Below, in pieces: positions 1 to 64,000 of a stretch of 64,000 bases of DNA. The stretch's first letter is position 1; each line of letters begins with the position of its first letter. Both the position numbers and the translations under genes were made by a program. The notes under the pieces were generated by a model, which searched no databases, was not told the origin of the DNA, and saw only the letters and a program-made list of their open reading frames with translations. The DNA comes from Falsiruegeria mediterranea M17. GTDB taxonomy: Bacteria > Pseudomonadota > Alphaproteobacteria > Rhodobacterales > Rhodobacteraceae. The stretch lies in contig NZ_ONZG01000001.1 of NCBI RefSeq assembly GCF_900302455.1, positions 124,001-188,000 of the forward strand. The letters are read 5' to 3'.

Positions 1-290
1 GGTTTGGTGGCATTGATCCAGCCGCGAATGCCCAGGTAGATCAGGAACCCGGCCCCAATCAGCTTGGCCACAAAAAAGGCGGTCGGAGAGGTGGCGATCA
101 AGGCAGTGACCCCAAGTGCAGAGAGGACCAGAAACGCACAGGCCTGCGTGAGGATCGCCAGCACTCCGACCATGGCCCGCGCAAACGGCAGGCTCATCCC
201 GTTGGAAATGCAATTCACCGCGTTTGGTCCTGGCGTGGTCACAAAGACCAGCCAGAACAACGCGAATATGGTCCAGGCCTCAAAGCTCAT
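1..290 (-). CDS. LysE/RhtB-family amino-acid exporter (partial, 3' end beyond window)
   Basis: Only about the first 96 residues are visible; the gene continues past the left edge. The translation begins MSFEAWTIFALFWLVFVTTP and continues with PGPN, the N-terminal signature of LysE/RhtB exporters. Hydrophobic helices cover roughly residues 5-25, 38-62 and 70-90. The family exports amino acids or related metabolites across the inner membrane. Its ATG shares an ATGA with the stop of the upstream XRE-cupin regulator, so the two are probably translationally coupled, and the regulator may sense the exported compound or a precursor. The substrate cannot be told from the sequence. Confidence 0.85.
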   Translation of the reverse strand, partial: MSFEAWTIFALFWLVFVTTPGPNAVNCISNGMSLPFARAMVGVLAILTQACAFLVLSALGVTALIATSPTAFFVAKLIGAGFLIYLGIRGWINATK

Positions 291-859
291 CAGTACACCG
301 GTGGCGCGATGACCCAGACGGCCACGGCAGGCTCGTCATAGGGGTTGGACCATTGGTAAGGCTCGTGTTTGATCCGAAAGCTATCGCCCGGACCAACTGT
401 AAAGGTGCGGTCGCCGATCATCAGGTCCAGACGGCCTGACACCATGTACCCCACTTCCTGTGTTGGACGGTTGGCCGGTTTCTGCATTCTGGACTTTGGA
501 CGAAAGGTGGAATGCACCATTTCGAAATCATCGGTCAGATCGGGGGAAAGCAACTCTTCTATCAGACCCTCTTCGCCTGCCCCCATAGGACGACGGGTGC
601 CCGCACGCACGATGTAGCCCTGCTCGCTAGCAGGGGCCGCAGAGTGCGCAAAGAGCATCGACATCGGCACGCCAAGACATTCGGCAATCTGACGCAGATC
701 GGAAATCGACGGGTCCGACATGTCGCGCTCAACCTGGCTGAACCAGCCAACAGACCGCCCCAGCTGCCCGGCGATATCGGTAAGGGTCAGCCCCCGCGCC
801 TTGCGAAGCGCACGAATATCCGCACCCAAAGTGGCGCTTTGCGGGGCCTGACTGTTCAC
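290..859 (-). CDS. XRE-family regulator with C-terminal cupin domain
   Basis: A 189-residue DNA-binding regulator. A lambda-repressor-type helix-turn-helix covers about residues 10-65 (ADIRALRKARGLTLTDIA, then GWFSQVERD), and a cupin_2 ligand-binding barrel covers about 110-188 (GYMVSGRLDLMIGD, GPGDSFRI). This architecture is common among one-component regulators of amino-acid or polyamine uptake, export and catabolism. I chose GTG at 859 over the TTG at 862 because AGGAG lies six bases before it. It overlaps the exporter gene by ATGA. The upstream DNA holds repeated TTTTTCACG-type boxes that are plausible autoregulatory operators. The ligand is unknown. Confidence 0.88.
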   Translation of the reverse strand: MNSQAPQSATLGADIRALRKARGLTLTDIAGQLGRSVGWFSQVERDMSDPSISDLRQIAECLGVPMSMLFAHSAAPASEQGYIVRAGTRRPMGAGEEGLIEELLSPDLTDDFEMVHSTFRPKSRMQKPANRPTQEVGYMVSGRLDLMIGDRTFTVGPGDSFRIKHEPYQWSNPYDEPAVAVWVIAPPVY

Positions 860-871
860 CAATCGCTCCTC

Positions 872-944
872 TCACGGTCCGTGAAAATTATTTCTCGTTT
901 TTCACGATCACCCGAATCAATGAAAAATCCAAGTGTTTTTTCAC
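872..944. promoter_or_regulatory. Repeated TTTTTCACG/CGTGAAAA boxes upstream of the XRE-cupin gene
   Basis: A perfect 13-bp palindrome TCACGGTCCGTGA (872-884) runs into CCGTGAAAA (879-887). This faces TTTTTCAC (898-905), forming an inverted repeat, and a third box TTTTTTCACGG begins at 936. The boxes occupy the region where the regulator's promoter should be. That they are operators of the XRE-cupin protein is inferred from position only. Confidence 0.5.
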
Positions 945-987
945 GGGGATTGAAACTTTCTGATTGCTGCCTCATGTGTGCGGGCAC

Positions 988-1275
988 ATGGAACAGAACT
1001 CACTCCTCTGGAACGCCATCATTTATGTCTGGGCCGTCAATGGCTTGACCCTGGTGCTTTTTGCCTGGGACAAGCTGTGCGCGCGTTGGAAGTGGCGCCG
1101 CGTTCCAGAACACTTTCTGCTGTGGTTGGCGGTTTTGGGCGGCTCTCCGGCGGCGTATCTGGCGCGCTGGCTGTTCCGACACAAAACAAAAAAGCGGCCA
1201 TTTTCACGATGGCTGCTTTCGATTCTGTTGTTTCAGATCACTGCGGGCGTGATTTTAGCGGGCAAATACCTGTGA
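988..1275 (+). CDS. DUF1294 small membrane protein
   Basis: A 95-residue protein starting MEQNSLLWNAIIYVWAVNGL. Two to three hydrophobic helices flank the short family signature FAWDKLCARWKWRRVPEHFL and the segment LAVLGGSPAAYLARWLFRHK followed by TKKRPF, typical of DUF1294 proteins, which are about 80-100 residues long and of unknown function. An upstream in-frame TTG at 964 would add eight residues that do not look like the family, so the ATG is preferred. The last 21 bases overlap the end of the convergent methionine sulfoxide reductase gene. Confidence 0.8.
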   Translation: MEQNSLLWNAIIYVWAVNGLTLVLFAWDKLCARWKWRRVPEHFLLWLAVLGGSPAAYLARWLFRHKTKKRPFSRWLLSILLFQITAGVILAGKYL

Positions 1276-1707
1276 CAGGATGGATGTCAGGGCATCCGCA
1301 TCTTCCTGGGTGAAGGCATCCGGTTGATCGCTGTCGATATCAAAGACGGCAATCACCTCGCCCTTGGCATTGAGGACTGGCAGCACCAGTTCGGACCGGG
1401 TCGAGGTGGCACATGCAATGTGGCCTGGAAATGCCTCAACATCCGGAACCAGCTGAACCTCGCCCGTCCGCGCGGCCGCCCCGCAGACACCCCGTGCAAA
1501 CGGGATGACCAGGCACCCGTGACCGCCTTGATACGGGCCGATCTTGAGTAACTCGGGCTCGGTCACGCGGTAAAAACCGGTCCAATCGAACCGATCGTCC
1601 GAATGGTGCACCTCGCATGTCACCGTGGCCATCAGGGCAACTTCGTCTGTTTCACCCTCAGTCAATGAGGCGATTGTAGTGGCCAGAGTGTCATAATTCG
1701 CGCGCAT
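1255..1707 (-). CDS. msrC: Free methionine-(R)-sulfoxide reductase (GAF-domain fRMsr)
   Basis: A 150-residue single GAF domain. It should reduce free methionine-(R)-sulfoxide in the cytoplasm using thioredoxin. The family signatures are present: WTGFYRV, GHGCLVIPFARGVCG and VPDVEAFPGHIAC. The three cysteines fall at residues 65, 75 and 99; their spacing of 10 and 24 equals that of the E. coli enzyme (Cys84, 94, 118), so the catalytic and resolving cysteines are intact. Length is normal for the family. It lies downstream of the thiolase gene on the same strand but is separated from it by a two-hairpin element, so it may be independently expressed. Confidence 0.9.
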   Translation of the reverse strand: MRANYDTLATTIASLTEGETDEVALMATVTCEVHHSDDRFDWTGFYRVTEPELLKIGPYQGGHGCLVIPFARGVCGAAARTGEVQLVPDVEAFPGHIACATSTRSELVLPVLNAKGEVIAVFDIDSDQPDAFTQEDADALTSILSQVFAR

Positions 1708-1733
1708 GTCGTGCTCCGCTTTTGAAGGGGGTC

Positions 1734-1800
1734 GGGGGCCGTTGCCCCCTCTTGAGCCAAAGGCTCAATTCACCCCCGCCGTATTTGAAACGAGAAGAAG
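1734..1800 (-). repeat. Double-hairpin intergenic element between thiolase and msrC
   Basis: Two perfect hairpins lie in a row: GGGGGC/GCCCCC (1734-1739 and 1744-1749, loop CGTT) and TTGAGCC/GGCTCAA (1752-1758 and 1762-1768, loop AAA). They are followed by CACCCCCGCCGTATTTG and an AAGAAG tail ending at 1800. The CCCCCG-N-GTATTT plus purine-rich tail resembles a small repeat I recall as common downstream of genes in Rhodobacteraceae; that comparison is from memory. It probably ends thiolase transcription on the minus strand. Confidence 0.45.
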
Positions 1801-1802
1801 CG

Positions 1803-2975
1803 TCAAACCCGCTCGATCGCAATCGCCGTGCCTTCTCCGCCCCCGATGCAAATCGCTGCGATCCCACGCTTGAGACCGCGCTTTTCCAGAGCGTTCAGTA
1901 GCGTGACCATGATCCGCGCGCCCGAGGCACCGATCGGGTGGCCCAGCGCACAGGCGCCGCCGTTCACATTCACCTTGTCGCGCGAAAGACCCATTTCGCG
2001 CATGAACGCCATGGGAACCACGGCAAAGGCTTCGTTGACCTCCCACAGATCGACGTCCCCGGTCGTCCACCCCAAGCGATCGAGCAGCTTTTGCGCGGCC
2101 GGGACCGGAGCCGTCGTGAACAGGCCGGGTGCCTGAGCGTGACTGGCATGACCCAGGATGCGCGCCCGAATGGTGAGGCCCTGCTCTTTGGCCGCCTCCG
2201 CTGAGGCCAGCACCAGAGCCGCCGCGCCATCCGAGATCGAAGAGGCGTTGGCCGCAGTCACCGTTCCGTCCTTGCGAAAGGCCGGTTTCAACGTGGGGAT
2301 CTTGTCAGGGCGTGCCGATTTCGGCTGTTCGTCCGCGTCGACAATCACCTCTCCCCTGCGAGACTTGAGTGTCATAGGCGCAATTTCCCCATCGAACGCA
2401 CCGCTGTCTTGCGCCTCGAGTGCATTCGAGAGGGACTTGAGCGCGTATTCGTCCTGTGCCTCGCGGGTGAACTGATAGGTTTCGGCGCAGTCCTCGGCAA
2501 AGGTTCCCATTAGGCGGCCTTTGTCATAGGCGTCTTCGAGCCCGTCAAGGAACATATGATCGATCACCTGACCATGGCCAATGCGGGCACCGCCGCGCAT
2601 CTTGGGCAGCAGATAGGGCGCATTGGACATGCTTTCCATCCCGCCCGCAATCATCGTATCCGCGTGGCCTAGGGCGATCTGATCAAAGGCCACCATCGCC
2701 GCTTTCATGCCCGATCCGCACATCTTGTTCAGGGTTGTCGCTGGCACCTCTTCGCCCAAGCCCCCGGCAAATCCGGCCTGGCGTGCGGGTGCCTGCCCCT
2801 GCCCGGCCGGCAGAACGCAGCCCATCAGAACTTCGTCCACCGTATCTGCTCCGGCGCCGGACAAGGCGGCGCGAATCGCTGCTCCACCCAGTTCTGCGGC
2901 CTCGACCCCGTCAAATGCGCCCTGAAAACCACCCATTGGCGTACGTGCGGCCCCGGCGATGACAACCTCTTTCAT
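1803..2975 (-). CDS. Acetyl-CoA C-acetyltransferase (thiolase)
   Basis: A 390-residue biosynthetic-type thiolase that condenses two acetyl-CoA to acetoacetyl-CoA, or acts in reverse. It feeds polyhydroxybutyrate synthesis, the ethylmalonyl-CoA pathway or fatty-acid breakdown. Catalytic residues are in place: Cys86 in NKMCGSG, His346 in GHPIGASG and Cys376 in CIGGGEG. The frame stays open far upstream, but the true start is the ATG at 2975, preceded by GGAGGAG and followed by the family start MKEVVIAGAARTPMGGF. No phaB or phaC is next to it, so the pathway cannot be fixed from context. Confidence 0.93.
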   Translation of the reverse strand: MKEVVIAGAARTPMGGFQGAFDGVEAAELGGAAIRAALSGAGADTVDEVLMGCVLPAGQGQAPARQAGFAGGLGEEVPATTLNKMCGSGMKAAMVAFDQIALGHADTMIAGGMESMSNAPYLLPKMRGGARIGHGQVIDHMFLDGLEDAYDKGRLMGTFAEDCAETYQFTREAQDEYALKSLSNALEAQDSGAFDGEIAPMTLKSRRGEVIVDADEQPKSARPDKIPTLKPAFRKDGTVTAANASSISDGAAALVLASAEAAKEQGLTIRARILGHASHAQAPGLFTTAPVPAAQKLLDRLGWTTGDVDLWEVNEAFAVVPMAFMREMGLSRDKVNVNGGACALGHPIGASGARIMVTLLNALEKRGLKRGIAAICIGGGEGTAIAIERV

Positions 2976-3068
2976 GAACTCCTCCTCCAAAGTCCTGATA
3001 ATGAATACTGATTGGTAAGAATTGTCACTTACCCTACGGCCACGACAAACGCCACCTGAGGAATAGTC

Positions 3069-3410
3069 ATGAGCCTGACAAGCACCGTAACCGATCACGT
3101 GCGGATCATCACCGTGAACGCGGATCGCATTGACGCCGCGATGGCCATCCAGTTCAAGGAAGACATGCGAACCGAGACCGAAGGGGGGCCGGATCGGGTC
3201 ATTTTGGACTTGTCCACGGTGAACTTCATCGATTCCAGCGGTCTTGGCGCGATTGTAGCTTCGATGAAGCAGCTGGAGGCAAACCGCTCTCTGGATCTGG
3301 CCGGCCTGACCCCTGTGGTCGACAAGGTCTTTCGCCTTACGCGCATGGATACCGTGTTCAACTTGTTTCCGTCTCTGGACGACGCTCTGGCAGCTACCGC
3401 AGACCACTAA
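3069..3410 (+). CDS. STAS-domain anti-sigma factor antagonist
   Basis: A 113-residue single STAS domain of the SpoIIAA/RsbV type. The phospho-acceptor motif FIDSSGLGAIV is present, with Ser56 the likely phosphorylation site. When unphosphorylated, such proteins bind the partner switch kinase and free its target. The next gene, 24 bases downstream on the same strand, encodes that kind of kinase, so the two form a partner-switching pair. No sigma factor or PP2C phosphatase gene is adjacent, so the controlled output is unknown. AGGAAT lies before the ATG. Confidence 0.88.
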   Translation: MSLTSTVTDHVRIITVNADRIDAAMAIQFKEDMRTETEGGPDRVILDLSTVNFIDSSGLGAIVASMKQLEANRSLDLAGLTPVVDKVFRLTRMDTVFNLFPSLDDALAATADH

Positions 3411-3434
3411 TTTCAACGGATCGGAGGCGGCACC

Positions 3435-3875
3435 GTGACCGAAACTGGGAAGCGAGGCAAATTTGCCTTATCCTTTCGAGCGACCGAGCTGGAAGCGCGC
3501 AGTGGAATCTGCACAGTGGCGCAGGAACTGCGGCTACAAGGCGTATCCGAAGAAACAGCAGGCGATATCGAGATTGCCTTGGCAGAAGCCATCAACAACA
3601 TCGTGGAACACGCCTATGCAGGTGTCGAACCAGGTCAAATTCGGGTGATCTGTTCCTTCCAGCAAAGCCGCCTGGATATCAGGATATCCGACAAGGGTGT
3701 GCCCCTGCCTGCCAGTGAGCTGCCTGAAGGGGCCCCGGCGATCATCACCGAGAACAAGCAGGACCTGCCCGAAGGAGGATTCGGTTGGTTCCTGATCAGG
3801 CAACTGACCAGCGATATTCGCTATGATCGCCTGAACGGTCACAATCGCTTGTCCATGGGATTTGACCTGACCTGA
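3435..3875 (+). CDS. RsbW/SpoIIAB-like serine kinase (HATPase_c_2)
   Basis: A 146-residue GHKL-fold ATP-binding protein. The N-box ALAEAINNIVEHAYAG (about residues 48-63) and the glycine-rich lid GGFGWFLIRQL near residue 118 identify an anti-sigma-factor-type kinase. It would phosphorylate the STAS protein encoded just upstream and sequester a sigma factor or other client. The start is GTG at 3435, preceded by GGATCGGAGG. The domain is complete and normal in length. No other domain is fused to it. Confidence 0.85.
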   Translation: MTETGKRGKFALSFRATELEARSGICTVAQELRLQGVSEETAGDIEIALAEAINNIVEHAYAGVEPGQIRVICSFQQSRLDIRISDKGVPLPASELPEGAPAIITENKQDLPEGGFGWFLIRQLTSDIRYDRLNGHNRLSMGFDLT

Positions 3876-3963
3876 GAGCCGCGCGCCACATTAACGCCTT
3901 ATTCGCTCCGCACTCGCGCCGCAAACCGCCAGCATAACAGAGTTGTAGCTGCAAATTGGCTTC

Positions 3964-4010
3964 CCTCGGTGTTGCGCGTAACAGCCCCCACCCAGTGCGC
4001 GACACCGAGG
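3964..4010. promoter_or_regulatory. Large inverted repeat upstream of the gamma-glutamyltransferase-like gene
   Basis: Arms CCTCGGTGTTGCGC (3964-3977) and GCGCGACACCGAGG (3997-4010) pair at 13 of 14 positions around a 19-base loop. No T-run follows on either strand, which makes a simple intrinsic terminator for the upstream kinase gene less likely. It lies about 85 bases before the next start codon and could be an operator or an mRNA leader hairpin. Confidence 0.45.
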
Positions 4011-4093
4011 ACTACCCCCCAATAAAATGTCAGCGTGATTGACCTTCGCCGCGCGCGATTTAATGTCGTGCCCGAGAGAAGGGAGATCCAAAC

Positions 4094-5671
4094 ATGCGTG
4101 ATTTTCACATGCCGGGCCGGTCCGAGGTTCTGGCGACAAACGGGATGTGTGCAACATCGCACCCCCTAGGGGCTCAGGTGGCCATCGACACGCTCAAGCG
4201 CGGCGGCAATGCCATGGATGCGGCCATTGCCGGGGCGCTTGTCCTGGGCATTTGCGAACCGCAGATGACGGGGATCGGCGGGGATTGCTTTGTTTTGTAT
4301 TCGGACCCAAAGTCCGGCAAGGTCCACGCCCTGAACGGCTCGGGCCATGCGCCCGCCGGAGCATCCGCGGATCGCTTGCGGGACGCCGGGCACAGCGCCA
4401 TTCCCCTCACCAGCCCGGATGCCGTGACCATTCCACGCGCAATTGATGCGTTCTGCCACCTGTCTGAAACCGTTGGCACGCTGGGTTTGGACGCCATTCT
4501 GCAACCTGCAATTCATTATGCCGAGCACGGCGTGCCTGTGGCGGCACGCGTGGCTTTTGACTGGGCCAATGATGCCGATACGTTGCAGGGCAGCGCGCGC
4601 GCAAAATACCTGTCGAATGGTGCACCTTTCCAACGCGGAGAGATCTTTCGTGCTCCGGGACAGGCCGGAGTTTTACGCCGACTCGCTCAACAGGGGCGTG
4701 ATGCGTTTTATACCGGAGAAATCGCCGATGACATGGTCGCTGCACTTCAGGCGGTTGGCGGGGCCCACACGGTTGCGGATTTTGCCGCCACCTGTGACAT
4801 GTCCACCGCGCCGATCAGCGGCGCTTACAAGGGCACAGACCTGATCGAGCATCCACCGAATGGCCAAGGCGCAACGGCGATATTGATGCTCAACATCCTC
4901 AGCCAGTTCGACATCGCAGGCATGGACCCGCTGGGAACTGAACGCGTGCATATTGAGGCCGAGGCCGCAAAACTGGCCTATGACGCCCGCAACCGCTTCA
5001 TAGCCGATCCGGACCACACGTCACGCCTGGACCATATGCTGTCCATGGATACGGCGAAAAAACTGGCGGCCCTGATTGATCCGAACCGCGCAATGGCCGC
5101 CCCGGCAGATATCAGCGAAGCAGTGCACAAGGACACGATTTACATCACGGTTGTTGATCGGGATGGCATGGCTGTTTCGTTGATCTACTCGATCTTCCAC
5201 GGTTTCGGATCCGGTATCGCGTCGGATAAGTTTGGAATCCTGCTGCAAAACCGCGGCGCAGGTTTCACCTTGCAGCCCGGACACCCCAACGAACTGAGTG
5301 GCGGAAAACGCCCGATGCACACGATCATTCCTGGCATGCTGGCGGAAAACGGACACGTCACCATGCCGTTTGGGGTCATGGGCGGCGGCTATCAACCCAA
5401 CGGACACGCCCGGTTCCTCAGCAATCTCGTCGATTTTGGGATGGACCTACAACGGGCCGTAGACGCCCCGCGCGCCTTTGCTGATGGCGCGGTGACCAAG
5501 GTCGAGCGTGGGTACAGCGATCAGGTGCGGCAGGAATTGGCAGACATGGGGCACACCGTCGTCATCCCCGACACCGCCATCGGCGGTGCTCAGGCCATCC
5601 GCATCCGCGATGACGGCGTCCTGGAAGGCGCCAGCGATCCCCGCAAGGATGGGTGTGCTTTGGGCTATTGA
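4094..5671 (+). CDS. Gamma-glutamyltransferase-family Ntn-hydrolase
   Basis: A 525-residue self-cleaving N-terminal-nucleophile hydrolase. Thr348 in KDTIYITVVDRDG is the expected autocleavage site and nucleophile, and SGGKRPMHTIIPGML and GVMGGGYQPNGH match the small-subunit core. No clear signal peptide is seen, so it is probably cytoplasmic. The usual DFRE-type segment, whose arginine holds the gamma-glutamyl carboxylate in true GGTs, is replaced by LNGSGHAPAGAS. This suggests a GGT-like amidohydrolase (for example the oxamate amidohydrolase type) rather than classical glutathione transpeptidase. GAGAAGGGAG precedes the ATG. Confidence 0.85.
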   Translation: MRDFHMPGRSEVLATNGMCATSHPLGAQVAIDTLKRGGNAMDAAIAGALVLGICEPQMTGIGGDCFVLYSDPKSGKVHALNGSGHAPAGASADRLRDAGHSAIPLTSPDAVTIPRAIDAFCHLSETVGTLGLDAILQPAIHYAEHGVPVAARVAFDWANDADTLQGSARAKYLSNGAPFQRGEIFRAPGQAGVLRRLAQQGRDAFYTGEIADDMVAALQAVGGAHTVADFAATCDMSTAPISGAYKGTDLIEHPPNGQGATAILMLNILSQFDIAGMDPLGTERVHIEAEAAKLAYDARNRFIADPDHTSRLDHMLSMDTAKKLAALIDPNRAMAAPADISEAVHKDTIYITVVDRDGMAVSLIYSIFHGFGSGIASDKFGILLQNRGAGFTLQPGHPNELSGGKRPMHTIIPGMLAENGHVTMPFGVMGGGYQPNGHARFLSNLVDFGMDLQRAVDAPRAFADGAVTKVERGYSDQVRQELADMGHTVVIPDTAIGGAQAIRIRDDGVLEGASDPRKDGCALGY

Positions 5672-5679
5672 TACAGTCC

Positions 5680-5703
5680 GTCTCGCCCGGTCACGGGCGG
5701 GAC
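5680..5703. terminator. Ten-base-pair hairpin between convergent genes
   Basis: GTCTCGCCCG (5680-5689) pairs with CGGGCGGGAC (5694-5703) across a GTCA loop, with one T.G wobble in the + strand transcript. It fills the 35-base gap between the GGT-like gene and hspQ, which end tail to tail. There is no T-run, so its strength as a terminator is uncertain. Confidence 0.5.
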
Positions 5704-5706
5704 ACC

Positions 5707-6033
5707 TCAATTCAACTGAAAGTGAAGCGGATACGCGCCGTCTTGAAATGGTCCGAACATGTCGGGAATGTCCGGATGATCCACTGGCTCACCGGAATAA
5801 TCCGCAACAAGGTTCTGTTCAGACACGTATGCAACGTAATAGCTTTGGTCGTTTTCAGCCAAAAGGTGATAGAACGGCTGGTCCTTCAGCGGTCGGCTGT
5901 CTTCGGGAATCGCCTGATACCATTCCTCGGTATTGGCGAATTCCGGATCGACATCAAAAATCACTCCGCGAAACGGATGACGCTTATGGCGAACCACTTG
6001 GCCCAAATGATATTTTGCGCGCGTTTTTAGCAT
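5707..6033 (-). CDS. hspQ: Heat shock protein HspQ (hemimethylated-DNA-binding YccV family)
   Basis: A 108-residue protein starting MLKTRAKYHLGQVVRHKRHP, with the family landmarks FRGVIFDVDPEF, QPFYHLLAEND and YVAYVSEQNL. In E. coli HspQ is a small cytoplasmic protein that affects Lon substrate selection, and the fold binds hemimethylated DNA in vitro. The length is normal. No sigma-32-type promoter could be recognised in the 85 bases between it and the divergent transporter gene. It stands alone as a single gene. Confidence 0.9.
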   Translation of the reverse strand: MLKTRAKYHLGQVVRHKRHPFRGVIFDVDPEFANTEEWYQAIPEDSRPLKDQPFYHLLAENDQSYYVAYVSEQNLVADYSGEPVDHPDIPDMFGPFQDGAYPLHFQLN

Positions 6034-6118
6034 TGCAGTTTCAGCCCCCGTGTCCTGTTACTACCCCTAACGCGACACATTTGTCCAACAATTGTACCGA
6101 AATTTAGGGAAACAGTCT

Positions 6119-7000
6119 GTGAACCTTGCCTTGACAGTCCTGGAAATTGTGGCCCCGGTTTTTATGCTGGCGGCAGTTGGATTTACTTGGGTGAAACTGG
6201 GATTCGAATACCGGATTCAGTTCATCACGCGCTTTGCCATGACGCTGGCCGTGCCCAGTCTGATCTTTGTTGCACTCATGCAGACCGAGATTTCGGGCGA
6301 TGATCTGGGCGTGTTTACCGTGGCGACCGTTGTTGGCAACCTGGTCCTGTCCGTGGTGTTCTGGGTTTTTGTAAAACTCACGCGCTTGAATCAGCGCACG
6401 TATTTGTCACCCTTGGTTTTCGGTAACACCGGCAACTTGGGCCTACCGCTGTGCATCTTTGCCTTTGGCGATCCGGGGCTGGGATATGCTGTCGTCTTTC
6501 TGTCCGTGACCGCGCTGTGGTCTTTCACCTATGGGATCTATCTGGTCGCCGGTCAGGGCTCGTTCGGCAAGGTCGTGCGCGAGCCAATGGTCTGGGCGAC
6601 GATCCTGGGTGCGCTGTTCCTTTGGCAGGGGTGGGAGACGCCAACCTTCCTAACCAACGGGTTGAGCTTGATGGGGCAGATGGCGGTGCCAATGATGCTG
6701 ATCACCCTGGGCGTGGCCGTGGCCCGGCTAACACCGGGCAACATCGGGCCTGCGATTGCCCTGTCAGTTGTCAAGCTGATCGTTTGTGTCGCGTTGGGCT
6801 GGGGCGTGGCTGAGTTTTTTGAGCTGGGCAAGGTCGCCGCTGGCGTCCTGATCGTACAATTCGCAACGCCCGTCGCCGTCACCTCGTACCTATTGGCCGA
6901 GCGTTTCGGGGCCGATTCCAACTCTGTCGCTGGGATGACTGTGGCGTCCACGGTGTTGTCGATATTGGCGATGCCCGCTGTTTTGGCATTTGTGCTGTGA
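6119..7000 (+). CDS. AEC-family transporter (auxin-efflux-carrier fold)
   Basis: A 293-residue integral membrane protein with about ten hydrophobic helices in two halves, the layout of AEC/BART transporters, some of which export malonate, malate or other carboxylates. The N-terminal part MLAAVGFTWVKLGFE and the segment FGNTGNLGLPLCIFAFGD, with its helix-breaking NTGNLGLP motif, are diagnostic. GTG at 6119 is chosen because AGGGA sits eight bases before it; the frame extends to a TTG at 6092 without a binding site. The substrate is unknown and the gene has no co-directional partner. Confidence 0.82.
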   Translation: MNLALTVLEIVAPVFMLAAVGFTWVKLGFEYRIQFITRFAMTLAVPSLIFVALMQTEISGDDLGVFTVATVVGNLVLSVVFWVFVKLTRLNQRTYLSPLVFGNTGNLGLPLCIFAFGDPGLGYAVVFLSVTALWSFTYGIYLVAGQGSFGKVVREPMVWATILGALFLWQGWETPTFLTNGLSLMGQMAVPMMLITLGVAVARLTPGNIGPAIALSVVKLIVCVALGWGVAEFFELGKVAAGVLIVQFATPVAVTSYLLAERFGADSNSVAGMTVASTVLSILAMPAVLAFVL

Positions 7001-7077
7001 CCTGACGATCTACCCGCGAATGTGATTTGCGCACCTGCTAAAATAAGTTAATATCTTGCAAAAAAGGCAAGAGGCAG

Positions 7078-7668
7078 ATGAGCAGATCTCTTTGCGTGTT
7101 GATGGTCGTGTTGCTGGTGGCAGCTTGCGGCGGCGGGTCAAAGTCCCCTCCGCGCAATCTGGACAATGCCTGCAGCATTGCCAAACAGCGCCCGGATTAC
7201 ATAAAGGCGTTCAAGAAAACGGAACGCAAATGGGGCGTGCCCGTACACGTCCAGATGGCGACGATCTATCAAGAGAGCCGCTATCGGTCAGACGCGCGCA
7301 CCCCGCACAAATACGTTTTGGGCGTGCTGCCGATGGGCCGTCAAAGCAGTGCATATGGCTATAGCCAAGCGTTGGACGGCACGTGGGATCAATACAAGAA
7401 GGAAACTGGCAATCGCCGGGCCCGCCGCGACCGGATGCGCGATGCATCAGATTTCATCGGCTGGTACATGGCCAAGAGCAATTCACGCAACGGCATTGCC
7501 ATGACCGACACCCGCAACCAGTATCTGGCCTATCACGATGGGCACACGGGCTATGCGCGTGGCACCTATCGGAGCAAATCCTGGCTTCTACGCACTGCCG
7601 ACCAAGTCGCTGCACGGGGCGAGATGTACCGCAAGCAGCTCAATACCTGCGGACGTTTCAAATACTGA
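7078..7668 (+). CDS. Lytic transglycosylase-like (SLT) lipoprotein
   Basis: A 196-residue lipoprotein. The signal peptide ends in the lipobox LVAAC, so it is acylated at Cys17 and held in the envelope. The rest is a soluble-lytic-transglycosylase fold: the presumed catalytic Glu is in MATIYQESRY, followed by SAYGYSQALDGTWDQYK and YLAYHDGHTGY. Such enzymes cleave peptidoglycan glycan strands to anhydromuropeptides. The ATG is preceded by AAGAGGCAG. It converges on lolA, with a hairpin between them. Confidence 0.85.
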   Translation: MSRSLCVLMVVLLVAACGGGSKSPPRNLDNACSIAKQRPDYIKAFKKTERKWGVPVHVQMATIYQESRYRSDARTPHKYVLGVLPMGRQSSAYGYSQALDGTWDQYKKETGNRRARRDRMRDASDFIGWYMAKSNSRNGIAMTDTRNQYLAYHDGHTGYARGTYRSKSWLLRTADQVAARGEMYRKQLNTCGRFKY

Positions 7669-7676
7669 GAATGAAG

Positions 7677-7700
7677 GTGCCCCTGCGAACACGGGGGCAC
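7677..7700. terminator. Hairpin between SLT lipoprotein gene and lolA
   Basis: GTGCCCC (7677-7683) pairs perfectly with GGGGCAC (7694-7700) in the 40-base gap between the two convergent genes. No T-run follows on either strand. A role in ending both transcripts is likely but unproven. Confidence 0.45.
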
Positions 7701-7708
7701 AGATCCAT

Positions 7709-8305
7709 CTAGCGATTTGATGAAACGCCAGGTTCTCCGTCGATGAACAGGTTTTGGTTCAGGCTGTTGCCCTTGGTCAAAGGCCCCAGAATGACCGTGG
7801 TGCGTGACCCTGCGCCATCGTGCACAACCCATTTGCGCAGCTCGACCGGATCGCCGGTGAACAGCAGATCGATCCGCCCATAGTCTGGGTTTTCCGGGTC
7901 CTGTGCCGACACGATGGTCGATGTCCCGTCAAAGTCATGCCCAACAACCATTCCGGCCCGTGCCAGATCGACGTTGCGCGCCAGAATGATCGACAGCGGA
8001 GTTTTGCTCAGCGGGTATTGTTCGGGCGGTTGGTTCGATTTGGGATCGTGGATGATCACCGTCCCCCCTTTTGCCACCACGACCGCACTGTCAGGAGGGT
8101 CATATTCGAACCGCATCCGACCGGGACGCTGAAGCCACAGTTTCCCGGTGGACAGCGACCCATCGTCGTTGATTTGGGTCATCGTGGTCTGAACGGTTTT
8201 CAGCCCATTCAGATAAGTCGAGATATCCGACAAGGGCAGTTTTTCGGCTGCCCAAGCCGCCGGAGCGGCAAGGGTCACCGCAATGGCAAAAGCGAACTGT
8301 TTCAT
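7709..8305 (-). CDS. lolA: Outer-membrane lipoprotein carrier protein LolA
   Basis: A 198-residue periplasmic protein with a Sec signal peptide (MKQFAFAIAVTLAAPAAWA, cleaved near residue 19). The LolA fold is recognisable from LSDISTYLNGLKTVQTTMTQ, LWLQRPGRMRFEYDPP and VVVAKGGTVIIHDPK. LolA takes lipoproteins from the LolCDE transporter across the periplasm to the outer membrane. The gene is 42 bases downstream of ftsK on the same strand, an arrangement I recall from other Rhodobacterales, so it is probably transcribed with ftsK. Confidence 0.92.
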   Translation of the reverse strand: MKQFAFAIAVTLAAPAAWAAEKLPLSDISTYLNGLKTVQTTMTQINDDGSLSTGKLWLQRPGRMRFEYDPPDSAVVVAKGGTVIIHDPKSNQPPEQYPLSKTPLSIILARNVDLARAGMVVGHDFDGTSTIVSAQDPENPDYGRIDLLFTGDPVELRKWVVHDGAGSRTTVILGPLTKGNSLNQNLFIDGEPGVSSNR

Positions 8306-8347
8306 GATCCCTAGATAAGCACCCCAGACCGGAATAAAAGCCCGAAC

Positions 8348-11338
8348 TTATTGTTGTTCGGGCACCAGGATTTCACGTTTGCCTACATGGTTTGCAGGCG
8401 AGACTAGCCCCTCTTCCTCCATCTGTTCGACCAGACGCGCGGCTTTGTTGTAGCCGATCGCCAGTTTACGCTGGATGTAGGATGTCGAGCATTTGCGGTC
8501 TTTGATCACGATGGCCACCGCAGAGTCATACAATGCATCTTCGCCATTGGTGTTGCCGCCCGTGTTCAAACCCAGAACTGCGTCGATGTTGTCAGCCTTT
8601 TCGTCGTCCGGACCATCAACAACGCCGCTCATGTATTCGGGCGGGCCAAAGGCCTTGAGGTGGTTGACGATCTCTTCGACCTCTTCATCGGACACAAACG
8701 GACCATGGCAACGGGTGATCTTGGCTCCGCCCGCCATGTAGAGCATGTCGCCCATACCCAGCAGTTGTTCAGCGCCCATTTCACCAAGGATGGTTCGGCT
8801 GTCGACCTTGGACGTCACCTGGAACGAGATCCGGGTGGGAAAGTTTGCCTTGATCGTACCGGTAATCACGTCCACCGACGGGCGCTGTGTCGCCATGATC
8901 AGGTGGATGCCGGACGCACGCGCCATCTGAGCCAGACGTTGAATACAGGCCTCGATCTCTTTACCCGCAACCATCATCAGATCGGCCATCTCATCGACGA
9001 TGACGACGATATAGGGCAGCGCCTTGGGTTCGAACTCTTCCGTCTCGAACACGGGTTCGCCGGTGTCATCGTCAAATCCGGTCTGTACCGTGCGGCTGAA
9101 CATCTCGCCCTTGGCCAGCGCCTCGCGGACGCGGCCGTTGTAGCCTTCGATGTTGCGGACACCCATCTTGGACATCTTGCGATAGCGATCTTCCATCTCG
9201 CCGACCGTCCACTTCAGTGCCACAACCGCCTTTTTGGGGTCGGTCACAACCGGGGACAGCAGGTGCGGGATGCCGTCATAGACCGACAATTCCAGCATCT
9301 TTGGGTCGATCATGATCAAGCGGCATTCATCCGGCGTCAGCTTATACAGCAGCGACAGGATCATGGTGTTGATCGCCACCGACTTACCCGAACCAGTGGT
9401 ACCCGCAATCAGCAGGTGAGGCATCTTGGCCAGGTTGGCGACCACAGAATCGCCGCCGATGTTCTTGCCCAAGGCCAGCGGCAAGCTCATGTTGCTGTCG
9501 CCGAAATCGCGGGACGCCAGAATTTCGCGCAGAACGACCTTTTCACGGTATTCATTGGGCAGTTCAATGCCGATCACAGAACGTCCCGGCACGGTCGAAA
9601 CGCGCGCCGACAGGGCCGACATGGAACGTGCGATATCGTCGGCCAGGCCGATGACACGGCTCGCTTTCAATCCGGGAGCAGGTTCCAACTCGTACATTGT
9701 GACGACAGGGCCGGGGCGGACACTTACGATCTCGCCCTTGACGCCATAGTCGTCCAGCACGTTTTCCAGCATCCGAGCGTTTTCTTCCAAAGCTTCGTCG
9801 CTCAGATGATGGCGCTGAATTTCAACCGGGTTTTCCAACAGGCTGAGCGGCGGCAGTTCGAACTGGGTCGCGGCTTCCTCAAACGCCAGAGTGGGCTGTG
9901 CTTCGGCCTGTGCGCGGCGCGACGGCTGCGGTGCTTTGCGCGCGGGTTGTTCGACAACTGCCTTGCGGGGTTGGGCCACGGGAATGGGTGCCGCGATAGG
10001 CGCGGCAAGTGGCACGGACTGCGGTACAGGTACGGGTTGCGAAACGGGTGCGGGTTCAACCTCGGCCGTGTAGTCCATCGGCACATAGTCGTCTGGCACC
10101 GGCTGCAGCGCGGGCTCTTCGACGTGGATCGGCTGTGGTTGCACGGGCTGTGGTTGCACGGGCTGTGGCTGCATCTGCTGAGCGTGAACTGGCGAAGCAA
10201 CCGTCTGTGATGCCGTCAGCGGCGGTTCGGCTGGGAAATCGCCACCTGCTGTCGGGTCCAGAACCAGCGGGTCCGGCCCACGTCCTCGGCCCTTGGTCAG
10301 GGGGCGTGCAGGGTCCGGCTGCGGCTGAACAACGCCAGCGGCTTCTTTGCGGTTGCGCACGACCTGAGCAATCTTGGATTTGATCCGGTCATCCCCCGGC
10401 ATGGCCTGCTCGCCCGCAACGGGCTGCGGCTCAACCAACTCGGGTTCCGGCATTGGTTCGGGTCGGCGGATCAGGCTGGGCATGCGCGACAGCAACCCGC
10501 CCTTCGACTCGGCTGCGGGAGCAGGCGCGGGTTCCGGCTCAACATAAGGTTCAGGCTCGATCACCGCCTCGGCCTCGGCAGCTTGAGCAGCAAGGGCGGC
10601 TTGTTCTGCGGCCACACGGGCGGCTTCCTTACGTTCAGCGCGCAAGGCCTGACGTTCGCGGGCGGCATGAACGGTGGCGGATGCCCCCTGCCCCAGCAAT
10701 GTCATCACCGCGCCATAGGCCATGATGATGCCAATCACGAACCGGCGCAGGCCGAACCGCACATCGTTGCGGCTGAAGCCCAGAACGAAAACGCCCATGG
10801 AGACCATGGCAATTGCTGCCAAGATCGACACGATCTTGACTAGGAAATGCAGACCAACGGGCAAAAGCAGCAAGAAAACACTCAGGAAAAAGTCGCCGCC
10901 AGCGCCACCCAGGCTGTATTGGTGCGTCGCCAGCCACTTATCACTGGGGGTCAGAGAGGCAGCATAGATGGCAATGGTCACCAGCCAGAAGGGCGACAGA
11001 ACCAGCGGCCAGAAAAACCGATCCTCACCCTTGTGCAGTGCCAGGCGCAGGCCCCAGGCAATGGCAAAGACGGGAATGCCCCAACTGGCCATACCCATGA
11101 TCAGCATCAGAACACCGGCAATCCAAGCGCCCATGCGGCCCATCCAGTTCTGGATCGGCGCGTCAGTGGACACCATCCAATTGGGGTCTTCGGGCGTGTA
11201 CGACCCCAGCATCGCGGCAAAGGCCAATCCGACCAGAACCAGAACGATCCCTGCCAGCTCTTTGCCGCGCCTTTCAATGGCCGCCTGCATGTTGCTGTCC
11301 AACAACGGATCGCGACCGCGTGCGTTATATGATGCCAT
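8348..11338 (-). CDS. ftsK: DNA translocase FtsK
   Basis: A 996-residue septal DNA pump that clears chromosome termini and activates XerCD at dif. Four membrane helices lie in about the first 215 residues, followed by a low-complexity Pro/Gln/Ala/Glu linker (about 220-500). The RecA-like motor has Walker A GTTGSGKS (about 645-652) and Walker [15 protein letters not shown]. The C-terminal winged gamma domain is present ([20 protein letters not shown]), which reads KOPS sequences. GAGGGTAGGC precedes the ATG. It lies between an aminotransferase gene 15 bases upstream and lolA downstream, all leftward. Confidence 0.97.
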
Positions 11339-11353
11339 GCCTACCCTCGAACC

Positions 11354-12535
11354 TCATCCGTAAATGCAGTCGCGAAGTGTTTCCAACCCGCGCTGCAATT
11401 CTGTTTTTGGGGCCACCATTGCGACCCGAATATATGTCTCGCCCGGGTTTTGGCCCGGTTCGCCTTGCGCCAGATAAGCACCGGGCAGCACCCGCACGCC
11501 TGTCTGTTGCCACAGCTTCAACGCCGCCTGCTCTCCGTCATCGACGGGCAACCAAAGGAAGAAGCCTGCTTCGGGCGACTGATAGCCTTGCACACCGGCC
11601 ATGACCTGATCAGCAATGGCGTATTTTTCCTGGTAGAGGCGGCGGTTTTCCGCGACGTGCGCCTCATCCGCCCAGACCCTTGCTGCCGCCATCTGCAACG
11701 GCATCGGCAGCGGTGCACCCGAATAGGCGCGCAACTGCTTGACCCGCGCGATCGTCTCAGGCCCGCCTGCAATCAGACCGGACCGCAAGCCAGCCAGGTT
11801 CGACCGCTTCGACAGAGAGTTGAACAGCGTGATCCGTTCCGGATCAGCACCCAGCTCTTGCGCGACGGTCAGGATGCCCACCGGAGCCTCGTCGCGGTAG
11901 ATCTCGGAATAACACTCGTCCGCAAAAATGCGGAAATCGAACCGTTCCGCCAGCCCGATCAGTTCAGCCCAATAGTCCCGACTTGCCACCGCGCCCTGCG
12001 GGTTGGCAGGCGAGCAGATGTAAGCCGCAGTGGTGCGGTTGAGCACCTCGTCGGGCAGACCTGCGTAGTCGGGCAGATGGCCCGTAGCCGCTGTAGCGGC
12101 GACAAACACAGGCTCGGCCGCGACCGAAAGCGCCGCCACCATGTAGACCTGATAAAACGGATTCGGGCACAGGATGACCGGCTTTTGGCCGTTCTTCGTT
12201 TCTGGACACAACGCCATTGCGGCGTTGTAGAGCCCCTCGCGCGTGCCATTGAGCGCCATCACTTGGCTGTCGGCATCCGTCTGCACACCATAGCGGCGGT
12301 CAATCCAATCAGCGATGGCGCCGCGCAACTCGGGCATACCGTTGTTGTCGGGATAGCCCCGGAACCCGGCGGCGTTTTCCATGATGACATCCGTCACCCA
12401 CTGCGGGAAATCATGTTTGGGCTCGCCAATGGTCATGTGCACGACATCGCCGCCCGGATCATGATGATCGAGCAACGCGCGCAGACGCGGGAATGCATAA
12501 GCCGGAAGGTTCGAAAACCGCTCGGGGAAATTCAT
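11354..12535 (-). CDS. Class I/II aminotransferase, DapC-like
   Basis: A 393-residue PLP enzyme of fold type I. The start MNFPERFSNLPAYAFPRLRA, the IGEPKHDFPQWV segment and the PLP lysine in SLSKRSNLAGLRSG match alphaproteobacterial enzymes annotated as N-succinyldiaminopimelate aminotransferase, which acts in the lysine/diaminopimelate pathway for peptidoglycan. The specific substrate is inferred from family resemblance, because related aminotransferases look similar. The gene is 15 bases upstream of ftsK and co-directional. It is intact and normal in length. Confidence 0.85.
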   Translation of the reverse strand: MNFPERFSNLPAYAFPRLRALLDHHDPGGDVVHMTIGEPKHDFPQWVTDVIMENAAGFRGYPDNNGMPELRGAIADWIDRRYGVQTDADSQVMALNGTREGLYNAAMALCPETKNGQKPVILCPNPFYQVYMVAALSVAAEPVFVAATAATGHLPDYAGLPDEVLNRTTAAYICSPANPQGAVASRDYWAELIGLAERFDFRIFADECYSEIYRDEAPVGILTVAQELGADPERITLFNSLSKRSNLAGLRSGLIAGGPETIARVKQLRAYSGAPLPMPLQMAAARVWADEAHVAENRRLYQEKYAIADQVMAGVQGYQSPEAGFFLWLPVDDGEQAALKLWQQTGVRVLPGAYLAQGEPGQNPGETYIRVAMVAPKTELQRGLETLRDCIYG

Positions 12536-12643
12536 CTCAACTGCCTCAATACCGGGATCATTCGCGCCCCGTTTGAGACCAAATTACAGATCACACCCCG
12601 CTTCGTCCAGACAAAGCATTGCCGTGATTGGCAATTGTGGCAT

Positions 12644-13972
12644 TCAGGTCAGCGCCGCCTCGGCTGCCGCACCGACCCGCAGCAGCGCCTCTTCGCAGTC
12701 AGGCAGCGCCATCAGCATGATACCGCAGCTCGGCGTACCCGTGGGCAATGTCAGCGCTGAAAGCCCCATCAGATTGCCAATGCGCGTATTCCTGAGCGCC
12801 AACAGATTTTCGGTGACGTAATAGTCATGGTCACTTTCCAACCGCGACAGATTCGGCGGCAGGATCGGAGAGGTCGGTGCCAGAACCGCGTCATACCCCG
12901 CAACGGCAGCATCCCAAGCCGCGCGGCAGCTTTCCAAAGCTGCCCACGCCGCCACATAATCGGGGCCTGAAAAATTGCGCCCTGCCTGAAACCGCTCCCG
13001 AATCTCCGAAAACATCGCATCGGGGTTGGCCTCGATCACATCGCGCCACAGACCGTAAGCCTCGGCCGTATAAAGCGCGCCGGTCAACGCCATGGCCTGC
13101 TCCACTTCCGGCACCTCGATCGTATCGATAGAGGCACCCGCAGCCTCCAACCGGCGCACAGCATCATCAAACGCCTGGCCGGGGACATCGCGCAAATCGT
13201 TCAAAGCCACGGTTTTCAGAACCGCAAAGCGCCGCCCAGTGAGCGACGCACCACGCAAGTCCGCAGGCACCCCACCTTCGAGCATAGCCAACATCTGCGC
13301 TGCGTCCTCGACCGAGCGGGCGAGCGGGCCGACCGTGTCAAACCGCAGGCAAAGCGGCACAACGCCTTCCAGGCTGACGCGCCCCGACGTGGTCTTGAGC
13401 CCCACCAAATCGTTCCAGGCCGATGGAATGCGAACCGACCCACCCGTGTCCGAGCCGATCCCGCAGGCCGCCAGATTGAATGCGACCGAGGCCCCTGCCC
13501 CGGACGACGACCCGCCAGGCACCGCAGCTTCATCATGCACACAAGGCGGCGTTGCGGTGATCGGGTTATAGCCCAAGCCGGAAAACGCCAGTTCAGACAT
13601 ATGCGTCTTACCCAAACAGACCGATCCGGCCGCAGTTGCGTTCTGCAACACCAGCGCATCGGTGTCCGGCACGCGCCCCTTGAGCAGGGCCGACCCCGCC
13701 TCGGTTCCAACATCGGCCGTATCGAACAGGTCTTTCCAACTGATCGGAACCCCATCCAGCAACGACAGGCGGCGGCCAACTTTGGCACGTTCTGCGGCCG
13801 CCTTGGCCTCGACCAGCGCGCGGTCGTGGGTCACGCGGGCATAAATCCGGTCGCGCAGGGGGTGGGTATCGATGGCATCCAGATAGGCTTGCGCCAACTC
13901 AAACGGATCAATCTCGCCCGCAGCAATTCCACGCCCCAGATCGCTTGCCGTCATTTTCAGCCAGTCGTCCAT
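12644..13972 (-). CDS. Amidase-signature family amidase
   Basis: A 442-residue amidase of the GatA/indoleacetamide-hydrolase superfamily. The Ser-cisSer-Lys machinery is visible: Lys in PISWKDLFD, the glycine-serine stretch PGGSSSGAGAS, and the nucleophile region GSDTGGSVRIPSAWNDLVGL. The start is the ATG at 13972 with GAGGAT before it; the frame stays open upstream but that part is not amidase. No gatB or gatC is adjacent, so this is more likely a catabolic or scavenging amidase than the tRNA amidotransferase subunit. Its substrate is unknown. Confidence 0.85.
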   Translation of the reverse strand: MDDWLKMTASDLGRGIAAGEIDPFELAQAYLDAIDTHPLRDRIYARVTHDRALVEAKAAAERAKVGRRLSLLDGVPISWKDLFDTADVGTEAGSALLKGRVPDTDALVLQNATAAGSVCLGKTHMSELAFSGLGYNPITATPPCVHDEAAVPGGSSSGAGASVAFNLAACGIGSDTGGSVRIPSAWNDLVGLKTTSGRVSLEGVVPLCLRFDTVGPLARSVEDAAQMLAMLEGGVPADLRGASLTGRRFAVLKTVALNDLRDVPGQAFDDAVRRLEAAGASIDTIEVPEVEQAMALTGALYTAEAYGLWRDVIEANPDAMFSEIRERFQAGRNFSGPDYVAAWAALESCRAAWDAAVAGYDAVLAPTSPILPPNLSRLESDHDYYVTENLLALRNTRIGNLMGLSALTLPTGTPSCGIMLMALPDCEEALLRVGAAAEAALT

Positions 13973-14057
13973 CTCATCCTCCCCAACTGCTTTGGGTGCG
14001 ACGGTAGCGACAGCGTTCCGCATGGACAATCCCGAAAGGCTGCGCATATTGCACCTC

Positions 14058-15284
14058 ATGGATATGACATCGGATATCGTGATTGTTGGCGGCGGTCTGA
14101 ATGGCCCTGCATTGGCTTTGGCTCTGACCGCAACCGGGCACAGCGTGACCGTGATCGACGCTTTGCCTGTCAAGACACGCAAGAATGCTGCCTTCGACGG
14201 GCGGTCTTATGCTTTGGCCCTGGCCTCGCAGCGGCTGTTGCAAGCAATCGGCGTTTGGGAGGCTGTCGAAGACCACGCTCAACCGATGCTGGAGATCAAG
14301 GTCACCGACGGGCACGCAGGTGCTGGCCCCTCGCCCTTCTTCATGCATTTCGACCATGCTGAGCTTGAAGAAGGGCCAATGGGCTACATGGTCGAGGACC
14401 GCCACCTGCGCCGTGCGTTCATGGATGTAATGGCGGCCGATCCGATGATCACTCAGATCAACGGCAAATCGGTGGTTGCGCAAGAGGTTTCGCAAGCAGG
14501 TGTTTCGGTCACACTGGACGACGGAACCGAGGTCACTGGCAAGCTGCTGGTGGGGTCTGATGGTCGCAAAAGCGGCACCGCCACGCGTGCAGGCATCAAG
14601 CGAACCGGGTGGGACTATGGGCAAACGGCCCTGGTCTGCGCCATCGAGCATGAACTGCCGCATCACGGAGTCGCGCACCAGTTCTTCATGCCCCCCGGAC
14701 CGCTCGCCATCCTGCCACTGACAGGCAACCGCAGTTCGATCGTATGGAGCGAGCGGACCGAGATGGCGCATCGCATCAATGCGATGGAGCCCGAAGACTA
14801 TATGCAAGTGCTGCGCCCGCGGTTCGGCAATTTTCTGGGGCAGATCAAACTAGCAGGCAACCGGTTCACCTATCCACTGAACCTGACCGTGGCGAACTCA
14901 TTTGTCGGAGACCGGCTGGCGCTGGTTGGTGATGCGGCCCACGGCATGCATCCAATCGCAGGGCAGGGTTTGAACGCAGGTCTGCGGGATGTGGCTGCCC
15001 TGGCCGAGGTGCTGACACTCGCCGGGCGGCGGGGTGAGGATCTGGCCTCGCAGCTGGTTCTGGAGCGGTATCAACAGTGGCGACGGTTCGACACGGCCAC
15101 GCTGGCATTGGCCACGGATACATTCAACCGGCTGTTTTCAAACGACAACCCGCTTTTGCGACTTGGGCGCGATATAGGCATGGGGATCATTGGATCACTG
15201 CCCGGACTAAGACGTGGCTTTGTACGCGAAGCCGCGGGTTTGACCGGAGACTTGCCAAAACTGATGCAAGGCCGGGCGATCTGA
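14058..15284 (+). CDS. UbiH/UbiF/VisC-family FAD-dependent hydroxylase
   Basis: A 408-residue class A flavoprotein monooxygenase. The N-terminal FAD Rossmann motif IVIVGGGLNGPALALALTA, the middle substrate region and the second FAD motif LALVGDAAHGMHPIAGQG are intact. This family hydroxylates the aromatic ring of ubiquinone precursors, and this copy probably supplies one of those steps. Start sites at 14022, 14058 and 14064 are all possible and none has a strong ribosome site; 14058 gives the usual family length. It is divergent from the amidase gene and ends before repeat R1. Confidence 0.85.
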   Translation: MDMTSDIVIVGGGLNGPALALALTATGHSVTVIDALPVKTRKNAAFDGRSYALALASQRLLQAIGVWEAVEDHAQPMLEIKVTDGHAGAGPSPFFMHFDHAELEEGPMGYMVEDRHLRRAFMDVMAADPMITQINGKSVVAQEVSQAGVSVTLDDGTEVTGKLLVGSDGRKSGTATRAGIKRTGWDYGQTALVCAIEHELPHHGVAHQFFMPPGPLAILPLTGNRSSIVWSERTEMAHRINAMEPEDYMQVLRPRFGNFLGQIKLAGNRFTYPLNLTVANSFVGDRLALVGDAAHGMHPIAGQGLNAGLRDVAALAEVLTLAGRRGEDLASQLVLERYQQWRRFDTATLALATDTFNRLFSNDNPLLRLGRDIGMGIIGSLPGLRRGFVREAAGLTGDLPKLMQGRAI

Positions 15285-15315
15285 CAGGCGACATAGCGCG
15301 TTTGGTTTTCGGGAA

Positions 15316-15503
15316 CTCTCCCGCCCGTCGATCAGACATCAAAGATGCCCTCCTCCCGTTGGGCCGGGCCTCGCTGCGCTCGGCGGTTGGGATTCATGGT
15401 AAAACAGATGCCCCAAACAAGACCGCGCCTGGCAACGCCCAGGGCACGGCCCAAGGCCGTTAGCGGGGCTGACGAAGTCAGGATCGCGCGGGTGCGGGAG
15501 CGC
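15316..15503 (+). repeat. Dispersed structured repeat R1
   Basis: This element lies in the convergent gap between the UbiH-type gene and the Trm112 gene. Module A (15318-15390) holds CTCCCGCCCGTCGATC, a small hairpin GACATC/GATGCC, CTCCTCCCGTTGGGCCGGGC and CCTCGCTGCGCTCGG. Module B (15421-15503) holds a CCTGGC-AAC-GCCCAGG hairpin, AAGGCCGTTAGCGG and GTCAGGATCGC. Both modules recur in R3 with changed hairpin sequences. There is no open reading frame. Confidence 0.75.
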
Positions 15504-15522
15504 CACCGGAGTCGCAGCACCC

Positions 15523-15708
15523 TCAGTCGAGTTCGCGCGCCTCGTCCTGCAACATAACCGGGATACCGTTGCGGATAGGATAGGCCAGGCCCGCAGATTT
15601 CGAGATCAGCTCTTGCCGCTCAGCATCATATTCCAGCGTTGTCTGGCTCATCGGGCAGACCAGCACTTCAAGCATGCGGCGGTCAAACGCCTGGTTCTGT
15701 TCGTTCAC
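15523..15708 (-). CDS. Trm112-family small protein
   Basis: A 61-residue protein beginning with GTG ([20 protein letters not shown]). The segment [20 protein letters not shown] is the Trm112/YcaR hallmark. Eukaryotic Trm112 activates several methyltransferases; the bacterial proteins are tiny and mostly uncharacterised. Only one cysteine (CPMSQ) remains, so a zinc site is unlikely. The start codon shares a GTGA with the stop of the LON-domain gene upstream, so the two are translationally coupled. Confidence 0.88.
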
Positions 15709-16349
15709 TGTAGTGTTTCCTCATTCCCATCTCCTCCCCGCAGGGCAAATTCGATCAGTGTCACCAGCGTCTCGCGCCGTGTGGTCAAACAAGGTGCCTC
15801 AAGTAGCGCCTGCTTTTCCTCGGGGTCGAAATCCAGCAGCATGGACAGGGAATTCACGAGCAATTCGTCATCCGCGTCCTTGAGCGTTTCCCAATCTGTA
15901 GACAGATCCCGCGCCGAAAAGAATCGGTGCAACAGGTCCAAGAATTCAGAACGATCAAAACGGCCGGCGGCCTCGCTGCGCCCCAGGTCGCGATCAAACC
16001 CGTTCCAGCACACCTGACAGCGGCGGTAGGGCGTGAACCCTTCGATCTCGCTCTTGACCCGGAAGCGCGATACGCCGCTCAGCGTGATCATGTAGCGGCC
16101 ATCCTCTGTCTCGGAGAACTGCGTAACGCGACCCGCACAGCCAATCATGTGCAATTTATCCGAACATGCAGGGCTCGGGTTTGGTTGAACCATTCCGATC
16201 AGGCGCTGAGGCGTCTTCAGCGCATCGTTCAGCATCTGAAGATAGCGCGGCTCAAAGATATGAAGTGGCAGCCGGGACCGGGGCAACAAGAGCGCCCCAG
16301 GCAGTGGAAACACCGCGATCGTGTCCGGCAAATCGGCGGATTGCATCAT
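15705..16349 (-). CDS. LON peptidase substrate-binding-domain protein
   Basis: A 214-residue protein that is essentially one LON N-terminal (PUA-like) domain: [34 protein letters not shown] and [17 protein letters not shown]. It has no AAA+ or protease domain, so it is not Lon itself. Stand-alone LON-domain proteins are widespread and their role is poorly known. The gene overlaps the Trm112-family gene by four bases and follows the thioredoxin-TPR gene by 26 bases, suggesting one leftward operon of three genes. Confidence 0.88.
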
Positions 16350-16375
16350 ATACCGATACTAGCCCTGAATTATTT

Positions 16376-17293
16376 TTAGGCAAATATCATCGAGCTGAGC
16401 TTGCGCCGTCCGTTCAAAACCACCGGATCATTGGGCTTGAGCGCATCAAAGATCGTGAAGAGCTGTGTCTTGGCCGCGCCATCGTTCCACTCACGATCCC
16501 GGCGGAAGAGCTCCAACAATTGCGCGACCGCTTCCTCGACGTTGCCATTTGCATGCAGCGCCAGCGCCAGATCAAAACGGGCCTGGTGATTGTCTGGCTC
16601 TGCCTCGACATCCGCACTCAGCTCGGCCACAGGGCCAGCATCCGCAGCCTGTTTGGCCAGCTCGAGCTGCGCGTGCGCGGCTTCCAGCTCGGGCGTATCC
16701 GAGATTTCGGCTGGGGCACCATTCAGGATGGCCTCGGCCTGATCCAAATCGTCCAGCGTGATATGCGCGCGCACCAAGCCGCCGTATGCGGCGGCGTGAT
16801 TGGGATCTTCGCCGAGGATAGCGGCAAATGTCTGTGCCGCATCCACGGCCGCACCGCTGGTCAGCATCTCTTCGGCGGCTTCAACCGCTTCGTCCAATTG
16901 ACCACCAGGAGATTCACCGCCTGCCGCAGCAATGACACGGTCCACAAACGCCTTGATCTCTGACCCTGGCAGCGCGCCCTGAAACCCATCGACCGGCTGC
17001 CCCTTGAAGAACGCATAGACCGTCGGGATCGACTGGATCTGCAACTGGCCCGCGATCATCTGCGCCTCGTCGACGTTAATCTTGACCATCTTGACCGCGC
17101 CCTTGGCGGCAGTCACCGCCTCCTCGAGCATCGGACCAAGCGTCTTGCAGGGGCCGCACCAGGGGGCCCAGAAATCCACGATGACCGGCACCTCTTGCGA
17201 AGTTTCGACCACGTCAGCCATGAATGTGGCCTCAGAGCCGTCTTTGATCAGATCCGCGGCGGGGGCGCCGCCTGCGCCGTTGAGAATATCCAT
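16376..17293 (-). CDS. Thioredoxin-TPR protein (CnoX/YbbN family)
   Basis: A 305-residue cytoplasmic protein with an N-terminal thioredoxin domain (WCGPC at residues 45-49) and a C-terminal alpha-helical TPR-like region rich in Ala and Glu (about 145-300). E. coli CnoX of this architecture is a holdase that hands substrates to GroEL and DnaK. Here the active site keeps both cysteines, so it could also be redox-active. ATG at 17293 is chosen for GAGGCACGTC just before it; an in-frame ATG at 17314 has no binding site. It leads the LON/Trm112 operon. Confidence 0.87.
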   Translation of the reverse strand: MDILNGAGGAPAADLIKDGSEATFMADVVETSQEVPVIVDFWAPWCGPCKTLGPMLEEAVTAAKGAVKMVKINVDEAQMIAGQLQIQSIPTVYAFFKGQPVDGFQGALPGSEIKAFVDRVIAAAGGESPGGQLDEAVEAAEEMLTSGAAVDAAQTFAAILGEDPNHAAAYGGLVRAHITLDDLDQAEAILNGAPAEISDTPELEAAHAQLELAKQAADAGPVAELSADVEAEPDNHQARFDLALALHANGNVEEAVAQLLELFRRDREWNDGAAKTQLFTIFDALKPNDPVVLNGRRKLSSMIFA

Positions 17294-17395
17294 GACGTGC
17301 CTCTTTGGGTTCAAACTTGGCCTTATATGCCGTCAGTCGGGCCGGAAACCAAGTGGGGGAAGGCCTGTTTGCTCAAATTACAGGCGCTCTTTGTA

Positions 17396-18184
17396 TTAAA
17401 GATCGAAAGTCGCGAAAACCGGCGCATGATCGCTGGGTTTTTCCCAGCCGCGCGCGCCGCGCAAGACACGGCTGGAGTGGCCCGCGTTCGAGATATCCCC
17501 CGTGGCCCAGACGTGATCCAGACGCCGCCCCTTGTCGGCCGCGTCCCAGTCACGGGCGCGGTACGACCACCAAGAGTACAGGTTACCGTCAGGAATATCC
17601 TGTCGGGTTATGTCAACCCAACCGCCTGCATCCTGTGTTTCGGCGAGATGCTCAACCTCGATTGGGGTGTGACTGACCACCTTGAGCAGTTTCTTGTGGT
17701 CCCAAACGTCATCTTCGCGCGGGGCGATATTCAGATCGCCAACCAGGATTGATTTCTTCATCTGCTCAGATTTGAACCAATCCCGCATGTCAGTGAGATA
17801 GTCCAGCTTCTGCCCGAACTTCTCGTTTTTCTCCCGGTCGGGCACGTCGCCACCTGCTGGCACATAGAAGTTGTGAACCGTGACGCCATTTTCCAATGTC
17901 CCGGCGATATGGCGGGCATGGCCCAGGTCGGCAAAATCCTGACTGCCGGCCTCGACCATCGGGATGCGAGACAGAATGGCGACACCGTTGTAACCCTTTT
18001 GCCCGCGCGCAACCACATGCGTGTAACCAAGCGCGGCAAAACCCTCCATCGGGATCTTGTCCACCGGGCTTTTGCACTCTTGCAGGCACAGCACATCGGG
18101 CGCCTCTTCCTCGAGCAGTTTCAGCACGATCGGCTCGCGTAGACGCACCGAGTTTATGTTCCAAGTAGCCAGCGTAAAGGGCAT
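17396..18184 (-). CDS. xthA: Exodeoxyribonuclease III / AP endonuclease
   Basis: A 262-residue enzyme of base-excision repair that cuts abasic sites and removes 3' blocking groups. The exonuclease-endonuclease-phosphatase fold is complete: WNINSVRLR, CLQECK, GQKGYNGVAILSR, GDLNIAPREDDVWDH, DHVWAT and the catalytic SDHAPV near the C-terminus. It is a single gene. Across the 278-base upstream gap lies the divergent methyltransferase gene; that gap holds no other recognisable feature apart from the small duplication noted there. Confidence 0.93.
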   Translation of the reverse strand: MPFTLATWNINSVRLREPIVLKLLEEEAPDVLCLQECKSPVDKIPMEGFAALGYTHVVARGQKGYNGVAILSRIPMVEAGSQDFADLGHARHIAGTLENGVTVHNFYVPAGGDVPDREKNEKFGQKLDYLTDMRDWFKSEQMKKSILVGDLNIAPREDDVWDHKKLLKVVSHTPIEVEHLAETQDAGGWVDITRQDIPDGNLYSWWSYRARDWDAADKGRRLDHVWATGDISNAGHSSRVLRGARGWEKPSDHAPVFATFDL

Positions 18185-18430
18185 GAGATTGTTTCCTTTG
18201 TCCCAATAGACGCAAACTAACTCGGAGCGACACCAGGTACCATCCGAAATGATGCGCTATCGGGCTGTGTTTTTGAGACATCATAGAAGTGCCCGAAACC
18301 ACAGAGTACCGCTCAACATGCCCCGACTGAACACTGGATGTGCTGTGCGGCTTGCCGAAACACGCAGTGAGGTAAAGCAGATGGATACTTTGAAAAGAAG
18401 ACTGCTACCGATATGGGTAGATAGGTAAAA

Positions 18431-18482
18431 ATCTACATGGCTTCAATTTCCAAGGCATCTACATGGTCTCCAAGTTTCGAGC
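18431..18482 (+). repeat. 26-base tandem duplication at the methyltransferase start
   Basis: ATCTACATGG occurs at 18431 and again at 18457, and the 26-base units that begin there are largely alike (CTTCAATTTCCAAGGC against TCTCCAAGTTTCGAGC). The second copy carries the start codon of the methyltransferase gene. The first copy carries an out-of-frame ATG that leads quickly to a stop. Confidence 0.5.
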
Positions 18483-19272
18483 ATTGAAAGTCGCTACCGC
18501 GTTGAGAACCGTAGATCTGCTCATTCGATACACTCCACTCTTTGCCCACAAAGACGCTCCGCCCAATGTTCTAAACCTTGCTGGCGGCGGCGATTTCACA
18601 ACCGTTGGTGACGCAAACATCGCGGCGTTGGTTTCTCTGGCTGATCTGTCGGCTGGGGATGATACTCTTGAGATCGGATGCGGAATTGCGCGAAACGCGT
18701 ACGCCTTGCACCGAAAGTTCGGCGACAGCGTTACTTACGCAGGATTCGATGTCATGAAATTTTGCATCAGCTGGTCAAACAAGTACTTCGGTGCTGACAA
18801 ACCCAACTATTCCTTTCGTTATTCAAATATGACCAATTCAATGTATAACCCTTCGGGGGAAATCGCTCCTTCAGAGTACGATTTTGAGTACCCTGACGCG
18901 TCTTTTGACCTGGTGTTCGCAACGTCAGTTTTTACGCACATGCAAGAGCCGGACTTTTACCACTTTGTGAATGAAGCTCTGCGAGTTCTCAGGCCAAATG
19001 GTCGTTTCTACTTCACGGCATTTCTATGGGACGACGATGCAGAGCGCGCGACAAAAAGCGGAGAAGCCGCTTTTTCCTTTAAGTACCAAGCACAGGATTC
19101 ACGACTTGATAACAGGGAGGTACCTGATGCAGCCGTCGCTCATTCACGCAGCAAGCTTTTGGCGCACCTCGACACTCTGGGGGGCCAACCTCCTTTGATC
19201 ATAAACGGAGGTTGGAGGCGTAAGATCAACAAGCAGTTTCAAGACTGCGTTCTGATACGAAAAGCACAGTAA
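18463..19272 (+). CDS. Class I SAM-dependent methyltransferase
   Basis: A 269-residue protein with the SAM-binding glycine motif LEIGCGIARNAYAL near residue 71 and the downstream motifs SFDLVFATSVFTHM and EALRVLRPNGRFYFTAF of the methyltransferase_11/25 fold. The substrate is unknown; relatives act on sugars, lipids or small molecules. The coding sequence is visibly more A+T-rich than its neighbours and has no operon partner, which hints at horizontal transfer. AAGG lies seven bases before the ATG. Confidence 0.82.
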   Translation: MVSKFRALKVATALRTVDLLIRYTPLFAHKDAPPNVLNLAGGGDFTTVGDANIAALVSLADLSAGDDTLEIGCGIARNAYALHRKFGDSVTYAGFDVMKFCISWSNKYFGADKPNYSFRYSNMTNSMYNPSGEIAPSEYDFEYPDASFDLVFATSVFTHMQEPDFYHFVNEALRVLRPNGRFYFTAFLWDDDAERATKSGEAAFSFKYQAQDSRLDNREVPDAAVAHSRSKLLAHLDTLGGQPPLIINGGWRRKINKQFQDCVLIRKAQ

Positions 19273-19430
19273 GTTATTTCGAAGTTCCCTTCTCTGGCCC
19301 AATAGCAAACAAGATACCCGACGCCGCGATACGCGAATGAACCGAACAGCTAAGGTGAAAGTATCGCCATCAGCCCGCCCAGACAGAATGCGCACTGGGA
19401 AGTGCACCATAAGAAACAGTCTGGCGTTGT

Positions 19431-19751
19431 TTAATTCTTGCGCTCAGCCCTGGCTTGTCGCATCGCACCGCCGGTGCCGGTAATCCGCAAGTTTTTACCG
19501 TTGTCCAGCAATTCGACGTCCGCTTTTTCCAACTCGCCAGCCCAACCATGTTTAGTGCGTTCCAGTGCAGTGGTTTCCGCACCATCGCTCAAACGGCTCC
19601 ACACCATTTCGGTGCAATCGGCATTCACAGTGAAATCGCCGTAAACACCGTGCTCGCTGAAGGCGTAATCACCCGAGGCCCACGGGCAGGCAAAAGCAGC
19701 ACCAGAAAGCGTCAAGGCGCCAACAAAAGTAATCGTCGAAAAGAGTCTCAT
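19431..19751 (-). CDS. Small secreted protein of unknown function
   Basis: A 106-residue protein with a clear Sec signal peptide (MRLFSTITFVGALTLSGAAF, predicted cleavage after AFA near residue 21). The mature part of about 85 residues contains two cysteines, at the new N-terminus (ACPW) and in NADCTEMVW, which could form a disulfide. I do not recognise a named family. The gene is monocistronic and lies downstream of the CenR-like gene's terminator. Confidence 0.65.
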   Translation of the reverse strand: MRLFSTITFVGALTLSGAAFACPWASGDYAFSEHGVYGDFTVNADCTEMVWSRLSDGAETTALERTKHGWAGELEKADVELLDNGKNLRITGTGGAMRQARAERKN

Positions 19752-19829
19752 GGGGGTATCCAGTGTTGTGAAATTCAGATGCTCAAAAGATAGCGCAGAA
19801 TTTCAAATCGTCACAGCACCCCACCGGAC

Positions 19830-19857
19830 AAAAAAAAAGACCGGGCACAAGGCCCGG
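19830..19857 (-). terminator. Rho-independent terminator of the CenR-like gene
   Basis: Read on the minus strand, CCGGGC-CTTGT-GCCCGG is followed at once by TC and a run of nine T. It lies 100 bases past the stop of the response-regulator gene and is the clearest intrinsic terminator in this part of the window. Confidence 0.85.
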
Positions 19858-19956
19858 CCCAGTCCAACAGGGAGGTACATGTCATAACCCGGACATGTGC
19901 GGGATAGTGCGACCCTAAAGATGCAGCGCAGGTGCTGCTTTGATCTGGGTCAATAC

Positions 19957-20643
19957 TCAGGCCACCAGACGGTAGCCGCCGGACTCAGTCACCAGCAGGC
20001 GCGCGTTCGACGGATCAGGCTCGATCTTTTGACGCAGGCGATAGATGTGAGTTTCCAGCGTGTGGGTTGTAACACCTGCGTTGTAGCCCCAAACCTCGTG
20101 CAGCAGCACATCACGCGCCACGACACCATCCGTCGAACGGTAGAGGAACTTGAGGATGTTCGTCTCTTTCTCAGTCAGGCGGATCTTGCGGTCGTCATCG
20201 GTGATCAGCATCTTCATCGCGGGTTTGAATGTGTACGGCCCCAGCGTGAATACAGCATCCTCAGATTGCTCGTGCTGGCGCAGCTGTGCACGGATACGGG
20301 CCAGCAGCACCGGGAACTTAAAGGGTTTGGTGACATAATCATTGGCGCCCGCGTCCAAACCCAGGATGGTGTCGGCATCGCCGTCATGCCCCGTCAGCAT
20401 AAGGATCGGGCTTTTGACACCCTGTTTGCGCATCAAGCGACACAGCTCGCGCCCGTCGGTGTCGGGCAGGCCAACGTCGAGGATCACCAGATCATACAGC
20501 GCCTCTTTGACCCGCTCCATGGCGCTTTGGCCGTCGTTTGCTTCGAATACGTCGAAATCCTCGGTCATCACGAGCTGTTCGCTCAGCGCTTCGCGCAGGT
20601 CTTCGTCGTCATCCACCAGCAAGATCTTTTTCAGCTGAGCCAT
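19957..20643 (-). CDS. cenR: OmpR/PhoB-family response regulator, CenR-like
   Basis: A 228-residue regulator. The receiver domain has the acidic pocket DDDED, the phospho-acceptor Asp56 in LDVGLPDTDG, and the TKPF lysine. A C-terminal winged helix follows (IRLTEKETNILKFLYRS, then THTLETHIYRLRQKIEPDP). The sequence closely resembles the alphaproteobacterial CenR group as I remember it; CenR is an essential envelope regulator in Caulobacter and Rhodobacter. No histidine kinase gene is adjacent, so it is an orphan here. AGGAGG sits eight bases before the ATG, and a strong terminator follows. Confidence 0.85.
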   Translation of the reverse strand: MAQLKKILLVDDDEDLREALSEQLVMTEDFDVFEANDGQSAMERVKEALYDLVILDVGLPDTDGRELCRLMRKQGVKSPILMLTGHDGDADTILGLDAGANDYVTKPFKFPVLLARIRAQLRQHEQSEDAVFTLGPYTFKPAMKMLITDDDRKIRLTEKETNILKFLYRSTDGVVARDVLLHEVWGYNAGVTTHTLETHIYRLRQKIEPDPSNARLLVTESGGYRLVA

Positions 20644-20806
20644 CGTGGCGCCCTCCTAATTCCGTGCCCTACACTTGAGACCGATAAACGCATTCGACAA
20701 GATTTACTGCAATCGTCTCACGCCCTCGTGTCTATCGCAGGGTAATTGTTTCACATTCCTTACAATTGAGGATAGGAAGAGCCGCGAACGTTTTAGGGTA
20801 ACCTCA

Positions 20807-21904
20807 ATGAGCCTTGTCCCAGACATCACCGAACTTTTGGCGCGTGCGCGGTCCGATCTGCGCATGGGTGTTCCGGTGATCCTGACTGACGACGCAGGCC
20901 TGAGCGTGCTGTCCTGTTCCGCTGAAACCCTGAGCGCCCAACGCCTGCAGGATCTGCGCGATCTGGCAAATGGTCATCCCGTTGTCGCCGTGACCGTACG
21001 CCGAGCAGAGACATTGAAAGCGCGCGCATATGATGGGGACTTGGCCCGCATCGAGATCCCCGACTACGCGGATCTGAAATGGATTCAGTCGATTGCTGAC
21101 CCCTCGGACGACTTGAACACTCCGATGAAAGGCCCCCTTAAAACCGAACGGCAAGGCAGCGCCAGCTTGCACCGCATTGCCATTACTCTGGCCAAATCCG
21201 CCCGCCTGTTGCCTGCAGCCGTGGTTGCTCCGATCAAGGATGGTGCTGCTTTTGCGGGGTCACACGGCCTCACGTTGATTGAACACGCTCTTGCAGCACC
21301 GCACCTGACAGAACGCAGCCCCCTACATTCCATCTCGGCTGCACGCCTGCCGATGGAAGTGTCCGAGGCGGGTCGTTTGCATGTCTTCCGCCCCGAAGAC
21401 GGCGGCGAAGAGCATTATGCTGTCGAAATTGGCCGCCCAGATCGTGACAAACCGGTTCTGGCACGCCTGCATTCGGCCTGTTTCACAGGCGATATCATGG
21501 GCAGCCTGAAATGCGATTGCGGCCCGCAGTTGCGCGGAGCCTTGGCACAGATGGGGGCCGAGGGCGCAGGTGTTCTGCTTTACCTCAACCAAGAGGGCCG
21601 CGGTATTGGCTTGGCCAACAAGATGCGCGCCTATTTCCTGCAAGATCAAGGGTTTGACACCGTCGAAGCCAACCACCGGCTGGGGTTTGAGGATGATGAA
21701 CGCGACTTCCGCCTGGGTTCGGACATCTTGAAGGAACTGGGGTTCAAATCGGTACGCCTGCTGACCAACAACCCCAACAAGATCGCGATGATGGAACGTA
21801 CCGGCATCGCCGTGACCGAACGTGTCCCCCTGAAGGTTGGTGAAACCGCATTCAACCGCGACTATCTTGCAACCAAGGCGGCGAAGTCCGGGCATATGCT
21901 GTGA
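20807..21904 (+). CDS. ribA: GTP cyclohydrolase II (riboflavin biosynthesis)
   Basis: A 365-residue protein. The C-terminal half is GTP cyclohydrolase II, which opens GTP to the first riboflavin intermediate. The zinc cysteines are in SACFTGDIMGSLKCDCG, the catalytic stretch is LYLNQEGRGIGLANKMRAY, and the end motif is LLTNNPNKIAMMERTGI. The N-terminal 150 residues occupy the position of the DHBP synthase domain of RibBA proteins, but I cannot see that enzyme's acidic active-site motifs, so this half is probably degenerate. ATG at 20807 follows TTAGGG. The stop overlaps the next start by GTGA. Confidence 0.9.
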   Translation: MSLVPDITELLARARSDLRMGVPVILTDDAGLSVLSCSAETLSAQRLQDLRDLANGHPVVAVTVRRAETLKARAYDGDLARIEIPDYADLKWIQSIADPSDDLNTPMKGPLKTERQGSASLHRIAITLAKSARLLPAAVVAPIKDGAAFAGSHGLTLIEHALAAPHLTERSPLHSISAARLPMEVSEAGRLHVFRPEDGGEEHYAVEIGRPDRDKPVLARLHSACFTGDIMGSLKCDCGPQLRGALAQMGAEGAGVLLYLNQEGRGIGLANKMRAYFLQDQGFDTVEANHRLGFEDDERDFRLGSDILKELGFKSVRLLTNNPNKIAMMERTGIAVTERVPLKVGETAFNRDYLATKAAKSGHML

Positions 21905-22401
21905 CACCTGACGATTTGGTCCTGACGCCTCGTGGTGTTCGGTTTCGTGGTCGGCTCTACCCTTGCTCGATTGGCAAGGGCGGCATTCGTCAGGACAAGC
22001 GCGAGGGCGACGGAGCCACTCCGGTCGGAGCGCATCGGATTGTGGGTATGCTCTATCGTCCCGACCGTATCGCGCGCCCTGCGCCCTGGGCCCGCCCAAT
22101 CGGTCCGGGTGATCTGTGGTCGGATGCTTCGGGCGAGCGGGACTATAACCTGCAGGTTCGAGTGCCCTATGCGCACAGCCATGAAACGCTGCGCCGCGCC
22201 GATCCGCTTTATGATCTGGTTCTGATCACCGATTGGAACTGGCCCATTGCCACGCCGGGTCAGGGCTCCGCCATTTTTATCCATCAGTGGCGCAGACCGG
22301 GGTATCCGACCGAAGGGTGCATTGCCTTTCGCCGCGATCACCTGCACGAAATCGCGCGCGCCATTCAGCCCGGCACACGACTTATGGTGCCGGAGTTTTA
22401 A
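21901..22401 (+). CDS. L,D-transpeptidase (YkuD) family protein
   Basis: A 166-residue protein starting with GTG inside the ribA stop (GTGA). It carries the YkuD catalytic signature: the His in SAIFIHQWRRP and the catalytic Cys in GYPTEGCIAF. YkuD enzymes form 3-3 peptidoglycan crosslinks or attach proteins to peptidoglycan. No signal peptide is seen, which is unusual for a periplasmic enzyme and common in this short stand-alone subgroup, so its location is uncertain. It is translationally coupled to ribA. The 3' end overlaps the yggS end by 20 bases. Confidence 0.85.
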   Translation: MTPDDLVLTPRGVRFRGRLYPCSIGKGGIRQDKREGDGATPVGAHRIVGMLYRPDRIARPAPWARPIGPGDLWSDASGERDYNLQVRVPYAHSHETLRRADPLYDLVLITDWNWPIATPGQGSAIFIHQWRRPGYPTEGCIAFRRDHLHEIARAIQPGTRLMVPEF

Positions 22402-23044
22402 CCCGCTCACCAAAGATCGCTGAGCCAACGCGCACGTGGGTTGCACCCAAAGCAATCGCCCGTTCAAAGTCGCTGCTCATGCCCATGGACAGCCCCCGCA
22501 GCTCGTTGCGTGCTGCTATCTTTGCCAAGAGCGCAAAGTGCAACGCAGGCTCTTCTTCGACCGGCGGGATGCACATCAAGCCTTTGACGGGAAGATCCAA
22601 AGAACGACATTCCGCAATGAAATCATCAGCTTCCAGGGGCAGGATGCCCGCCTTTTGTGGCTCTTCACCGGTGTTGACCTGAATGAACAGATCCGGGCAA
22701 TGACCCATCTCTTGCGCCAGTCTCGCCAGCGATTTGGCCAGCTTGGGGCGATCCACTGAATGAATGGCGTGGCACAGCTCCATCGCTTGGCGTGCCTTGT
22801 TGGTTTGCAGCGGGCCGATCAAATGCAGGTCGACGCCTGAAAATCGCTCCATGAAATCGGGCCATTTGCCAGCGGCCTCTTGCACCCTGTTTTCACCAAA
22901 ACAGCGATGCCCTTGCTCCAATACGGCCTCAACCCGATCATTGGGTTGAACCTTGGACACGGCAATCAATTTCACAGAATCTGCATCGCGTCCGGCGGCT
23001 TGGGCGGCTTTGGCAATACGGGCAGAGATGTCTTGCAGCGACAT
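22382..23044 (-). CDS. yggS: PLP-homeostasis protein, YggS/PROSC family
   Basis: A 220-residue single-domain PLP-binding protein with the alanine-racemase-like barrel. The PLP lysine is Lys31 in LIAVSKVQP, and FGENRVQEAAGKW, HLIGPLQTNKAR, LMCIPP and GLSMGMSSDFERAIALGAT are family signatures. YggS proteins buffer cellular PLP and influence amino-acid pools; no catalytic activity is known. The gene overlaps the convergent L,D-transpeptidase gene by 20 bases. It lies downstream of the porin gene but is separated from it by a terminator on the porin side only if read leftward. Confidence 0.92.
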   Translation of the reverse strand: MSLQDISARIAKAAQAAGRDADSVKLIAVSKVQPNDRVEAVLEQGHRCFGENRVQEAAGKWPDFMERFSGVDLHLIGPLQTNKARQAMELCHAIHSVDRPKLAKSLARLAQEMGHCPDLFIQVNTGEEPQKAGILPLEADDFIAECRSLDLPVKGLMCIPPVEEEPALHFALLAKIAARNELRGLSMGMSSDFERAIALGATHVRVGSAIFGERVKTPAP

Positions 23045-23091
23045 GGAATTCCTCGATCAGCGTTTGCCGCAGGAAAACACCATGTTGCGGC

Positions 23092-23122
23092 AAAAGAAAA
23101 GGGCAGGTCCGAAGACCCGCCC
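23092..23122 (-). terminator. Rho-independent terminator of the porin gene
   Basis: On the minus strand, GGGCGGGTC-TTCG-GACCTGCCC forms a nine-pair stem with a stable TTCG loop and one wobble, followed by TTTTCTTTT. It lies 30 bases past the porin stop, between the porin and yggS genes. Confidence 0.85.
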
Positions 23123-23151
23123 AAATTCGATACCGTCAAGCGGTGTACAGC

Positions 23152-24180
23152 TTAGAAGCTGAAGTACACACCAGCCTGGAAGGTGTCGTTGTCGTTCGAA
23201 GCACGGCGGTAGCCGGTTTCGAAGGACGCGCCGCCACCCAGGTCGTACGAGTAGTGGATACCGTACGAGGTGCCTTCGCCTTGGTTCGAACCGGCGATTG
23301 CGTCGCGGTTGTCGCCACGGCCGTTTGCAACGTCAGCAGCCGAAACTGCGTCTTCGTTGGTGACCCAAACCAGGATGTTCGACGCTGCGCCGATGTCGTA
23401 GTTGCCGTACAGGCCAACTTTGCCGATGCCTTCGTTGTCAGCATAGGCCAAGCGAACGCCCCAGTTACCGCCGTCATACGAACCGGTAAGGATGTACTTC
23501 TTTTCCCACATGTTGTCGGAATCCTGGTACGAACCAGCAACGTTGAAGTCGCCGAAGTTGTACGCCAGCATGATTGCCGCACGTGCAGCTGCGTTAGGCG
23601 AACCGTTGCCAACGCCCGGGTTAACGGTGCTGTTGTTACGCTTCGAGTACGAGATGTGGCCTGTGAAGCCGCCAGCCGAGTACAGTGCTTCCACACCGTT
23701 CACGCCGCCGCCACCGGACGAGTATGCATCCCAGTTGAAGTATTCGTTGCTGACGTTACCAACGTGCGAAACGAAGCCTGCACCGTCGATACCAGTACCT
23801 GCGGTACGGGTTTCAAGGTAGGTGCCGGGGGTGTTTTCAACCGCGCCGATGATGTTGCCGACGTTCAGGCGGAAGCCTTCGTAGGTCACACCAAAGCGAG
23901 CACCGTTTGCCTGGCGGACCGCGCCAACAACGTTGTCACGGCTTTCAGCCTGGATACGGAAACGAGCGTCGAAGCCAACACCCGAGTCAGACTCTGCCGA
24001 CATGTCGAACTGCAGACGCAGACGGCTGGTGATGGTGGTCTTGGAGATACCGTTAACGTTGCTGTCGTTGGCATCGTTGTAGTCCAAGCCGAAACGGCCG
24101 TAGCCGCTGATACGAACGTCTGCTGCTGCGACGCTTGCGGTAGCGATCAGCGCAGTCGTTGCGAAGAGAACTTTTTTCAT
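23152..24180 (-). CDS. Outer-membrane porin (Rhodobacter type)
   Basis: A 342-residue protein with a signal peptide (MKKVLFATTALIATASVAAA, cleaved before DVRISGYGRFG). Regular short alternating hydrophobic strands and a terminal aromatic residue (VYFSF) mark a 16-strand general porin. It would form trimeric channels for small hydrophilic solutes. GAGGGAAAAACG before the ATG, A+T-rich wobble avoidance and a strong terminator fit a very highly expressed gene. It is monocistronic. The CenR-like regulator encoded nearby controls envelope genes in relatives, but a link here is only inference. Confidence 0.92.
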   Translation of the reverse strand: MKKVLFATTALIATASVAAADVRISGYGRFGLDYNDANDSNVNGISKTTITSRLRLQFDMSAESDSGVGFDARFRIQAESRDNVVGAVRQANGARFGVTYEGFRLNVGNIIGAVENTPGTYLETRTAGTGIDGAGFVSHVGNVSNEYFNWDAYSSGGGGVNGVEALYSAGGFTGHISYSKRNNSTVNPGVGNGSPNAAARAAIMLAYNFGDFNVAGSYQDSDNMWEKKYILTGSYDGGNWGVRLAYADNEGIGKVGLYGNYDIGAASNILVWVTNEDAVSAADVANGRGDNRDAIAGSNQGEGTSYGIHYSYDLGGGASFETGYRRASNDNDTFQAGVYFSF

Positions 24181-24492
24181 CGTTTTTCCCTCGGTTTTCT
24201 ATTCACATGCCCAAACCGGAGAATCCAGCGTGGGTATGGAGAGGGGTTTCGCTCTTTTACCCCCCTTGTTGCAAGGCTTGGGGTGCTGGTCCTAAGCAAA
24301 GTCGTCACGGATGGTGCAGCTTTGCCACAGTCCAAGCTGCTCACTGGCGAAATTCCGGCACATCATCGCCAGATAACGGAATTTTGCGTCCGCCATATAC
24401 GCCGTGTACGTGCGCGCGTGGCACTTAGACTCTTGCCCAGCTTGGCTGGCAAAGGTAGGACATGCTGTAGAAAGTAGTGGTGGGATTGCCTG
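24181..24492. other. 312-base divergent intergenic region
   Basis: This stretch separates the porin gene (leftward) from the DUF3576 gene (rightward) and must hold both promoters. I see a GAGGGG...ACCCCCC imperfect inverted repeat around 24240-24265 and no tRNA, small protein gene or recognised regulatory site. The long porin leader could hold a small-RNA target, but nothing in the sequence shows it. Confidence 0.5.
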
Positions 24493-24996
24493 ATGGTGCT
24501 GCAAAAGACGATTAAAGTGACTTTGCTCCTGGCTTTGTGCGCAGGAGTCGCAGCATGCGGTAACAGACGCGCAGCCACGACCAGCTCAGTCGGGCCGCTG
24601 GGGCCGGATGATGCGATCACCACCAACCGGGAATCTGCGCCGACAAATTACGAGAAATCGTCGATCTGGGACGTTTTCGGCCCAAACAACAGCGAACAGA
24701 CCGCTAACGTGAACCGCTATCTTTGGGCGGCATCGCTGGACGTCCTGAGCTTTTTGCCCGTGCAGTCGGTCGATCCCTTTACCGGTGTCATCGTGACCGG
24801 ATACGGCACCCCGCCCGGCGGCGGACGTTCATATCGGGCAACTGTGCACATCAAGGATCCCGCTTTGGAGGCACGCTCCCTTAACGTTGCATTGCAAAGC
24901 AAGGGCGGCCCGGTCAGCGCAGGAACCACGCGCGCCGTCGAAGACGCAATTCTGTCGCGCGCGCGACAGCTACGCATTGCGGACGACAAACTCTAG
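24493..24996 (+). CDS. DUF3576 lipoprotein
   Basis: A 167-residue protein. The signal peptide ends in a lipobox (LCAGVAACG, Cys22), so it is a lipoprotein. The body matches DUF3576: SSIWDVFGPNNSEQ, VNRYLWAASLDVLSFLPV and TGYGTPPGGGRSYRATVH, with the closing AILSRARQLR. The family is largely alphaproteobacterial and uncharacterised. In this window it precedes leuS-lptE-holA, but a strong terminator separates it from leuS, so it is probably its own transcript. Confidence 0.85.
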   Translation: MVLQKTIKVTLLLALCAGVAACGNRRAATTSSVGPLGPDDAITTNRESAPTNYEKSSIWDVFGPNNSEQTANVNRYLWAASLDVLSFLPVQSVDPFTGVIVTGYGTPPGGGRSYRATVHIKDPALEARSLNVALQSKGGPVSAGTTRAVEDAILSRARQLRIADDKL

Positions 24997-25022
24997 AAAC
25001 CCGCAGAAATACCATCTATCAC

Positions 25023-25053
25023 AACGCCGGGTTCCTGCCCGGCGTTTTCATTT
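25023..25053 (+). terminator. Rho-independent terminator after the DUF3576 gene
   Basis: AACGCCGGG (25023-25031) and CCCGGCGTT (25038-25046) form a perfect nine-pair stem with loop TTCCTG, followed by TTCATTT. It lies 27 bases past the stop and just before the leuS ribosome site. Confidence 0.85.
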
Positions 25054-25071
25054 ACCCAAGGACCGCATCTG

Positions 25072-27609
25072 ATGTCGCGCTATTCCGCCAACGAAATCGA
25101 AGCCAAATGGCAAGAGGCCTGGGACAAGGCCGGGATTTTCACCGCCAAACGCAGCGCGGACAAACCCAAGTATTATGTGCTTGAGATGTTTCCCTACCCG
25201 TCGGGGCGCATTCACATGGGGCACGTGCGCAACTACACCATGGGCGACGTGATCGCGCGGCACAAATTGGCGACCGGACACAATGTTCTGCACCCGATGG
25301 GTTGGGATGCCTTTGGGATGCCTGCAGAAAATGCGGCCATGGCCATTGGCGGCCACCCCAAGGATTGGACATACAGCAACATCGCCGACATGCGCGGTCA
25401 GATGAAGCCCCTGGGTCTGTCCATCGACTGGTCCCGCGAATTCGCCACCTGCGACCCGGAATATTATGGCCAGCAGCAGGCGCTGTTCCTGGACATGCTG
25501 GGCAAGGGTCTGGTCTATCGCAAGAACGCCGTCGTGAACTGGGATCCGGTCGACATGACCGTGTTGGCCAACGAACAGGTTGAAAATGGTCGCGGCTGGC
25601 GTTCGGGCGCATTGGTGGAACGCCGCGAGTTGACGCAGTGGTTCTTTAAGATCTCGGATTATTCCGAAGAGCTGCTGAGCGCACTGGATACCCTCGATAA
25701 CTGGCCCGCCAAGGTCCGATTGATGCAGGAAAACTGGATCGGCAAGTCGCGTGGCCTGCAGTTTGCGTTCGAGCGCACCGATGATGCCGAGCCAATCACC
25801 GTCTACACCACCCGCCCCGACACTCTGCTCGGCGCGTCATTTGTTGGTATCTCGCCCGATCATCCGATCTCGAAAGAGATGGAGAAGGACAACCCCGAAC
25901 TGGCCGAGTTCCTGGCCGAATGCCGCAAAGGTGGCACCACCGAAGAGGCGATCGAGACCGCAGAAAAGCTGGGCTATGACACCGGTATCCGCGTCAAACA
26001 CCCGCTGGACCCGAATTGGGAGCTGCCAGTCTGGATCGCGAACTTCATCCTGATGGATTACGGCACCGGTGCAATCTTTGCCTGCCCCGCGCATGACCAA
26101 CGTGACCTGGATTTCTGCCGCAAGTACGACTTGCCCGTGGTAGATACTTTCTTTGCGCTGGACGACGACACACCGGTCGACAAGATCGCCTTTGTGCCGC
26201 CGAAAACCGAAAAGGTCCGCTGGGTGAATCACTTTGCCGGTTTGACCGAGGCGACGGGTGATGAAGCGATCAACGCCACCGTCGATTTCGCCGAAAACGC
26301 GGGCTGGGGCAAAGGAGTCACCAAATACCGCCTGCGCGACTGGGGCTTGAGCCGCCAGCGTTACTGGGGTTGCCCGATTCCGGTTGTCCACTGCGACACC
26401 TGCGGCGTCGTGCCCGAGAAGAAAGAGAACCTGCCGGTTCAGCTGCCCGACGATGTGTCTTTCGACAAACCCGGCAACCCGCTGGACCGTCACCCGACCT
26501 GGCGCGACTGCGCCTGCCCGTCCTGCGGCGCTCCGGCCAAGCGCGAAACCGACACGATGGACACTTTCGTCGATTCGTCGTGGTATTTCGCCCGTTTCAC
26601 CGCCCCACGGGCTGAAACGCCGACCGATCTGGCCGAGGCCGAATACTGGATGAACGTCGATCAATATATCGGCGGCATCGAGCATGCGATCCTGCACCTG
26701 CTCTATTCCCGTTTCTTCGCACGTGCGATGAACATCACCGGCCACCTGCCCGAAAAGGCGATCGAGCCGTTTGATGCGCTGTTCACCCAAGGCATGGTCA
26801 CGCATGAGATTTATCAGACCCGCGACGCCAATGGCCGCCCGGTCTATCACCTGCCCGAAGATGTGACGGACGGCAAACTGGCCGACGGCACAGAGGTCGA
26901 GATCATCCCATCGGCCAAGATGTCCAAATCGAAAAAGAACGTGGTCGATCCGGTCAGCATCATCTCGGCTTTTGGTGCCGATACCGCGCGCTGGTTCGTC
27001 CTGTCCGACTCGCCCCCCGAACGCGACGTTGAATGGACCGCCGCAGGGGCCGAGGCCGCGCATAAGCACCTGAACCGGGTGTGGAACCTGTGCGACAAGA
27101 TCGGCGCCATGGACCCGAACGCACAGGGCGAAGGCGACGAAGAGCTGCTGCGCGAAATGCATAAAGCCATCCGCGACGTGACACTGGGGCTGGAAAGCTT
27201 TGGCTTTAATGCCTCCATTGCCAAGCTGTATGGCTTCACCAACACGCTGGCGAAATGCAAAGCAGGCGCTGCGGCGCAAAAGCAGGCCATCAAGACGCTG
27301 GCCCAGCTGATGTCGCCGATGACCCCGCACTTGGCCGAAGACATCTGGGCTCATCAGGGCGGCGAAGGGCTGATCGCAACTGCCCCATGGCCGGTCGCGG
27401 ATGAGGCGATGCTGGTCGATGACACCGTCACCCTTCCAATCCAGATCAACGGCAAGCGCCGCGCGGAAATCAGCGTGCCTGCCGATATGGACAAGGCAGA
27501 GGTTGAAAAAATCGCCATGGCAACCGAAGCTGTGCAAAAGGCGCTGGATGGGTCGGCGCCCAAGAAGGTTATCGTTGTGCCGGGCCGGATCGTGAATGTC
27601 GTGGTTTAA
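25072..27609 (+). CDS. leuS: Leucyl-tRNA synthetase
   Basis: An 845-residue class Ia synthetase that charges tRNA-Leu. The HIGH-type motif is in [15 protein letters not shown] near residue 40, the KMSKS motif in [11 protein letters not shown] near residue 620, and the CP1 editing domain lies between ([33 protein letters not shown]). A zinc-type CPSCG pair is in the insert. Length is normal for bacterial LeuRS. AAGGACCGCATCTG precedes the ATG. It overlaps lptE by 14 bases, starting a leuS-lptE-holA operon. Confidence 0.98.
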
Positions 27610-28087
27610 CAGAAAATTCCTGCTGATGATCCCGCTGGCTCTTTCGGCCTGCGGGTTCCAGCCAGTCTATGGCACAGGCGGCACAGGCTCGGCCTTGCGC
27701 GGTAAGGTTGAAGTGTCGGCGCCTGATGACGTCGAAAGTTATTGGCTGGTGCAAAACCTCGAAGAGCGTTTGGGCCGCAGCGCCTCCTCTGCCTCGGATT
27801 ATGAATTGGCCGTTAACGTTGCTACCGCCGAGCAGGGTCAAGCGATCACCGCGTCCAACGAAATCACCCGCTATTCAATAATCGGTTCTGCCAACTACAC
27901 CTTGACGAACAAGGCCTCGGGTCAAATCGTGGCTTCTGGCGAGGTCGACAACTTCACCGGCTATTCCGCCACCGGCTCGACCGTGGAAACCCTGGCCAGT
28001 GAGCGGGACGCGCGTCACCGGCTGATGACCATCCTGGCGGATCAGATCACCACACAGCTGTATTCCACTGCGGACCTGCCCACATGA
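27596..28087 (+). CDS. lptE: LPS-assembly lipoprotein LptE-like
   Basis: A 163-residue lipoprotein. The short signal peptide [20 protein letters not shown] ends in lipobox LSAC (Cys19), followed by GFQPVYG, the usual start of alphaproteobacterial LptE. LptE plugs the LptD barrel that inserts LPS in the outer membrane. Sequence conservation in this family is low, so the call rests on the N-terminal signature, the size, and the leuS-lptE-holA gene order, which is classic. It overlaps leuS by 14 bases and holA by ATGA. Confidence 0.85.
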
Positions 28088-29112
28088 AGCTAAGCCCGCG
28101 TGAGGCAGAGGGGTATTTCGCCAAGCCTGATGCGGGCAAGACCGGCCTGCTGATTTATGGCGCGGATGCCATGCGCGTGGCCCTCAAACGGCAACAGGTG
28201 ATCGCGGCGCTGCTTGGCCCCGGCGCCGAAGAAGAAATGCGCCTGACCCGCATGCCCGGTGCAGAGCTGCGCAAGGACCCGGCGCAATTGGTCGATGCGA
28301 TCAAAGCCGTTGGCTTTTTCCCCGGCCCCCGCGTGGCCTTTGTCGAGGATTGCCCAGAAACCTCTCACCCTGCCATTCTGGCCGCGCTAGAGGATTGGGA
28401 GCCGGGCGACGCACAGATCGTGATCACTGCGGGACAGCTCAAACCCACGTCCAAGATCCGCAAAGCATTCGAAGGGCATTCCAACGCCTATGCAGTCGGC
28501 ATCTATGACGAACCCCCTTCGCGCGCCGAGATCGAGCGCACCTTGGGCGAGGCCGGCATTCGCAGCGTCCCCCCCGAGTCGATGGCGGCCCTGACCGATC
28601 TGGCGAACGACTTGGGACCGGGAGACTTTGCCCAGACCATCGAAAAGCTGGCACTTTATAAACGCGGCGACAGCGGCGAACTGAGCATCGACGATATCGA
28701 GGCCTGCGCGCCGCGCTCGACCGAGGCGGCGCTGGATGATGTCCTGAATGTTGTGGCCGAAGGTCGTGCAGGAGAGATTGGTCCACTGATCCGCCGCCTA
28801 CAATCCCAAGGGACAAACGCCGTCAGCCTGTGCATCGGGGCTACCCGTCATTTCCGCACGCTTTACGCTTGTGCCTCGGCCCCAGGTGGCCCGTCCGAAG
28901 GCGTCAACCGCCTGCGCCCACCCGTCTATGGCAAGCGCCGCGACCGGGTGTTGCGACAGGCGCAGGGCTGGGGTCCCTACAAGCTGGAAACCGCGCTGAC
29001 AGTGCTGACAGACACCGATCTTGCCTTGCGTTCGGCTGGGCAAACCGCTCCGGCCATGGCTCTTGTGGAACGCGCGATGATCCGTCTGGCGATGCTCTCG
29101 CGCTCACGCTGA
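28084..29112 (+). CDS. holA: DNA polymerase III subunit delta
   Basis: A 342-residue clamp-loader subunit that opens the beta clamp. The N-terminal domain has GLLIYGADAMRVALKRQQV and the AAA+-like lid region follows; the C-terminal collar domain contains EIGPLIRRLQSQGTNAVSL and RRDRVLRQAQGWG. As in other delta subunits there is no working Walker A motif. The start codon shares ATGA with the lptE stop. It is the last gene of the leuS-lptE-holA unit. Confidence 0.92.
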   Translation: MKLSPREAEGYFAKPDAGKTGLLIYGADAMRVALKRQQVIAALLGPGAEEEMRLTRMPGAELRKDPAQLVDAIKAVGFFPGPRVAFVEDCPETSHPAILAALEDWEPGDAQIVITAGQLKPTSKIRKAFEGHSNAYAVGIYDEPPSRAEIERTLGEAGIRSVPPESMAALTDLANDLGPGDFAQTIEKLALYKRGDSGELSIDDIEACAPRSTEAALDDVLNVVAEGRAGEIGPLIRRLQSQGTNAVSLCIGATRHFRTLYACASAPGGPSEGVNRLRPPVYGKRRDRVLRQAQGWGPYKLETALTVLTDTDLALRSAGQTAPAMALVERAMIRLAMLSRSR

Positions 29113-29196
29113 GGCGATGTGACGAGGCGTAGGTCTTGATTTGCTCGCGCCCATCCGCACATTTGCAAACAAACGGATCAACAGGGAATTTGCAGC

Positions 29197-29793
29197 ATGT
29201 ACAAAGTCTATGGTCGCCTTCAAAGCCGCGCCTCGCGGGTTCTGTGGCTGCTCGAAGAGCTCGGGCAAGAATACGAATTCATCGACGTTGGCCCACATGA
29301 TCCACAAGTGATGGCGCTGAACGGTACCGGCAAGATCCCAGTTCTGGTCGACGGCGATCACGTGATCTCGGACAGTTCGGCAATCATGACCTACCTGGCC
29401 GACAAACACGGCGCCTTTACCTATCCGGCCGGCACACCCGTGCGCGCGCAACAGGATTCCCTGTTTCACGCGCTGGTCGACGAGTTCGACGCGCTGCTTT
29501 GGACCGCCACCCGCCACATGGGTATCCTGCCCGAAGACAAACGGGTTCCGGCAATCTACGAGAGCTTGAAATGGGAGTTTGAAAACAGCGTAGACCGTCT
29601 GAGCAAGCGGTTCCAGGGGCCGTTCCTGCAAGGCGACAAGATCACGATTGCCGACATCCTGTGCGCCCATTGCATGAGCTGGGCCCGTGGGATTGAATTT
29701 CCGGTGAACGCGGACAACCTGCGTGCTTACGGCAAAGAGATGCGCAGCCGCGAGGCGGCACAGCGCATGGGTGCCTTGGCCAAAAAAGCCTGA
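29197..29793 (+). CDS. Glutathione S-transferase family protein
   Basis: A 198-residue cytosolic GST-fold protein. The thioredoxin-like N-terminal domain shows YGRLQSRASRVLWLLEELG and the glutathione-contact motif GKIPVLVDGD followed by ISDSSAIMTYLAD; the all-helical C-terminal domain contains GPFLQGDKITIADILCAHC. The substrate cannot be inferred. The gene stands alone, 84 bases after holA, and its 3' gap holds repeat R2. Confidence 0.9.
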   Translation: MYKVYGRLQSRASRVLWLLEELGQEYEFIDVGPHDPQVMALNGTGKIPVLVDGDHVISDSSAIMTYLADKHGAFTYPAGTPVRAQQDSLFHALVDEFDALLWTATRHMGILPEDKRVPAIYESLKWEFENSVDRLSKRFQGPFLQGDKITIADILCAHCMSWARGIEFPVNADNLRAYGKEMRSREAAQRMGALAKKA

Positions 29794-29855
29794 GGCCACA
29801 ACTGGAAACAGCGGTCTGGACGACCCCGATTTCACCGCCAGCGTTCTGCGGTGTC

Positions 29856-29933
29856 GCGCCGCGCGTCAGCGCGGCGCCCGGCCCAACGGGAGGAGGTGCC
29901 TCCCATGGGGCATTGACGACGGGCGGGAGCGCT
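29856..29933 (-). repeat. Dispersed structured repeat R2
   Basis: This copy lies in the convergent gap between the GST gene and the flavoprotein gene. On the + strand it reads: a perfect nine-pair hairpin GCGCCGCGC-GTCA-GCGCGGCGC (29856-29877), CCGGCCCAAC, GGGAGGAGG (29888-29896), a small TGCCTC/GGGGCA hairpin, then GACGACGGGCGGGAGCGCTT. The last 20 bases are identical to R3 on the opposite strand. Orientation is given by the CCTCCTCCC strand. Confidence 0.78.
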
Positions 29934-29939
29934 TCTGGA

Positions 29940-31115
29940 TCAGGTCACATACTGCGTCGCAGCGCGCCCGGCCCACCGCCCTGTGGCCAGACAGGCCGTC
30001 AGCAGATACCCCCCTGTCGGCGCTTCCCAATCCAACATCTCCCCGGCGCAGAATACGCCCGGCAGTTGTTTCAGCATCAGATCCGCATCCAGTTCCGCTT
30101 GCGGCACGCCGCCCGCTGTCGAGATCGCCTCGTCCATCGGACGCAAGCCCGCGTGCTGCACTGGCAGTCCTTTGATCAGCCTCGCCAAGGCCACGGGATC
30201 ACCCGGCAAAGGCCGCCCGAATTCCATCAAAAGCCCCGTGCGCACCGGACCCAGCCTCAACACTTTCCTCAGGTGGTTCGACAAGCTCGACTTGCCGCGA
30301 GAGCGTGACAGCCGTTTCGCCACGTCAGCGGCGCTCACATCCGGCATTAAGTCAATGTGCAATGCCTCGCCTTCGCGCACCGTCTTACAAATCGCATAGA
30401 CACCGCCGCCTTCCAGCCCCCGTGCCGATATCACCGCCTCGCCGCGCGTCATCAAATCCCCTGCAGACCAAGCCACGCCTTTGATCGGTTGCCCAAACAA
30501 GTCCCGCATATGCTCCGACCAGTTCACCAGCAGCCCCGCATTGGCGGGTTTGAAAGGCGCAGGCGACACACCGCGATCTGCCAGAACCTCTGCCCAGCCG
30601 CCGTCCGCACCTAACCGCGACCAACTGGCCCCGCCCATGGCCAGGACCGACACGTCGGCCTTCAGCGCGACCTCGCCCTGCTCCGTAGTGAACACAGGCT
30701 GACCCTCTCGCCACCCGATCCAACGATATCGGGTCCGGACCTCTACCCCCAACGCCTCCAACCGGGCCAACCATGACCGCAACAAGGGCGAAGCCTTCAT
30801 GACGGTAGGAAACACCCGCCCGGACGAGCCGACAAACAGCTCCTGTCCCAGCTCTCGCGCCCAATCCTGCACAGCCTTGGCGTCGAACTCGGCAATTATC
30901 GGTCGCAGCCAATCGGCCGCCTCGTCATAAGCTCCCATCAATGTCTCGAGCGGCTCATCCTTGGTCAGGTTCAACCCCGATTTCCCCGCCATCAGAAACT
31001 TGCGTGCAATCGACGGCTTGGCCTCGACTACGACCACCGACAGCCCTGCCTGGGCCAGTTCCTGAGCTGCCATCAGCCCGGCTGGCCCTGCCCCTATGAC
31101 AACCGCGCGCCTCAC
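29940..31115 (-). CDS. HI0933-like flavoprotein (TIGR03862 type)
   Basis: A 391-residue FAD protein. GTG start. The N-terminal dinucleotide-binding motif VVIGAGPAGLMAAQELA is followed by KFLMAGKSGLNLT, characteristic of the HI0933/YhiN family, and the C-terminal FAD motif is GVFCAGEMLDWEAPTGGYLL. Family members are putative oxidoreductases of unknown substrate. The start overlaps the mscS stop by GTGA, so it is translationally coupled to the channel gene. It ends seven bases from repeat R2. Confidence 0.88.
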   Translation of the reverse strand: MRRAVVIGAGPAGLMAAQELAQAGLSVVVVEAKPSIARKFLMAGKSGLNLTKDEPLETLMGAYDEAADWLRPIIAEFDAKAVQDWARELGQELFVGSSGRVFPTVMKASPLLRSWLARLEALGVEVRTRYRWIGWREGQPVFTTEQGEVALKADVSVLAMGGASWSRLGADGGWAEVLADRGVSPAPFKPANAGLLVNWSEHMRDLFGQPIKGVAWSAGDLMTRGEAVISARGLEGGGVYAICKTVREGEALHIDLMPDVSAADVAKRLSRSRGKSSLSNHLRKVLRLGPVRTGLLMEFGRPLPGDPVALARLIKGLPVQHAGLRPMDEAISTAGGVPQAELDADLMLKQLPGVFCAGEMLDWEAPTGGYLLTACLATGRWAGRAATQYVT

Positions 31116-32434
31116 TGCGACCGGGTCTCAATGCTGCCCGAAAGCTCGATCACGCGATGCGGATAGGGGATCGTGATCTCGTTTTCCTTGAGTGCGTTCC
31201 AGATCAGGAACAACACGTCGGAGGAGAACTTGTTGGCGCCGTCATCTATCCCTTCGATCCAAAACTCGACCGCGAAATCAACGCCACTGTCGCCGAACCC
31301 GCGCAACTCGCAATCGGGAGGGAAAGGCTCGGACAGAACGCGCGGATGTTTGGCCACGGCCGCCTCGATGAGGTCGGGCACCTTGTTGATGTCGGTGTCG
31401 TAGCTCACCGAAAACGGCGCTTCATAGCGGTTGGCCGAACCACTGTCCGAGAAGTTGACGACGCGGGTGGTGATGAAATCCTCGTTCGGGACAACGATCC
31501 AGCGCCCGTCGAATGTCTCCAGGATCGCGGCGCGCGCGCCCATCTTGACGATTGTACCCGCCTCCCCACCGTCAAGTTCGACGTAGTCACCCACGGTCGC
31601 TTGACCTTCGAGAAGCAGGATCAGGCCCGAGATGAAGTTCGATGCGATCTTTTGCAGGCCAAAGCCCAAACCAACACCGATGGCACCACCCAGAACCGCC
31701 AGCGAGGTCAGGTTGATGCCCATGATGTTCATCACCAGCAGGAAGGCGACGCCGAATATGCCGATCTCGATGGCCTTGGCGGTCAACTCGCGCATGGCCG
31801 GGCGCATGTCGTCCTGTTTTTTCAAGAACTGTGCAGACTGGTCGTTGGACCAGCGTCCCATCCAGAAGATGGCTCCGCCCACAACAATGAACCTCAACGC
31901 AAAGAGCAGCGAGAACGACAGGTTGCCCAGCGGCACAATCGTCTCGTCCAGCTTGGCCATCGCCGGTTCCAGAAGCCCAAGCGCATAGAGCGCTGCCACG
32001 GGGATCAGGATGTAACGCCCCAAAAGCTTCATCATCGGGTCGGCGATGATCTCACGTACCAGTATGCGCACGGCCAGGAACAGGAAAACACGTTTGCCAA
32101 AGGCGATCACCGCGCCGGAGCCAAAGAGCGAGCGCGTCACGCTTTCGCCGATGCCCGTAAAGGCATAGGCCATGAGTGGCAGCAACAGCGGCACAAATAT
32201 CAGAACGAATCGCCGGGTCTTGGCCAGAGGGTTGTCCAAGTCTTCGGGTGGGGTCAGCAGCCGTGTCAGGGGTGCGCGCAGCTTGCGCGCCACGACCAAG
32301 GCCAACAGATAGGCCATCACCAGCAGTGCAAACTGTGACCAGGCTGCCGGGCTGACCAGCCAACCAAGGGCGATGTCCCACAGTCTTTGTGCCTGCTCCA
32401 GCACCTGAATTTGCAGATCGGATCCAAATTCCAT
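31112..32434 (-). CDS. MscS-family mechanosensitive channel
   Basis: A 440-residue inner-membrane protein with about six predicted helices before the pore. The conserved MscS core is clear: LAVLGGAIGVGLGFGLQKIA (pore helix TM3), SNFISGLILLLEG, and the beta domain VGDYVELDGGEAGTIVKMG with VPNEDFITTRVVNFS. It should open under membrane tension to release solutes after osmotic downshock. ATG at 32434 is preferred to an in-frame TTG at 32461. It is divergent from the HNH gene with 47 bases between start codons. Confidence 0.92.
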   Translation of the reverse strand: MEFGSDLQIQVLEQAQRLWDIALGWLVSPAAWSQFALLVMAYLLALVVARKLRAPLTRLLTPPEDLDNPLAKTRRFVLIFVPLLLPLMAYAFTGIGESVTRSLFGSGAVIAFGKRVFLFLAVRILVREIIADPMMKLLGRYILIPVAALYALGLLEPAMAKLDETIVPLGNLSFSLLFALRFIVVGGAIFWMGRWSNDQSAQFLKKQDDMRPAMRELTAKAIEIGIFGVAFLLVMNIMGINLTSLAVLGGAIGVGLGFGLQKIASNFISGLILLLEGQATVGDYVELDGGEAGTIVKMGARAAILETFDGRWIVVPNEDFITTRVVNFSDSGSANRYEAPFSVSYDTDINKVPDLIEAAVAKHPRVLSEPFPPDCELRGFGDSGVDFAVEFWIEGIDDGANKFSSDVLFLIWNALKENEITIPYPHRVIELSGSIETRSQ

Positions 32435-32481
32435 ATTCGCCCCCGGTTGATCCTTTTGCAAAGTGGTGCATCCTCTTACCG

Positions 32482-32808
32482 ATGCCGAACAAGGAAAAAA
32501 ACCCCGACACCTTCCCCGCAGATGTGCCGGTGTGCCCTTTGTGTGATCGGCCGATCCCCGAAGGTGATGGCAGCCTGCACCATCTGATCCCCAAGCTCAA
32601 AGGTGGCAAGGGCGGCCCGACTGTGCTGCTGCATCAGATTTGCCACAAAGAGGTTCACGCCACATTGACCGAGGCGGAATTGGCGCGCTCCTATGCCACG
32701 GTCGAGGCGTTGCGGGCACATCCACGCCTGGAAAAATTCCTCAATTGGGTGCGAAAACGACCCCCCGGTTTTCGATCCAAAGTTCCGGGGAGGCGCCGGA
32801 AAAGGTGA
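32482..32808 (+). CDS. HNH endonuclease-domain protein
   Basis: A 108-residue protein with a compact HNH/His-Me finger motif: CPLCDRP, the central SLHHLIPKLKGGKGG, and CHKEVHATLTE with the last histidine of the metal site. A basic tail (PGRRRKR) could bind nucleic acid. Small stand-alone HNH proteins occur widely in Alphaproteobacteria; whether this one cuts DNA is unknown. No methyltransferase or phage gene is adjacent, so a restriction role is not supported. The ATG at 32482 is chosen because it follows the divergent mscS start; longer in-frame starts run into that gene. Confidence 0.85.
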   Translation: MPNKEKNPDTFPADVPVCPLCDRPIPEGDGSLHHLIPKLKGGKGGPTVLLHQICHKEVHATLTEAELARSYATVEALRAHPRLEKFLNWVRKRPPGFRSKVPGRRRKR

Positions 32809-32814
32809 TGCCCG

Positions 32815-33522
32815 TTATGTGTAAGGGTCCGTTTGACCGCCAATCTCAATTCCAAGAAAGTCGGGCACCCGAGCAAAGGCCGCTTCAGCGATGTGCTGAA
32901 ACTCAAGCGTTGTATAGCGTCGTTTCCACAGCCATTCGCGGTTTTCAACCGCCCACAGGTCCGAGTTTGGGGGTTGATCGCTGGTGAAAGCGTAGAAATG
33001 CAGGTCGAACCCGTAAGGTTCAACATCCTGCATGGACAACAGGCGCATGCCCAGATCGCGGCACCGCTGATCCTCGGCCTGTATGTTGCCCGTTCTCAGC
33101 GTGATTTGCCCTAAGCACGCCTGTGCAAACGGAGCCTTGGCGTCGCCTGCTCCGTCAGGTCGGTTGCCTTCAAAATCATGTTGCAACAACTCGATCACGA
33201 ACCCTTCGGGGTCGGACAGATGGGCCATGTATCCAATGTCCAGAAACTGGCGCGGGTCTGACACCTCGGCACCAGCGGCGCGTAAGGCGTCCACTGCCAG
33301 ATCGACATTCGGAAGGGTGATCCCGATCTTCCAATACCGCTGCCGCCGGTCGTGGGTGTACCTCCCGCCACCCGGCACCAACATCAAATCTGCATCCACA
33401 CCAACATAACCAACACGCCACACATCACCTTCGGCGCACGCCTGCATTCCAAGGCTATCTCGATAAAATGCCGCCAGCCCCTTGGGATCGGCGACACGCA
33501 AGCGCAGGGCGTTCAGGCTCAT
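32815..33522 (-). CDS. VOC-family (glyoxalase/dioxygenase fold) protein
   Basis: A 235-residue protein of two VOC modules: the first starts LRLRVADPKGLAAFYRDSLG, the second LGQITLRTGNIQAEDQRCRD. The fold includes glyoxalases, extradiol dioxygenases and resistance proteins. I could not assign metal ligands with certainty, so the reaction is open. ATG at 33522 gives an ATGA overlap with the preceding enoyl-CoA hydratase gene, matching the ATGA between that gene and the SDR; a GTG six bases earlier is the alternative. It is the third gene of this operon. Confidence 0.8.
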   Translation of the reverse strand: MSLNALRLRVADPKGLAAFYRDSLGMQACAEGDVWRVGYVGVDADLMLVPGGGRYTHDRRQRYWKIGITLPNVDLAVDALRAAGAEVSDPRQFLDIGYMAHLSDPEGFVIELLQHDFEGNRPDGAGDAKAPFAQACLGQITLRTGNIQAEDQRCRDLGMRLLSMQDVEPYGFDLHFYAFTSDQPPNSDLWAVENREWLWKRRYTTLEFQHIAEAAFARVPDFLGIEIGGQTDPYT

Positions 33523-34127
33523 CGGCACATCTCGGCAATGCCGGTGGCAATCTCGGGCTTGGCCGCAACGACATCTGCCGTAAGGTCACGCGCGGTGGAC
33601 ATCAGCGCATCAGGCTCGACCACCCGGTCCACCAAGCCATAGGCATAGGCCTCGTCCGCCGTGATCTTTTGGCCCGCCATCAGGATCATCTTGGTCCGTG
33701 CAGGGCCGATCAAGGCCTTCATGCGCACCGGGTCCGAAGCTTGCGGCAAAAAACCCAGTTTCATGACGGGATAAAAGAACTTGGCGCTTGGCACCGCGAT
33801 CCGCAAATCGCAGGCCAACGCCATGCCGTTTGCCCCACCTGCCAGCGTGCCGTTCAACGCCGCAATCGTAAGGCACGGCAACGCCGCGATGGCGCCGGAC
33901 AACCGCTCCCACACGTCCGAGGTCGCAAGGCCCGCGCGTGCCTCATCCAGGTCGGCACCGGCGCTGAACACCTTGCCCCGTCCAGTCAGGATCAACGCCT
34001 TGACTTGGGTCGCGGCCTCGGCAATTTCCAACAGCTCTTCGAGCATGGCTTCGGTAAGGGAATTGGCCTTGTCGGGGCGGTTGATGGTTGCGATCCACAG
34101 CCCGCCGTCTTTTTCCAGTTCGATCAT
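33519..34127 (-). CDS. Enoyl-CoA hydratase/isomerase family protein
   Basis: A 202-residue crotonase-fold protein. The CoA-binding/oxyanion motifs LILTGRGKVFSAGADL and ALNGTLAGGANGMALACDLR are present, but it is shorter than the usual 255-260 residues, losing the C-terminal helices. In place of the second catalytic Glu region it reads KLGFLPQASDP. It may act as hydratase or isomerase on a CoA ester. Translational coupling by ATGA with the SDR before it and the VOC protein after it suggests a small catabolic operon of unknown substrate. Confidence 0.85.
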   Translation of the reverse strand: MIELEKDGGLWIATINRPDKANSLTEAMLEELLEIAEAATQVKALILTGRGKVFSAGADLDEARAGLATSDVWERLSGAIAALPCLTIAALNGTLAGGANGMALACDLRIAVPSAKFFYPVMKLGFLPQASDPVRMKALIGPARTKMILMAGQKITADEAYAYGLVDRVVEPDALMSTARDLTADVVAAKPEIATGIAEMCR

Positions 34128-34873
34128 GTCAGGCCGACTCGTGCTCGGATGCCTTCGTCGCGGAGCGAGATTTCGGTGCCCACAAATTCGTCTGCGTCCG
34201 CCGAACACATCCACAACAGGGCACGGGCTGGCCAATCAGCGGGAACGTGAACCTCCCAATCCAACTGGCTGACCGGGTTAATGCCGCTGGCCTTGATCTC
34301 GCGCTGCATCTGAGTTGCGACGGTCCCGGGTGACAGACCCATGGCACGGATGCCGTTCTCACGCTCTTCCTTGTCCAGACAGGCGGTCAGCATCGCGGCC
34401 CCCGCCTTGGACGAGCAATAGTGACTCCAGGCCTCGACCGGGCCATGGGCGGCGCCCGAGCTGATCGTGATGATGGTGCCGCCCCCTGCCTCTTTCATCA
34501 CAGACAGAGCAGCATGCATGCCATAGTAAACACCCTTGAGGTTGATATCGATGGCTTGCCCCCAACCTTCGGGATCGCTGTCGGCCATTCGCGCGATGGG
34601 TTCGATCACACCGGCGTTCCCGATCAGCACATCTAATCCGCCAAATCGATCAATGGCCGCGTGAATGGCGCCCTTTACCTGATCGTAATCACTGACATCA
34701 CAGGGAACCGCCACTGCCTGATCCCCGATTTCCTGAGCCAGAGCAGTGATTTGATCGCCCCCCCGCGCGACCAGCACAACGTTGGCCCCAGCAGCGGCGA
34801 AAATCCGCCCAGCTTCGGCGCCGATCCCGCGGCTGGCCCCCGTGATAAGAACCGTTTTGCCCTGCATATCCAT
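34124..34873 (-). CDS. Short-chain dehydrogenase/reductase
   Basis: A 249-residue classical SDR. The cofactor motif is ITGASRGIGAEAGR, the NAG motif is in LIGNAGVIEP, and the active-site YxxxK is HYCSSKAG with the preceding serine in ISSGAAHG. It oxidises or reduces a hydroxyl/keto group with NAD(P)(H). The frame runs open to 35047, but the ATG at 34873 begins at the family start MDMQGKTVLITGA. It is the first gene of the SDR/enoyl-CoA hydratase/VOC operon. Confidence 0.92.
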   Translation of the reverse strand: MDMQGKTVLITGASRGIGAEAGRIFAAAGANVVLVARGGDQITALAQEIGDQAVAVPCDVSDYDQVKGAIHAAIDRFGGLDVLIGNAGVIEPIARMADSDPEGWGQAIDINLKGVYYGMHAALSVMKEAGGGTIITISSGAAHGPVEAWSHYCSSKAGAAMLTACLDKEERENGIRAMGLSPGTVATQMQREIKASGINPVSQLDWEVHVPADWPARALLWMCSADADEFVGTEISLRDEGIRARVGLT

Positions 34874-35009
34874 GTCACTGTCCCCTTTGATGCCATATCC
34901 GGGGCAAGTGGTACCGAGCCAAGGGGGCAGCGTCCAGCCCCTCCCCCCTTGACGACCGTCGTCTAAGGGCCGACGATAACGGCAAATTTTGATAGAGAAG
35001 GGTTCTATT

Positions 35010-36539
35010 ATGTCTGTTTTCTTCCGGCGCTCATGCGGCGCGGTCATTGCCTATGCGGTTGCTTCCCAAGGCGCATGGGCCGATCTGACAGCAAATGATG
35101 TCTGGGCGGACTGGCAAGCGTACATGGGTGGAATGGGCTATTCCATCTCGGGCGGGGAAAGCACATCGGGCAATGTCACCACGGTTTCGGATTTGACCAT
35201 GTCGATGGCCGTCCCGGATGCCGAAGCGAGCTTTGAGATGATCATGCCCGAGGTCACGTTCACCGAAAACGGTGATGGCACCGTGGCAATCGGCATGCCT
35301 GATCAATTCCCGTTGACCGTGAACATCGCGGCTGAAGGGGAAGACCCGGTCAAACTGGTTCTGGATTACGCGCTGACCAACATGGCGATGGTCGTGTCGG
35401 GAACACCGGCGGACATGACCTATACCTATTCGGCCGACAAGAATGCAGTAACGCTGGCCTCGATCGAGGCCGAAGGCGAAACCATCCCTGAAGGCGCGCT
35501 GAACGTCAGCATTGTCCTGGATGCACTGGCGGGCACATCGCAGATGAAAATCGGCGACACCATGCGCGACATCGCCCAGAACATGACCGCAGGCAGCATT
35601 ACCTATGATATCGCCTTTGACGACCCGGAATCGGATGATGCGGGCAACTTCTCGGGCGCGGTTGCCGATGTCAGCTATACCGGCACAGGCTCTATCCCGA
35701 ACAAGGTCAACGCATCGGACTACGGCGCCTTCCTGAACTCGGGCTTCAAGTTTGATGGCGGGTTTAACTACAAATCCGGCAACGGCGCGATGCAAGGCAC
35801 AGGTGATGGCGAAGAATTCGCCATGAGCTCGAAATCCACTGGCGGTGATTTCCGTTTTGCGATGGACAGCAGCCACCTGCTCTATGATCTGAGCCAGAGC
35901 GGTTCCGAAATCTCTGTCACGGTGTCGGATCTGCCGTTCCCGATCGACCTGAAAATGGCCGGGTCGGGTTTCAAACTGGACCTGCCGATCCAGGCCGGTG
36001 ATGCACCCCAGCCGTTTGCCTTTGGCATGAACCTGACGGATTTCACCATGTCCGACATGATCTGGGGCATGTTTGATCCGGCTGGTGCCTTGCCGCGTGA
36101 TCCGGCGACCGTGGCTTTGGACACCACCGGTACCGCCAAGGTCCTGGTTGACTTCCTTGATCCGACCGTGGCTGAAACCTTGGAAAAAACCGGCGCTGCT
36201 CCGGGTGAGTTGAACTCGCTCAAGATCAACCAACTGTTGGTCTCGCTTGTTGGGGCCAAGCTGATGGGCACTGGCGATTTCGAATTCGACAACTCGAACC
36301 TCGAAGCCTTTGACGGCATGCCTGCCCCGTCTGGTGTTGCAAACCTGGAAATCAGCGGTGCCAACGCGCTGATCGACAAGCTGATCGCCATGGGTTTTGT
36401 CTCGGACCAGGACGCCATGGGCGCACGGATGATGATGGGTCTGTTGGCGGTGCCGGGCGACGCGCCTGACACGCTGAAGTCGACGATCGAGATCAACAAA
36501 CAGGGTCACATCGTCGCCAACGGACAGCGGATCAAGTAA
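35010..36539 (+). CDS. DUF2125 exported protein
   Basis: A 509-residue protein with a signal peptide (MSVFFRRSCGAVIAYAVASQ, cleavage near GAWA). The rest is beta-rich with many short repeats of alternating polar and hydrophobic residues, typical of DUF2125, a family of uncharacterised alphaproteobacterial periplasmic or outer-membrane-associated proteins. It has no cysteines in the mature part that I can see. ATG at 35010 has GAGAAGGG before it. A strong terminator follows, so it is a single-gene transcript. Confidence 0.85.
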   Translation: MSVFFRRSCGAVIAYAVASQGAWADLTANDVWADWQAYMGGMGYSISGGESTSGNVTTVSDLTMSMAVPDAEASFEMIMPEVTFTENGDGTVAIGMPDQFPLTVNIAAEGEDPVKLVLDYALTNMAMVVSGTPADMTYTYSADKNAVTLASIEAEGETIPEGALNVSIVLDALAGTSQMKIGDTMRDIAQNMTAGSITYDIAFDDPESDDAGNFSGAVADVSYTGTGSIPNKVNASDYGAFLNSGFKFDGGFNYKSGNGAMQGTGDGEEFAMSSKSTGGDFRFAMDSSHLLYDLSQSGSEISVTVSDLPFPIDLKMAGSGFKLDLPIQAGDAPQPFAFGMNLTDFTMSDMIWGMFDPAGALPRDPATVALDTTGTAKVLVDFLDPTVAETLEKTGAAPGELNSLKINQLLVSLVGAKLMGTGDFEFDNSNLEAFDGMPAPSGVANLEISGANALIDKLIAMGFVSDQDAMGARMMMGLLAVPGDAPDTLKSTIEINKQGHIVANGQRIK

Positions 36540-36561
36540 CCTGACCTTCAAGATACGAAAA

Positions 36562-36591
36562 GGGCTGCCACGGGGCGGCCCTTTTCTTTTT
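36562..36591 (+). terminator. Rho-independent terminator after the DUF2125 gene
   Basis: GGGCTGCC (36562-36569) pairs with GGCGGCCC (36574-36581) with one T.G wobble and an ACGG loop, followed by TTTTCTTTTT. It lies 22 bases past the stop. Confidence 0.88.
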
Positions 36592-36677
36592 GCCGCTTCT
36601 TTTTGCCGAGGGCTTGCAGGGGTCTGCCTGCAAGGCTAGGTCCAAGGGGTAGCCCGAAAAGCACGACGAGAGGCCTG

Positions 36678-38024
36678 ATGTCGCAGACACCCGAAGAGCT
36701 GAGCCACGCCCTGATTGATGCCGCCCGCAAGGCCGGGGCCGAATCGGCAGATGCCATTGTGATCCGGGGTACTTCGGTTTCTGTCGACGTGCGAAACGGC
36801 GCTCTGGAAATGGCTGAACGATCCGAAGGCAGCGATCTGGGATTGCGGGTGTTTCTTGGGCAACGACAAGCGATCGTCTCCAGCTCGGATGCACGCCCTG
36901 AAACCATGCAAGCGATGGCTGAACGCGCCGTGGCCATGGCGAAAGAGGCTCCAGAAGATCCCTATGCCGGCCTGGCCGATCCGGCGCAGTTGGCGCGAGA
37001 CTGGAACTATGACGCGCTGGAGCTGTTCGATCCAACACCTGAGCCCACTCCGGAGGCGCTGAAACAGGATGCTTTGGCAGCCGAAGCGGCGGCAGCCGCT
37101 GTTGAAGGCGTCTCACAGGTTTCAGACGCCGGAGCTGGATACGGCGAACACCGCGTGCACATGGCCGCGACGAACGGGTTTTCCGGTGGCTATGCGCGCA
37201 CCGGACGGTCGGTGTCTTGCGTTGCAATCAGCGGAACCGGCACCGGGATGGAGCGGGATTATGACGGCGACAGCCGCTGTTTTCAGAGTGACCTGCGCGG
37301 CCCGACCGAGATCGGCCGCACCGCAGGCGAACGCGCGGTGCAACTGGTGGGCGCCCGCAAGCCGGAAACCGGCACTTACCCGGTGCTCTTTGACGAACGC
37401 ATATCCTCGTCGTTGATCGGACATCTGATGGCCGCAAGCAACGGTGCCGCAATTGCACGCGGCTCCTCCTGGCTCAAGGACGCGATGGGGCAGCAGGTAT
37501 TGCCCAAGCATCTGTCCGTGGTCGAAGACCCACACCGTGCCCGCGTGGCCGGATCGCGCCCTTTTGACGCCGAAGGACTGCCTACGCAGCGCCGAGCGAT
37601 TGTCGAAAACGGCATGTTGACCGGGTGGACACTTGATCTTTCGAGTGCGCGCAAGCTGGGCATGGTTTCCACTGCCAACGCAGCGCGTGGCGTGTCTTCG
37701 CCACCGTCACCCAGCAATTGGAACCTGGCGTTGACCCAAGGCGAGCAAAGCCGCGAGGATCTGCTGCGCGACATGGGTACCGGCCTGCTGGTCACCTCGA
37801 TGATCGGTTCGACCATCAACCCCAACACCGGCGATTACTCACGGGGGGCGTCGGGGTTCTGGGTCGAAAACGGCGAGATCACCCATCCGGTCAACGAATG
37901 CACAATCGCAGGCAACCTGCGCGACATGCTGATGCGGATCATCCCGGGCAATGACGCGCGCACCTATCTGTCGCGTGTCGTGCCCTCGCTCTTGATCGAA
38001 GGGATGACGCTTGCCGGGAACTGA
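36678..38024 (+). CDS. pmbA: TldE/PmbA-family metalloprotease-like protein
   Basis: A 448-residue protein of the TldD/PmbA family. In E. coli the TldD-PmbA pair is a heterodimeric protease that matures microcin B17 and degrades CcdA; PmbA is the subunit without the zinc site. Recognisable parts are DLGLRVFLGQRQAIVSSSD, VLFDERISSSLIGHLM, and the end GNLRDMLMRIIPGND. No tldD gene is adjacent. ATG at 36678 is the first that matches the family start. It overlaps the phosphatase gene by 14 bases. Confidence 0.9.
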   Translation: MSQTPEELSHALIDAARKAGAESADAIVIRGTSVSVDVRNGALEMAERSEGSDLGLRVFLGQRQAIVSSSDARPETMQAMAERAVAMAKEAPEDPYAGLADPAQLARDWNYDALELFDPTPEPTPEALKQDALAAEAAAAAVEGVSQVSDAGAGYGEHRVHMAATNGFSGGYARTGRSVSCVAISGTGTGMERDYDGDSRCFQSDLRGPTEIGRTAGERAVQLVGARKPETGTYPVLFDERISSSLIGHLMAASNGAAIARGSSWLKDAMGQQVLPKHLSVVEDPHRARVAGSRPFDAEGLPTQRRAIVENGMLTGWTLDLSSARKLGMVSTANAARGVSSPPSPSNWNLALTQGEQSREDLLRDMGTGLLVTSMIGSTINPNTGDYSRGASGFWVENGEITHPVNECTIAGNLRDMLMRIIPGNDARTYLSRVVPSLLIEGMTLAGN

Positions 38025-38814
38025 TCTATCGCTGTTGATCGACGCCGCACTGAAAGCGGGCGACATTGCCACCCGCTATTCCGGGAAAGAGGCCAAACGC
38101 TGGGAAAAACCTGACGGGGCAGGCCCCGTGACCGAGGCGGATCTGGCGGTGAACGAGATGCTCGAGGCAACGCTCCCCGCAGCACGCCCAGGATATGGCT
38201 GGTTGTCGGAAGAGACTGAAGACACCACTGACCGCCTGACGCGATCTCATGTGTTTGTCATCGATCCGATCGACGGCACCCGCAGTTTTGCCCAAGGATC
38301 ACGCACTTGGGCGCACTCGTTGGCGGTATGTGAGGATGGCATCGCCACCGCCGCGGTTGTGTACCTGCCCCAGCGGGACATGTTGTTCGCTGCAGCTTCC
38401 GGAGAGGGTGCCACGCTCAACGGTGATCCGATTTCGGTTGCCGACATCGGCACGCTCGCCGATGCCGAAGTTCTGGCCGCCAAGCCCAACTTGAACAGCA
38501 CGCATTGGCGCGACGGCAATGTGCCCGACTTTGGCCGTGCCTATCGGCCTTCGCTGGCCTATCGCATGGCCCTGGTTGCGCAGGGGCGGTTCAATGGAAT
38601 GCTAACGCTGCGCCCCAGTTGGGAATGGGACATTGCCGCCGGGGACCTGATCATCCGCGAGGCCGGTGGCCTGTGCACCGATCGCTTTGGGGCGCCCCTG
38701 CGGTTCAACAATCCTCAACCGAAGTTGAGCGGCGTGGTTGCCGGTGGCAAGCAGTTCCACACACAGATCAGTTTCGCACTGGATCCGGACAGCGCCGGTA
38801 TTCCAGGACATTGA
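38011..38814 (+). CDS. Inositol-monophosphatase-family phosphatase (CysQ-like)
   Basis: A 267-residue Mg-dependent, lithium-sensitive-type phosphatase. The metal motif is split as usual: WLSEETED (Glu pair), VIDPIDGTRSFAQGS and SWEWDIAAGDLII. Members hydrolyse 3'-phosphoadenosine 5'-phosphate (CysQ), inositol phosphates or fructose bisphosphate; CysQ is the likeliest role in this group but is not proved by sequence. It starts with TTG at 38011, 14 bases inside pmbA, with GAAGGGATG upstream, so it is translationally coupled to pmbA. Confidence 0.87.
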   Translation: MPGTDLSLLIDAALKAGDIATRYSGKEAKRWEKPDGAGPVTEADLAVNEMLEATLPAARPGYGWLSEETEDTTDRLTRSHVFVIDPIDGTRSFAQGSRTWAHSLAVCEDGIATAAVVYLPQRDMLFAAASGEGATLNGDPISVADIGTLADAEVLAAKPNLNSTHWRDGNVPDFGRAYRPSLAYRMALVAQGRFNGMLTLRPSWEWDIAAGDLIIREAGGLCTDRFGAPLRFNNPQPKLSGVVAGGKQFHTQISFALDPDSAGIPGH

Positions 38815-38899
38815 GGCCCGGTTCGGCAACAGTTGACCAAACCCGCGAAACTCGTAGGTTGCCGACAACTTTCGCCCTTCTGCACTAAGGATCAGTCCA

Positions 38900-38965
38900 A
38901 TGGCCCGCTTTGTGCCCTCCTGTGTCTCTGCTTTGCGACCCACTGTGCCGCATTGGGTGGATTGA
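38900..38965 (+). CDS. Possible 21-codon leader ORF before the Kdo-transferase-like gene
   Basis: A small frame starts with ATG at 38900, preceded by AAGGA at eight bases, and reads MARFVPSCVSALRPTVPHWVD before a TGA at 38963. The stop is three bases from the ATG of the next gene, which has no ribosome site of its own. This would fit a leader peptide that brings ribosomes to the downstream start. I know of no homologue; evidence is only the ribosome site and spacing. Confidence 0.35.
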   Translation: MARFVPSCVSALRPTVPHWVD

Positions 38966-38968
38966 TCG

Positions 38969-40183
38969 ATGGCGCGATCGCTCAGCCTGACCGCCTACCG
39001 CGCGCTGTCCTGGGGCGGCCAGCATGCACATGGAGATATGCACGCGGCGCGCCCCGATGGGCAGTTGGTTTGGTTTCACGCAACAACGCCGGAACGTCTG
39101 TCCGCACTGCAAGATCTCAGCGGTCGACTGTTGCAGCAAAGTCCCGAGCTGAACGTGCTGTTCACCCGCCCGCCTGCATCCGAATCCCGGCGTTGGCCAC
39201 GCCACTTGCTGGGGGCGATCGAATTGCCGCAGGATCACCCGGCCGCAACGCGCGATTTCATGCGCCATTGGCACCCGGACGTTTGCATCTGGACGGGTGG
39301 TTCCTTGCAACCGAACCTGATCGCCCAGGCATCAGAGCAGCAGATCCCAATGATCCTTTTGGGTGCGGTGGAGAACGAACTCCACCTGCGCCGTCATCGA
39401 TGGTTGCCCGACCTGCTCCGCACCACGTTGGATTGCTTTGACATGATCCTCGCCGACAGCGAGGCTTCGGCCCGCTACGTACGTCGCTCGGGCATCAGTT
39501 CGGGTAAGGTATCGGTGTCTTCGGCGCTCCAAGTCAGCCCCAACCCGCGCCCCTGGCCCGAAGAAGAGCTGGTTGAAACAAATCAGGTCCTGGCTGGCCG
39601 CCCCGTCTGGCTGTCAGCCTGGTCACAAGACAGCGAATTCATCTCGATCCTGATCGCACACCGACATGCGCTGCGGTTTCTTCACCGGCTGCTGCTGGTT
39701 CTGCATGTCGCCGATCCCAATGAAGCCGACCCTTTGAAAGCGCGGCTCAAAGCGATGGATCTGCGCTGTGCCGATTGGGATGCCGGCGACGAAATCGAAG
39801 ACAGCACCCAAGTGGTCCTGAGCACTGTCGCCGAGGACCTGGAGCTGTGGTACCGCGTGGCCCCCGTGACGTTCCTGGGCAGCTCTCTGGAACCTGGCGC
39901 AGGTGGTCAGAACCCGCTGACCGCCGTTTCCTTGGGTTCTGCGGTTCTTTATGGATCCAACGTGCAGGGTCACATCGACACCTATGCGCGGCTGGCCTCG
40001 GCAGGTGCCGCACGGGCTGTGCGGAATGCAGATGCTCTGGGTGCGGGTGTGGTGCAACTGCTGGCGCCGGATCAAGCCGCTTCTGTGGCCTTGGCCGGGT
40101 GGCAAGTGGTGACCGAAGGGGCTCATTTGACGGATCAGTTGATTGACCTGATACAGAACAAACTGGACAAGCAGGATCAATAA
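38969..40183 (+). CDS. Divergent Kdo-transferase-like (WaaA/KdtA family) protein
   Basis: A 404-residue GT30-like protein. The overall layout is that of 3-deoxy-D-manno-octulosonic acid transferase, which adds Kdo to lipid A, and it directly precedes lpxK (one base between). Several landmarks are altered: the N-terminal membrane anchor with its YRERWGERLG-type motif is missing, the HAxSVGE motif reads HATTPER, and the C-terminal GGHNPLEPA reads GGQNPLTAV. It is either a degenerate paralogue or a transferase with changed acceptor or donor. I cannot decide which from sequence alone. Confidence 0.75.
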
Positions 40184-40184
40184 C

Positions 40185-41183
40185 ATGAGACCGCCCAATT
40201 TCTGGAACACAGCCCCCAACCAATTGGACTGGCGTGCGCGCCTGCTTCGCCCCTTGGGCGCGCTCTATGCCCGGGCAACCGCGCGACGTGTGGCCAAAGG
40301 AGCTCCGCAAGATCCCGGCGTTCCAGTCATCTGCGTCGGAAATCTGAACGCGGGTGGCACCGGCAAGACACCCACGGCGATCTGGGTGATCGAGCAATTG
40401 CGCAATGCGGGACATGAACCGCATGTGGTGAGCCGGGGTTATGGCGGTTCGCTTGAAGGGCCGGTTCGAGTTGAACCCGGCAAGCACGGGGCGGATCAGG
40501 TGGGGGACGAGCCATTGCTGCTGGCCGCCTTTGCAGAGGTCTGGGTCGCCAAGGATCGCGCAGCCGGGGCCAAGGCTGCGGCCGAATTTGGGGCAACGGT
40601 GATTGTGCTGGATGATGGGTTCCAGAACCCCAGTGTGAAAAAGGATCTTTCGATCATCGTGGTGGATGCAGCCCAGGGGTTCGGCAACGGGCTCTGCCTG
40701 CCGGCAGGCCCCTTGCGCGAACCGGTTGAGGCCGGTTTGACCCGCGCGGATTTGGTTTTGTCACTTGGCAAGGCAGAGGCGCAGGAGACATTCGCGAGCA
40801 CTTGGGGGCGCTCGCTCACCTTGCCCCATGTAACAGGTGAGGTTTGCCCGTTAAAAACCGGGATGGATTGGGCGGACACCCCGGTGCTTGCGTTTGCAGG
40901 TATAGGCAATCCAGCAAAGTTTTTTCGCACTCTGCGGGATCAGGGAGCTGACCTGCGCAGAGCGGAGCCATTGGATGACCACCAACCGCTCACACAAGCG
41001 CTGATGTCGCGGCTTGAAAGTGAAGCAAAGCTGTTGGGCGCGCAGATGGTGACGACCGAAAAGGATGCGGTGCGCTTGCCACCTGCCTTTCGCAGCAAGG
41101 TCATCACTCTACCGGTCCGGCTGCATCTCAAGGAAAGCGAACAGATGACCGATCTGATGTTGAGTGCAGCCCCCGCACCTTAG
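40185..41183 (+). CDS. lpxK: Tetraacyldisaccharide 4'-kinase
   Basis: A 332-residue inner-membrane-associated kinase that phosphorylates the 4' position of the lipid A precursor. The P-loop is [13 protein letters not shown] near residue 50, followed by VVSRGYGG, the catalytic [14 protein letters not shown] and the C-terminal [11 protein letters not shown], all LpxK signatures. It begins one base after the Kdo-transferase-like stop, so the two are one transcript in lipid A assembly. Its 3' gap holds repeat R3. Confidence 0.94.
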
Positions 41184-41200
41184 GGTACAAATCCACAAGC

Positions 41201-41439
41201 GCTCCCGCCCGTCGTCGATGTCCCTTCCGGGATACCTCCTCCCGTTGGGCCGGGCCTCGCTACGCTCGGCGGTCGGCACCATATTGCAACCGAAGTGCTT
41301 ACGAAGCCATGGGCGCGTCTGGTGGGTCGCTTTTGGTAAGATCATCTGCCTCAGGCGCGACCGCGCCGGGCAACGCCCGGCGCCCGGCTCAAGGCCGTTA
41401 GCGGTGCTGACGCAGTCAGGATCGCTCGGGCGCGGGAGC
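41201..41439 (+). repeat. Dispersed structured repeat R3 (fullest copy)
   Basis: This copy lies in the convergent gap between lpxK and the CoA-transferase gene. Module A (41201-41276): GCTCCCGCCCGTCGTCGATG, hairpin TCCC-TTCC-GGGA, CCTCCTCCC (41235-41243), GTTGGGCCGGGCCTCGC and TACGCTCGGCGG. Module B (41357-41439): perfect nine-pair hairpin GCGCCGGGC-AAC-GCCCGGCGC (41363-41383), AAGGCCGTTAGCGG, GTCAGGATCGCTCGGG and GCGGGAGC. Eighty bases of unique sequence separate the modules. Confidence 0.8.
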
Positions 41440-41458
41440 ACCCCCGGCCAACAACCGC

Positions 41459-42571
41459 TTAGCTATCCTCGCCTAACTTTGGCGCAGAACGGTGCAGTGC
41501 CAATTCAGCGTCTGAGAAGCGAAACGGTGCGCGAACACCCGGAACGCCGTCCAACTCGATCTGCATCCCACGCGCCACGATCTGGGGGTCTGCCATGACC
41601 TCGTCCAGCGTGTTGATCGGGCCCGCTGGCACGCCCTGAGCCTCGCAAGCGGCCAATAGATCCGCCTTGCTTCGCTGCGCCGTTGCTCCGTTCAGGCGCG
41701 CGATCATGACCCGCCGATTGGCGATGCGGTCCTTGTTGCGCAGGAACTCTGGCGCTTCGGCCATATCCTCAAGCTCCAAGATCTTGCACAACCGTTGATA
41801 CTGCCGGTCGTTGCCAGTCGCGATGATGATGTGCCCATCGGCGCAGTCAAACACCTGATACGGGGTCAGGTTGACGTGGGCATTGCCCATCCGTTCAGGC
41901 GCCTTTCCCGTGGTCAGGTAGTTCAGCGCCTGATTGGCTGTGACGGCCACGGCGACGTCCAGCAACGCCATGTCCACATGCTGCCCTCGTCCAGTTCGTT
42001 CACGCTGATGCAATGCCGCCAGAATTCCCGAAACCGCGTAGATGCCGGTGAAGATATCGGTGATCGCAACGCCTGACTTCTGCGGCTGACCGTCTGGTTC
42101 TCCGGTGATCGACATCAGCCCGGACATGCCTTGGATGATAAAATCATAGCCGGCACGGTGCGCATAAGGCCCGTCTTGACCGAACCCAGTGATCGAACAG
42201 TAAATCAAGCGCGGATTGACCTCTTTCAGGCTGTCATAGTCCAGCCCGTATTTGGCCAGCCCACCAACCTTGAAGTTCTCGATCAGGATATCTGCCTCCC
42301 GCACCATCTCGCGCACGCGCGCCTGGCCCTCGGGTGTCGAGAAATCCACCGTGACTGAAGCTTTGCCCCGGTTCGTCGAATGAAAGTAGGCCGCCGACTC
42401 GTCATCGTCTCGGGTAACGAATGGTGGTCCCCAAGCGCGGGTGTCGTCACCTGAGGGGGATTCAACCTTGATGACTTCGGCGCCCAGATCAGACAGCGTT
42501 TGACCGGCCCAGGGGCCGGCCAGGATACGCGCCAGTTCGATGACCTTTAGGCCCGCCAGCGGTGCCGTCAT
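41459..42571 (-). CDS. CaiB/BaiF family III CoA transferase
   Basis: A 370-residue type III CoA transferase, which moves CoA between carboxylic acids through an aspartyl intermediate. Signatures are LAGLKVIELARILAGPWAGQ, LGAEVIKVESPSGDDTR, FGQDGPYAHRAGYDFIIQGM and the acidic region GVAITDIFTGIYAV. The acids it uses cannot be read from sequence. Its ATG overlaps the dsbA-like stop by one base (TGATG), so it is the last gene of a dciA-dsbA-CoA transferase unit on the minus strand. Confidence 0.9.
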   Translation of the reverse strand: MTAPLAGLKVIELARILAGPWAGQTLSDLGAEVIKVESPSGDDTRAWGPPFVTRDDDESAAYFHSTNRGKASVTVDFSTPEGQARVREMVREADILIENFKVGGLAKYGLDYDSLKEVNPRLIYCSITGFGQDGPYAHRAGYDFIIQGMSGLMSITGEPDGQPQKSGVAITDIFTGIYAVSGILAALHQRERTGRGQHVDMALLDVAVAVTANQALNYLTTGKAPERMGNAHVNLTPYQVFDCADGHIIIATGNDRQYQRLCKILELEDMAEAPEFLRNKDRIANRRVMIARLNGATAQRSKADLLAACEAQGVPAGPINTLDEVMADPQIVARGMQIELDGVPGVRAPFRFSDAELALHRSAPKLGEDS

Positions 42572-43236
42572 CAGCTGCCCAGCTCGGCTTCGATCAGGGC
42601 CTTGAAATCGGCATAAGACTGGTTCGAAACCTTCTTGCCGTTGACGATGAAGCTGGGGGTGCTTTCAATTCCATGCTCTTCGGCGTTCTCCTGATACCAG
42701 GTCACCAGCGTCTGAGCTTTGTTGGCGTCCTGCAGGCAAGCCTCGAGCGAGTCGTTGTCCAACCCGGCCAGACGACCGATCTTACGCAGTTCACCGACGA
42801 TTTCGGTTGGACCACCGGCACGCGCCCAATCGGACTGTCCCGCATAGATCAGATCGCTGAGACCAAAGAACTTCTCGGGCCCTGCACAGCGGGCAATCAT
42901 CGACGCCCACAGGCCATAGCGGTCGAAATATACTTCGCGGTAAACGAACTTCACCTTGCCAGTGTCGATGAAATCCTTCTTGAGCTGCTTGTACGGCCCT
43001 TCGTGGAACGCCGCACAATGCGGGCACGTGTAAGAAGCGTATTCGATGATTTCGACCGGCGCATCTTCGGCGCCTTGCACCATCTCAATGATGGTCGATG
43101 TGTCGACTTCGGTCTCTTGCGCATAGGCCGCGCCGACCAACGGGTTGCTCGGCAGGCTGCTTTGCGGCTGGCTCAGCCAATACCCGCCCGCAGCAAGTGC
43201 TACGGCAGCAGAAAAGATTGTTCCAAAACGGGTCAT
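42571..43236 (-). CDS. DsbA-family thiol-disulfide oxidoreductase
   Basis: A 221-residue periplasmic thioredoxin-fold protein. It begins MTRFGTIFSAAVALAAGGYW as a signal peptide, cleaved near AYAQE around residue 40. The active site is CPHC in IEYASYTCPHCAAF, and the cis-Pro loop is GIESTPSFIVNG. It forms or isomerises disulfides in exported proteins. ATG at 43236 follows AAGGGCGAGG; the longer frame is not supported. It is 13 bases after the dciA stop and couples to the CoA-transferase gene by TGATG. Confidence 0.92.
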   Translation of the reverse strand: MTRFGTIFSAAVALAAGGYWLSQPQSSLPSNPLVGAAYAQETEVDTSTIIEMVQGAEDAPVEIIEYASYTCPHCAAFHEGPYKQLKKDFIDTGKVKFVYREVYFDRYGLWASMIARCAGPEKFFGLSDLIYAGQSDWARAGGPTEIVGELRKIGRLAGLDNDSLEACLQDANKAQTLVTWYQENAEEHGIESTPSFIVNGKKVSNQSYADFKALIEAELGS

Positions 43237-43249
43237 ACCTCGCCCTTTC

Positions 43250-43756
43250 TCAGTGTTTTTTCTTAGATAGGATGTTGCGGCCCAGACGTTCAAGAGCAGC
43301 CCGCAAATCGTCACTTTCGACCCCATCGGCTACCTTGCGCGCGGCAGTTGCAACCTCTGGGTTGATCTTTGGTTCTGCCTGTTTCGGCTTGTGCGCGAAA
43401 CTGGCCTGTCCCTCGGCAAATCCGGTGGGTGCGGTCTGGGTGATGCGGATACGGCTGATCGCGTTATAGCCATAGGCCGCGTTCACCTTTTCCCTCAACC
43501 GCTCCTTTTGCATTTCCAGCATCGGCGCCTGCGGTCCAGTGGTCAGAACCGTCAATGTCGCACCAAAGCCATTGCGTCCATAGCCTACGTTTACAGGCCG
43601 CGCGATGGCTGCAATGTCCTGTCCCACGATCTCGGCCCAATGGGTCAGAACCCGCGACACCGCAAAGCCACGGCTTTCCCCGGCGCGCCTGATTTGGTCG
43701 CTGAGCACCGTCCCTGTGCGTTTGAACCCGTAAGTTGTCGTTCGTCTGGGCTTCAT
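43250..43756 (-). CDS. dciA: DciA-like (DUF721) helicase-loader protein
   Basis: A 168-residue protein. The DUF721 core WAEIVGQDIAAIARPVNV and the segment GATLTVLTTGPQAPMLEMQK followed by LREKVNAAYGYNAISRIRI match DciA, the ancestral partner that helps load the DnaB replicative helicase at oriC. The C-terminal half is longer and charged, as is common in Alphaproteobacteria. ATG at 43756 is preceded by GGAAACCAG. It is divergent from mutY with 81 bases between. Confidence 0.85.
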   Translation of the reverse strand: MKPRRTTTYGFKRTGTVLSDQIRRAGESRGFAVSRVLTHWAEIVGQDIAAIARPVNVGYGRNGFGATLTVLTTGPQAPMLEMQKERLREKVNAAYGYNAISRIRITQTAPTGFAEGQASFAHKPKQAEPKINPEVATAARKVADGVESDDLRAALERLGRNILSKKKH

Positions 43757-43837
43757 CTGGTTTCCGACTCTGTTGGCGCTATTGTAGAGAGCACTCAGAC
43801 AGGTGCCAGTGAAACCGGTAGAGCAAGGGAAATTTGT

Positions 43838-44893
43838 TTGCAAAAGAACGAACACAAGGTTGTGAGCACCGCTCTGTTGGCGTGGTACGACGTGCATGCG
43901 CGCGAATTGCCGTGGCGGGTCTCACCCTCGGATCGGCAAGCTGGGGTGGTTCCTGACCCGTATCGCGTTTGGCTGTCCGAGATTATGTTACAGCAAACCA
44001 CCGTGGCTGCGGTCAAAGACTACTTTCATCGCTTTACGTCTCGCTGGCCCACGGTACAGGATCTGGCCGCCGCACGGGATGAGGATGTGATGGGGGAATG
44101 GGCCGGGCTAGGGTACTATGCCCGCGCGCGCAATCTGCTGAAATGCGCACGCCAAGTGACCCAAGCCCATGGCGGCATTTTTCCAGACACGCATGATGGG
44201 CTGCTGACCCTTCCCGGCGTTGGTCCCTACACCGCAGCCGCCATCGCCTCGATCGCGTTTGACCGGTCCGAGACCGTGCTTGACGGCAATGTCGAGCGGG
44301 TCATGGCCCGGTTTCATGACATCCATGACCCCCTACCCGGCTCCAAGCCCAGGCTGCGCGACCTGGCAGAGGAGCACACACCTTTAGCGCGCCCTGGTGA
44401 TCACGCCCAAGCGGTGATGGATCTGGGTGCGACGGTGTGTACGCCCAAGTCCCCTGCCTGCGGGATCTGCCCCCTTATGCCCGACTGCCAGGGACGGCTG
44501 GCAGGCACGGCTGCAGAGCTGCCAAAGAAAACGCCCAAGAAACCCAAACCGACCCGCTACGGCTATGCCTATGTTGCGCGCGATGCTGGTGGCGGCTGGC
44601 TGATGGAACGGCGCCCCGACAAGGGGTTGCTGGGTGGCATGCTGGGTTGGCCCGGTTCCGATTGGTCCGAAAAACCCTCACCCAATCCACCGTTTGAGGC
44701 AGATTGGCATGACATTGGGGCCGAGGTTCGCCACACCTTCACACACTTCCACCTGCACCTTCGGGTCCTGACTGCGCCAATGCCTGACATAGCTGCACCC
44801 GCGGGCCTGCACATCGTCGCCAAACACGACTTTCGCCCCTCGGACCTGCCCACTGTGATGCGTAAAGCATATGATCTGTGGCGTGACCATTAG
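43838..44893 (+). CDS. mutY: A/G-specific adenine glycosylase MutY
   Basis: A 351-residue repair glycosylase that removes adenine opposite 8-oxoguanine. The catalytic Glu is in LSEIMLQQTTV, the helix-hairpin-helix is LLTLPGVGPYTAAAIASIAF, the iron-sulfur cluster cysteines follow the Cx6Cx2Cx5C pattern (CTPKSPACGICPLMPDC), and the C-terminal NUDIX-like domain recognises 8-oxoG. The likely start is TTG at 43838, with AAGGGA seven bases before it; a GTG at 43862 is the alternative. The long open frame further upstream is antisense to dciA. Confidence 0.94.
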   Translation: MQKNEHKVVSTALLAWYDVHARELPWRVSPSDRQAGVVPDPYRVWLSEIMLQQTTVAAVKDYFHRFTSRWPTVQDLAAARDEDVMGEWAGLGYYARARNLLKCARQVTQAHGGIFPDTHDGLLTLPGVGPYTAAAIASIAFDRSETVLDGNVERVMARFHDIHDPLPGSKPRLRDLAEEHTPLARPGDHAQAVMDLGATVCTPKSPACGICPLMPDCQGRLAGTAAELPKKTPKKPKPTRYGYAYVARDAGGGWLMERRPDKGLLGGMLGWPGSDWSEKPSPNPPFEADWHDIGAEVRHTFTHFHLHLRVLTAPMPDIAAPAGLHIVAKHDFRPSDLPTVMRKAYDLWRDH

Positions 44894-44954
44894 CCGTCTG
44901 TGATCAAAGGAAAATCCGCGTTAGACTGCCCGCAAATCTGATGCGGAGCCCATC

Positions 44955-46088
44955 ATGATCGCACCTGAAACCCTCAACCGTTGGCAAAGCGCCCTGCCCT
45001 TCTGGATCTCATTCCTGCTGGTCCCTTTGGCCTGGTTTGCGGCCACAACCGGTGGCTGGAACCTGATCCTGGTGCCGCTGACGACATGGTGGGCCTTTGC
45101 GATCCTCGATCAGCTGACCGGGTTGAACACCGAAAACGCCGATCCACAGACGCCCGACGGGCAGTTGAACTGGTACATCCGGCTAACGCAGCTTTGGGTG
45201 CCGATACAATTCCTGACCCTCTTTGGCCTGATCTGGTACGCGACACACAGCGCCCATCTGAGCAGCCTGGAAAATGTGGCCCTGTTCTTTGGCGTCGGCG
45301 TCATCACCGGCACCATCGGCATCAACTACAGCCACGAGTTGATGCATCAAAAAAGCCGGGTCGAACGCACCCTGGGCGATATCCTGTTGGCCATGGTCCT
45401 TTACAGCCACTTCCGGTCCGAACATCTGCTGGTCCATCACCGCTATGTTGGCACCCCGCGTGATCCGGTGACCGCCCGTTACAACGAGGGGTTCCATCGG
45501 TTCTACCCCCGCGTCCTGATCCAATGCCTGCGCAGCGCGTTCAAGGCGGAAAAGGACATGCTCGCGCGGAAAGGCCTACCTTGGACAAGCCTGCGCAACC
45601 CCTTCTTCCGCTATTGGGCGATGCAAACCGGGATGATCCTGCTGGCTTTCATGCTGGGTGGTCTTGGTGGTGTCCTCTTGTTTCTGGTGCAAGCCGGGGT
45701 CGCAGTTTGGCAGTTGGAACTGGTCAACTACGTCGAACACTACGGTCTGACGCGCAAACACCTGGGCGATGGCAAATACGAGACGGTCCAGCCGCGCCAT
45801 TCCTGGAATGCAGCACATAAGGCGTCGAATTGGCTTCTGATCAATCTGCAGCGGCATTCAGACCACCACTACAAACCCGACCGCCGCTTTCCGCTGCTGC
45901 AAAACCACACAGAAGAAGACGCGCCGCAACTGCCCTATGGCTATCCCGTGATGACCGTGGCGGCGATGATCCCGCCGCTCTGGCGCCGCGTTATGAACCC
46001 GCGTGTTCGCAGTTGGCGGCGGCACTACTACCCCGAGATCACGGATTGGCTGGATTACAACAAAGCCCGCCACCCAATGCCCCGCTGA
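44955..46088 (+). CDS. alkB: AlkB-type alkane 1-monooxygenase
   Basis: A 377-residue inner-membrane di-iron hydroxylase with about six helices. The histidine boxes are complete: NYSHELMHQ, EHLLVHHRYVGTPRDP and LQRHSDHHYKPDRRFPLL, plus the HYG motif NYVEHYGL. It should oxidise medium- or long-chain n-alkanes to alcohols with rubredoxin as electron donor. No rubredoxin or rubredoxin reductase gene is adjacent, so the partner lies elsewhere. Alkane use is common in marine roseobacters. Repeat R4 follows. Confidence 0.94.
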   Translation: MIAPETLNRWQSALPFWISFLLVPLAWFAATTGGWNLILVPLTTWWAFAILDQLTGLNTENADPQTPDGQLNWYIRLTQLWVPIQFLTLFGLIWYATHSAHLSSLENVALFFGVGVITGTIGINYSHELMHQKSRVERTLGDILLAMVLYSHFRSEHLLVHHRYVGTPRDPVTARYNEGFHRFYPRVLIQCLRSAFKAEKDMLARKGLPWTSLRNPFFRYWAMQTGMILLAFMLGGLGGVLLFLVQAGVAVWQLELVNYVEHYGLTRKHLGDGKYETVQPRHSWNAAHKASNWLLINLQRHSDHHYKPDRRFPLLQNHTEEDAPQLPYGYPVMTVAAMIPPLWRRVMNPRVRSWRRHYYPEITDWLDYNKARHPMPR

Positions 46089-46103
46089 AAAGGGAATGCG
46101 GCC

Positions 46104-46176
46104 GCAGCGCACCGCAGGTGCGCTGCCCGGCCCAACAAGAGGCGACGCCGCAGGTGTCAACGATGGGCGGGAGCAG
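46104..46176 (-). repeat. Dispersed structured repeat R4 (degenerate core)
   Basis: This copy lies in the convergent gap between alkB and the cyclase gene. On the + strand: a perfect ten-pair hairpin GCAGCGCACC-GCA-GGTGCGCTGC (46104-46126), CCGGCCCAAC, the core CAAGAGGCG (where other copies read CGGGAGGAGG), a GACGCC/GGTGTC hairpin, then AACGATGGGCGGGAGC. It is in the same orientation as R2 and R5. The hairpin sequences are unlike R2's but sit at the same places. Confidence 0.72.
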
Positions 46177-46181
46177 CCCCG

Positions 46182-47564
46182 TCACAGGGTCCAGACATCC
46201 ATACGACCATCCACACCGCGCACGCCTTGGTCCGAGTGCAGCTCCAACCCTTCCAGACACTCCAACCCGGCGATGTGCTCGCGGATGACTTGATCCCGCA
46301 GATCGCTGCTGACCACCAGCTTGACGCCAAAGTCACGGGTCAGACCTTCAAGCTTCGCCGCCACGTTCACCGCATTGCCGATCACCGCGTACTCCAGCCG
46401 GTTCGCGCCAATATCACCCAAAAGGGCGGGCCCAAAATGCACCCCGATCCCGGCTTGAATTTCGGGCTCACCAGCGCGTTTGCGCTCCGCGTTCCATTGT
46501 TCCAGCACTTGCACCATCGACCGGGCACAGGCCATGGCATTGGATGCATCATGCTCCCCGGATATCGGTGTGCCAAAGGTCGCCATCAAACCGTCGCCCA
46601 GGTATTTGTCGAGCGTGCCATTGTGGCGGAACACTTCGGCCTCCATCCGCGAATGGAATCCGCGTAGCAGTTCGATCACCGAATAGGGGTCGCGGTCGGC
46701 AGCAAACTTGGTGAAGCCCACTATGTCGATAAACAGAACCGCGATGTTTTCGTTACGCACTTGCTTTAGTGGTTCGTCGTTCTGGCTCAGCTGGTCCACC
46801 ACATTGGGCGAGAAGTACCGCGACAAGTTCGCTCGCTCGCGCTCCAGACTTGCATTGCTCAATAGCAGTCGGTTGAAGCGCCGGACAGAAAACGCCAATG
46901 TCACCGCCACGATCATGAACACCACCGCCTCTTGAATACGAAGGCTGGGCATCACGCTGTCGGGGTTCATGAATTCGGCCACATCCGGATATCTCGCAAA
47001 GGCCTGTGTCACTTGATCCGTCAGCCCCGGAATCGGCGTGGCAAACCACCAAAGCGCAATCCAGCCCAGCGTCCACATTCCCGCCGTCCAAGTTCCAATC
47101 GCGATCACTGTGCGCCATGAATAAGCCAGCGTGCCACCAGCCAGGATCAAGAAGAAGTACTGAAAATTGCCAAACTGATACTGCATCGCCAAGGGGCGCA
47201 CATCTTCGCTGAAGGGGTTGGGTATCAGCATCCCCAACGTCATGATCAGCAAATCCATGAACAGCAAAAACAGCTCGAGGCTCGACTGCCCAACCCGACC
47301 TGCACGGCGGATGAACCATCCGTTCAGGGCCACCAAGGCAAGAATGAAGTGATAATAGACCACGTCCCAAGCTGGGTTTATGAAAACCAGGAACACCGCA
47401 ATGATCGCCATCGCGATCCAACGGGCCCGCACGGCCAACTCCAGCCCTTCGCGTTTGTGGTTCTCCAGAACCGCTTGCGTGTATTCGTTCACCTCTTCGG
47501 GAACGTCTGGCTGGGTGAAGAAAAACCTTTCGCGGCGCGGTGACGGGGCGGCGGTTTCGGTCAT
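46182..47564 (-). CDS. Membrane-anchored class III adenylate/guanylate cyclase
   Basis: A 460-residue protein. Five to six N-terminal helices (about residues 45-230) are followed by a class III cyclase domain (about 265-450): metal Asp in VLFIDIVGFT, LDKYLGDGLMATFG with the second Asp, and LEYAVIGNAVNVAAKLEG. It should make cAMP (or cGMP) in response to a membrane signal. The usual D at the base-specifying position before YT is changed to LEYAVIG, so nucleotide preference is unsure. It is a single gene that converges on alkB. Confidence 0.87.
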   Translation of the reverse strand: MTETAAPSPRRERFFFTQPDVPEEVNEYTQAVLENHKREGLELAVRARWIAMAIIAVFLVFINPAWDVVYYHFILALVALNGWFIRRAGRVGQSSLELFLLFMDLLIMTLGMLIPNPFSEDVRPLAMQYQFGNFQYFFLILAGGTLAYSWRTVIAIGTWTAGMWTLGWIALWWFATPIPGLTDQVTQAFARYPDVAEFMNPDSVMPSLRIQEAVVFMIVAVTLAFSVRRFNRLLLSNASLERERANLSRYFSPNVVDQLSQNDEPLKQVRNENIAVLFIDIVGFTKFAADRDPYSVIELLRGFHSRMEAEVFRHNGTLDKYLGDGLMATFGTPISGEHDASNAMACARSMVQVLEQWNAERKRAGEPEIQAGIGVHFGPALLGDIGANRLEYAVIGNAVNVAAKLEGLTRDFGVKLVVSSDLRDQVIREHIAGLECLEGLELHSDQGVRGVDGRMDVWTL

Positions 47565-47630
47565 GACATGTTTCCCTCGTGTCCGGGACAGAGATAGGAA
47601 GGCAACCTAACGCCCGAAACCCCCTGCGAC

Positions 47631-47662
47631 AAAAAGAAAAAACCCCGCCGATCTCGGCGGGG
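47631..47662 (-). terminator. Rho-independent terminator of ccrM
   Basis: CCCCGCCGA (47643-47651) and TCGGCGGGG (47654-47662) form a perfect nine-pair stem. Read on the minus strand it is followed by TTTTTTCTTTTT. It lies 62 bases past the ccrM stop. Confidence 0.9.
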
Positions 47663-47723
47663 CAAGGTGTAGTGCCATGTGTCAGGCCACAGGCACCGGC
47701 GGTATTCTTGATCTATTGTTGGA

Positions 47724-48921
<1,198 letters not shown>

Positions 48922-48934
48922 ATGAGGTTATGAT

Positions 48935-49552
48935 TTACTCTTGATACAAGATATTGTGTACCGGTTTGAACGAACGTCTATGATGTGGGGTCACGCCAAG
49001 GTTTAGAAGCGCATCGCGGTGCTTTTTTGACGGATATCCCGCGTTGGTTTCCCATCCATAACCGGGATGCTGTTGCGCCAAATCCACCATGACACGATCT
49101 CGACATATTTTGGCCACAATTGAAGCCGCCGCAATGGACACGGATCGCCCGTCGCCCTTGACCACAGCCTCGGATCGAGTCCGCAGGCCCTGGGGAATCA
49201 GATTTCCATCAATCAGCAGATAATCTGGCGGCGGATTCAGCCCCGACACCGCTCGCTCCATCGCCAGATGCGAAGCTTTGAGGATGTTGATTCGATCAAT
49301 TTCTTCGACGGTGGCATGGGCGATGGACACCTCGGCCTGCGCATGGATTGCAGTCTCTAACACTTCGCGTTTCTTGGCCGTCAGCTTTTTGGAGTCATTC
49401 AACCCCTCAGGGATGTCACCGGGGTTCAGTATCACCGCCGCCGCCGTCACCGGCCCGGCCAGCGGGCCACGCCCGACCTCATCCACACCCGCAATCCGCA
49501 GAAACCCTTGGGCGTGCAGTGCCCGTTCCATCTCATAATCTGGCTGTATCAT
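48935..49552 (-). CDS. rnhB: Ribonuclease HII
   Basis: A 205-residue RNase H-fold enzyme that removes ribonucleotides from DNA and RNA-DNA hybrids. The catalytic motif is IAGVDEVGRGPLAGPV, followed by LNDSKKLTAKKRE, the DGN loop LLIDGNLIPQGL, and IVAKICRDRVM. ATG at 49552 is preferred to an in-frame start at 49588, giving the usual length. It is upstream of ccrM on the same strand; the rnhB-ccrM order is common in Alphaproteobacteria. Confidence 0.93.
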   Translation of the reverse strand: MIQPDYEMERALHAQGFLRIAGVDEVGRGPLAGPVTAAAVILNPGDIPEGLNDSKKLTAKKREVLETAIHAQAEVSIAHATVEEIDRINILKASHLAMERAVSGLNPPPDYLLIDGNLIPQGLRTRSEAVVKGDGRSVSIAAASIVAKICRDRVMVDLAQQHPGYGWETNAGYPSKKHRDALLNLGVTPHHRRSFKPVHNILYQE

Positions 49553-49591
49553 GAGCACTGGCAAAGCCTGTCCATGCCGCAAACGCAAGAC

Positions 49592-49624
49592 AAAAGGAGG
49601 AGAGAGGTTGCCCTCCCTCCTCCT
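49592..49624 (-). terminator. Terminator downstream of the 150-residue secreted-protein gene
   Basis: AGGAGGAGAGAGG (49595-49607) pairs at 12 of 13 positions with CCTCCCTCCTCCT (49612-49624). On the minus strand it is followed by TTTTGTCTT. It sits between the rnhB start and the secreted-protein gene, so it insulates rnhB-ccrM from upstream transcription. Confidence 0.75.
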
Positions 49625-49662
49625 GACGCCGTTTCCCGACGCTCTCCCTGCTCGACTTAGGT

Positions 49663-50115
49663 TCAGTATTGGTTGTGCAACACACGGTAGCCCTGTTGGC
49701 GCAGGCAGCGCGGCTCATAGGCTTGTTTGTTGCGTTTGCCGTTCCAGAAGGAGATGCGGCACATCTGCGGCAGGCTGTTTGCATGGCGATAATGCTTCTG
49801 CAAGCAGTTGGGTTTCAGCAAAGGCTGGTTGCCGGGATAACCGCGCATCTGTTTCAGACACTGCGATGGCAGGTCATACCGCGAAATGCGTGGCGGCAGC
49901 GGACGTGGGGTGACCGGCTGATAATGGTTGTGCTGGCGCGCTACCCGCTCACGCTTTTTCTTTTTGTCATAATGGTGCACGGCGGCGCCAAACAAAGCGA
50001 TGGCCGCCAGCCCGCCCAGGATCTTTTCTGCATCACCCGCCCGAGCAGGGGCGGCAGACAAACCGGTGATTGCAACGGCGGTGGCAACGATAAGTGCGAT
50101 AAACTTGCGGTGCAT
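49663..50115 (-). CDS. Secreted Cys/Tyr/Arg-rich protein of unknown function
   Basis: A 150-residue protein with a signal peptide (MHRKFIALIVATAVAITGLS, cleaved near ARA/GDA at about residue 26). A hydrophobic segment GGLAAIALFGAAVHHYD follows (about 34-50), then a basic KKKKRER stretch and a tail rich in proline, tyrosine and arginine with four cysteines (QCLKQ, NCLQKH, MCRISF, RCLRQQG). The cysteines suggest two disulfides. I do not recognise a family name, but proteins of this build recur in Rhodobacterales. GGAAATCACCT lies before the ATG. Confidence 0.7.
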   Translation of the reverse strand: MHRKFIALIVATAVAITGLSAAPARAGDAEKILGGLAAIALFGAAVHHYDKKKKRERVARQHNHYQPVTPRPLPPRISRYDLPSQCLKQMRGYPGNQPLLKPNCLQKHYRHANSLPQMCRISFWNGKRNKQAYEPRCLRQQGYRVLHNQY

Positions 50116-50217
50116 AGGTGATTTCCTTTCGAGGTCTTGAGGTGGCCCACAAGGTTGGGCGTCTTGGATGCCCCGACACTGGGCGCTCATCGCTCAGACA
50201 GGCAATATCGCCGCCTT

Positions 50218-50263
50218 GTTATCGAATAACTGGCCCCTCAAAGCCCTGTGGTTATTGAATAAC
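50218..50263 (+). promoter_or_regulatory. Paired 13-bp near-palindromes GTTATYGAATAAC
   Basis: GTTATCGAATAAC (50218-50230) and GTTATTGAATAAC (50251-50263) differ at one base and are spaced 33 bases apart, about three helical turns. They end 27 bases before the ATG of the small secreted-protein gene, so they overlap its expected promoter. They look like a cooperative operator; the binder could be the membrane winged-helix protein encoded just downstream. Confidence 0.5.
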
Positions 50264-50290
50264 CGCGCCCAAGCGCGCAGGATAAGAGCC

Positions 50291-50578
50291 ATGAAACAGA
50301 TCTTGAAAATCGTAGGACTGGCCGCCCTGATTGCAGCCTCTCCGGGCCTTGCTGCGGCTGACTGCTATGCCGATTACAAGGCCAAACAGGACAGCCCTTT
50401 GCGTCTGCACTATGGCGTGATCCAGGTCACGTCCTGTTCCGCGGGACAGGCCAGCACCGAGATTTCCGCACGGTTGCAGGCGGCTGGTTGGACCTTGCTG
50501 AACGTCATCTCGGTTTTCGGCCCCGAGGGCCTGCAGGAAAGGAAAGCGGATGCCGGACCCTACTATCTCCGTTTCTGA
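50291..50578 (+). CDS. Small secreted protein of unknown function
   Basis: A 95-residue protein with a signal peptide (MKQILKIVGLAALIAASPGL, cleaved after AAA near residue 23). The mature part of about 72 residues has two cysteines (ADCYADYKAKQ and VTSCSAGQA) and reads HYGVIQVTSCSAGQAST, then a short amphipathic helix and GWTLLNVISVFG. I recognise no family. Its last 29 bases overlap the start of the membrane winged-helix gene, so the two are one transcript and probably linked in function. Confidence 0.7.
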   Translation: MKQILKIVGLAALIAASPGLAAADCYADYKAKQDSPLRLHYGVIQVTSCSAGQASTEISARLQAAGWTLLNVISVFGPEGLQERKADAGPYYLRF

Positions 50579-51251
50579 CACGCGCCGGTCCGGCACACGG
50601 CTTGTCGGGATTGGGATTGCTGCAATTGTCGTCATCCTCGCGACCGCAGCCGTCTTTTTGATCCTGACCCTGCCCGACGCCAACGCGTTCAACGCACGGG
50701 TGGAGCAGGTGTTCATCGAAAACGACCTGACCACCCAGGCCGAAATCAAACTGCTCGAGATCCTGGCGCAATCCGGCACGGCCTTTGCCGACACGCTGAC
50801 CAGTTATCGCATGGTGATCTTTGTGCTGCTGGTCTTTGCCAGCGCGATGATGATCGCCGCCCTGGCGTTTCTGGTGATGCTGGTCACCATGAACCGCCGC
50901 ATGGCCCAGATCGAGCGATCGGGCATTCAGGTCACGTCGCTGCTGATCAGCCGCGAAGAGAACACCGTCTATCTCAACAACATGGATTTCAAACTGACCC
51001 CAGCCGCGATCGAAACACTATCCGTCTTGGCCGAGGCGCGCATGGATGATGACGTGCTTTCAGGATCTCAGATCGAGGCGATTATTTCGGGCAAGGACGC
51101 GTCCGACTGCGAAGAGGCAGCAGGCGCGACCCGGATCAAACGGCTGCGCGACACGTTGGGCAATCAAATGGTGAGCGAGTTGCTGGTCAAGAACATCGCC
51201 CGGCGAGGCTATATGTTGGCCATTGAAAAGGACGTGATCCAGATGGTTTGA
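50550..51251 (+). CDS. Membrane protein with C-terminal winged-helix domain
   Basis: A 233-residue protein. Helix 1 lies at about residues 17-41, a periplasmic loop of about 40 residues follows, helix 2 lies at about 86-112, and a cytoplasmic C-terminal part runs from about 125. That part resembles an OmpR-type winged helix: NTVYLNNMDFKLTPAAIETL, then ATRIKRLRDTLG and ARRGYMLAI at the wing. The order is the reverse of ToxR/CadC, whose DNA-binding domain is N-terminal. It may be a one-component membrane regulator sensing the small secreted protein or an envelope signal. No named family is recognised. Confidence 0.6.
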   Translation: MPDPTISVSDTRRSGTRLVGIGIAAIVVILATAAVFLILTLPDANAFNARVEQVFIENDLTTQAEIKLLEILAQSGTAFADTLTSYRMVIFVLLVFASAMMIAALAFLVMLVTMNRRMAQIERSGIQVTSLLISREENTVYLNNMDFKLTPAAIETLSVLAEARMDDDVLSGSQIEAIISGKDASDCEEAAGATRIKRLRDTLGNQMVSELLVKNIARRGYMLAIEKDVIQMV

Positions 51252-51280
51252 CGGCATGGGCCGTTGCATCACGCGCCAAC

Positions 51281-51366
51281 TGCCGAGCGTAGCGAGGCGC
51301 ATGATTTCTTTCTGCCCAACGGGAGGAGGTGTTTCGTCAGAAACATCGACGACCGGCGGGAGCACC
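51281..51366 (-). repeat. Dispersed structured repeat R5
   Basis: This copy lies in the convergent gap between the membrane winged-helix gene and the Cys-rich secreted gene. On the + strand: TGCCGAGCGTAGCGAGGC, CCCAACGGGAGGAGGTG (GGGAGGAGG at 51321-51329), perfect hairpin GTTTC-GTCA-GAAAC (51331-51344), then ATCGACGACCGGCGGGAGC. It has the same orientation as R2 and R4. The GAGCGTAGCGAGG part matches R3 in reverse complement. Confidence 0.75.
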
Positions 51367-51395
51367 CCGCCAATCTGAACAAACCTTACCAAGGC

Positions 51396-51662
51396 TCAGT
51401 GGTTTGGGGATGTGCGTTGCTGATCTTGTTTTGTTTGCCGGGTCGATTGCGTTGGCGCACTACAGGCGCATCTCGCCATGTTGTCGTAGATCAACTCATC
51501 ATGAATCGGCGGACATTGCGCCGCCCCCGGAGGATTGATTGGTTTTCCCTGAAAAGCACAGGCGGCCACACAGATGCATTCGTCCCGCGTCAATGGTTTT
51601 TGCCCCTGCCCCCAGGCAGGAACCGCGCAGAAAACCAGAACCACCCAAAAAACACGAACCAT
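51396..51662 (-). CDS. Small Cys-rich secreted protein
   Basis: An 88-residue frame with a good signal peptide (MVRVFWVVLVFCAVPAWGQ, cleavage near residue 19). The mature 69 residues hold six cysteines in DECICVAACAF, AAQCPPIHD and ARCACSAP, enough for three disulfides. I do not know a family. The signal peptide and cysteine pattern argue that it is real. It converges on the membrane winged-helix gene, with R5 between them. Confidence 0.6.
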   Translation of the reverse strand: MVRVFWVVLVFCAVPAWGQGQKPLTRDECICVAACAFQGKPINPPGAAQCPPIHDELIYDNMARCACSAPTQSTRQTKQDQQRTSPNH

Positions 51663-51807
51663 TTCGACCTCTCATCAGCTCGTTCCAGAATGCCTTCTGA
51701 AACCGGGTAAGCCAATTGGCCAAATTTGCGCGCCCCTCTTGGAATGCGCCGCCATACGCCCCATCCTTATAGGCATCTGCGCAAGATAGACGGAGGCTTG
51801 TCGTCCA

Positions 51808-53352
51808 ATGAACGTCCACACGTCCCCGCAGGTCCAGGGGTATTCCATCGATATTGAGCCGCTAGCGGGCCGAGTCGAGGTGTTTCGCAATGGAAAGAAA
51901 TTGGCCTCCAGCGAGCGAGCCAAAGTCATGTACGAAACGCGCCTGCCACCCACGATTTATTTCCCCAAGGACGATGTACTCGTCGACCTGAGCGATGCGA
52001 CCGACTTGCAGACCTTTTGCCCCTTCAAGGGAACAGCCACTTATCGGGACATGCAGATCGACGGCGAACGGCTGTCGAATTCCGTCTGGGCCTATGAGAA
52101 CGCTCTACCCGAAAGCGAGGGGATCGAAGGGCACATCGGGTTTACCCAGCAAGGCTACACCCACATCGATCTGGGTGAAAACGTCCTGCGCTCGACCAGT
52201 GATGGCAATATCAGCGGTCCCATGATCGACTGGCTGTTGCGCGGGACCTGGACGTTGGACACACCCCAGGATTTCACCCGCGCCCTGGCCGATAAGATGA
52301 CCGAACAGGGCATCGCTGTGTCCCGCTTGGGCGTGCTGGTCTGGTCGCTGCATCCCCTGATCGCGGGCAAGCACTACATCTGGGAAAAAGGCGAGGACGA
52401 GATTTCGACCTTTGCCCCGACCTACGAAATCCACGACCACCCCGCGTTCACCAACAGCCCGCTGCGCCATGTGTCGAATGGGTTGGGCGGTGTGCGCCAG
52501 CGGCTGAATGACGACCACCCCGAAAACAGCTTTCCGATCATGGAAGACCTGCGCGCCAAAGGCGCCACGGATTACGTGGCCATGCCGCTGCCATTCTCGG
52601 ACGGGCGTACCAATGTTTTGACACTCACCAGCGATCATCCTGACGGGTTCACCACCGCCAACCTTGGTCTGATCTTTGAATGCGCAGTTGTTTTCGCGCG
52701 GTTCTATGAGGTCTTCATGCAGCGTGAGAACGCGCAATCCTTGCTAGAGACCTATGTAGGCAAACGCTCGGGCGCGCGGGTGCTGGGTGGCGATATCCGC
52801 CGTGGCGACGGGGACGAGATTGATGCGGCGATCATGTTCTGCGATCTGCGCGGCTCCACCCGCCTTGAGGAACGACTGGGCCGGGATCGTTACATCGTGC
52901 TGTTGAATGAATTCTTCGAGACGATCTCGGACATCGTGCACGAGAACGGTGGCGAGGTGCTCAAATTCATTGGTGATGCTGTTCTGGCTGTCTTTCCAGC
53001 CGGCAACGACGACATGGCCGCGCGGACCAATGCTCTCAACAGCGCAAACGAGATTGTGCAGAGGGTGCCGGAAATCGAATGCCCCGACGAAAGCCTGGAC
53101 TGTTCGATTGGCCTGTCGTTCGGGCGCGTTACCTATGGCAACATCGGCTCGCGCGAGCGGCTGGATTTCACGGTGATCGGACATGCGGCAAATGTCGCGG
53201 CGCGACTGGGGGATTATGGTAAAACCGTTGGGCACCGCATTGTTGTCAGCAAGGATATCCTGACCGCGTGTGGTGATTGCGACCCCTTGGGCGAGGTTCA
53301 CTTGCACAATGTCTCTCAGCCCGTGGCGTGTTTCGCAGTACGGTCTGCCTAA
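51808..53352 (+). CDS. DUF427 - class III cyclase fusion protein
   Basis: A 514-residue cytoplasmic protein of three parts. Residues about 10-100 match DUF427 (GRVEVFRNGKKLASSERAKV, then PPTIYFPKDDV and CPFKGTATYRDM). Residues about 145-315 form a sensor-like region seen in Rhizobium-type cyclases. Residues about 340-510 are a class III cyclase: metal Asp in MFCDLRGST, KFIGDAVLAVF, and RLDFTVIGHAANVAARLG with the adenine-type DFT. It should make cAMP, perhaps under control of a small molecule bound by the N-terminal parts. A terminator follows. Confidence 0.85.
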   Translation: MNVHTSPQVQGYSIDIEPLAGRVEVFRNGKKLASSERAKVMYETRLPPTIYFPKDDVLVDLSDATDLQTFCPFKGTATYRDMQIDGERLSNSVWAYENALPESEGIEGHIGFTQQGYTHIDLGENVLRSTSDGNISGPMIDWLLRGTWTLDTPQDFTRALADKMTEQGIAVSRLGVLVWSLHPLIAGKHYIWEKGEDEISTFAPTYEIHDHPAFTNSPLRHVSNGLGGVRQRLNDDHPENSFPIMEDLRAKGATDYVAMPLPFSDGRTNVLTLTSDHPDGFTTANLGLIFECAVVFARFYEVFMQRENAQSLLETYVGKRSGARVLGGDIRRGDGDEIDAAIMFCDLRGSTRLEERLGRDRYIVLLNEFFETISDIVHENGGEVLKFIGDAVLAVFPAGNDDMAARTNALNSANEIVQRVPEIECPDESLDCSIGLSFGRVTYGNIGSRERLDFTVIGHAANVAARLGDYGKTVGHRIVVSKDILTACGDCDPLGEVHLHNVSQPVACFAVRSA

Positions 53353-53358
53353 CGCAAA

Positions 53359-53390
53359 CGCCCGCCCCATATCGAGGCGGGCGCTTTTTT
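53359..53390 (+). terminator. Rho-independent terminator of the DUF427-cyclase gene
   Basis: CGCCCGCC (53359-53366) pairs perfectly with GGCGGGCG (53376-53383), loop CCATATCGA, followed by CTTTTTTC. It lies in the 41-base gap between convergent genes and ends three bases before the next stop codon. Confidence 0.9.
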
Positions 53391-53393
53391 CAC

Positions 53394-55574
53394 TTAGACA
53401 AAGTCGACACCGTTGTTGATCATCGGCAGCGCCGTGACACGCGGGCCGCTGACCGCAATCGCATTGGCCAAGGCAGGAGCCGAAGGCGGAGTGCCGGGCT
53501 CGCCCACTCCGGTCGGCGCCTCATTCGAGGCCACGATGTGAACATCGATGGCGCCAATGTCACCGATCCTCATGGGCTCGTAGTCGGGGAAATTGGACTG
53601 ATCCACGACACCTTCGGTCAGGGTAATTTCATCCCGCATGACGTGGCCAATGCCATAGCCAATGCCCCCCTCCATCTGCGCCTTGATCACATCCGGGTTG
53701 ACCGCGACACCACAATCGACGGCACAGGTCACTTTCTCGACCTTCACATAGTCGTCCTCATCCCGCGAAATCTCGACCACTTCGGCCACGTAGGAGTTGA
53801 ACGATTTGTGCACAGCGATGCCTTGGTCGCGCCCTTCCGGTGCTGCACCCCAGTTGCCTTTCTCGGCGGCCAGTTTCAAAACGTCCGCCATACGTTTTTG
53901 ATCGGCGCCGTCGCCGGTCAGATAAGACAGCCGGAATTCCACCGGATCACGGCCCGCGGCCTTGGCGGCAGCATCCATCATGCTTTCCATCACATATGCG
54001 GTGTGGGTGTGTCCAACCGAACGCCACCACAACACAGTCGTTGCCGGCGCAACATCCGTAAGACCAATGTGTTGTTGCGGAATAACATAGGGCGACTGTG
54101 TGACGCCCTCGACCGACGAGTGATCAACACCGTTGTGAACAGCCATCGCCTCGAACGGGGTGCCCTTCATGATGGATTGCGCCGCAATCCGGTGATCCCA
54201 ACCCATGATGTCGCCATCCGCGTTCAGTCCGACCCGCACTCGATGCGCCACTGCCGGACGATAGAAGCCCCCGGTGATGTCATCCTCACGCGACCACACA
54301 AGCTTTACCGGACGCGACCGATCGGTGAGGGCAAAGGCCAGAGCGGCCTCGACCTGGTAATCCGCAACCGGAGTTGCCCGGCGACCAAAGGATCCGCCCG
54401 CAAACATCGTATTGATCTGCACCTTGTCCATCGGCAGACCCAAGATCTGCGACAACGCTCCATGTGGGACTGTCGGGAATTGGCATCCGTCGTGCAGAAT
54501 CACGCCACCTTCTGCTGCTGCTTCGATCGTGCAGGTCAGCGGCTCCATCGGGGCATGAGCGAGCAGCGGGAAGTAGAACGTTTCCTCCAAAACCGTAGCA
54601 GCGCCATCCATCGATAATTGCGCCTTGGCGGCCGAGGTTTCGGTCAGCTCATAGGTCGGGTCCGCATTGACGGCTGCAATCAACTGCTCGCGGATCTGAT
54701 CCGAGCTGCGCATTTCCGCGTTCGAATTGTCCCACTCGACGCTCAACGCCTCGCGCGCCTGAAATGCCGCCCAGGTGTGTTCGGCATAGACCGCAACGCC
54801 CGCCTTGTTCGGCAACACGGCCGAGCGGATGTAGCCCTTGATCCCTGTGGCATCTGCATCATTGAACCCGGTCACCAACGCCCCTTTGCGTGGACTACGC
54901 AGGATGACCGCGACCATCTGATTGTCCAGGTGAAGGTCCATCGCATATTTTGCCGTCCCGTTGATTTTGGGTGGCGTATCCTTGCGCTGCACCTTGGCAT
55001 TGCCGATCAAACGGAATTCTGATGGTTCCTTGAGCCTTGGGTTTTCGGGCGCACTCAACTGCGAAGCCGCCGCAACAAATTGAGCCAGCGGGGCTTGGTT
55101 CGTTCCATCCGTGACCTGGCCGTCCACAATGTCCAGTGTGCTGGCTTTGACACCCCATTCTTTTGCGGCGGCTTGGATCAGCATCTCGCGCGCGGCGGCA
55201 CCAGCTTGGCGATACTGCATGTAAGAGTTGGCCAAAGCCGTCGAACCACCCGTACCCTGTACCGGCCCAAAGAGCAGATTGTTGTAGGTGCCTGGATCTG
55301 ACGGCGCGAATTCATAGGCGATATCTTCCATCGAGACGCCCAGTTCTTCGGCGATCAGGGTGGTCAGGCCAGTTGCGGGCCCTTGCCCTTTTTCAAAGTG
55401 TTTGACGATGGCCGTCACCATGCCATCGGCATTGATTTTGACAAAGGGGTTCAACTTGGCCCCTTGCGAGGCTCCCCCGGCCAATGCGCCATCGGGACGC
55501 GCGCCCACAAGCAAAACGGCAGAGGCAGCTGCGGCCCCTTTCAGGAAACCGCGACGAGAAGTGTTCAGGGTCAT
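53394..55574 (-). CDS. Molybdopterin-binding subunit of an IorB-type aldehyde/N-heterocycle oxidoreductase
   Basis: A 726-residue xanthine-oxidase-family large subunit. It carries a Tat signal (SRRGFLKGAAAASAVLLVG), so the holoenzyme is exported folded. MPT-binding stretches include GSFGRRATPVADYQVEAAL and the catalytic Glu in VGEPGTPPSAPALANAI. Isoquinoline 1-oxidoreductase beta subunits look like this; the true substrate is unknown. It follows the 2Fe-2S subunit by two bases. No FAD subunit, cytochrome or MobA-like chaperone gene is next to it. Confidence 0.9.
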   Translation of the reverse strand: MTLNTSRRGFLKGAAAASAVLLVGARPDGALAGGASQGAKLNPFVKINADGMVTAIVKHFEKGQGPATGLTTLIAEELGVSMEDIAYEFAPSDPGTYNNLLFGPVQGTGGSTALANSYMQYRQAGAAAREMLIQAAAKEWGVKASTLDIVDGQVTDGTNQAPLAQFVAAASQLSAPENPRLKEPSEFRLIGNAKVQRKDTPPKINGTAKYAMDLHLDNQMVAVILRSPRKGALVTGFNDADATGIKGYIRSAVLPNKAGVAVYAEHTWAAFQAREALSVEWDNSNAEMRSSDQIREQLIAAVNADPTYELTETSAAKAQLSMDGAATVLEETFYFPLLAHAPMEPLTCTIEAAAEGGVILHDGCQFPTVPHGALSQILGLPMDKVQINTMFAGGSFGRRATPVADYQVEAALAFALTDRSRPVKLVWSREDDITGGFYRPAVAHRVRVGLNADGDIMGWDHRIAAQSIMKGTPFEAMAVHNGVDHSSVEGVTQSPYVIPQQHIGLTDVAPATTVLWWRSVGHTHTAYVMESMMDAAAKAAGRDPVEFRLSYLTGDGADQKRMADVLKLAAEKGNWGAAPEGRDQGIAVHKSFNSYVAEVVEISRDEDDYVKVEKVTCAVDCGVAVNPDVIKAQMEGGIGYGIGHVMRDEITLTEGVVDQSNFPDYEPMRIGDIGAIDVHIVASNEAPTGVGEPGTPPSAPALANAIAVSGPRVTALPMINNGVDFV

Positions 55575-55576
55575 GA

Positions 55577-56041
55577 TCAGGCCTCCAGCTTTTCTGATGC
55601 AAGAACGATTGCTGCGCGAATGCGCTGGTAGGTTGCACAACGGCAGGCGTTCCCGCTCATGTAGTCGTCAATCTCTTCCAGCGTGGGCTTGCTGTTTTCG
55701 GTCAGCAGGCCAATGGCAGACATGATCTGCCCCGATTGGCAGTAGCCGCATTGCACAACGTCCAACTCGGCCCAGGCCGCTTGAACCGCTGCGCCAACCG
55801 AGTTCTGGTCGACCACTTCAATCGTGGTCACTTCTGCGTCCTCAACGTCTTCGATGAAAGTCTGACACGAGCGTACGGGCTCGCCATCCAGATGGACGGT
55901 GCAGGCCCCACAGGATGCGACACCGCATCCAAACTTGGTTCCCGTCAATTTCAGTTCGTCCCGTATCACCCAAAGTAGTGGCGTTCCGGGTTCTGCTTCG
56001 ACCTGATGCGTCTGGCCATTCAGCTTGAGGTTCAGGGTCAT
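55577..56041 (-). CDS. 2Fe-2S subunit of the same oxidoreductase (IorA type)
   Basis: A 154-residue protein with two [2Fe-2S] clusters. The plant-type cluster cysteines are in GCGVASCGACTVHLDG and SCQTF, and the second helical domain has VQCGYCQSGQIM and GNACRCATYQRI. It passes electrons from the molybdenum centre of the partner subunit. ATG at 56041 follows GGAGAG; longer starts are not supported. A pair of direct repeats (56181-56221) about 140 bases upstream is the likely binding site of the AraC regulator. Confidence 0.93.
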   Translation of the reverse strand: MTLNLKLNGQTHQVEAEPGTPLLWVIRDELKLTGTKFGCGVASCGACTVHLDGEPVRSCQTFIEDVEDAEVTTIEVVDQNSVGAAVQAAWAELDVVQCGYCQSGQIMSAIGLLTENSKPTLEEIDDYMSGNACRCATYQRIRAAIVLASEKLEA

Positions 56042-56180
56042 TGTCCAATTCTCTCCTGTCGGTGACGCCAAGCTCCGCTTCATATTGGCGCTAAAGTTAT
56101 CGATCGCTCACTTAGTTGCTCGATACGCGTTCGCAAAGCCTGACGGTGAGAGATTGACGTGGGGTCGGCTGGACGCTTGA

Positions 56181-56221
56181 CCAAAAACAAATCGTGCCAA
56201 ATGTAATTCAGATCGTGCCAA
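56181..56221 (-). promoter_or_regulatory. Tandem AraC-type operator before the oxidoreductase genes
   Basis: On the minus strand two units start exactly 21 bases apart: TTGGCACGATCTGAATTACA (from 56221) and TTGGCACGATTTGTTTTTGG (from 56200). They overlap the 3' end of the araC-type gene and lie 140 bases before the 2Fe-2S gene start. The second unit matches the second unit of the pair at 57309-57349 at 17 or 18 of 20 bases. Confidence 0.7.
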
Positions 56222-57221
56222 TCTGGTCCGGCCTCTGACGTGCGCGCGCTTGCAACGGCGTCAAGCCGGTCCATCCCTTGAAGGCCCGGTAAAATGAATT
56301 CGGGTCGCTGAACGCCAAAAGATACGAAATTTCGTCAACGCTCAATTCGTCGTCTTGAAGGTATTCCAGCGAAAGCTCGGTTCGGATCCCGTCGAGGATG
56401 CCCTGAAAGCTCTGCCCTTCGTGAGCCAGGTACCGATACAGGCTCCGCTTCGACACATTGAGTTCGCGACTGATGGCCGAAGCGTTGGATTGCCCACTGG
56501 GCAGCAGGTCCATCAACGCCATACGCACACGGGCGCTAAAAGACATCTGGTTTGTTCGGTCAAACATTTGTGCGCGCAAGCCTTTTTCAAAACTCGGCCA
56601 AAGATCTTCGTTCTCGGTGATCAATGACCGATGTGCATCCTCCAGGCTCAGGTCAAATGTGACCTGGTCGGTCTTTTCGATGTGAACACCAACGAAATCC
56701 TGAAGACGCCCACGTTTCTCGGGTACACTGGGAAGCCCGGCACGCAGGGGCACCACCGGCCACGCCGAGTGAACGCGCGTAAGTTCAAGGAAGTATGCCA
56801 ATTCAAAAGTCGCAAAACTCGAAGGGAATGAGATGCCGGGGTCGACCGAACTTATCGACACGCGCAAAACGCCATCCTCGCGTTTGGCACTAATACACAC
56901 CGGCGCAACCAAAGGTTTGAACAACCCCAGACGTTGCAAGCCAACTTCGGTGTTTGGACTACAGGAAAACGACAATATGGCAGGGTTGAAAGGCCCGCGC
57001 GCTGAGTCTCGTGCCATCTGCAGCAGATCCGAATCAGGAGCCTGTGAGATGATGCCCTCCCACATGGCGAACAATTGGCCAGCCGAGAAACCCGAACTGC
57101 TATTGCCCAGGAAGTTTGCCGGAAGTCCCGCATGTTTCAAGGCAACCTCTTGTGGAACATTGAGATGCGCACATAGTTTTTGAGCAAACCTTGAGAACGG
57201 GTATCGAGAGGGCCTGGACAT
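56208..57221 (-). CDS. AraC-family regulator with Arabinose_bd-type N-terminal domain
   Basis: A 337-residue one-component regulator. The N-terminal sensor (about 15-205) is of the OruR/ArgR-like type (QEVALKHAGLPANFLG, FAMWEGII). The C-terminal double helix-turn-helix is NASAISRELNVSKRSLYRYL and DEISYLLAFSDPNSFYRAFK followed by GWTGLTPLQARAR. It should activate the molybdenum hydroxylase genes just downstream on the same strand; identical tandem motifs lie before both those genes and its own. The inducer, perhaps the hydroxylase substrate, is unknown. Confidence 0.9.
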   Translation of the reverse strand: MSRPSRYPFSRFAQKLCAHLNVPQEVALKHAGLPANFLGNSSSGFSAGQLFAMWEGIISQAPDSDLLQMARDSARGPFNPAILSFSCSPNTEVGLQRLGLFKPLVAPVCISAKREDGVLRVSISSVDPGISFPSSFATFELAYFLELTRVHSAWPVVPLRAGLPSVPEKRGRLQDFVGVHIEKTDQVTFDLSLEDAHRSLITENEDLWPSFEKGLRAQMFDRTNQMSFSARVRMALMDLLPSGQSNASAISRELNVSKRSLYRYLAHEGQSFQGILDGIRTELSLEYLQDDELSVDEISYLLAFSDPNSFYRAFKGWTGLTPLQARARQRPDQIGTI

Positions 57222-57308
57222 TCAACGTAACACTGATTGGGAACCTGATGTACGATAGATCGTGTCTAATTCTCAGGTGTCTAGTGGTTCGGCTCGTTAG
57301 ATTCTCGA

Positions 57309-57349
57309 ATGGCACGATATGTTTGCAGATTGGCACGATATGTTTCTGG
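57309..57349 (+). promoter_or_regulatory. Tandem AraC-type operator upstream of the regulator gene
   Basis: Two units start 21 bases apart on the + strand: ATGGCACGATATGTTTGCAG (57309) and TTGGCACGATATGTTTCTGG (57330). The pair is 88-128 bases before the regulator's start codon, reading away from it. It is the only notable feature in the 212-base gap between this gene and the DUF1217 gene. It probably mediates autoregulation. Confidence 0.68.
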
Positions 57350-57433
57350 CGATCTAGGAGGCTCCGGCTTTCCCTCCGGTGTATCGCGTGTTGGAAGGCA
57401 CCAAACACCACATCAATGGCCTGCCATTTCCCG

Positions 57434-58225
57434 TCAGGTCTGAAGCAACATCAAAGCAATGGATGATGAATCGCTTCCTGCACTCAATTCGTTTATCTGG
57501 GCACGAGCCAAGTACCGGTTGGTGATCTGCTCCAAGGCCTCTGAGCCGGTGAATTGCGTCAATTCGGAATCACCTGTCACGGCTTGAAGTTTCTCGCGAA
57601 ACACTTCGAGCTGCTTGTCCAGATTGATCTGCCCAAAGCTGCTCGGTAGCCCCAAAGCGACTTCAAACATCTGTCGCAACGGCGGCTGCCCCATCAAATT
57701 GAACCACTTTGCGTCATCGCTAAAGGATTGACTGGCCAGGTCTTGTAATTCCCTTTGAGCAAAGAGCGCGATACGCATCGAGCCATCCTGCTCCCCAACC
57801 GACGCTTCGAAAGCCTCAAGGTTGTTGCGGTTTACAACCTCGATCATATTGGTCTGCAGTCCAGTCTTACGCACTTCTCCAGGTCCAAACCCAAATGCTT
57901 CGCTGAACTTTTGGTACCGTGTGTCAGCAAGACGGTTGGCCAGGGCGTCATCGCTGTTCGTACCGTCCTGCAGAATTTTTTGAATGAAGAATTTGCTGTC
58001 GATATCATCCTGCAGCCCAAAGGCCCCCAAGGCGACCGATAACAGACGCCGATTGCCTACCAGATCGGCTGCGGATGTGATGTCCCCGATGTTTTCCAGA
58101 AAATATTGGTTCTCCCTGACACGCATCTGCGAGGTTGAAAAGTTTTCCAGCTGGCTGTTGTAAGTGCGCTGCAAGAAGCTCCACCCTGCAATTCCCGTGG
58201 TCGGAACAACAGCTGTGAAACTCAT
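57434..58225 (-). CDS. DUF1217 flagellum-associated protein
   Basis: A 263-residue soluble protein beginning MSFTAVVPTTGIAGWSFLQR. DUF1217 signatures are YFLENIGDITSAADLVGNRR and ALGAFGLQDDIDSKFFIQKI followed by LQDGTNSDDALANRLADTRY. The family occurs in flagellar gene clusters of Alphaproteobacteria and its role is not established. Its ATG shares ATGA with the flbT stop, so it is translationally coupled to flbT. An in-frame start at 58288 would run far into flbT and is less likely. Confidence 0.87.
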   Translation of the reverse strand: MSFTAVVPTTGIAGWSFLQRTYNSQLENFSTSQMRVRENQYFLENIGDITSAADLVGNRRLLSVALGAFGLQDDIDSKFFIQKILQDGTNSDDALANRLADTRYQKFSEAFGFGPGEVRKTGLQTNMIEVVNRNNLEAFEASVGEQDGSMRIALFAQRELQDLASQSFSDDAKWFNLMGQPPLRQMFEVALGLPSSFGQINLDKQLEVFREKLQAVTGDSELTQFTGSEALEQITNRYLARAQINELSAGSDSSSIALMLLQT

Positions 58226-58626
58226 GGTGAATGCGCGGCGAGCAGCCGTTCCTCTCGCGGTAGCAAGCTTCGCAAGGCTTTCAGACAACGATAGTGATGA
58301 TCCCGAACCAGGGCATCTGTGGCCTCGGCCAACGAAGCCCGGCTATCGGGATCCGTGAACACCTGGCTCAGTTCTTCGATCCTGCGCAACAATGGCATCC
58401 GGGCTTCGGTCGGGTCGCTATCTCCAGACAGCACCAACTGGGCGGCATAGCAAACACGCCGAACAGGTGTGGTTGCATCTTCGGGATGGATGGCATCCCG
58501 CAAGCGCAGGATGTTGGCATCCGGTGTGACGATCGACAAACGACCGCGGCGATCCCCGTTTTCGATGACAGCGCCGTTGATCAACAACCGTTCCTTCGGC
58601 GCCAATTTCAAAACCAAGCCACTCAT
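58222..58626 (-). CDS. flbT: Flagellar biosynthesis repressor FlbT
   Basis: A 134-residue protein beginning MSGLVLKLAPKERLLINGAV, with RRGRLSIVTPDANILR and PVRRVCYAAQLVLSGD, the FlbT core. In Caulobacter FlbT binds the 5' leader of flagellin mRNA and promotes its decay until the hook is complete. Its likely target here, the flagellin leader, is encoded at 59896-60060, just upstream in the same cluster. It is four bases after the flaF stop and overlaps the DUF1217 gene by ATGA. Confidence 0.93.
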   Translation of the reverse strand: MSGLVLKLAPKERLLINGAVIENGDRRGRLSIVTPDANILRLRDAIHPEDATTPVRRVCYAAQLVLSGDSDPTEARMPLLRRIEELSQVFTDPDSRASLAEATDALVRDHHYRCLKALRSLLPREERLLAAHSP

Positions 58627-58630
58627 TCTT

Positions 58631-58999
58631 TTATGCCCCACCCCTCAGGCCACGCATGATGGCCGTGTTAACCTCAAGCAAGGGGTCTACCGGAGCTTGC
58701 CGTGCCAACACCTTGCTGGTGTAGTGACGGGTAAATTCCGCCAAGGAAAACAGATCCGCTTTCAATTTCGCAGGCAGGGTATTGTCGGCATCCACGACCT
58801 CGGCCGCAAAGATGGTCCAAAGCTTACGGTTCACATGCAACGCCTCGGCCATTGCAGGGAAACCCTTTTCGCCCTCTTGCTGCGCGAGGCGAATTCGGTG
58901 GGTAATGCGGGCAACCGCCTCATATTCTACACTACGCGGTGTGCGCGTCGGTGCGGACGTCGAGGCATATCCTTTTTGAGCTACGGAAATCGCGTTCAC
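58631..58999 (-). CDS. flaF: Flagellar biosynthesis regulator FlaF
   Basis: A 122-residue helical protein: SVEYEAVARITHRIRLAQQ, FPAMAEALHVNRKLWTIFAA and LPAKLKADLFSLAEFTRHYT are the FlaF family blocks. FlaF acts with FlbT to match flagellin synthesis to assembly; in Caulobacter it favours flagellin translation or secretion, opposing FlbT. AAGGATAGA precedes the ATG. It leads the flaF-flbT-DUF1217 unit, 71 bases after the flagellin gene, from which a hairpin terminator separates it. Confidence 0.93.
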   Translation of the reverse strand: MNAISVAQKGYASTSAPTRTPRSVEYEAVARITHRIRLAQQEGEKGFPAMAEALHVNRKLWTIFAAEVVDADNTLPAKLKADLFSLAEFTRHYTSKVLARQAPVDPLLEVNTAIMRGLRGGA

Positions 59000-59035
59000 A
59001 TTCTATCCTTACTGTGATCAGACCTGAAACAAGAT

Positions 59036-59062
59036 TGGCCAGGGCCGTGAAAGCCCTGGCCA
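59036..59062 (-). terminator. Hairpin terminator after the flagellin gene
   Basis: TGGCCAGGGC (59036-59045) pairs perfectly with GCCCTGGCCA (59053-59062). On the minus strand it is followed by ATCTTGTTTC, an imperfect T-run, so some read-through into flaF is possible. Confidence 0.7.
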
Positions 59063-59070
59063 GGGCTGCT

Positions 59071-59895
59071 TTAGCGGAACAGCGACATAACGGTCTGCGG
59101 CGCGCTGTTGGCGATCGAGAGAGCCTGCACACCCAGCTGCTGCTGTGTTTGCAGCGCCTTCAGACGTGCCGACGCAGCCTCCATATCGGTATCCACCAGT
59201 GAACCGATACCGGATTTCATCGCATCCGACACTTTGCTTACAAACTCGTTCTGGTCGCTGATGCGCTTTGCCGAAGCACCAAGGGCGGCCGCCCCGTTGA
59301 CTGCGGCCTGAATCAAGGTCTCCATGTCATCGATTGATGCGTCAGCGTTTGCGGCACTGGAGACATCGATAGTAGTGAGGTCGAGACCGGCTTCAAAATC
59401 CACCGAGGACACGGTGATGTTTTGCGCAGTAACCGCGCCTGCCGCGTCACGATCCAGCGACGACAGCACGGTGATGTCACCACCTGCAGTGTTGAGCAGA
59501 TTCGATCCGTTGAACTGCGACGCGCTGATGATCGAAGTGATCTGCGCCTTGAGTTCGTTGACATCGGCCGTGATCTTGGCGTTATCAACGTTCTCACCAG
59601 TTGCCGCGACAACCTTTTCCTTCATCTCGTTCAGGATGTTGGTGATCTGCTCGGCTCCGGCCGACGCCACAGCCACAGTCGATTCACCCAGAGAGAGCGA
59701 CTCGGACACGGCTTTGAAACCGGACACGTCCGATTCCATAACCTTGGAAATCGCCCAGATGGCCGAGTTGTCCTTGGCCATCGCGACCTCTTTACCAGTC
59801 GAGATCGCGTTCTGGGTCGAGGTCAGGTCGCTGTTGATCGACTTGAGGGTCTGCAGCGCAACCATTGCGCCGTTGTTCGTCAGAATGCTGGTCAT
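59071..59895 (-). CDS. Flagellin
   Basis: A 274-residue flagellin. The N-terminal D0/D1 part (MTSILTNNGAMVALQTLKSI, then STGKEVAMAKDNSAIWAI) and the C-terminal D0 coil (LQTQQQLGVQALSIANSAPQ, ending TVMSLFR) are complete, with a short variable centre as in other Alphaproteobacteria. It polymerises into the filament after export. AAGGA lies eight bases before the ATG at 59895. The gene has a long leader with hairpins upstream and a hairpin terminator downstream. Confidence 0.95.
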   Translation of the reverse strand: MTSILTNNGAMVALQTLKSINSDLTSTQNAISTGKEVAMAKDNSAIWAISKVMESDVSGFKAVSESLSLGESTVAVASAGAEQITNILNEMKEKVVAATGENVDNAKITADVNELKAQITSIISASQFNGSNLLNTAGGDITVLSSLDRDAAGAVTAQNITVSSVDFEAGLDLTTIDVSSAANADASIDDMETLIQAAVNGAAALGASAKRISDQNEFVSKVSDAMKSGIGSLVDTDMEAASARLKALQTQQQLGVQALSIANSAPQTVMSLFR

Positions 59896-60060
59896 ATTCA
59901 AGTTCCTTCAGGCATAGGACGGTTTCCGTCCGGTGTTGTTCCGCCAACGTGGCGGCCTAAACGTCTTTCTGACGACTGCGAGATCCGGTTCCTTGGCATC
60001 GCGCCACCTTCATCCAAGGTGCGAGGACACCTTTGACCGGGATGTCCTAATGGAGTGCTA
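59896..60060 (-). promoter_or_regulatory. Structured 5' leader of the flagellin gene (possible FlbT target)
   Basis: Two perfect hairpins lie just upstream of the start codon: GGACGG-TTT-CCGTCC (59917-59931) and CCGCC-AACGT-GGCGG (59941-59955). Farther up, CACCTT and AAGGTG blocks around 60006-60033 could pair as well. The gap to the next gene is 207 bases, long for this genome. FlbT, encoded downstream, acts on flagellin leaders in Caulobacter; that it acts here is inferred. Confidence 0.5.
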
Positions 60061-60102
60061 AAGGCGAAATCCCAGATTTTTCACATTTTATTCAACGGCG
60101 TA

Positions 60103-60462
60103 CTAAGCGCGTTTTTCCAGTTGCTTACTGACCTGAGTGTTGTGCTGCATCTTGCGACCGCTTTCATCATAGGTTTCAAGTCCACGACGAACCCGACGCA
60201 ATTCGGCCATCCGATTGGCGACAGCCTGGATGCCTTCCATCGCGCTATTGAGTAGGGACTGATTTCGCGACACTTTGCTTTGCACACCTGCCAAGGCCTC
60301 TCGTTCGACAGAATCAAGAGTGTTGATTCGCTCGATCAGTTTTTCTTTTTGGGGCAACAGGACGCCAAGACGCTCCAGCTCCCCATCAACCAATGCCGCC
60401 CGCTCCAAGTCCAACAACTCGTCCAGAGCCGCAATCAGTTCGGTTGGTGTTTCATTTTTCAT
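60103..60462 (-). CDS. FlgN-like flagellar export chaperone
   Basis: A 119-residue all-helical protein (ELIAALDELLDLERAALVDG, then ELERLGVLLPQKEKLIERIN) ending in a basic tail (VSKQLEKRA). Its size, charge pattern and place next to flgJ-type and flagellin genes fit FlgN, the chaperone for hook-filament junction proteins FlgK and FlgL. FlgN proteins diverge strongly, so context carries much of the call. It overlaps the end of the rod-binding gene by 11 bases. Confidence 0.75.
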   Translation of the reverse strand: MKNETPTELIAALDELLDLERAALVDGELERLGVLLPQKEKLIERINTLDSVEREALAGVQSKVSRNQSLLNSAMEGIQAVANRMAELRRVRRGLETYDESGRKMQHNTQVSKQLEKRA

Positions 60463-60739
60463 TCTGAGCCTCTTTCAGTGCATTAAAGAGAGTTTCCGAC
60501 AGGCCAATCCCGCCGGACTTTGCAATCTGTTCTGCTTGCTGACGTACGAGAAACGACTGGAATTGTTCCTCTCCAGCCCCTCCACCCATCGAGGATCGGG
60601 ATTTCCCAAGCCCCGCTGATTTCAACATCTCAGCCAGGAAAGTGGCTTCGAGTTTTTGCGCGACCTCACGAAGCGCATGGTCGGTGGTCTTATCTGATCG
60701 CGGGTTCACGTGCAGACCGGAAGGAAACAAAGGATCCAT
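60452..60739 (-). CDS. Rod-binding protein (FlgJ N-terminal domain type)
   Basis: A 95-residue protein containing LREVAQKLEATFLAEMLKSA and AGEEQFQSFLVRQQAEQIAK with SGGIGLSETLFNAL, the rod-capping domain of FlgJ. The peptidoglycan hydrolase domain of the enterobacterial protein is absent, as is usual in Alphaproteobacteria. It helps assemble the flagellar rod through the periplasm. It is divergent from fliK and overlaps the FlgN-like gene by 11 bases. Confidence 0.88.
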   Translation of the reverse strand: MDPLFPSGLHVNPRSDKTTDHALREVAQKLEATFLAEMLKSAGLGKSRSSMGGGAGEEQFQSFLVRQQAEQIAKSGGIGLSETLFNALKEAQNEK

Positions 60740-60788
60740 CGTGCGTCCTCAAATTGCATCGAATTTTCCGAGCTTGCGACCAAACCAG

Positions 60789-60805
60789 TTAAAATAAATG
60801 TAACC
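60789..60805 (+). promoter_or_regulatory. Possible CtrA box between flgJ-type and fliK genes
   Basis: TTAA-N7-GTAACC differs from the Caulobacter CtrA consensus TTAA-N7-TTAAC at one base. It lies between the divergent rod-binding and fliK genes. CtrA controls motility genes in several Rhodobacterales, which makes the site plausible but not shown. Confidence 0.35.
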
Positions 60806-60855
60806 GGTTTGATTGCAGGGTGTTCGTCATCGAAAGAACTTCGAGGTGTGAAAGG

Positions 60856-62979
60856 ATGTCACTTCTCTCTCTGTCTGAGGCCGTTGCGCCTGCTGCTGCC
60901 CCCCTCACCAAAGGGGGTGACAAAGCCGATAAAAAGACGACCGAATTAAACTTTGATGATGTCATCGGAAAAATACCCCACCCCGTCGCAGAGCGACATT
61001 CACGGCAAGGCTCAGGTGGCTTGAATCAAACCGTCGAGACAGATGCAGAAGGTTCTTTGGCTCAAGGGTCCGAAGATAACGGAGCTTTTGAGAAACACCC
61101 TAACAACGACCTAAAAACCGTCGCGCATGAAACCAAACAAATCAGTGCAGAAGCTCCGGTTGAAGAGCAATTGCCTCGGCAAGCGCGCGATATTGTTGAA
61201 TACGCATTGGCGTCAAATCCGCGTCCACCACATCGCGGAGCGACCGAAGAATCGCCCAAGTCTACTGATGCACCAGGTGCAATTGTGGCGGCATCTGCGA
61301 CCGACCAAAAACAACTGGAAATTGGGGAGCCTTTTGACCTGCGTCAGAAGGGAAACGTGCCAACACAGACGTCGAGCTTTGAGTTTCGAGGAAAAGAGAC
61401 AACTGCGATTTCAGCTGATTTGCATAAATCGAATCCCGAACCGATCCAGTCATCGGATATTAAATCCAACGTGAAGGACGCCGCCACGACAACTGATGGT
61501 GCACGTCAGTTGAAACCAAGCGCAACCCTGGCGCCCGTTACTGCCCCGTTCGCGAAGGAGGTCACTGCGATACCTGGCGGTTCGCATCAGATCAGACCGC
61601 CAGCACCTCAGACGCGGGATATTGAAGTTGTTGCGAAGGACGCAGCTGCGGTATCGGTTGTTTCACGTCAGACGAATCCTATCCCGGCTCAGGCAGCCGC
61701 CATCGAAACCAACGGTAGAGAGGCAAACGCGACGCAGGTTGTTTCTCAGAAAACGAGGCCCGATCCAGTCCAAGCGCCCGTCATGAGGAACACCGAACAA
61801 ACGGCAGACGCGACGCTGGTTGGTTTCCATCAAACAAGGCCCGAACCGACCCAAACACCCGCTATTGGCCGCATCGTGAAACAGGCAACCACGCTCTCCA
61901 CGCAATCAAACTTGGTGTCTGATCGGCCCACGCAAGCCTTGACCGCAGCCAAAGTTGAAACTCGCGTCGATGGGAACCCGCCGTTCACAATCTCGGGCCA
62001 AACAGACGAAATCGGACGCGAGGTACAGAAAACAGGTGGCCCTAGCGTCAACCCTGCAACCATTGGCAGCAAGAATGAAGGACAGAATGCCCGCTTGCAT
62101 AAAGTGCAGGCAATATCTGAACCCGCCCTTTCGTATACGGCACATACTCGAACGGATCTCTCTTCAGCCAAACCTGAGGGCTATTCGACCGCTCCCTTAG
62201 GTCAAACTTTTGCAGTGGACGTTCGCCGAGAACCCTCTGTGGATAAACCGGTGGCCATTGTTCAAACGGCAAAGCTCAAGATTGAAAACAGTGGTGTTCA
62301 ACCCGATCCAGGACGGCCTGAAGGCAAACTTGTTGCGAACCCAGAAACTCCGTTTGCAGCACAATTTGTTACGCGGGCGGCTGTAGTGCCCCAGGTACAA
62401 GCCCCCTCGTCGATGACCATTGGCATGAATCGAAAAGACATTGATTTTGAGAGCTTAAGTTTGAAAGCCGATGAAACGACGTCGGTTTTGAGTTCCGTTT
62501 CAACCGAAGATGCAGCGGCGTCAACAGCATCCGCGCCAACCGCTACTTTCGGCGCATTCCCAGCCGCTTCGAAACCTGGACTGGCACAGTCTGTTGGTGC
62601 CCAATTGGCCGAGCAATTGGCAAAGCGACCCCAGGGAACGATCGGCATCATGCTGAATCCCGAAGAACTCGGGCGCGTGCAGATGGCCGTTAATGCCAGC
62701 GAATCGGTGGTCGCCATTTCAATCACAGCCGAACGACCGGAAACGTTGGATTTGATGCGACGGCATGTTGACCAACTGATCGAGGAGTTCCGCCAGATGG
62801 GTTATGAAGGAGTTGATCTTGCCTTCTCTGGCGGTGGTTCTACGCACGATGATTCACAAAACACCCCATCATCCAACGTCATTTCGGCCACTTCGGACGG
62901 GGCAGACAACGCAATTGGACCAAATGAAGAAAACCCCGATCGCCCAGGCCAACAGGTCGGCGTGGACATGAGGCTTTGA
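60856..62979 (+). CDS. fliK: Flagellar hook-length control protein FliK
   Basis: A 707-residue protein, long for the family. The C-terminal Flg_hook domain (about 590-670) is clear: AQLAEQLAKRPQGTIGIMLN, PEELGRVQMAVNASESVVAI and LDLMRRHVDQLIEEFRQMGY. FliK is secreted as a ruler during hook growth, then switches export to filament proteins. The rest is Pro/Thr/Gln-rich and includes seven consecutive 27-residue repeats (residues 163-351). ATG at 60856 has GAGG nine bases before it; a GTG at 60820 is the alternative. It ends two bases before flgD. Confidence 0.88.
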   Translation: MSLLSLSEAVAPAAAPLTKGGDKADKKTTELNFDDVIGKIPHPVAERHSRQGSGGLNQTVETDAEGSLAQGSEDNGAFEKHPNNDLKTVAHETKQISAEAPVEEQLPRQARDIVEYALASNPRPPHRGATEESPKSTDAPGAIVAASATDQKQLEIGEPFDLRQKGNVPTQTSSFEFRGKETTAISADLHKSNPEPIQSSDIKSNVKDAATTTDGARQLKPSATLAPVTAPFAKEVTAIPGGSHQIRPPAPQTRDIEVVAKDAAAVSVVSRQTNPIPAQAAAIETNGREANATQVVSQKTRPDPVQAPVMRNTEQTADATLVGFHQTRPEPTQTPAIGRIVKQATTLSTQSNLVSDRPTQALTAAKVETRVDGNPPFTISGQTDEIGREVQKTGGPSVNPATIGSKNEGQNARLHKVQAISEPALSYTAHTRTDLSSAKPEGYSTAPLGQTFAVDVRREPSVDKPVAIVQTAKLKIENSGVQPDPGRPEGKLVANPETPFAAQFVTRAAVVPQVQAPSSMTIGMNRKDIDFESLSLKADETTSVLSSVSTEDAAASTASAPTATFGAFPAASKPGLAQSVGAQLAEQLAKRPQGTIGIMLNPEELGRVQMAVNASESVVAISITAERPETLDLMRRHVDQLIEEFRQMGYEGVDLAFSGGGSTHDDSQNTPSSNVISATSDGADNAIGPNEENPDRPGQQVGVDMRL
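61342..61908 (+). repeat. Seven 81-bp (27-codon) imperfect tandem repeats in fliK
   Basis: Seven units of exactly 27 residues follow each other, starting RQKGNVPTQ, HKSNPEPIQ, RQLKPSATL, HQIRPPAPQ, RQTNPIPAQ, QKTRPDPVQ and HQTRPEPTQ. Each has a basic pair at positions 1-2, P at or near position 5 and Q at or near 9, then an I/V-N/E-rich stretch and an A/T-rich end. Identity is modest, so the array is old. Boundaries are set by the invariant spacing. Confidence 0.75.
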
Positions 62980-62981
62980 CA

Positions 62982-63650
62982 ATGATCACCGAAACCACAC
63001 AGTCGAATGGCACGAACACGTCGGCCACCAACACGTCCTCGTCAAGCAAGGCCCCGCAGATTGCGACGGATTTTGAAACCTTCCTGCGGATGCTCACGGT
63101 TCAAGCACAGAATCAGGACCCGCTGGAGCCTTTGGATTCCTCGGAGTATGCGGCTCAACTGGCGCAATTTTCGATGGTTGAGCAGCAAACCAAGACGAAC
63201 CAAACGCTTGAGGCGCTGGTCAACAAGCTGGGCGGCAACCCGATTGCCGAACTGTCTAATTGGATCGGCAAAGAGGCGCGAGCCGTTGCTCCGGCCAACT
63301 ATACTGGCCACCCCGTCACCGTTTCACCGTCGCTGCACGCGGAAGCAACCGAAGCGGTTCTGGTCGTCAGCAATGCCGAAGGAACCGTTGTGGAGCGAAA
63401 ATCCATCCCCGTATCCACCACCCCCTTTGAATGGACCGGGTTGGACGAATCGGGCACCGCGCGCCCGTCCGGGCTCTACAGCTTTGCTGTTGAAAGTCGC
63501 AAGGATGGCACCGTTCTGAGCCAGCAAGCCGCTGCAGTGTACAATGATGTCATAGAAGCCCAGGTTCAGAATGGCGAAGTGACCTTGATCCTGGAGGGCG
63601 GACAGGCGATTTTGGCCTCGAAAGTCACGGCCGTGCGCGCGCAGGAATAA
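62982..63650 (+). CDS. flgD: Flagellar hook assembly protein FlgD
   Basis: A 222-residue hook cap protein. The N-terminal FlgD motif DFETFLRMLTVQAQNQDPLE, then PLDSSEYAAQLAQFSMVEQQ, is diagnostic, and the C-terminal beta part (TPFEWTGLDESGTARPSGLY) is the FlgD Ig/tudor region. It caps the growing hook and is removed when FliK ends hook growth. ATG at 62982 is preferred to a TTG at 62976 that overlaps the fliK stop. It shares a transcript with fliK. Confidence 0.94.
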   Translation: MITETTQSNGTNTSATNTSSSSKAPQIATDFETFLRMLTVQAQNQDPLEPLDSSEYAAQLAQFSMVEQQTKTNQTLEALVNKLGGNPIAELSNWIGKEARAVAPANYTGHPVTVSPSLHAEATEAVLVVSNAEGTVVERKSIPVSTTPFEWTGLDESGTARPSGLYSFAVESRKDGTVLSQQAAAVYNDVIEAQVQNGEVTLILEGGQAILASKVTAVRAQE

Positions 63651-63744
63651 CCTCTGTCGGAACATGGGCGGGATCTCGTACTGAAGTCCGCTGGTGTTGA
63701 TCCAGCCCATCCGCTGGAGCACCGCGCTGTCTGATCTTGATGAA

Positions 63745-64000
63745 ATGCCGCCGCCGGGCCTGATCTCGGTCCTGATTGACCGGGGGTTGGCCCAGATCGG
63801 TGACCGGTTCGAGGTGTTGTTGGGTGGGCGCACGAATCGCGTGTGGAAGGTTTTGGGACAACGCCGCCATGCGGTTTTGAAGCTTTACCGCAACGATTTA
63901 CCGAACCCCTTGTTTCGGAATGACCCAAAGCTGGAAAGCTTGTGCCTGCGCGAACTGGAACTGACCGGAATTGCGCCCAAACTGCTGGCGAGTGGTCCGT
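63745..64000 (+). CDS. Aminoglycoside/choline kinase-family phosphotransferase (partial, runs off right edge)
   Basis: Only the first 85 or so residues are in the window. The frame reads MPPPGLISVLIDRGLAQIGD, FEVLLGGRTNRVWKV and HAVLKLYRNDLPNPLFRND, the glycine-rich N-lobe and the LK lysine of APH/choline kinase-fold enzymes. GTG at 63694 or TTG at 63697 could add 16-17 residues. None of the three starts has a clear ribosome site. The substrate cannot be known from this part; it is not part of the flagellar set. Confidence 0.7.
   Translation, partial: MPPPGLISVLIDRGLAQIGDRFEVLLGGRTNRVWKVLGQRRHAVLKLYRNDLPNPLFRNDPKLESLCLRELELTGIAPKLLASGP

Follow-up and report, generated by a model that had tools for sequence, protein, structure and literature searches.

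A dispersed, REP/BIME-like family of structured elements found preferentially between convergent genes in Falsiruegeria mediterranea M17

The closest described relatives of the element presented here are the GTAG and CGTC REP families, whose units are single palindromes of 20-40 bp that carry a GTAG or CGTC tag left unpaired. The CGTC families are frequent in alphaproteobacteria and have no link to a transposase, and the words Rhodobacter, Roseobacter and Ruegeria are absent from the paper describing them (PMC3733652). As regards Escherichia coli, work cited in PMC12306157 indicates that translation is lowered by REPs lying no more than 15 nt from a stop codon. The family described below is best read as REP/BIME-like with a new kind of unit that may act at overlapping mRNA 3' ends.

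The analysis started from a 64,000-nucleotide stretch of the F. mediterranea M17 genome (the window), in which a sequence-only reading had noticed five intergenic copies, R1-R5. Their sequences and coordinates are as it described (Table 1), and so are the shared blocks, with CCCAACGGGAGGAGG exact in R1, R2, R3 and R5 and GACGGGCGGGAGC present in all five copies with 0-1 mismatch, as well as the perfect stems that occupy the corresponding position in R2 and R4. Within the window alone the excess of loose matches is modest (7 for CCCAACGGGAGGAGG vs. a shuffle mean of 2.5, and 12 for GACGGGCGGGAGC vs. 3.9), and genome-wide the exact 17-mer GGCCCAACGGGAGGAGG occurs 45 times vs. 0 for the reversed control. 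A covariance-model search, which had been named beforehand as a check, returned at least 146 copies in this genome (covariance model R1, E<=0.1), a lower bound because 150 candidates were scored. R1-R5 are thus members of a dispersed family, of which 128-140 copies are found in each of three congeners. Along the unit, a first variable hairpin (hp1) is followed by CCGGCCCAACGGGAGGAGG, a second variable hairpin (hp2) and then GACGACGGGCGGGAG; a half-unit measures about 80 nt and combines two hairpins with purine segments that are conserved and with tandem G·A juxtapositions. Long copies consist of two similar half-units placed head-to-head (the homology of A and B was judged by eye), and half-unit B lies upstream and head-to-head in 57 of 132 copies when the 5' halves are sorted by rough patterns.

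Table 1. Element copies and flanking genes in the window (positions count from the first letter of the window).
Feature	Position	Strand	Remarks
Left of R1	14022..15284	+	FAD_binding_3
R1	15306..15505	-	long copy; covariance match 48.6 bits
R1 half-unit A core	15306-15367	-	hp2 of GCATC class; half-unit B at 15505 end
Right of R1	15523..15708	-	Trm112p-like, 61 aa
Left of R2	29197..29793	+	glutathione S-transferase, N-terminal domain
R2	29840..29941	+	short copy, hp1 and half-unit A; 78.8 bits; orthologues known
R2 half-unit A core	29878-29941	+	5' half of TTCTGCGGTG type
Right of R2	29940..31073	-	HI0933-like
Left of R3	40185..41183	+	LpxK
R3	41190..41448	-	long copy; 80.8 bits; orthologues known
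R3 half-unit A core	41190-41253	-	half-unit B at 41448 end
Right of R3	41459..42571	-	CoA-transferase family III
Left of R4	44955..46088	+	fatty acid desaturase
R4	46104..46185	+	short, divergent copy; 36.7 bits; hp1 with 10-bp stem
R4 core	46127-46185	+	hp2 GACGCC/GGTGTC
Right of R4	46182..47564	-	adenylate/guanylate cyclase catalytic domain
Left of R5	50550..51251	+	weak Trans_reg_C match, under curated cut-off
R5	51281..51374	+	short copy: hp1, aberrant linker; 78.4 bits
R5 half-unit A core	51311-51374	+	orthologues compared
Right of R5	51396..51662	-	small ORF, 88 aa; outside gene calls, conserved in three congeners

The idea that changing sequence with kept pairing reflects selection on structure is supported at three levels. 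Firstly, in 133 distinct rows 98.7% of the 755 hp2 cells are paired and 215 cells are changed on both sides, and none of 500 shuffles reached as high a value. Secondly, in four other genera the covariation reaches below hp2, into the helix with the tandem G·A juxtapositions. Thirdly, orthologous sites retain the pairing, apart from a few mismatched pairs. The letters change, yet the fold persists. Neither of the results named beforehand as refuting was obtained, since double changes exceed those in shuffles and convergent gaps are strongly preferred in this genome. It is the G-rich strand that keeps the fold, since G·U wobbles occupy 39 hp2 cells as opposed to 5 for A·C; the predicted RNA of this strand is also the more stable one in 121 of the 133 own copies and in 21 of 26 from other genera. 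An end-to-end closing helix of the long copies, or a MITE-type terminal inverted repeat, was rejected, as a 2-nt covariation test found 1/54 complementary vs. a shuffle mean of 0.47. Two further candidates were set aside: a G-quadruplex, as the G runs read from the sequence are not kept in R4, and an integron attC site, where GCCCAAC fits RYYYAAC but the second box does not fit.

The element had been thought to occur only between convergent genes. This holds for all five copies of the window, but not for the genome, where 132 of the 146 matches were classified as 89 convergent, 40 co-directional and 3 divergent, with none inside a called gene. Two gene callers of our own, based on a codon and a dicodon model, each give the same 89 of 132; they miss genes, one beside R5 and probably one beside C11:605922. 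R1-R4 are convergent by gene calls. R5 is co-directional according to both callers, but it adjoins a minus-strand ORF of 88 aa whose counterparts in three congeners are 79.5-94% identical to it over 87-88 aa, and because of this conservation we regard R5 as convergent too. Copies are by no means equally frequent in other gaps: the element occupies 88 of 119 convergent, 40 of 263 co-directional and 3 of 131 divergent gaps (convergent vs. the rest, Fisher p 1.5e-39), although the gap sample was centred on hits, which inflates the first of these occupancies. A further 160 kb in eight added stretches contain 11 convergent gaps with 0 counted copies and only one match at E 0.4. The 3' edge of the match faces the opposing gene end in 111 of 132 copies, at a median distance of 14 nt from the opposing stop codon, and 80 of these lie within 30 nt. 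In 22 of the 132 copies the gap is co-directional and the folding strand is antisense to both neighbours. An origin-to-terminus polarity seems not to fit, since both strands of single contigs carry copies. Outside the genus the supposed restriction to convergent gaps fails, as 26 matches in other genera divide into 13 convergent, 12 co-directional and 1 inside a called gene.

We tentatively propose that these structured elements form a REP/BIME-like family, dispersed and mostly inherited vertically, that sits at the 3' ends of genes and works as a 3'-end device, a reading to which we give slightly less than an even chance. On the GGGAGGAGG strand the unit folds into hp1 followed by a long irregular tandem-G·A hairpin with hp2 as its cap. 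Between convergent genes, each mRNA would traverse the element towards the stop codon of the other gene, a folded half-unit on each strand would mark the distal end of the overlapping 3' UTRs, and the long copies carry one half-unit per direction. Such an RNA hairpin could stop 3'-to-5' exonucleases, perhaps also RNA polymerase, and both mRNAs would thereby end inside the gap, an action like that of REP/BIME hairpins in E. coli, although the unit differs. In this way the element may contribute to the completion or protection of mRNAs from convergent gene pairs, and bidirectional termination, one of the roles offered earlier, is possible. Several observations speak against a 3'-end role. Ordinary mRNAs would not carry the fold at the 22 antisense co-directional copies; in convergent gaps the gene nearest the 3' edge of the core transcribes the C-rich strand first; only half of the matches in other genera are convergent; and convergent gaps with the element show no clear deficit of U-tract terminators (23 of 88, vs. 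12 of 32 in those without it and 4 of 10 in the element-free stretches). We consider it rather doubtful that the elements form a new structured RNA class, i.e. a tandem-G·A double hairpin acting throughout the lineage as a bidirectional 3'-end device for convergent gene pairs, at chromosomal sites fixed within a genus, with hairpins rewritten by compensatory change and exchanged as modules between sites, and with a dedicated protein reader.

To our knowledge, the ending of overlapping messages at convergent bacterial genes is poorly understood, and in our scan a simple hairpin followed by a U-run is found at only 96 of 490 gene 3' ends (gaps >=60 bp). Here a single family occurs at many convergent gene ends and its place is kept between species. 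Its covariation is strong enough to guide the breaking and restoring of stems at natural sites, and site stability and module exchange can be traced across species in a REP-like family without a RAYT.

All five sites of the window are occupied in each of the three congeners, with hairpins rewritten or swapped, and in 13 orthologous pairs the core (identity 0.917) is as conserved as coding sequence (0.907), other intergenic bases being at 0.844. The search of other Rhodobacterales also found the element: carriers are at least 12 of 61 family genomes (86 candidates scored per genome) and at least 34 of 244 order genomes (21 candidates scored per genome). At orthologous convergent gaps of other genera it is absent in six of six cases (five at the R3 site, one at R4), so its role is dispensable or replaceable. 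We compared 30 loci taken from at least 113 stretches. Twenty aligned to stretches of the own genome and ten did not; by coordinates, 11 of the 20 have the element at a site of the own genome (eight of nine loci in Tropicibacter sp. R16_0, and Alg240-R139, Ruegeria marina and EL53), a comparison that favours shared sites because the own stretches were chosen around own copies. In the other nine (L072, L086, L104, L105, L107, L110, L113, L115 and L123) the element either falls beyond the alignment or has no counterpart at that position in the own genome. The patchy carriers, the dispersed copies and the empty orthologous gaps could also be explained by non-autonomous mobile repeat remnants of the REP/MITE type, spread by an enzyme that recognises single-stranded hairpins and left in convergent gaps as the places of least harm. 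When 5' halves were sorted by rough patterns, one subfamily had copies 94-96% identical over 128-139 bp, which points the same way, but the best long copies of the own genome are only 81-87% alike, and the conserved core and the five kept sites also argue against mobility. A RAYT link is not supported, as the Y1 transposase PF01797 has 0 matches in the own genome and, among the 61 genomes, occurs in 2 of 12 carriers and 4 of 49 non-carriers. We regard a mobile origin as somewhat unlikely.

A further explanation places the function in DNA, either in a single-stranded or cruciform state or through a candidate protein site that would relieve supercoiling between convergent genes. Supercoiling is expected to build up at such places, DNA hairpins as well are stabilised by tandem G·A pairs, many hp1 loops are GNA triloops (GCA 40, GAA 16 and GTA 4 of 113 hairpins), and antisense co-directional copies would not matter; the wobble asymmetry is common to DNA and RNA and does not separate the two readings. 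We find this explanation improbable. It is very unlikely that the C-rich strand is the active one, as a Rho-loading or anti-Shine-Dalgarno-like segment just past the stop codon: this strand (CUCCCGCCC..., CCUCCUCCC) does begin close to where its own gene stops, at a median distance of 14 nt from the stop codon in 111 of 132 copies, but the pairing kept on the G-rich strand would be left unexplained. Independently transcribed small RNAs, another of the roles offered earlier, can be practically dismissed in spite of the conserved RNA-like fold, given that the copies number at least 146 and many are squeezed in between two stop codons, and given no Rfam sRNA match.

It remains to compare the family with known systems; of the roles offered, the REP/BIME-like one fits best. 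No family in the Rfam 15 covariance models matched at the gathering threshold, and R3 alone gave no credible match at E<=10. Literature searches and Rfam yielded no published description, and by these two sources the family is undescribed so far. The CcsR or 'Cuckoo' sRNAs carry the CCUCCUCCC motif in their hairpin loops; the C-rich strand of the present element also contains CCUCCUCCC, but as a neighbour of hp2 and on the strand in which the fold is not kept. In the accessible part of PMC4809877 no family like the present one appears. In the broad sense the element is REP/BIME-like: it has many dispersed extragenic copies, units in inverted orientation, a palindromic unit with kept pairing and, in its own genome, a location at gene 3' ends with avoidance of divergent gaps. 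The consensus is neither a RAYT-associated (GTAG) REP, not being a 20-40 bp unit with a GTAG tag, nor a CGTC REP (CGTC tag, 8-9 bp stem, first two pairs A-T, tail CCA), hp2 being about 6 bp with first pairs other than A-T. The C-rich strand holds CGTC near hp2, a resemblance to the CGTC REPs.

As far as the GTAG and CGTC families are described in the accessible part of PMC3733652, they have in common with the present family the many dispersed extragenic copies, head-to-head dimers, uneven distribution, preference for convergent and unidirectional gaps and G·T pairs in stems, and a further likeness is that in convergent gaps their copies lie no more than 20 bp from ORF ends. The present family differs by the larger half-unit described above (about 80 nt, two-hairpin, with conserved purine segments and tandem G·A) and by its fixed sites across congeners. 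E. coli REP elements, in the accessible part of PMC12306157, likewise form hairpins near upstream stop codons, but their sequence and unit are different. Finally, the stable intergenic stem-loops of PMC1590033, again in its accessible part, also prefer convergent gaps and the stretch just past the stop codon; they are a general statistical class, whereas the present element is one covarying family.

The five copies of the element (R1 to R5) that the sequence-only reading had placed in the window were borne out, together with the blocks said to be common to them. A covariance model made from 31 copies (the seeds) gives at least 146 matches at E≤0.1 in the 5.28 Mb, 49-contig genome of F. mediterranea M17, where an exact 17-mer of the element occurs 45 times as against 0 for the reversed control. 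At E≤0.001 the model finds 138 matches in this genome and 129, 140 and 128 in three congeners, and at least 12 of 61 genomes of the family carry the element; at E≤1e-5 it is present in at least 34 of 244 genomes of the order, in at least 14 of 101 genera. Among the matches listed for an exact 15-mer are Tropicibacter, Tropicimonas, Leisingera, Ruegeria, Phaeobacter and others, the same scan also returning many unrelated organisms by chance. With R2 as query, plasmid records gave three partial matches (two in Tritonibacter mobilis, one in Ruegeria sp. TM1040); phage records searched with R3 gave none.

Coordinates of element copies and neighbouring features (the window is C11:124001-188000; C numbers are contigs of the M17 genome)
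Feature	Position	Strand	Remark
R1	window 15306-15505		
R2	window 29840-29941		
R3	window 41190-41448		
R4	window 46104-46185		
R5	window 51281-51374		
SorX small RNA (RF02784)	window 19833-19905	-	92.7 bits, full length
Adenylate/guanylate cyclase catalytic-domain protein	window 46182-47564		adjoins R4; ~4 kb from the next such protein
Adenylate/guanylate cyclase catalytic-domain protein	window 51808-53352		adjoins R5; also carries a DUF427 domain
88-aa ORF	window 51396-51662	-	signal-peptide-like start, several cysteines; under the customary ORF cut-off; three congeners match it at 79.5-94% identity
719-aa open frame	window 60820-62979	+	accepted by neither of our gene callers; possibly foreign composition
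Cis52_sRNA (RF02647), Ruegeria small RNA	L240 7896-8001		cut at stretch end
Near-identical subfamily copy	C22:444300		
Near-identical subfamily copy	C25:42348		
Near-identical subfamily copy	C22:186494		
Near-identical subfamily copy	C11:613326		
Near-identical subfamily copy	C48:182689		
Near-identical subfamily copy	C31:154965		
Near-identical subfamily copy	C31:199994		

On the G-rich strand half-unit A consists of a first variable hairpin (hp1) terminating at CCGGCC, CCGGCCCAACGGGAGGAGG, a second variable hairpin (hp2, about 6 bp with a loop of 3-4 nt), TCGACGACGGGCGGGAG and a short tail, in which conservation fades about 13 nt past the start of GGGAG. An hp1 score of at least 5 is reached by 113/132 copies vs 38/132 shuffles, with 36 different left arms. 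In long copies half-unit B stands head-to-head with A and has a similar terminus, GCGGGAGC. Sorted by rough patterns only, the 132 copies comprise 57 A+B, 25 with a 5' half of the GTCC-TGC-GGAC type, 13 with one of the TTCTGCGGTG type and 37 unsorted.

Pairing in hp2 is kept in 98.7% of 755 cells; double changes number 215, and none of the shuffles reaches this level. Fitting the alignment to hp2 biases the count towards it; slid controls reach at most 68.8%. In the 31 seed copies hp2 covaries as well. In hp2 there are 39 G·U cells vs 5 A·C cells, and therefore it is the G-rich strand that keeps the fold; of the two predicted RNAs, that of this strand has the higher stability in 121/133 own copies and in 21/26 from other genera. 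Mutual information adds further pairs in the same register, namely 12-43 (GC 115, AU 6, CG 2), 15-40 (GC 129, AU 2) and 17-38 (A·G 93, C·A 12, G-C 4), and between them lie G·A or A·G juxtapositions (n=133: 13-42 G·A 126, 14-41 A·G 129, 16-39 G·A 103, 17-38 A·G 93), which we infer to be sheared pairs; tandem G·A fits the hp1 hairpins too in 49/132. For 26 copies from four other genera, in an alignment fitted to hp2 only, RNAalifold predicts the same lower helix as in the own genome, with GC, UA and AU at model pair 15-40 (17, 5, 3) and CG and AU at 10-45 (23, 3). Of all the evidence for a single structure that takes in the conserved flanks, this recurrence is the strongest.

The convergent preference of the element is strong and not absolute. 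Our gene calls for 132 of the 146 matches, the other 14 not having been fetched, place 89 in convergent gaps, 3 in divergent gaps and none inside a called gene; among the co-directional remainder the folding strand is antisense in 22 and sense in 18 (first gene caller, in the order convergent, antisense, sense, divergent: 89, 22, 17 and 4). The claim that copies occur only between convergent genes does not hold genome-wide. Among gaps of at least 60 bp in a hit-centred sample, 88/119 convergent, 40/263 co-directional and 3/131 divergent are occupied (Fisher, convergent vs rest, p 1.5e-39). In 111/132 copies the 3' edge of the match looks towards an opposing gene's end, at a median of 14 nt and within 30 nt in 80/111. 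Of the 26 matches in the four other genera, where gene calls rest on small training sets, 13 lie in convergent and 12 in co-directional gaps, 1 falls within a called gene and none is divergent (background gaps: 16 convergent, 42 co-directional, 23 divergent), and the 3' edge is often at or overlapping the opposing stop.

Each of the three congeners has, by model search, five copies at the same five sites of the orthologous 64 kb, the R2 region being 80, 85 and 89% identical. Hairpins vary at these fixed sites: R2 has hp2 stems CCCC/GGGG, UCCC/GGGG and UUCC/GGGA, and in one congener (G063) R1 has a different hp2 class, R3 has lost its middle and R5, matched on the other strand, joins an A-type start to a B-type end. 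Such exchange of hairpin classes suggests that copies may recombine with each other. Pair retention is incomplete, R3 of the own genome having an A·C. Eight orthologous pairs with Tropicibacter sp. R16_0 likewise change hairpins within sites; one site is common with Ruegeria marina and one with strain EL53. Over 13 orthologous pairs identity is 0.917 for the core of half-unit A, 0.907 for coding and 0.844 for intergenic bases outside the core, a class that takes in the remainder of the element. Where other genera keep the convergent pair intact, the element is absent at the R3 site in five genomes and at the R4 site in one, and one such gap contains a simple perfect hairpin. Within the genus, sites are therefore stable; between genera they are gained or lost. 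In one 5'-half subfamily copies share 94-96% identity along 128-139 bp (long copies at most 87%), and judged by this identity, far above that among other copies, the subfamily is probably young, as if it had spread of late. A second, short repeat-like palindrome, CCCGCCGGAGG with AAATA before it, stands next to the element or takes its place in gaps of other genomes (L237, L238 and L240 of G015, L257 of G005) and resembles a terminator seen from the opposite strand.

The likeliest mechanism, as far as sequence can tell, would be that the element helps to form or protect the overlapping 3' ends of mRNAs, although the 22 antisense co-directional copies and the empty R3 and R4 sites of other genera speak against it. 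A comparison of U-tract terminators, seen in 23/88 convergent gaps with the element and in 12/32 without it (plus 4/10 in element-free stretches), shows no clear difference and likewise counts against this mechanism. The BIME/REP-like reading first proposed fits best, in a broad sense and not as a GTAG or CGTC REP: unit size, the two hairpins, the conserved G·A helix and site stability set the element apart, and a RAYT-type transposase (Y1, PF01797) was not found in the own genome. REPs and BIMEs share with the element the many copies, extragenic place, convergent preference with ends near ORFs, head-to-head pairs and patchiness (PMC3733652). Given this likeness, the different unit and the transposase result, we therefore file the element as REP/BIME-like in the broad sense.
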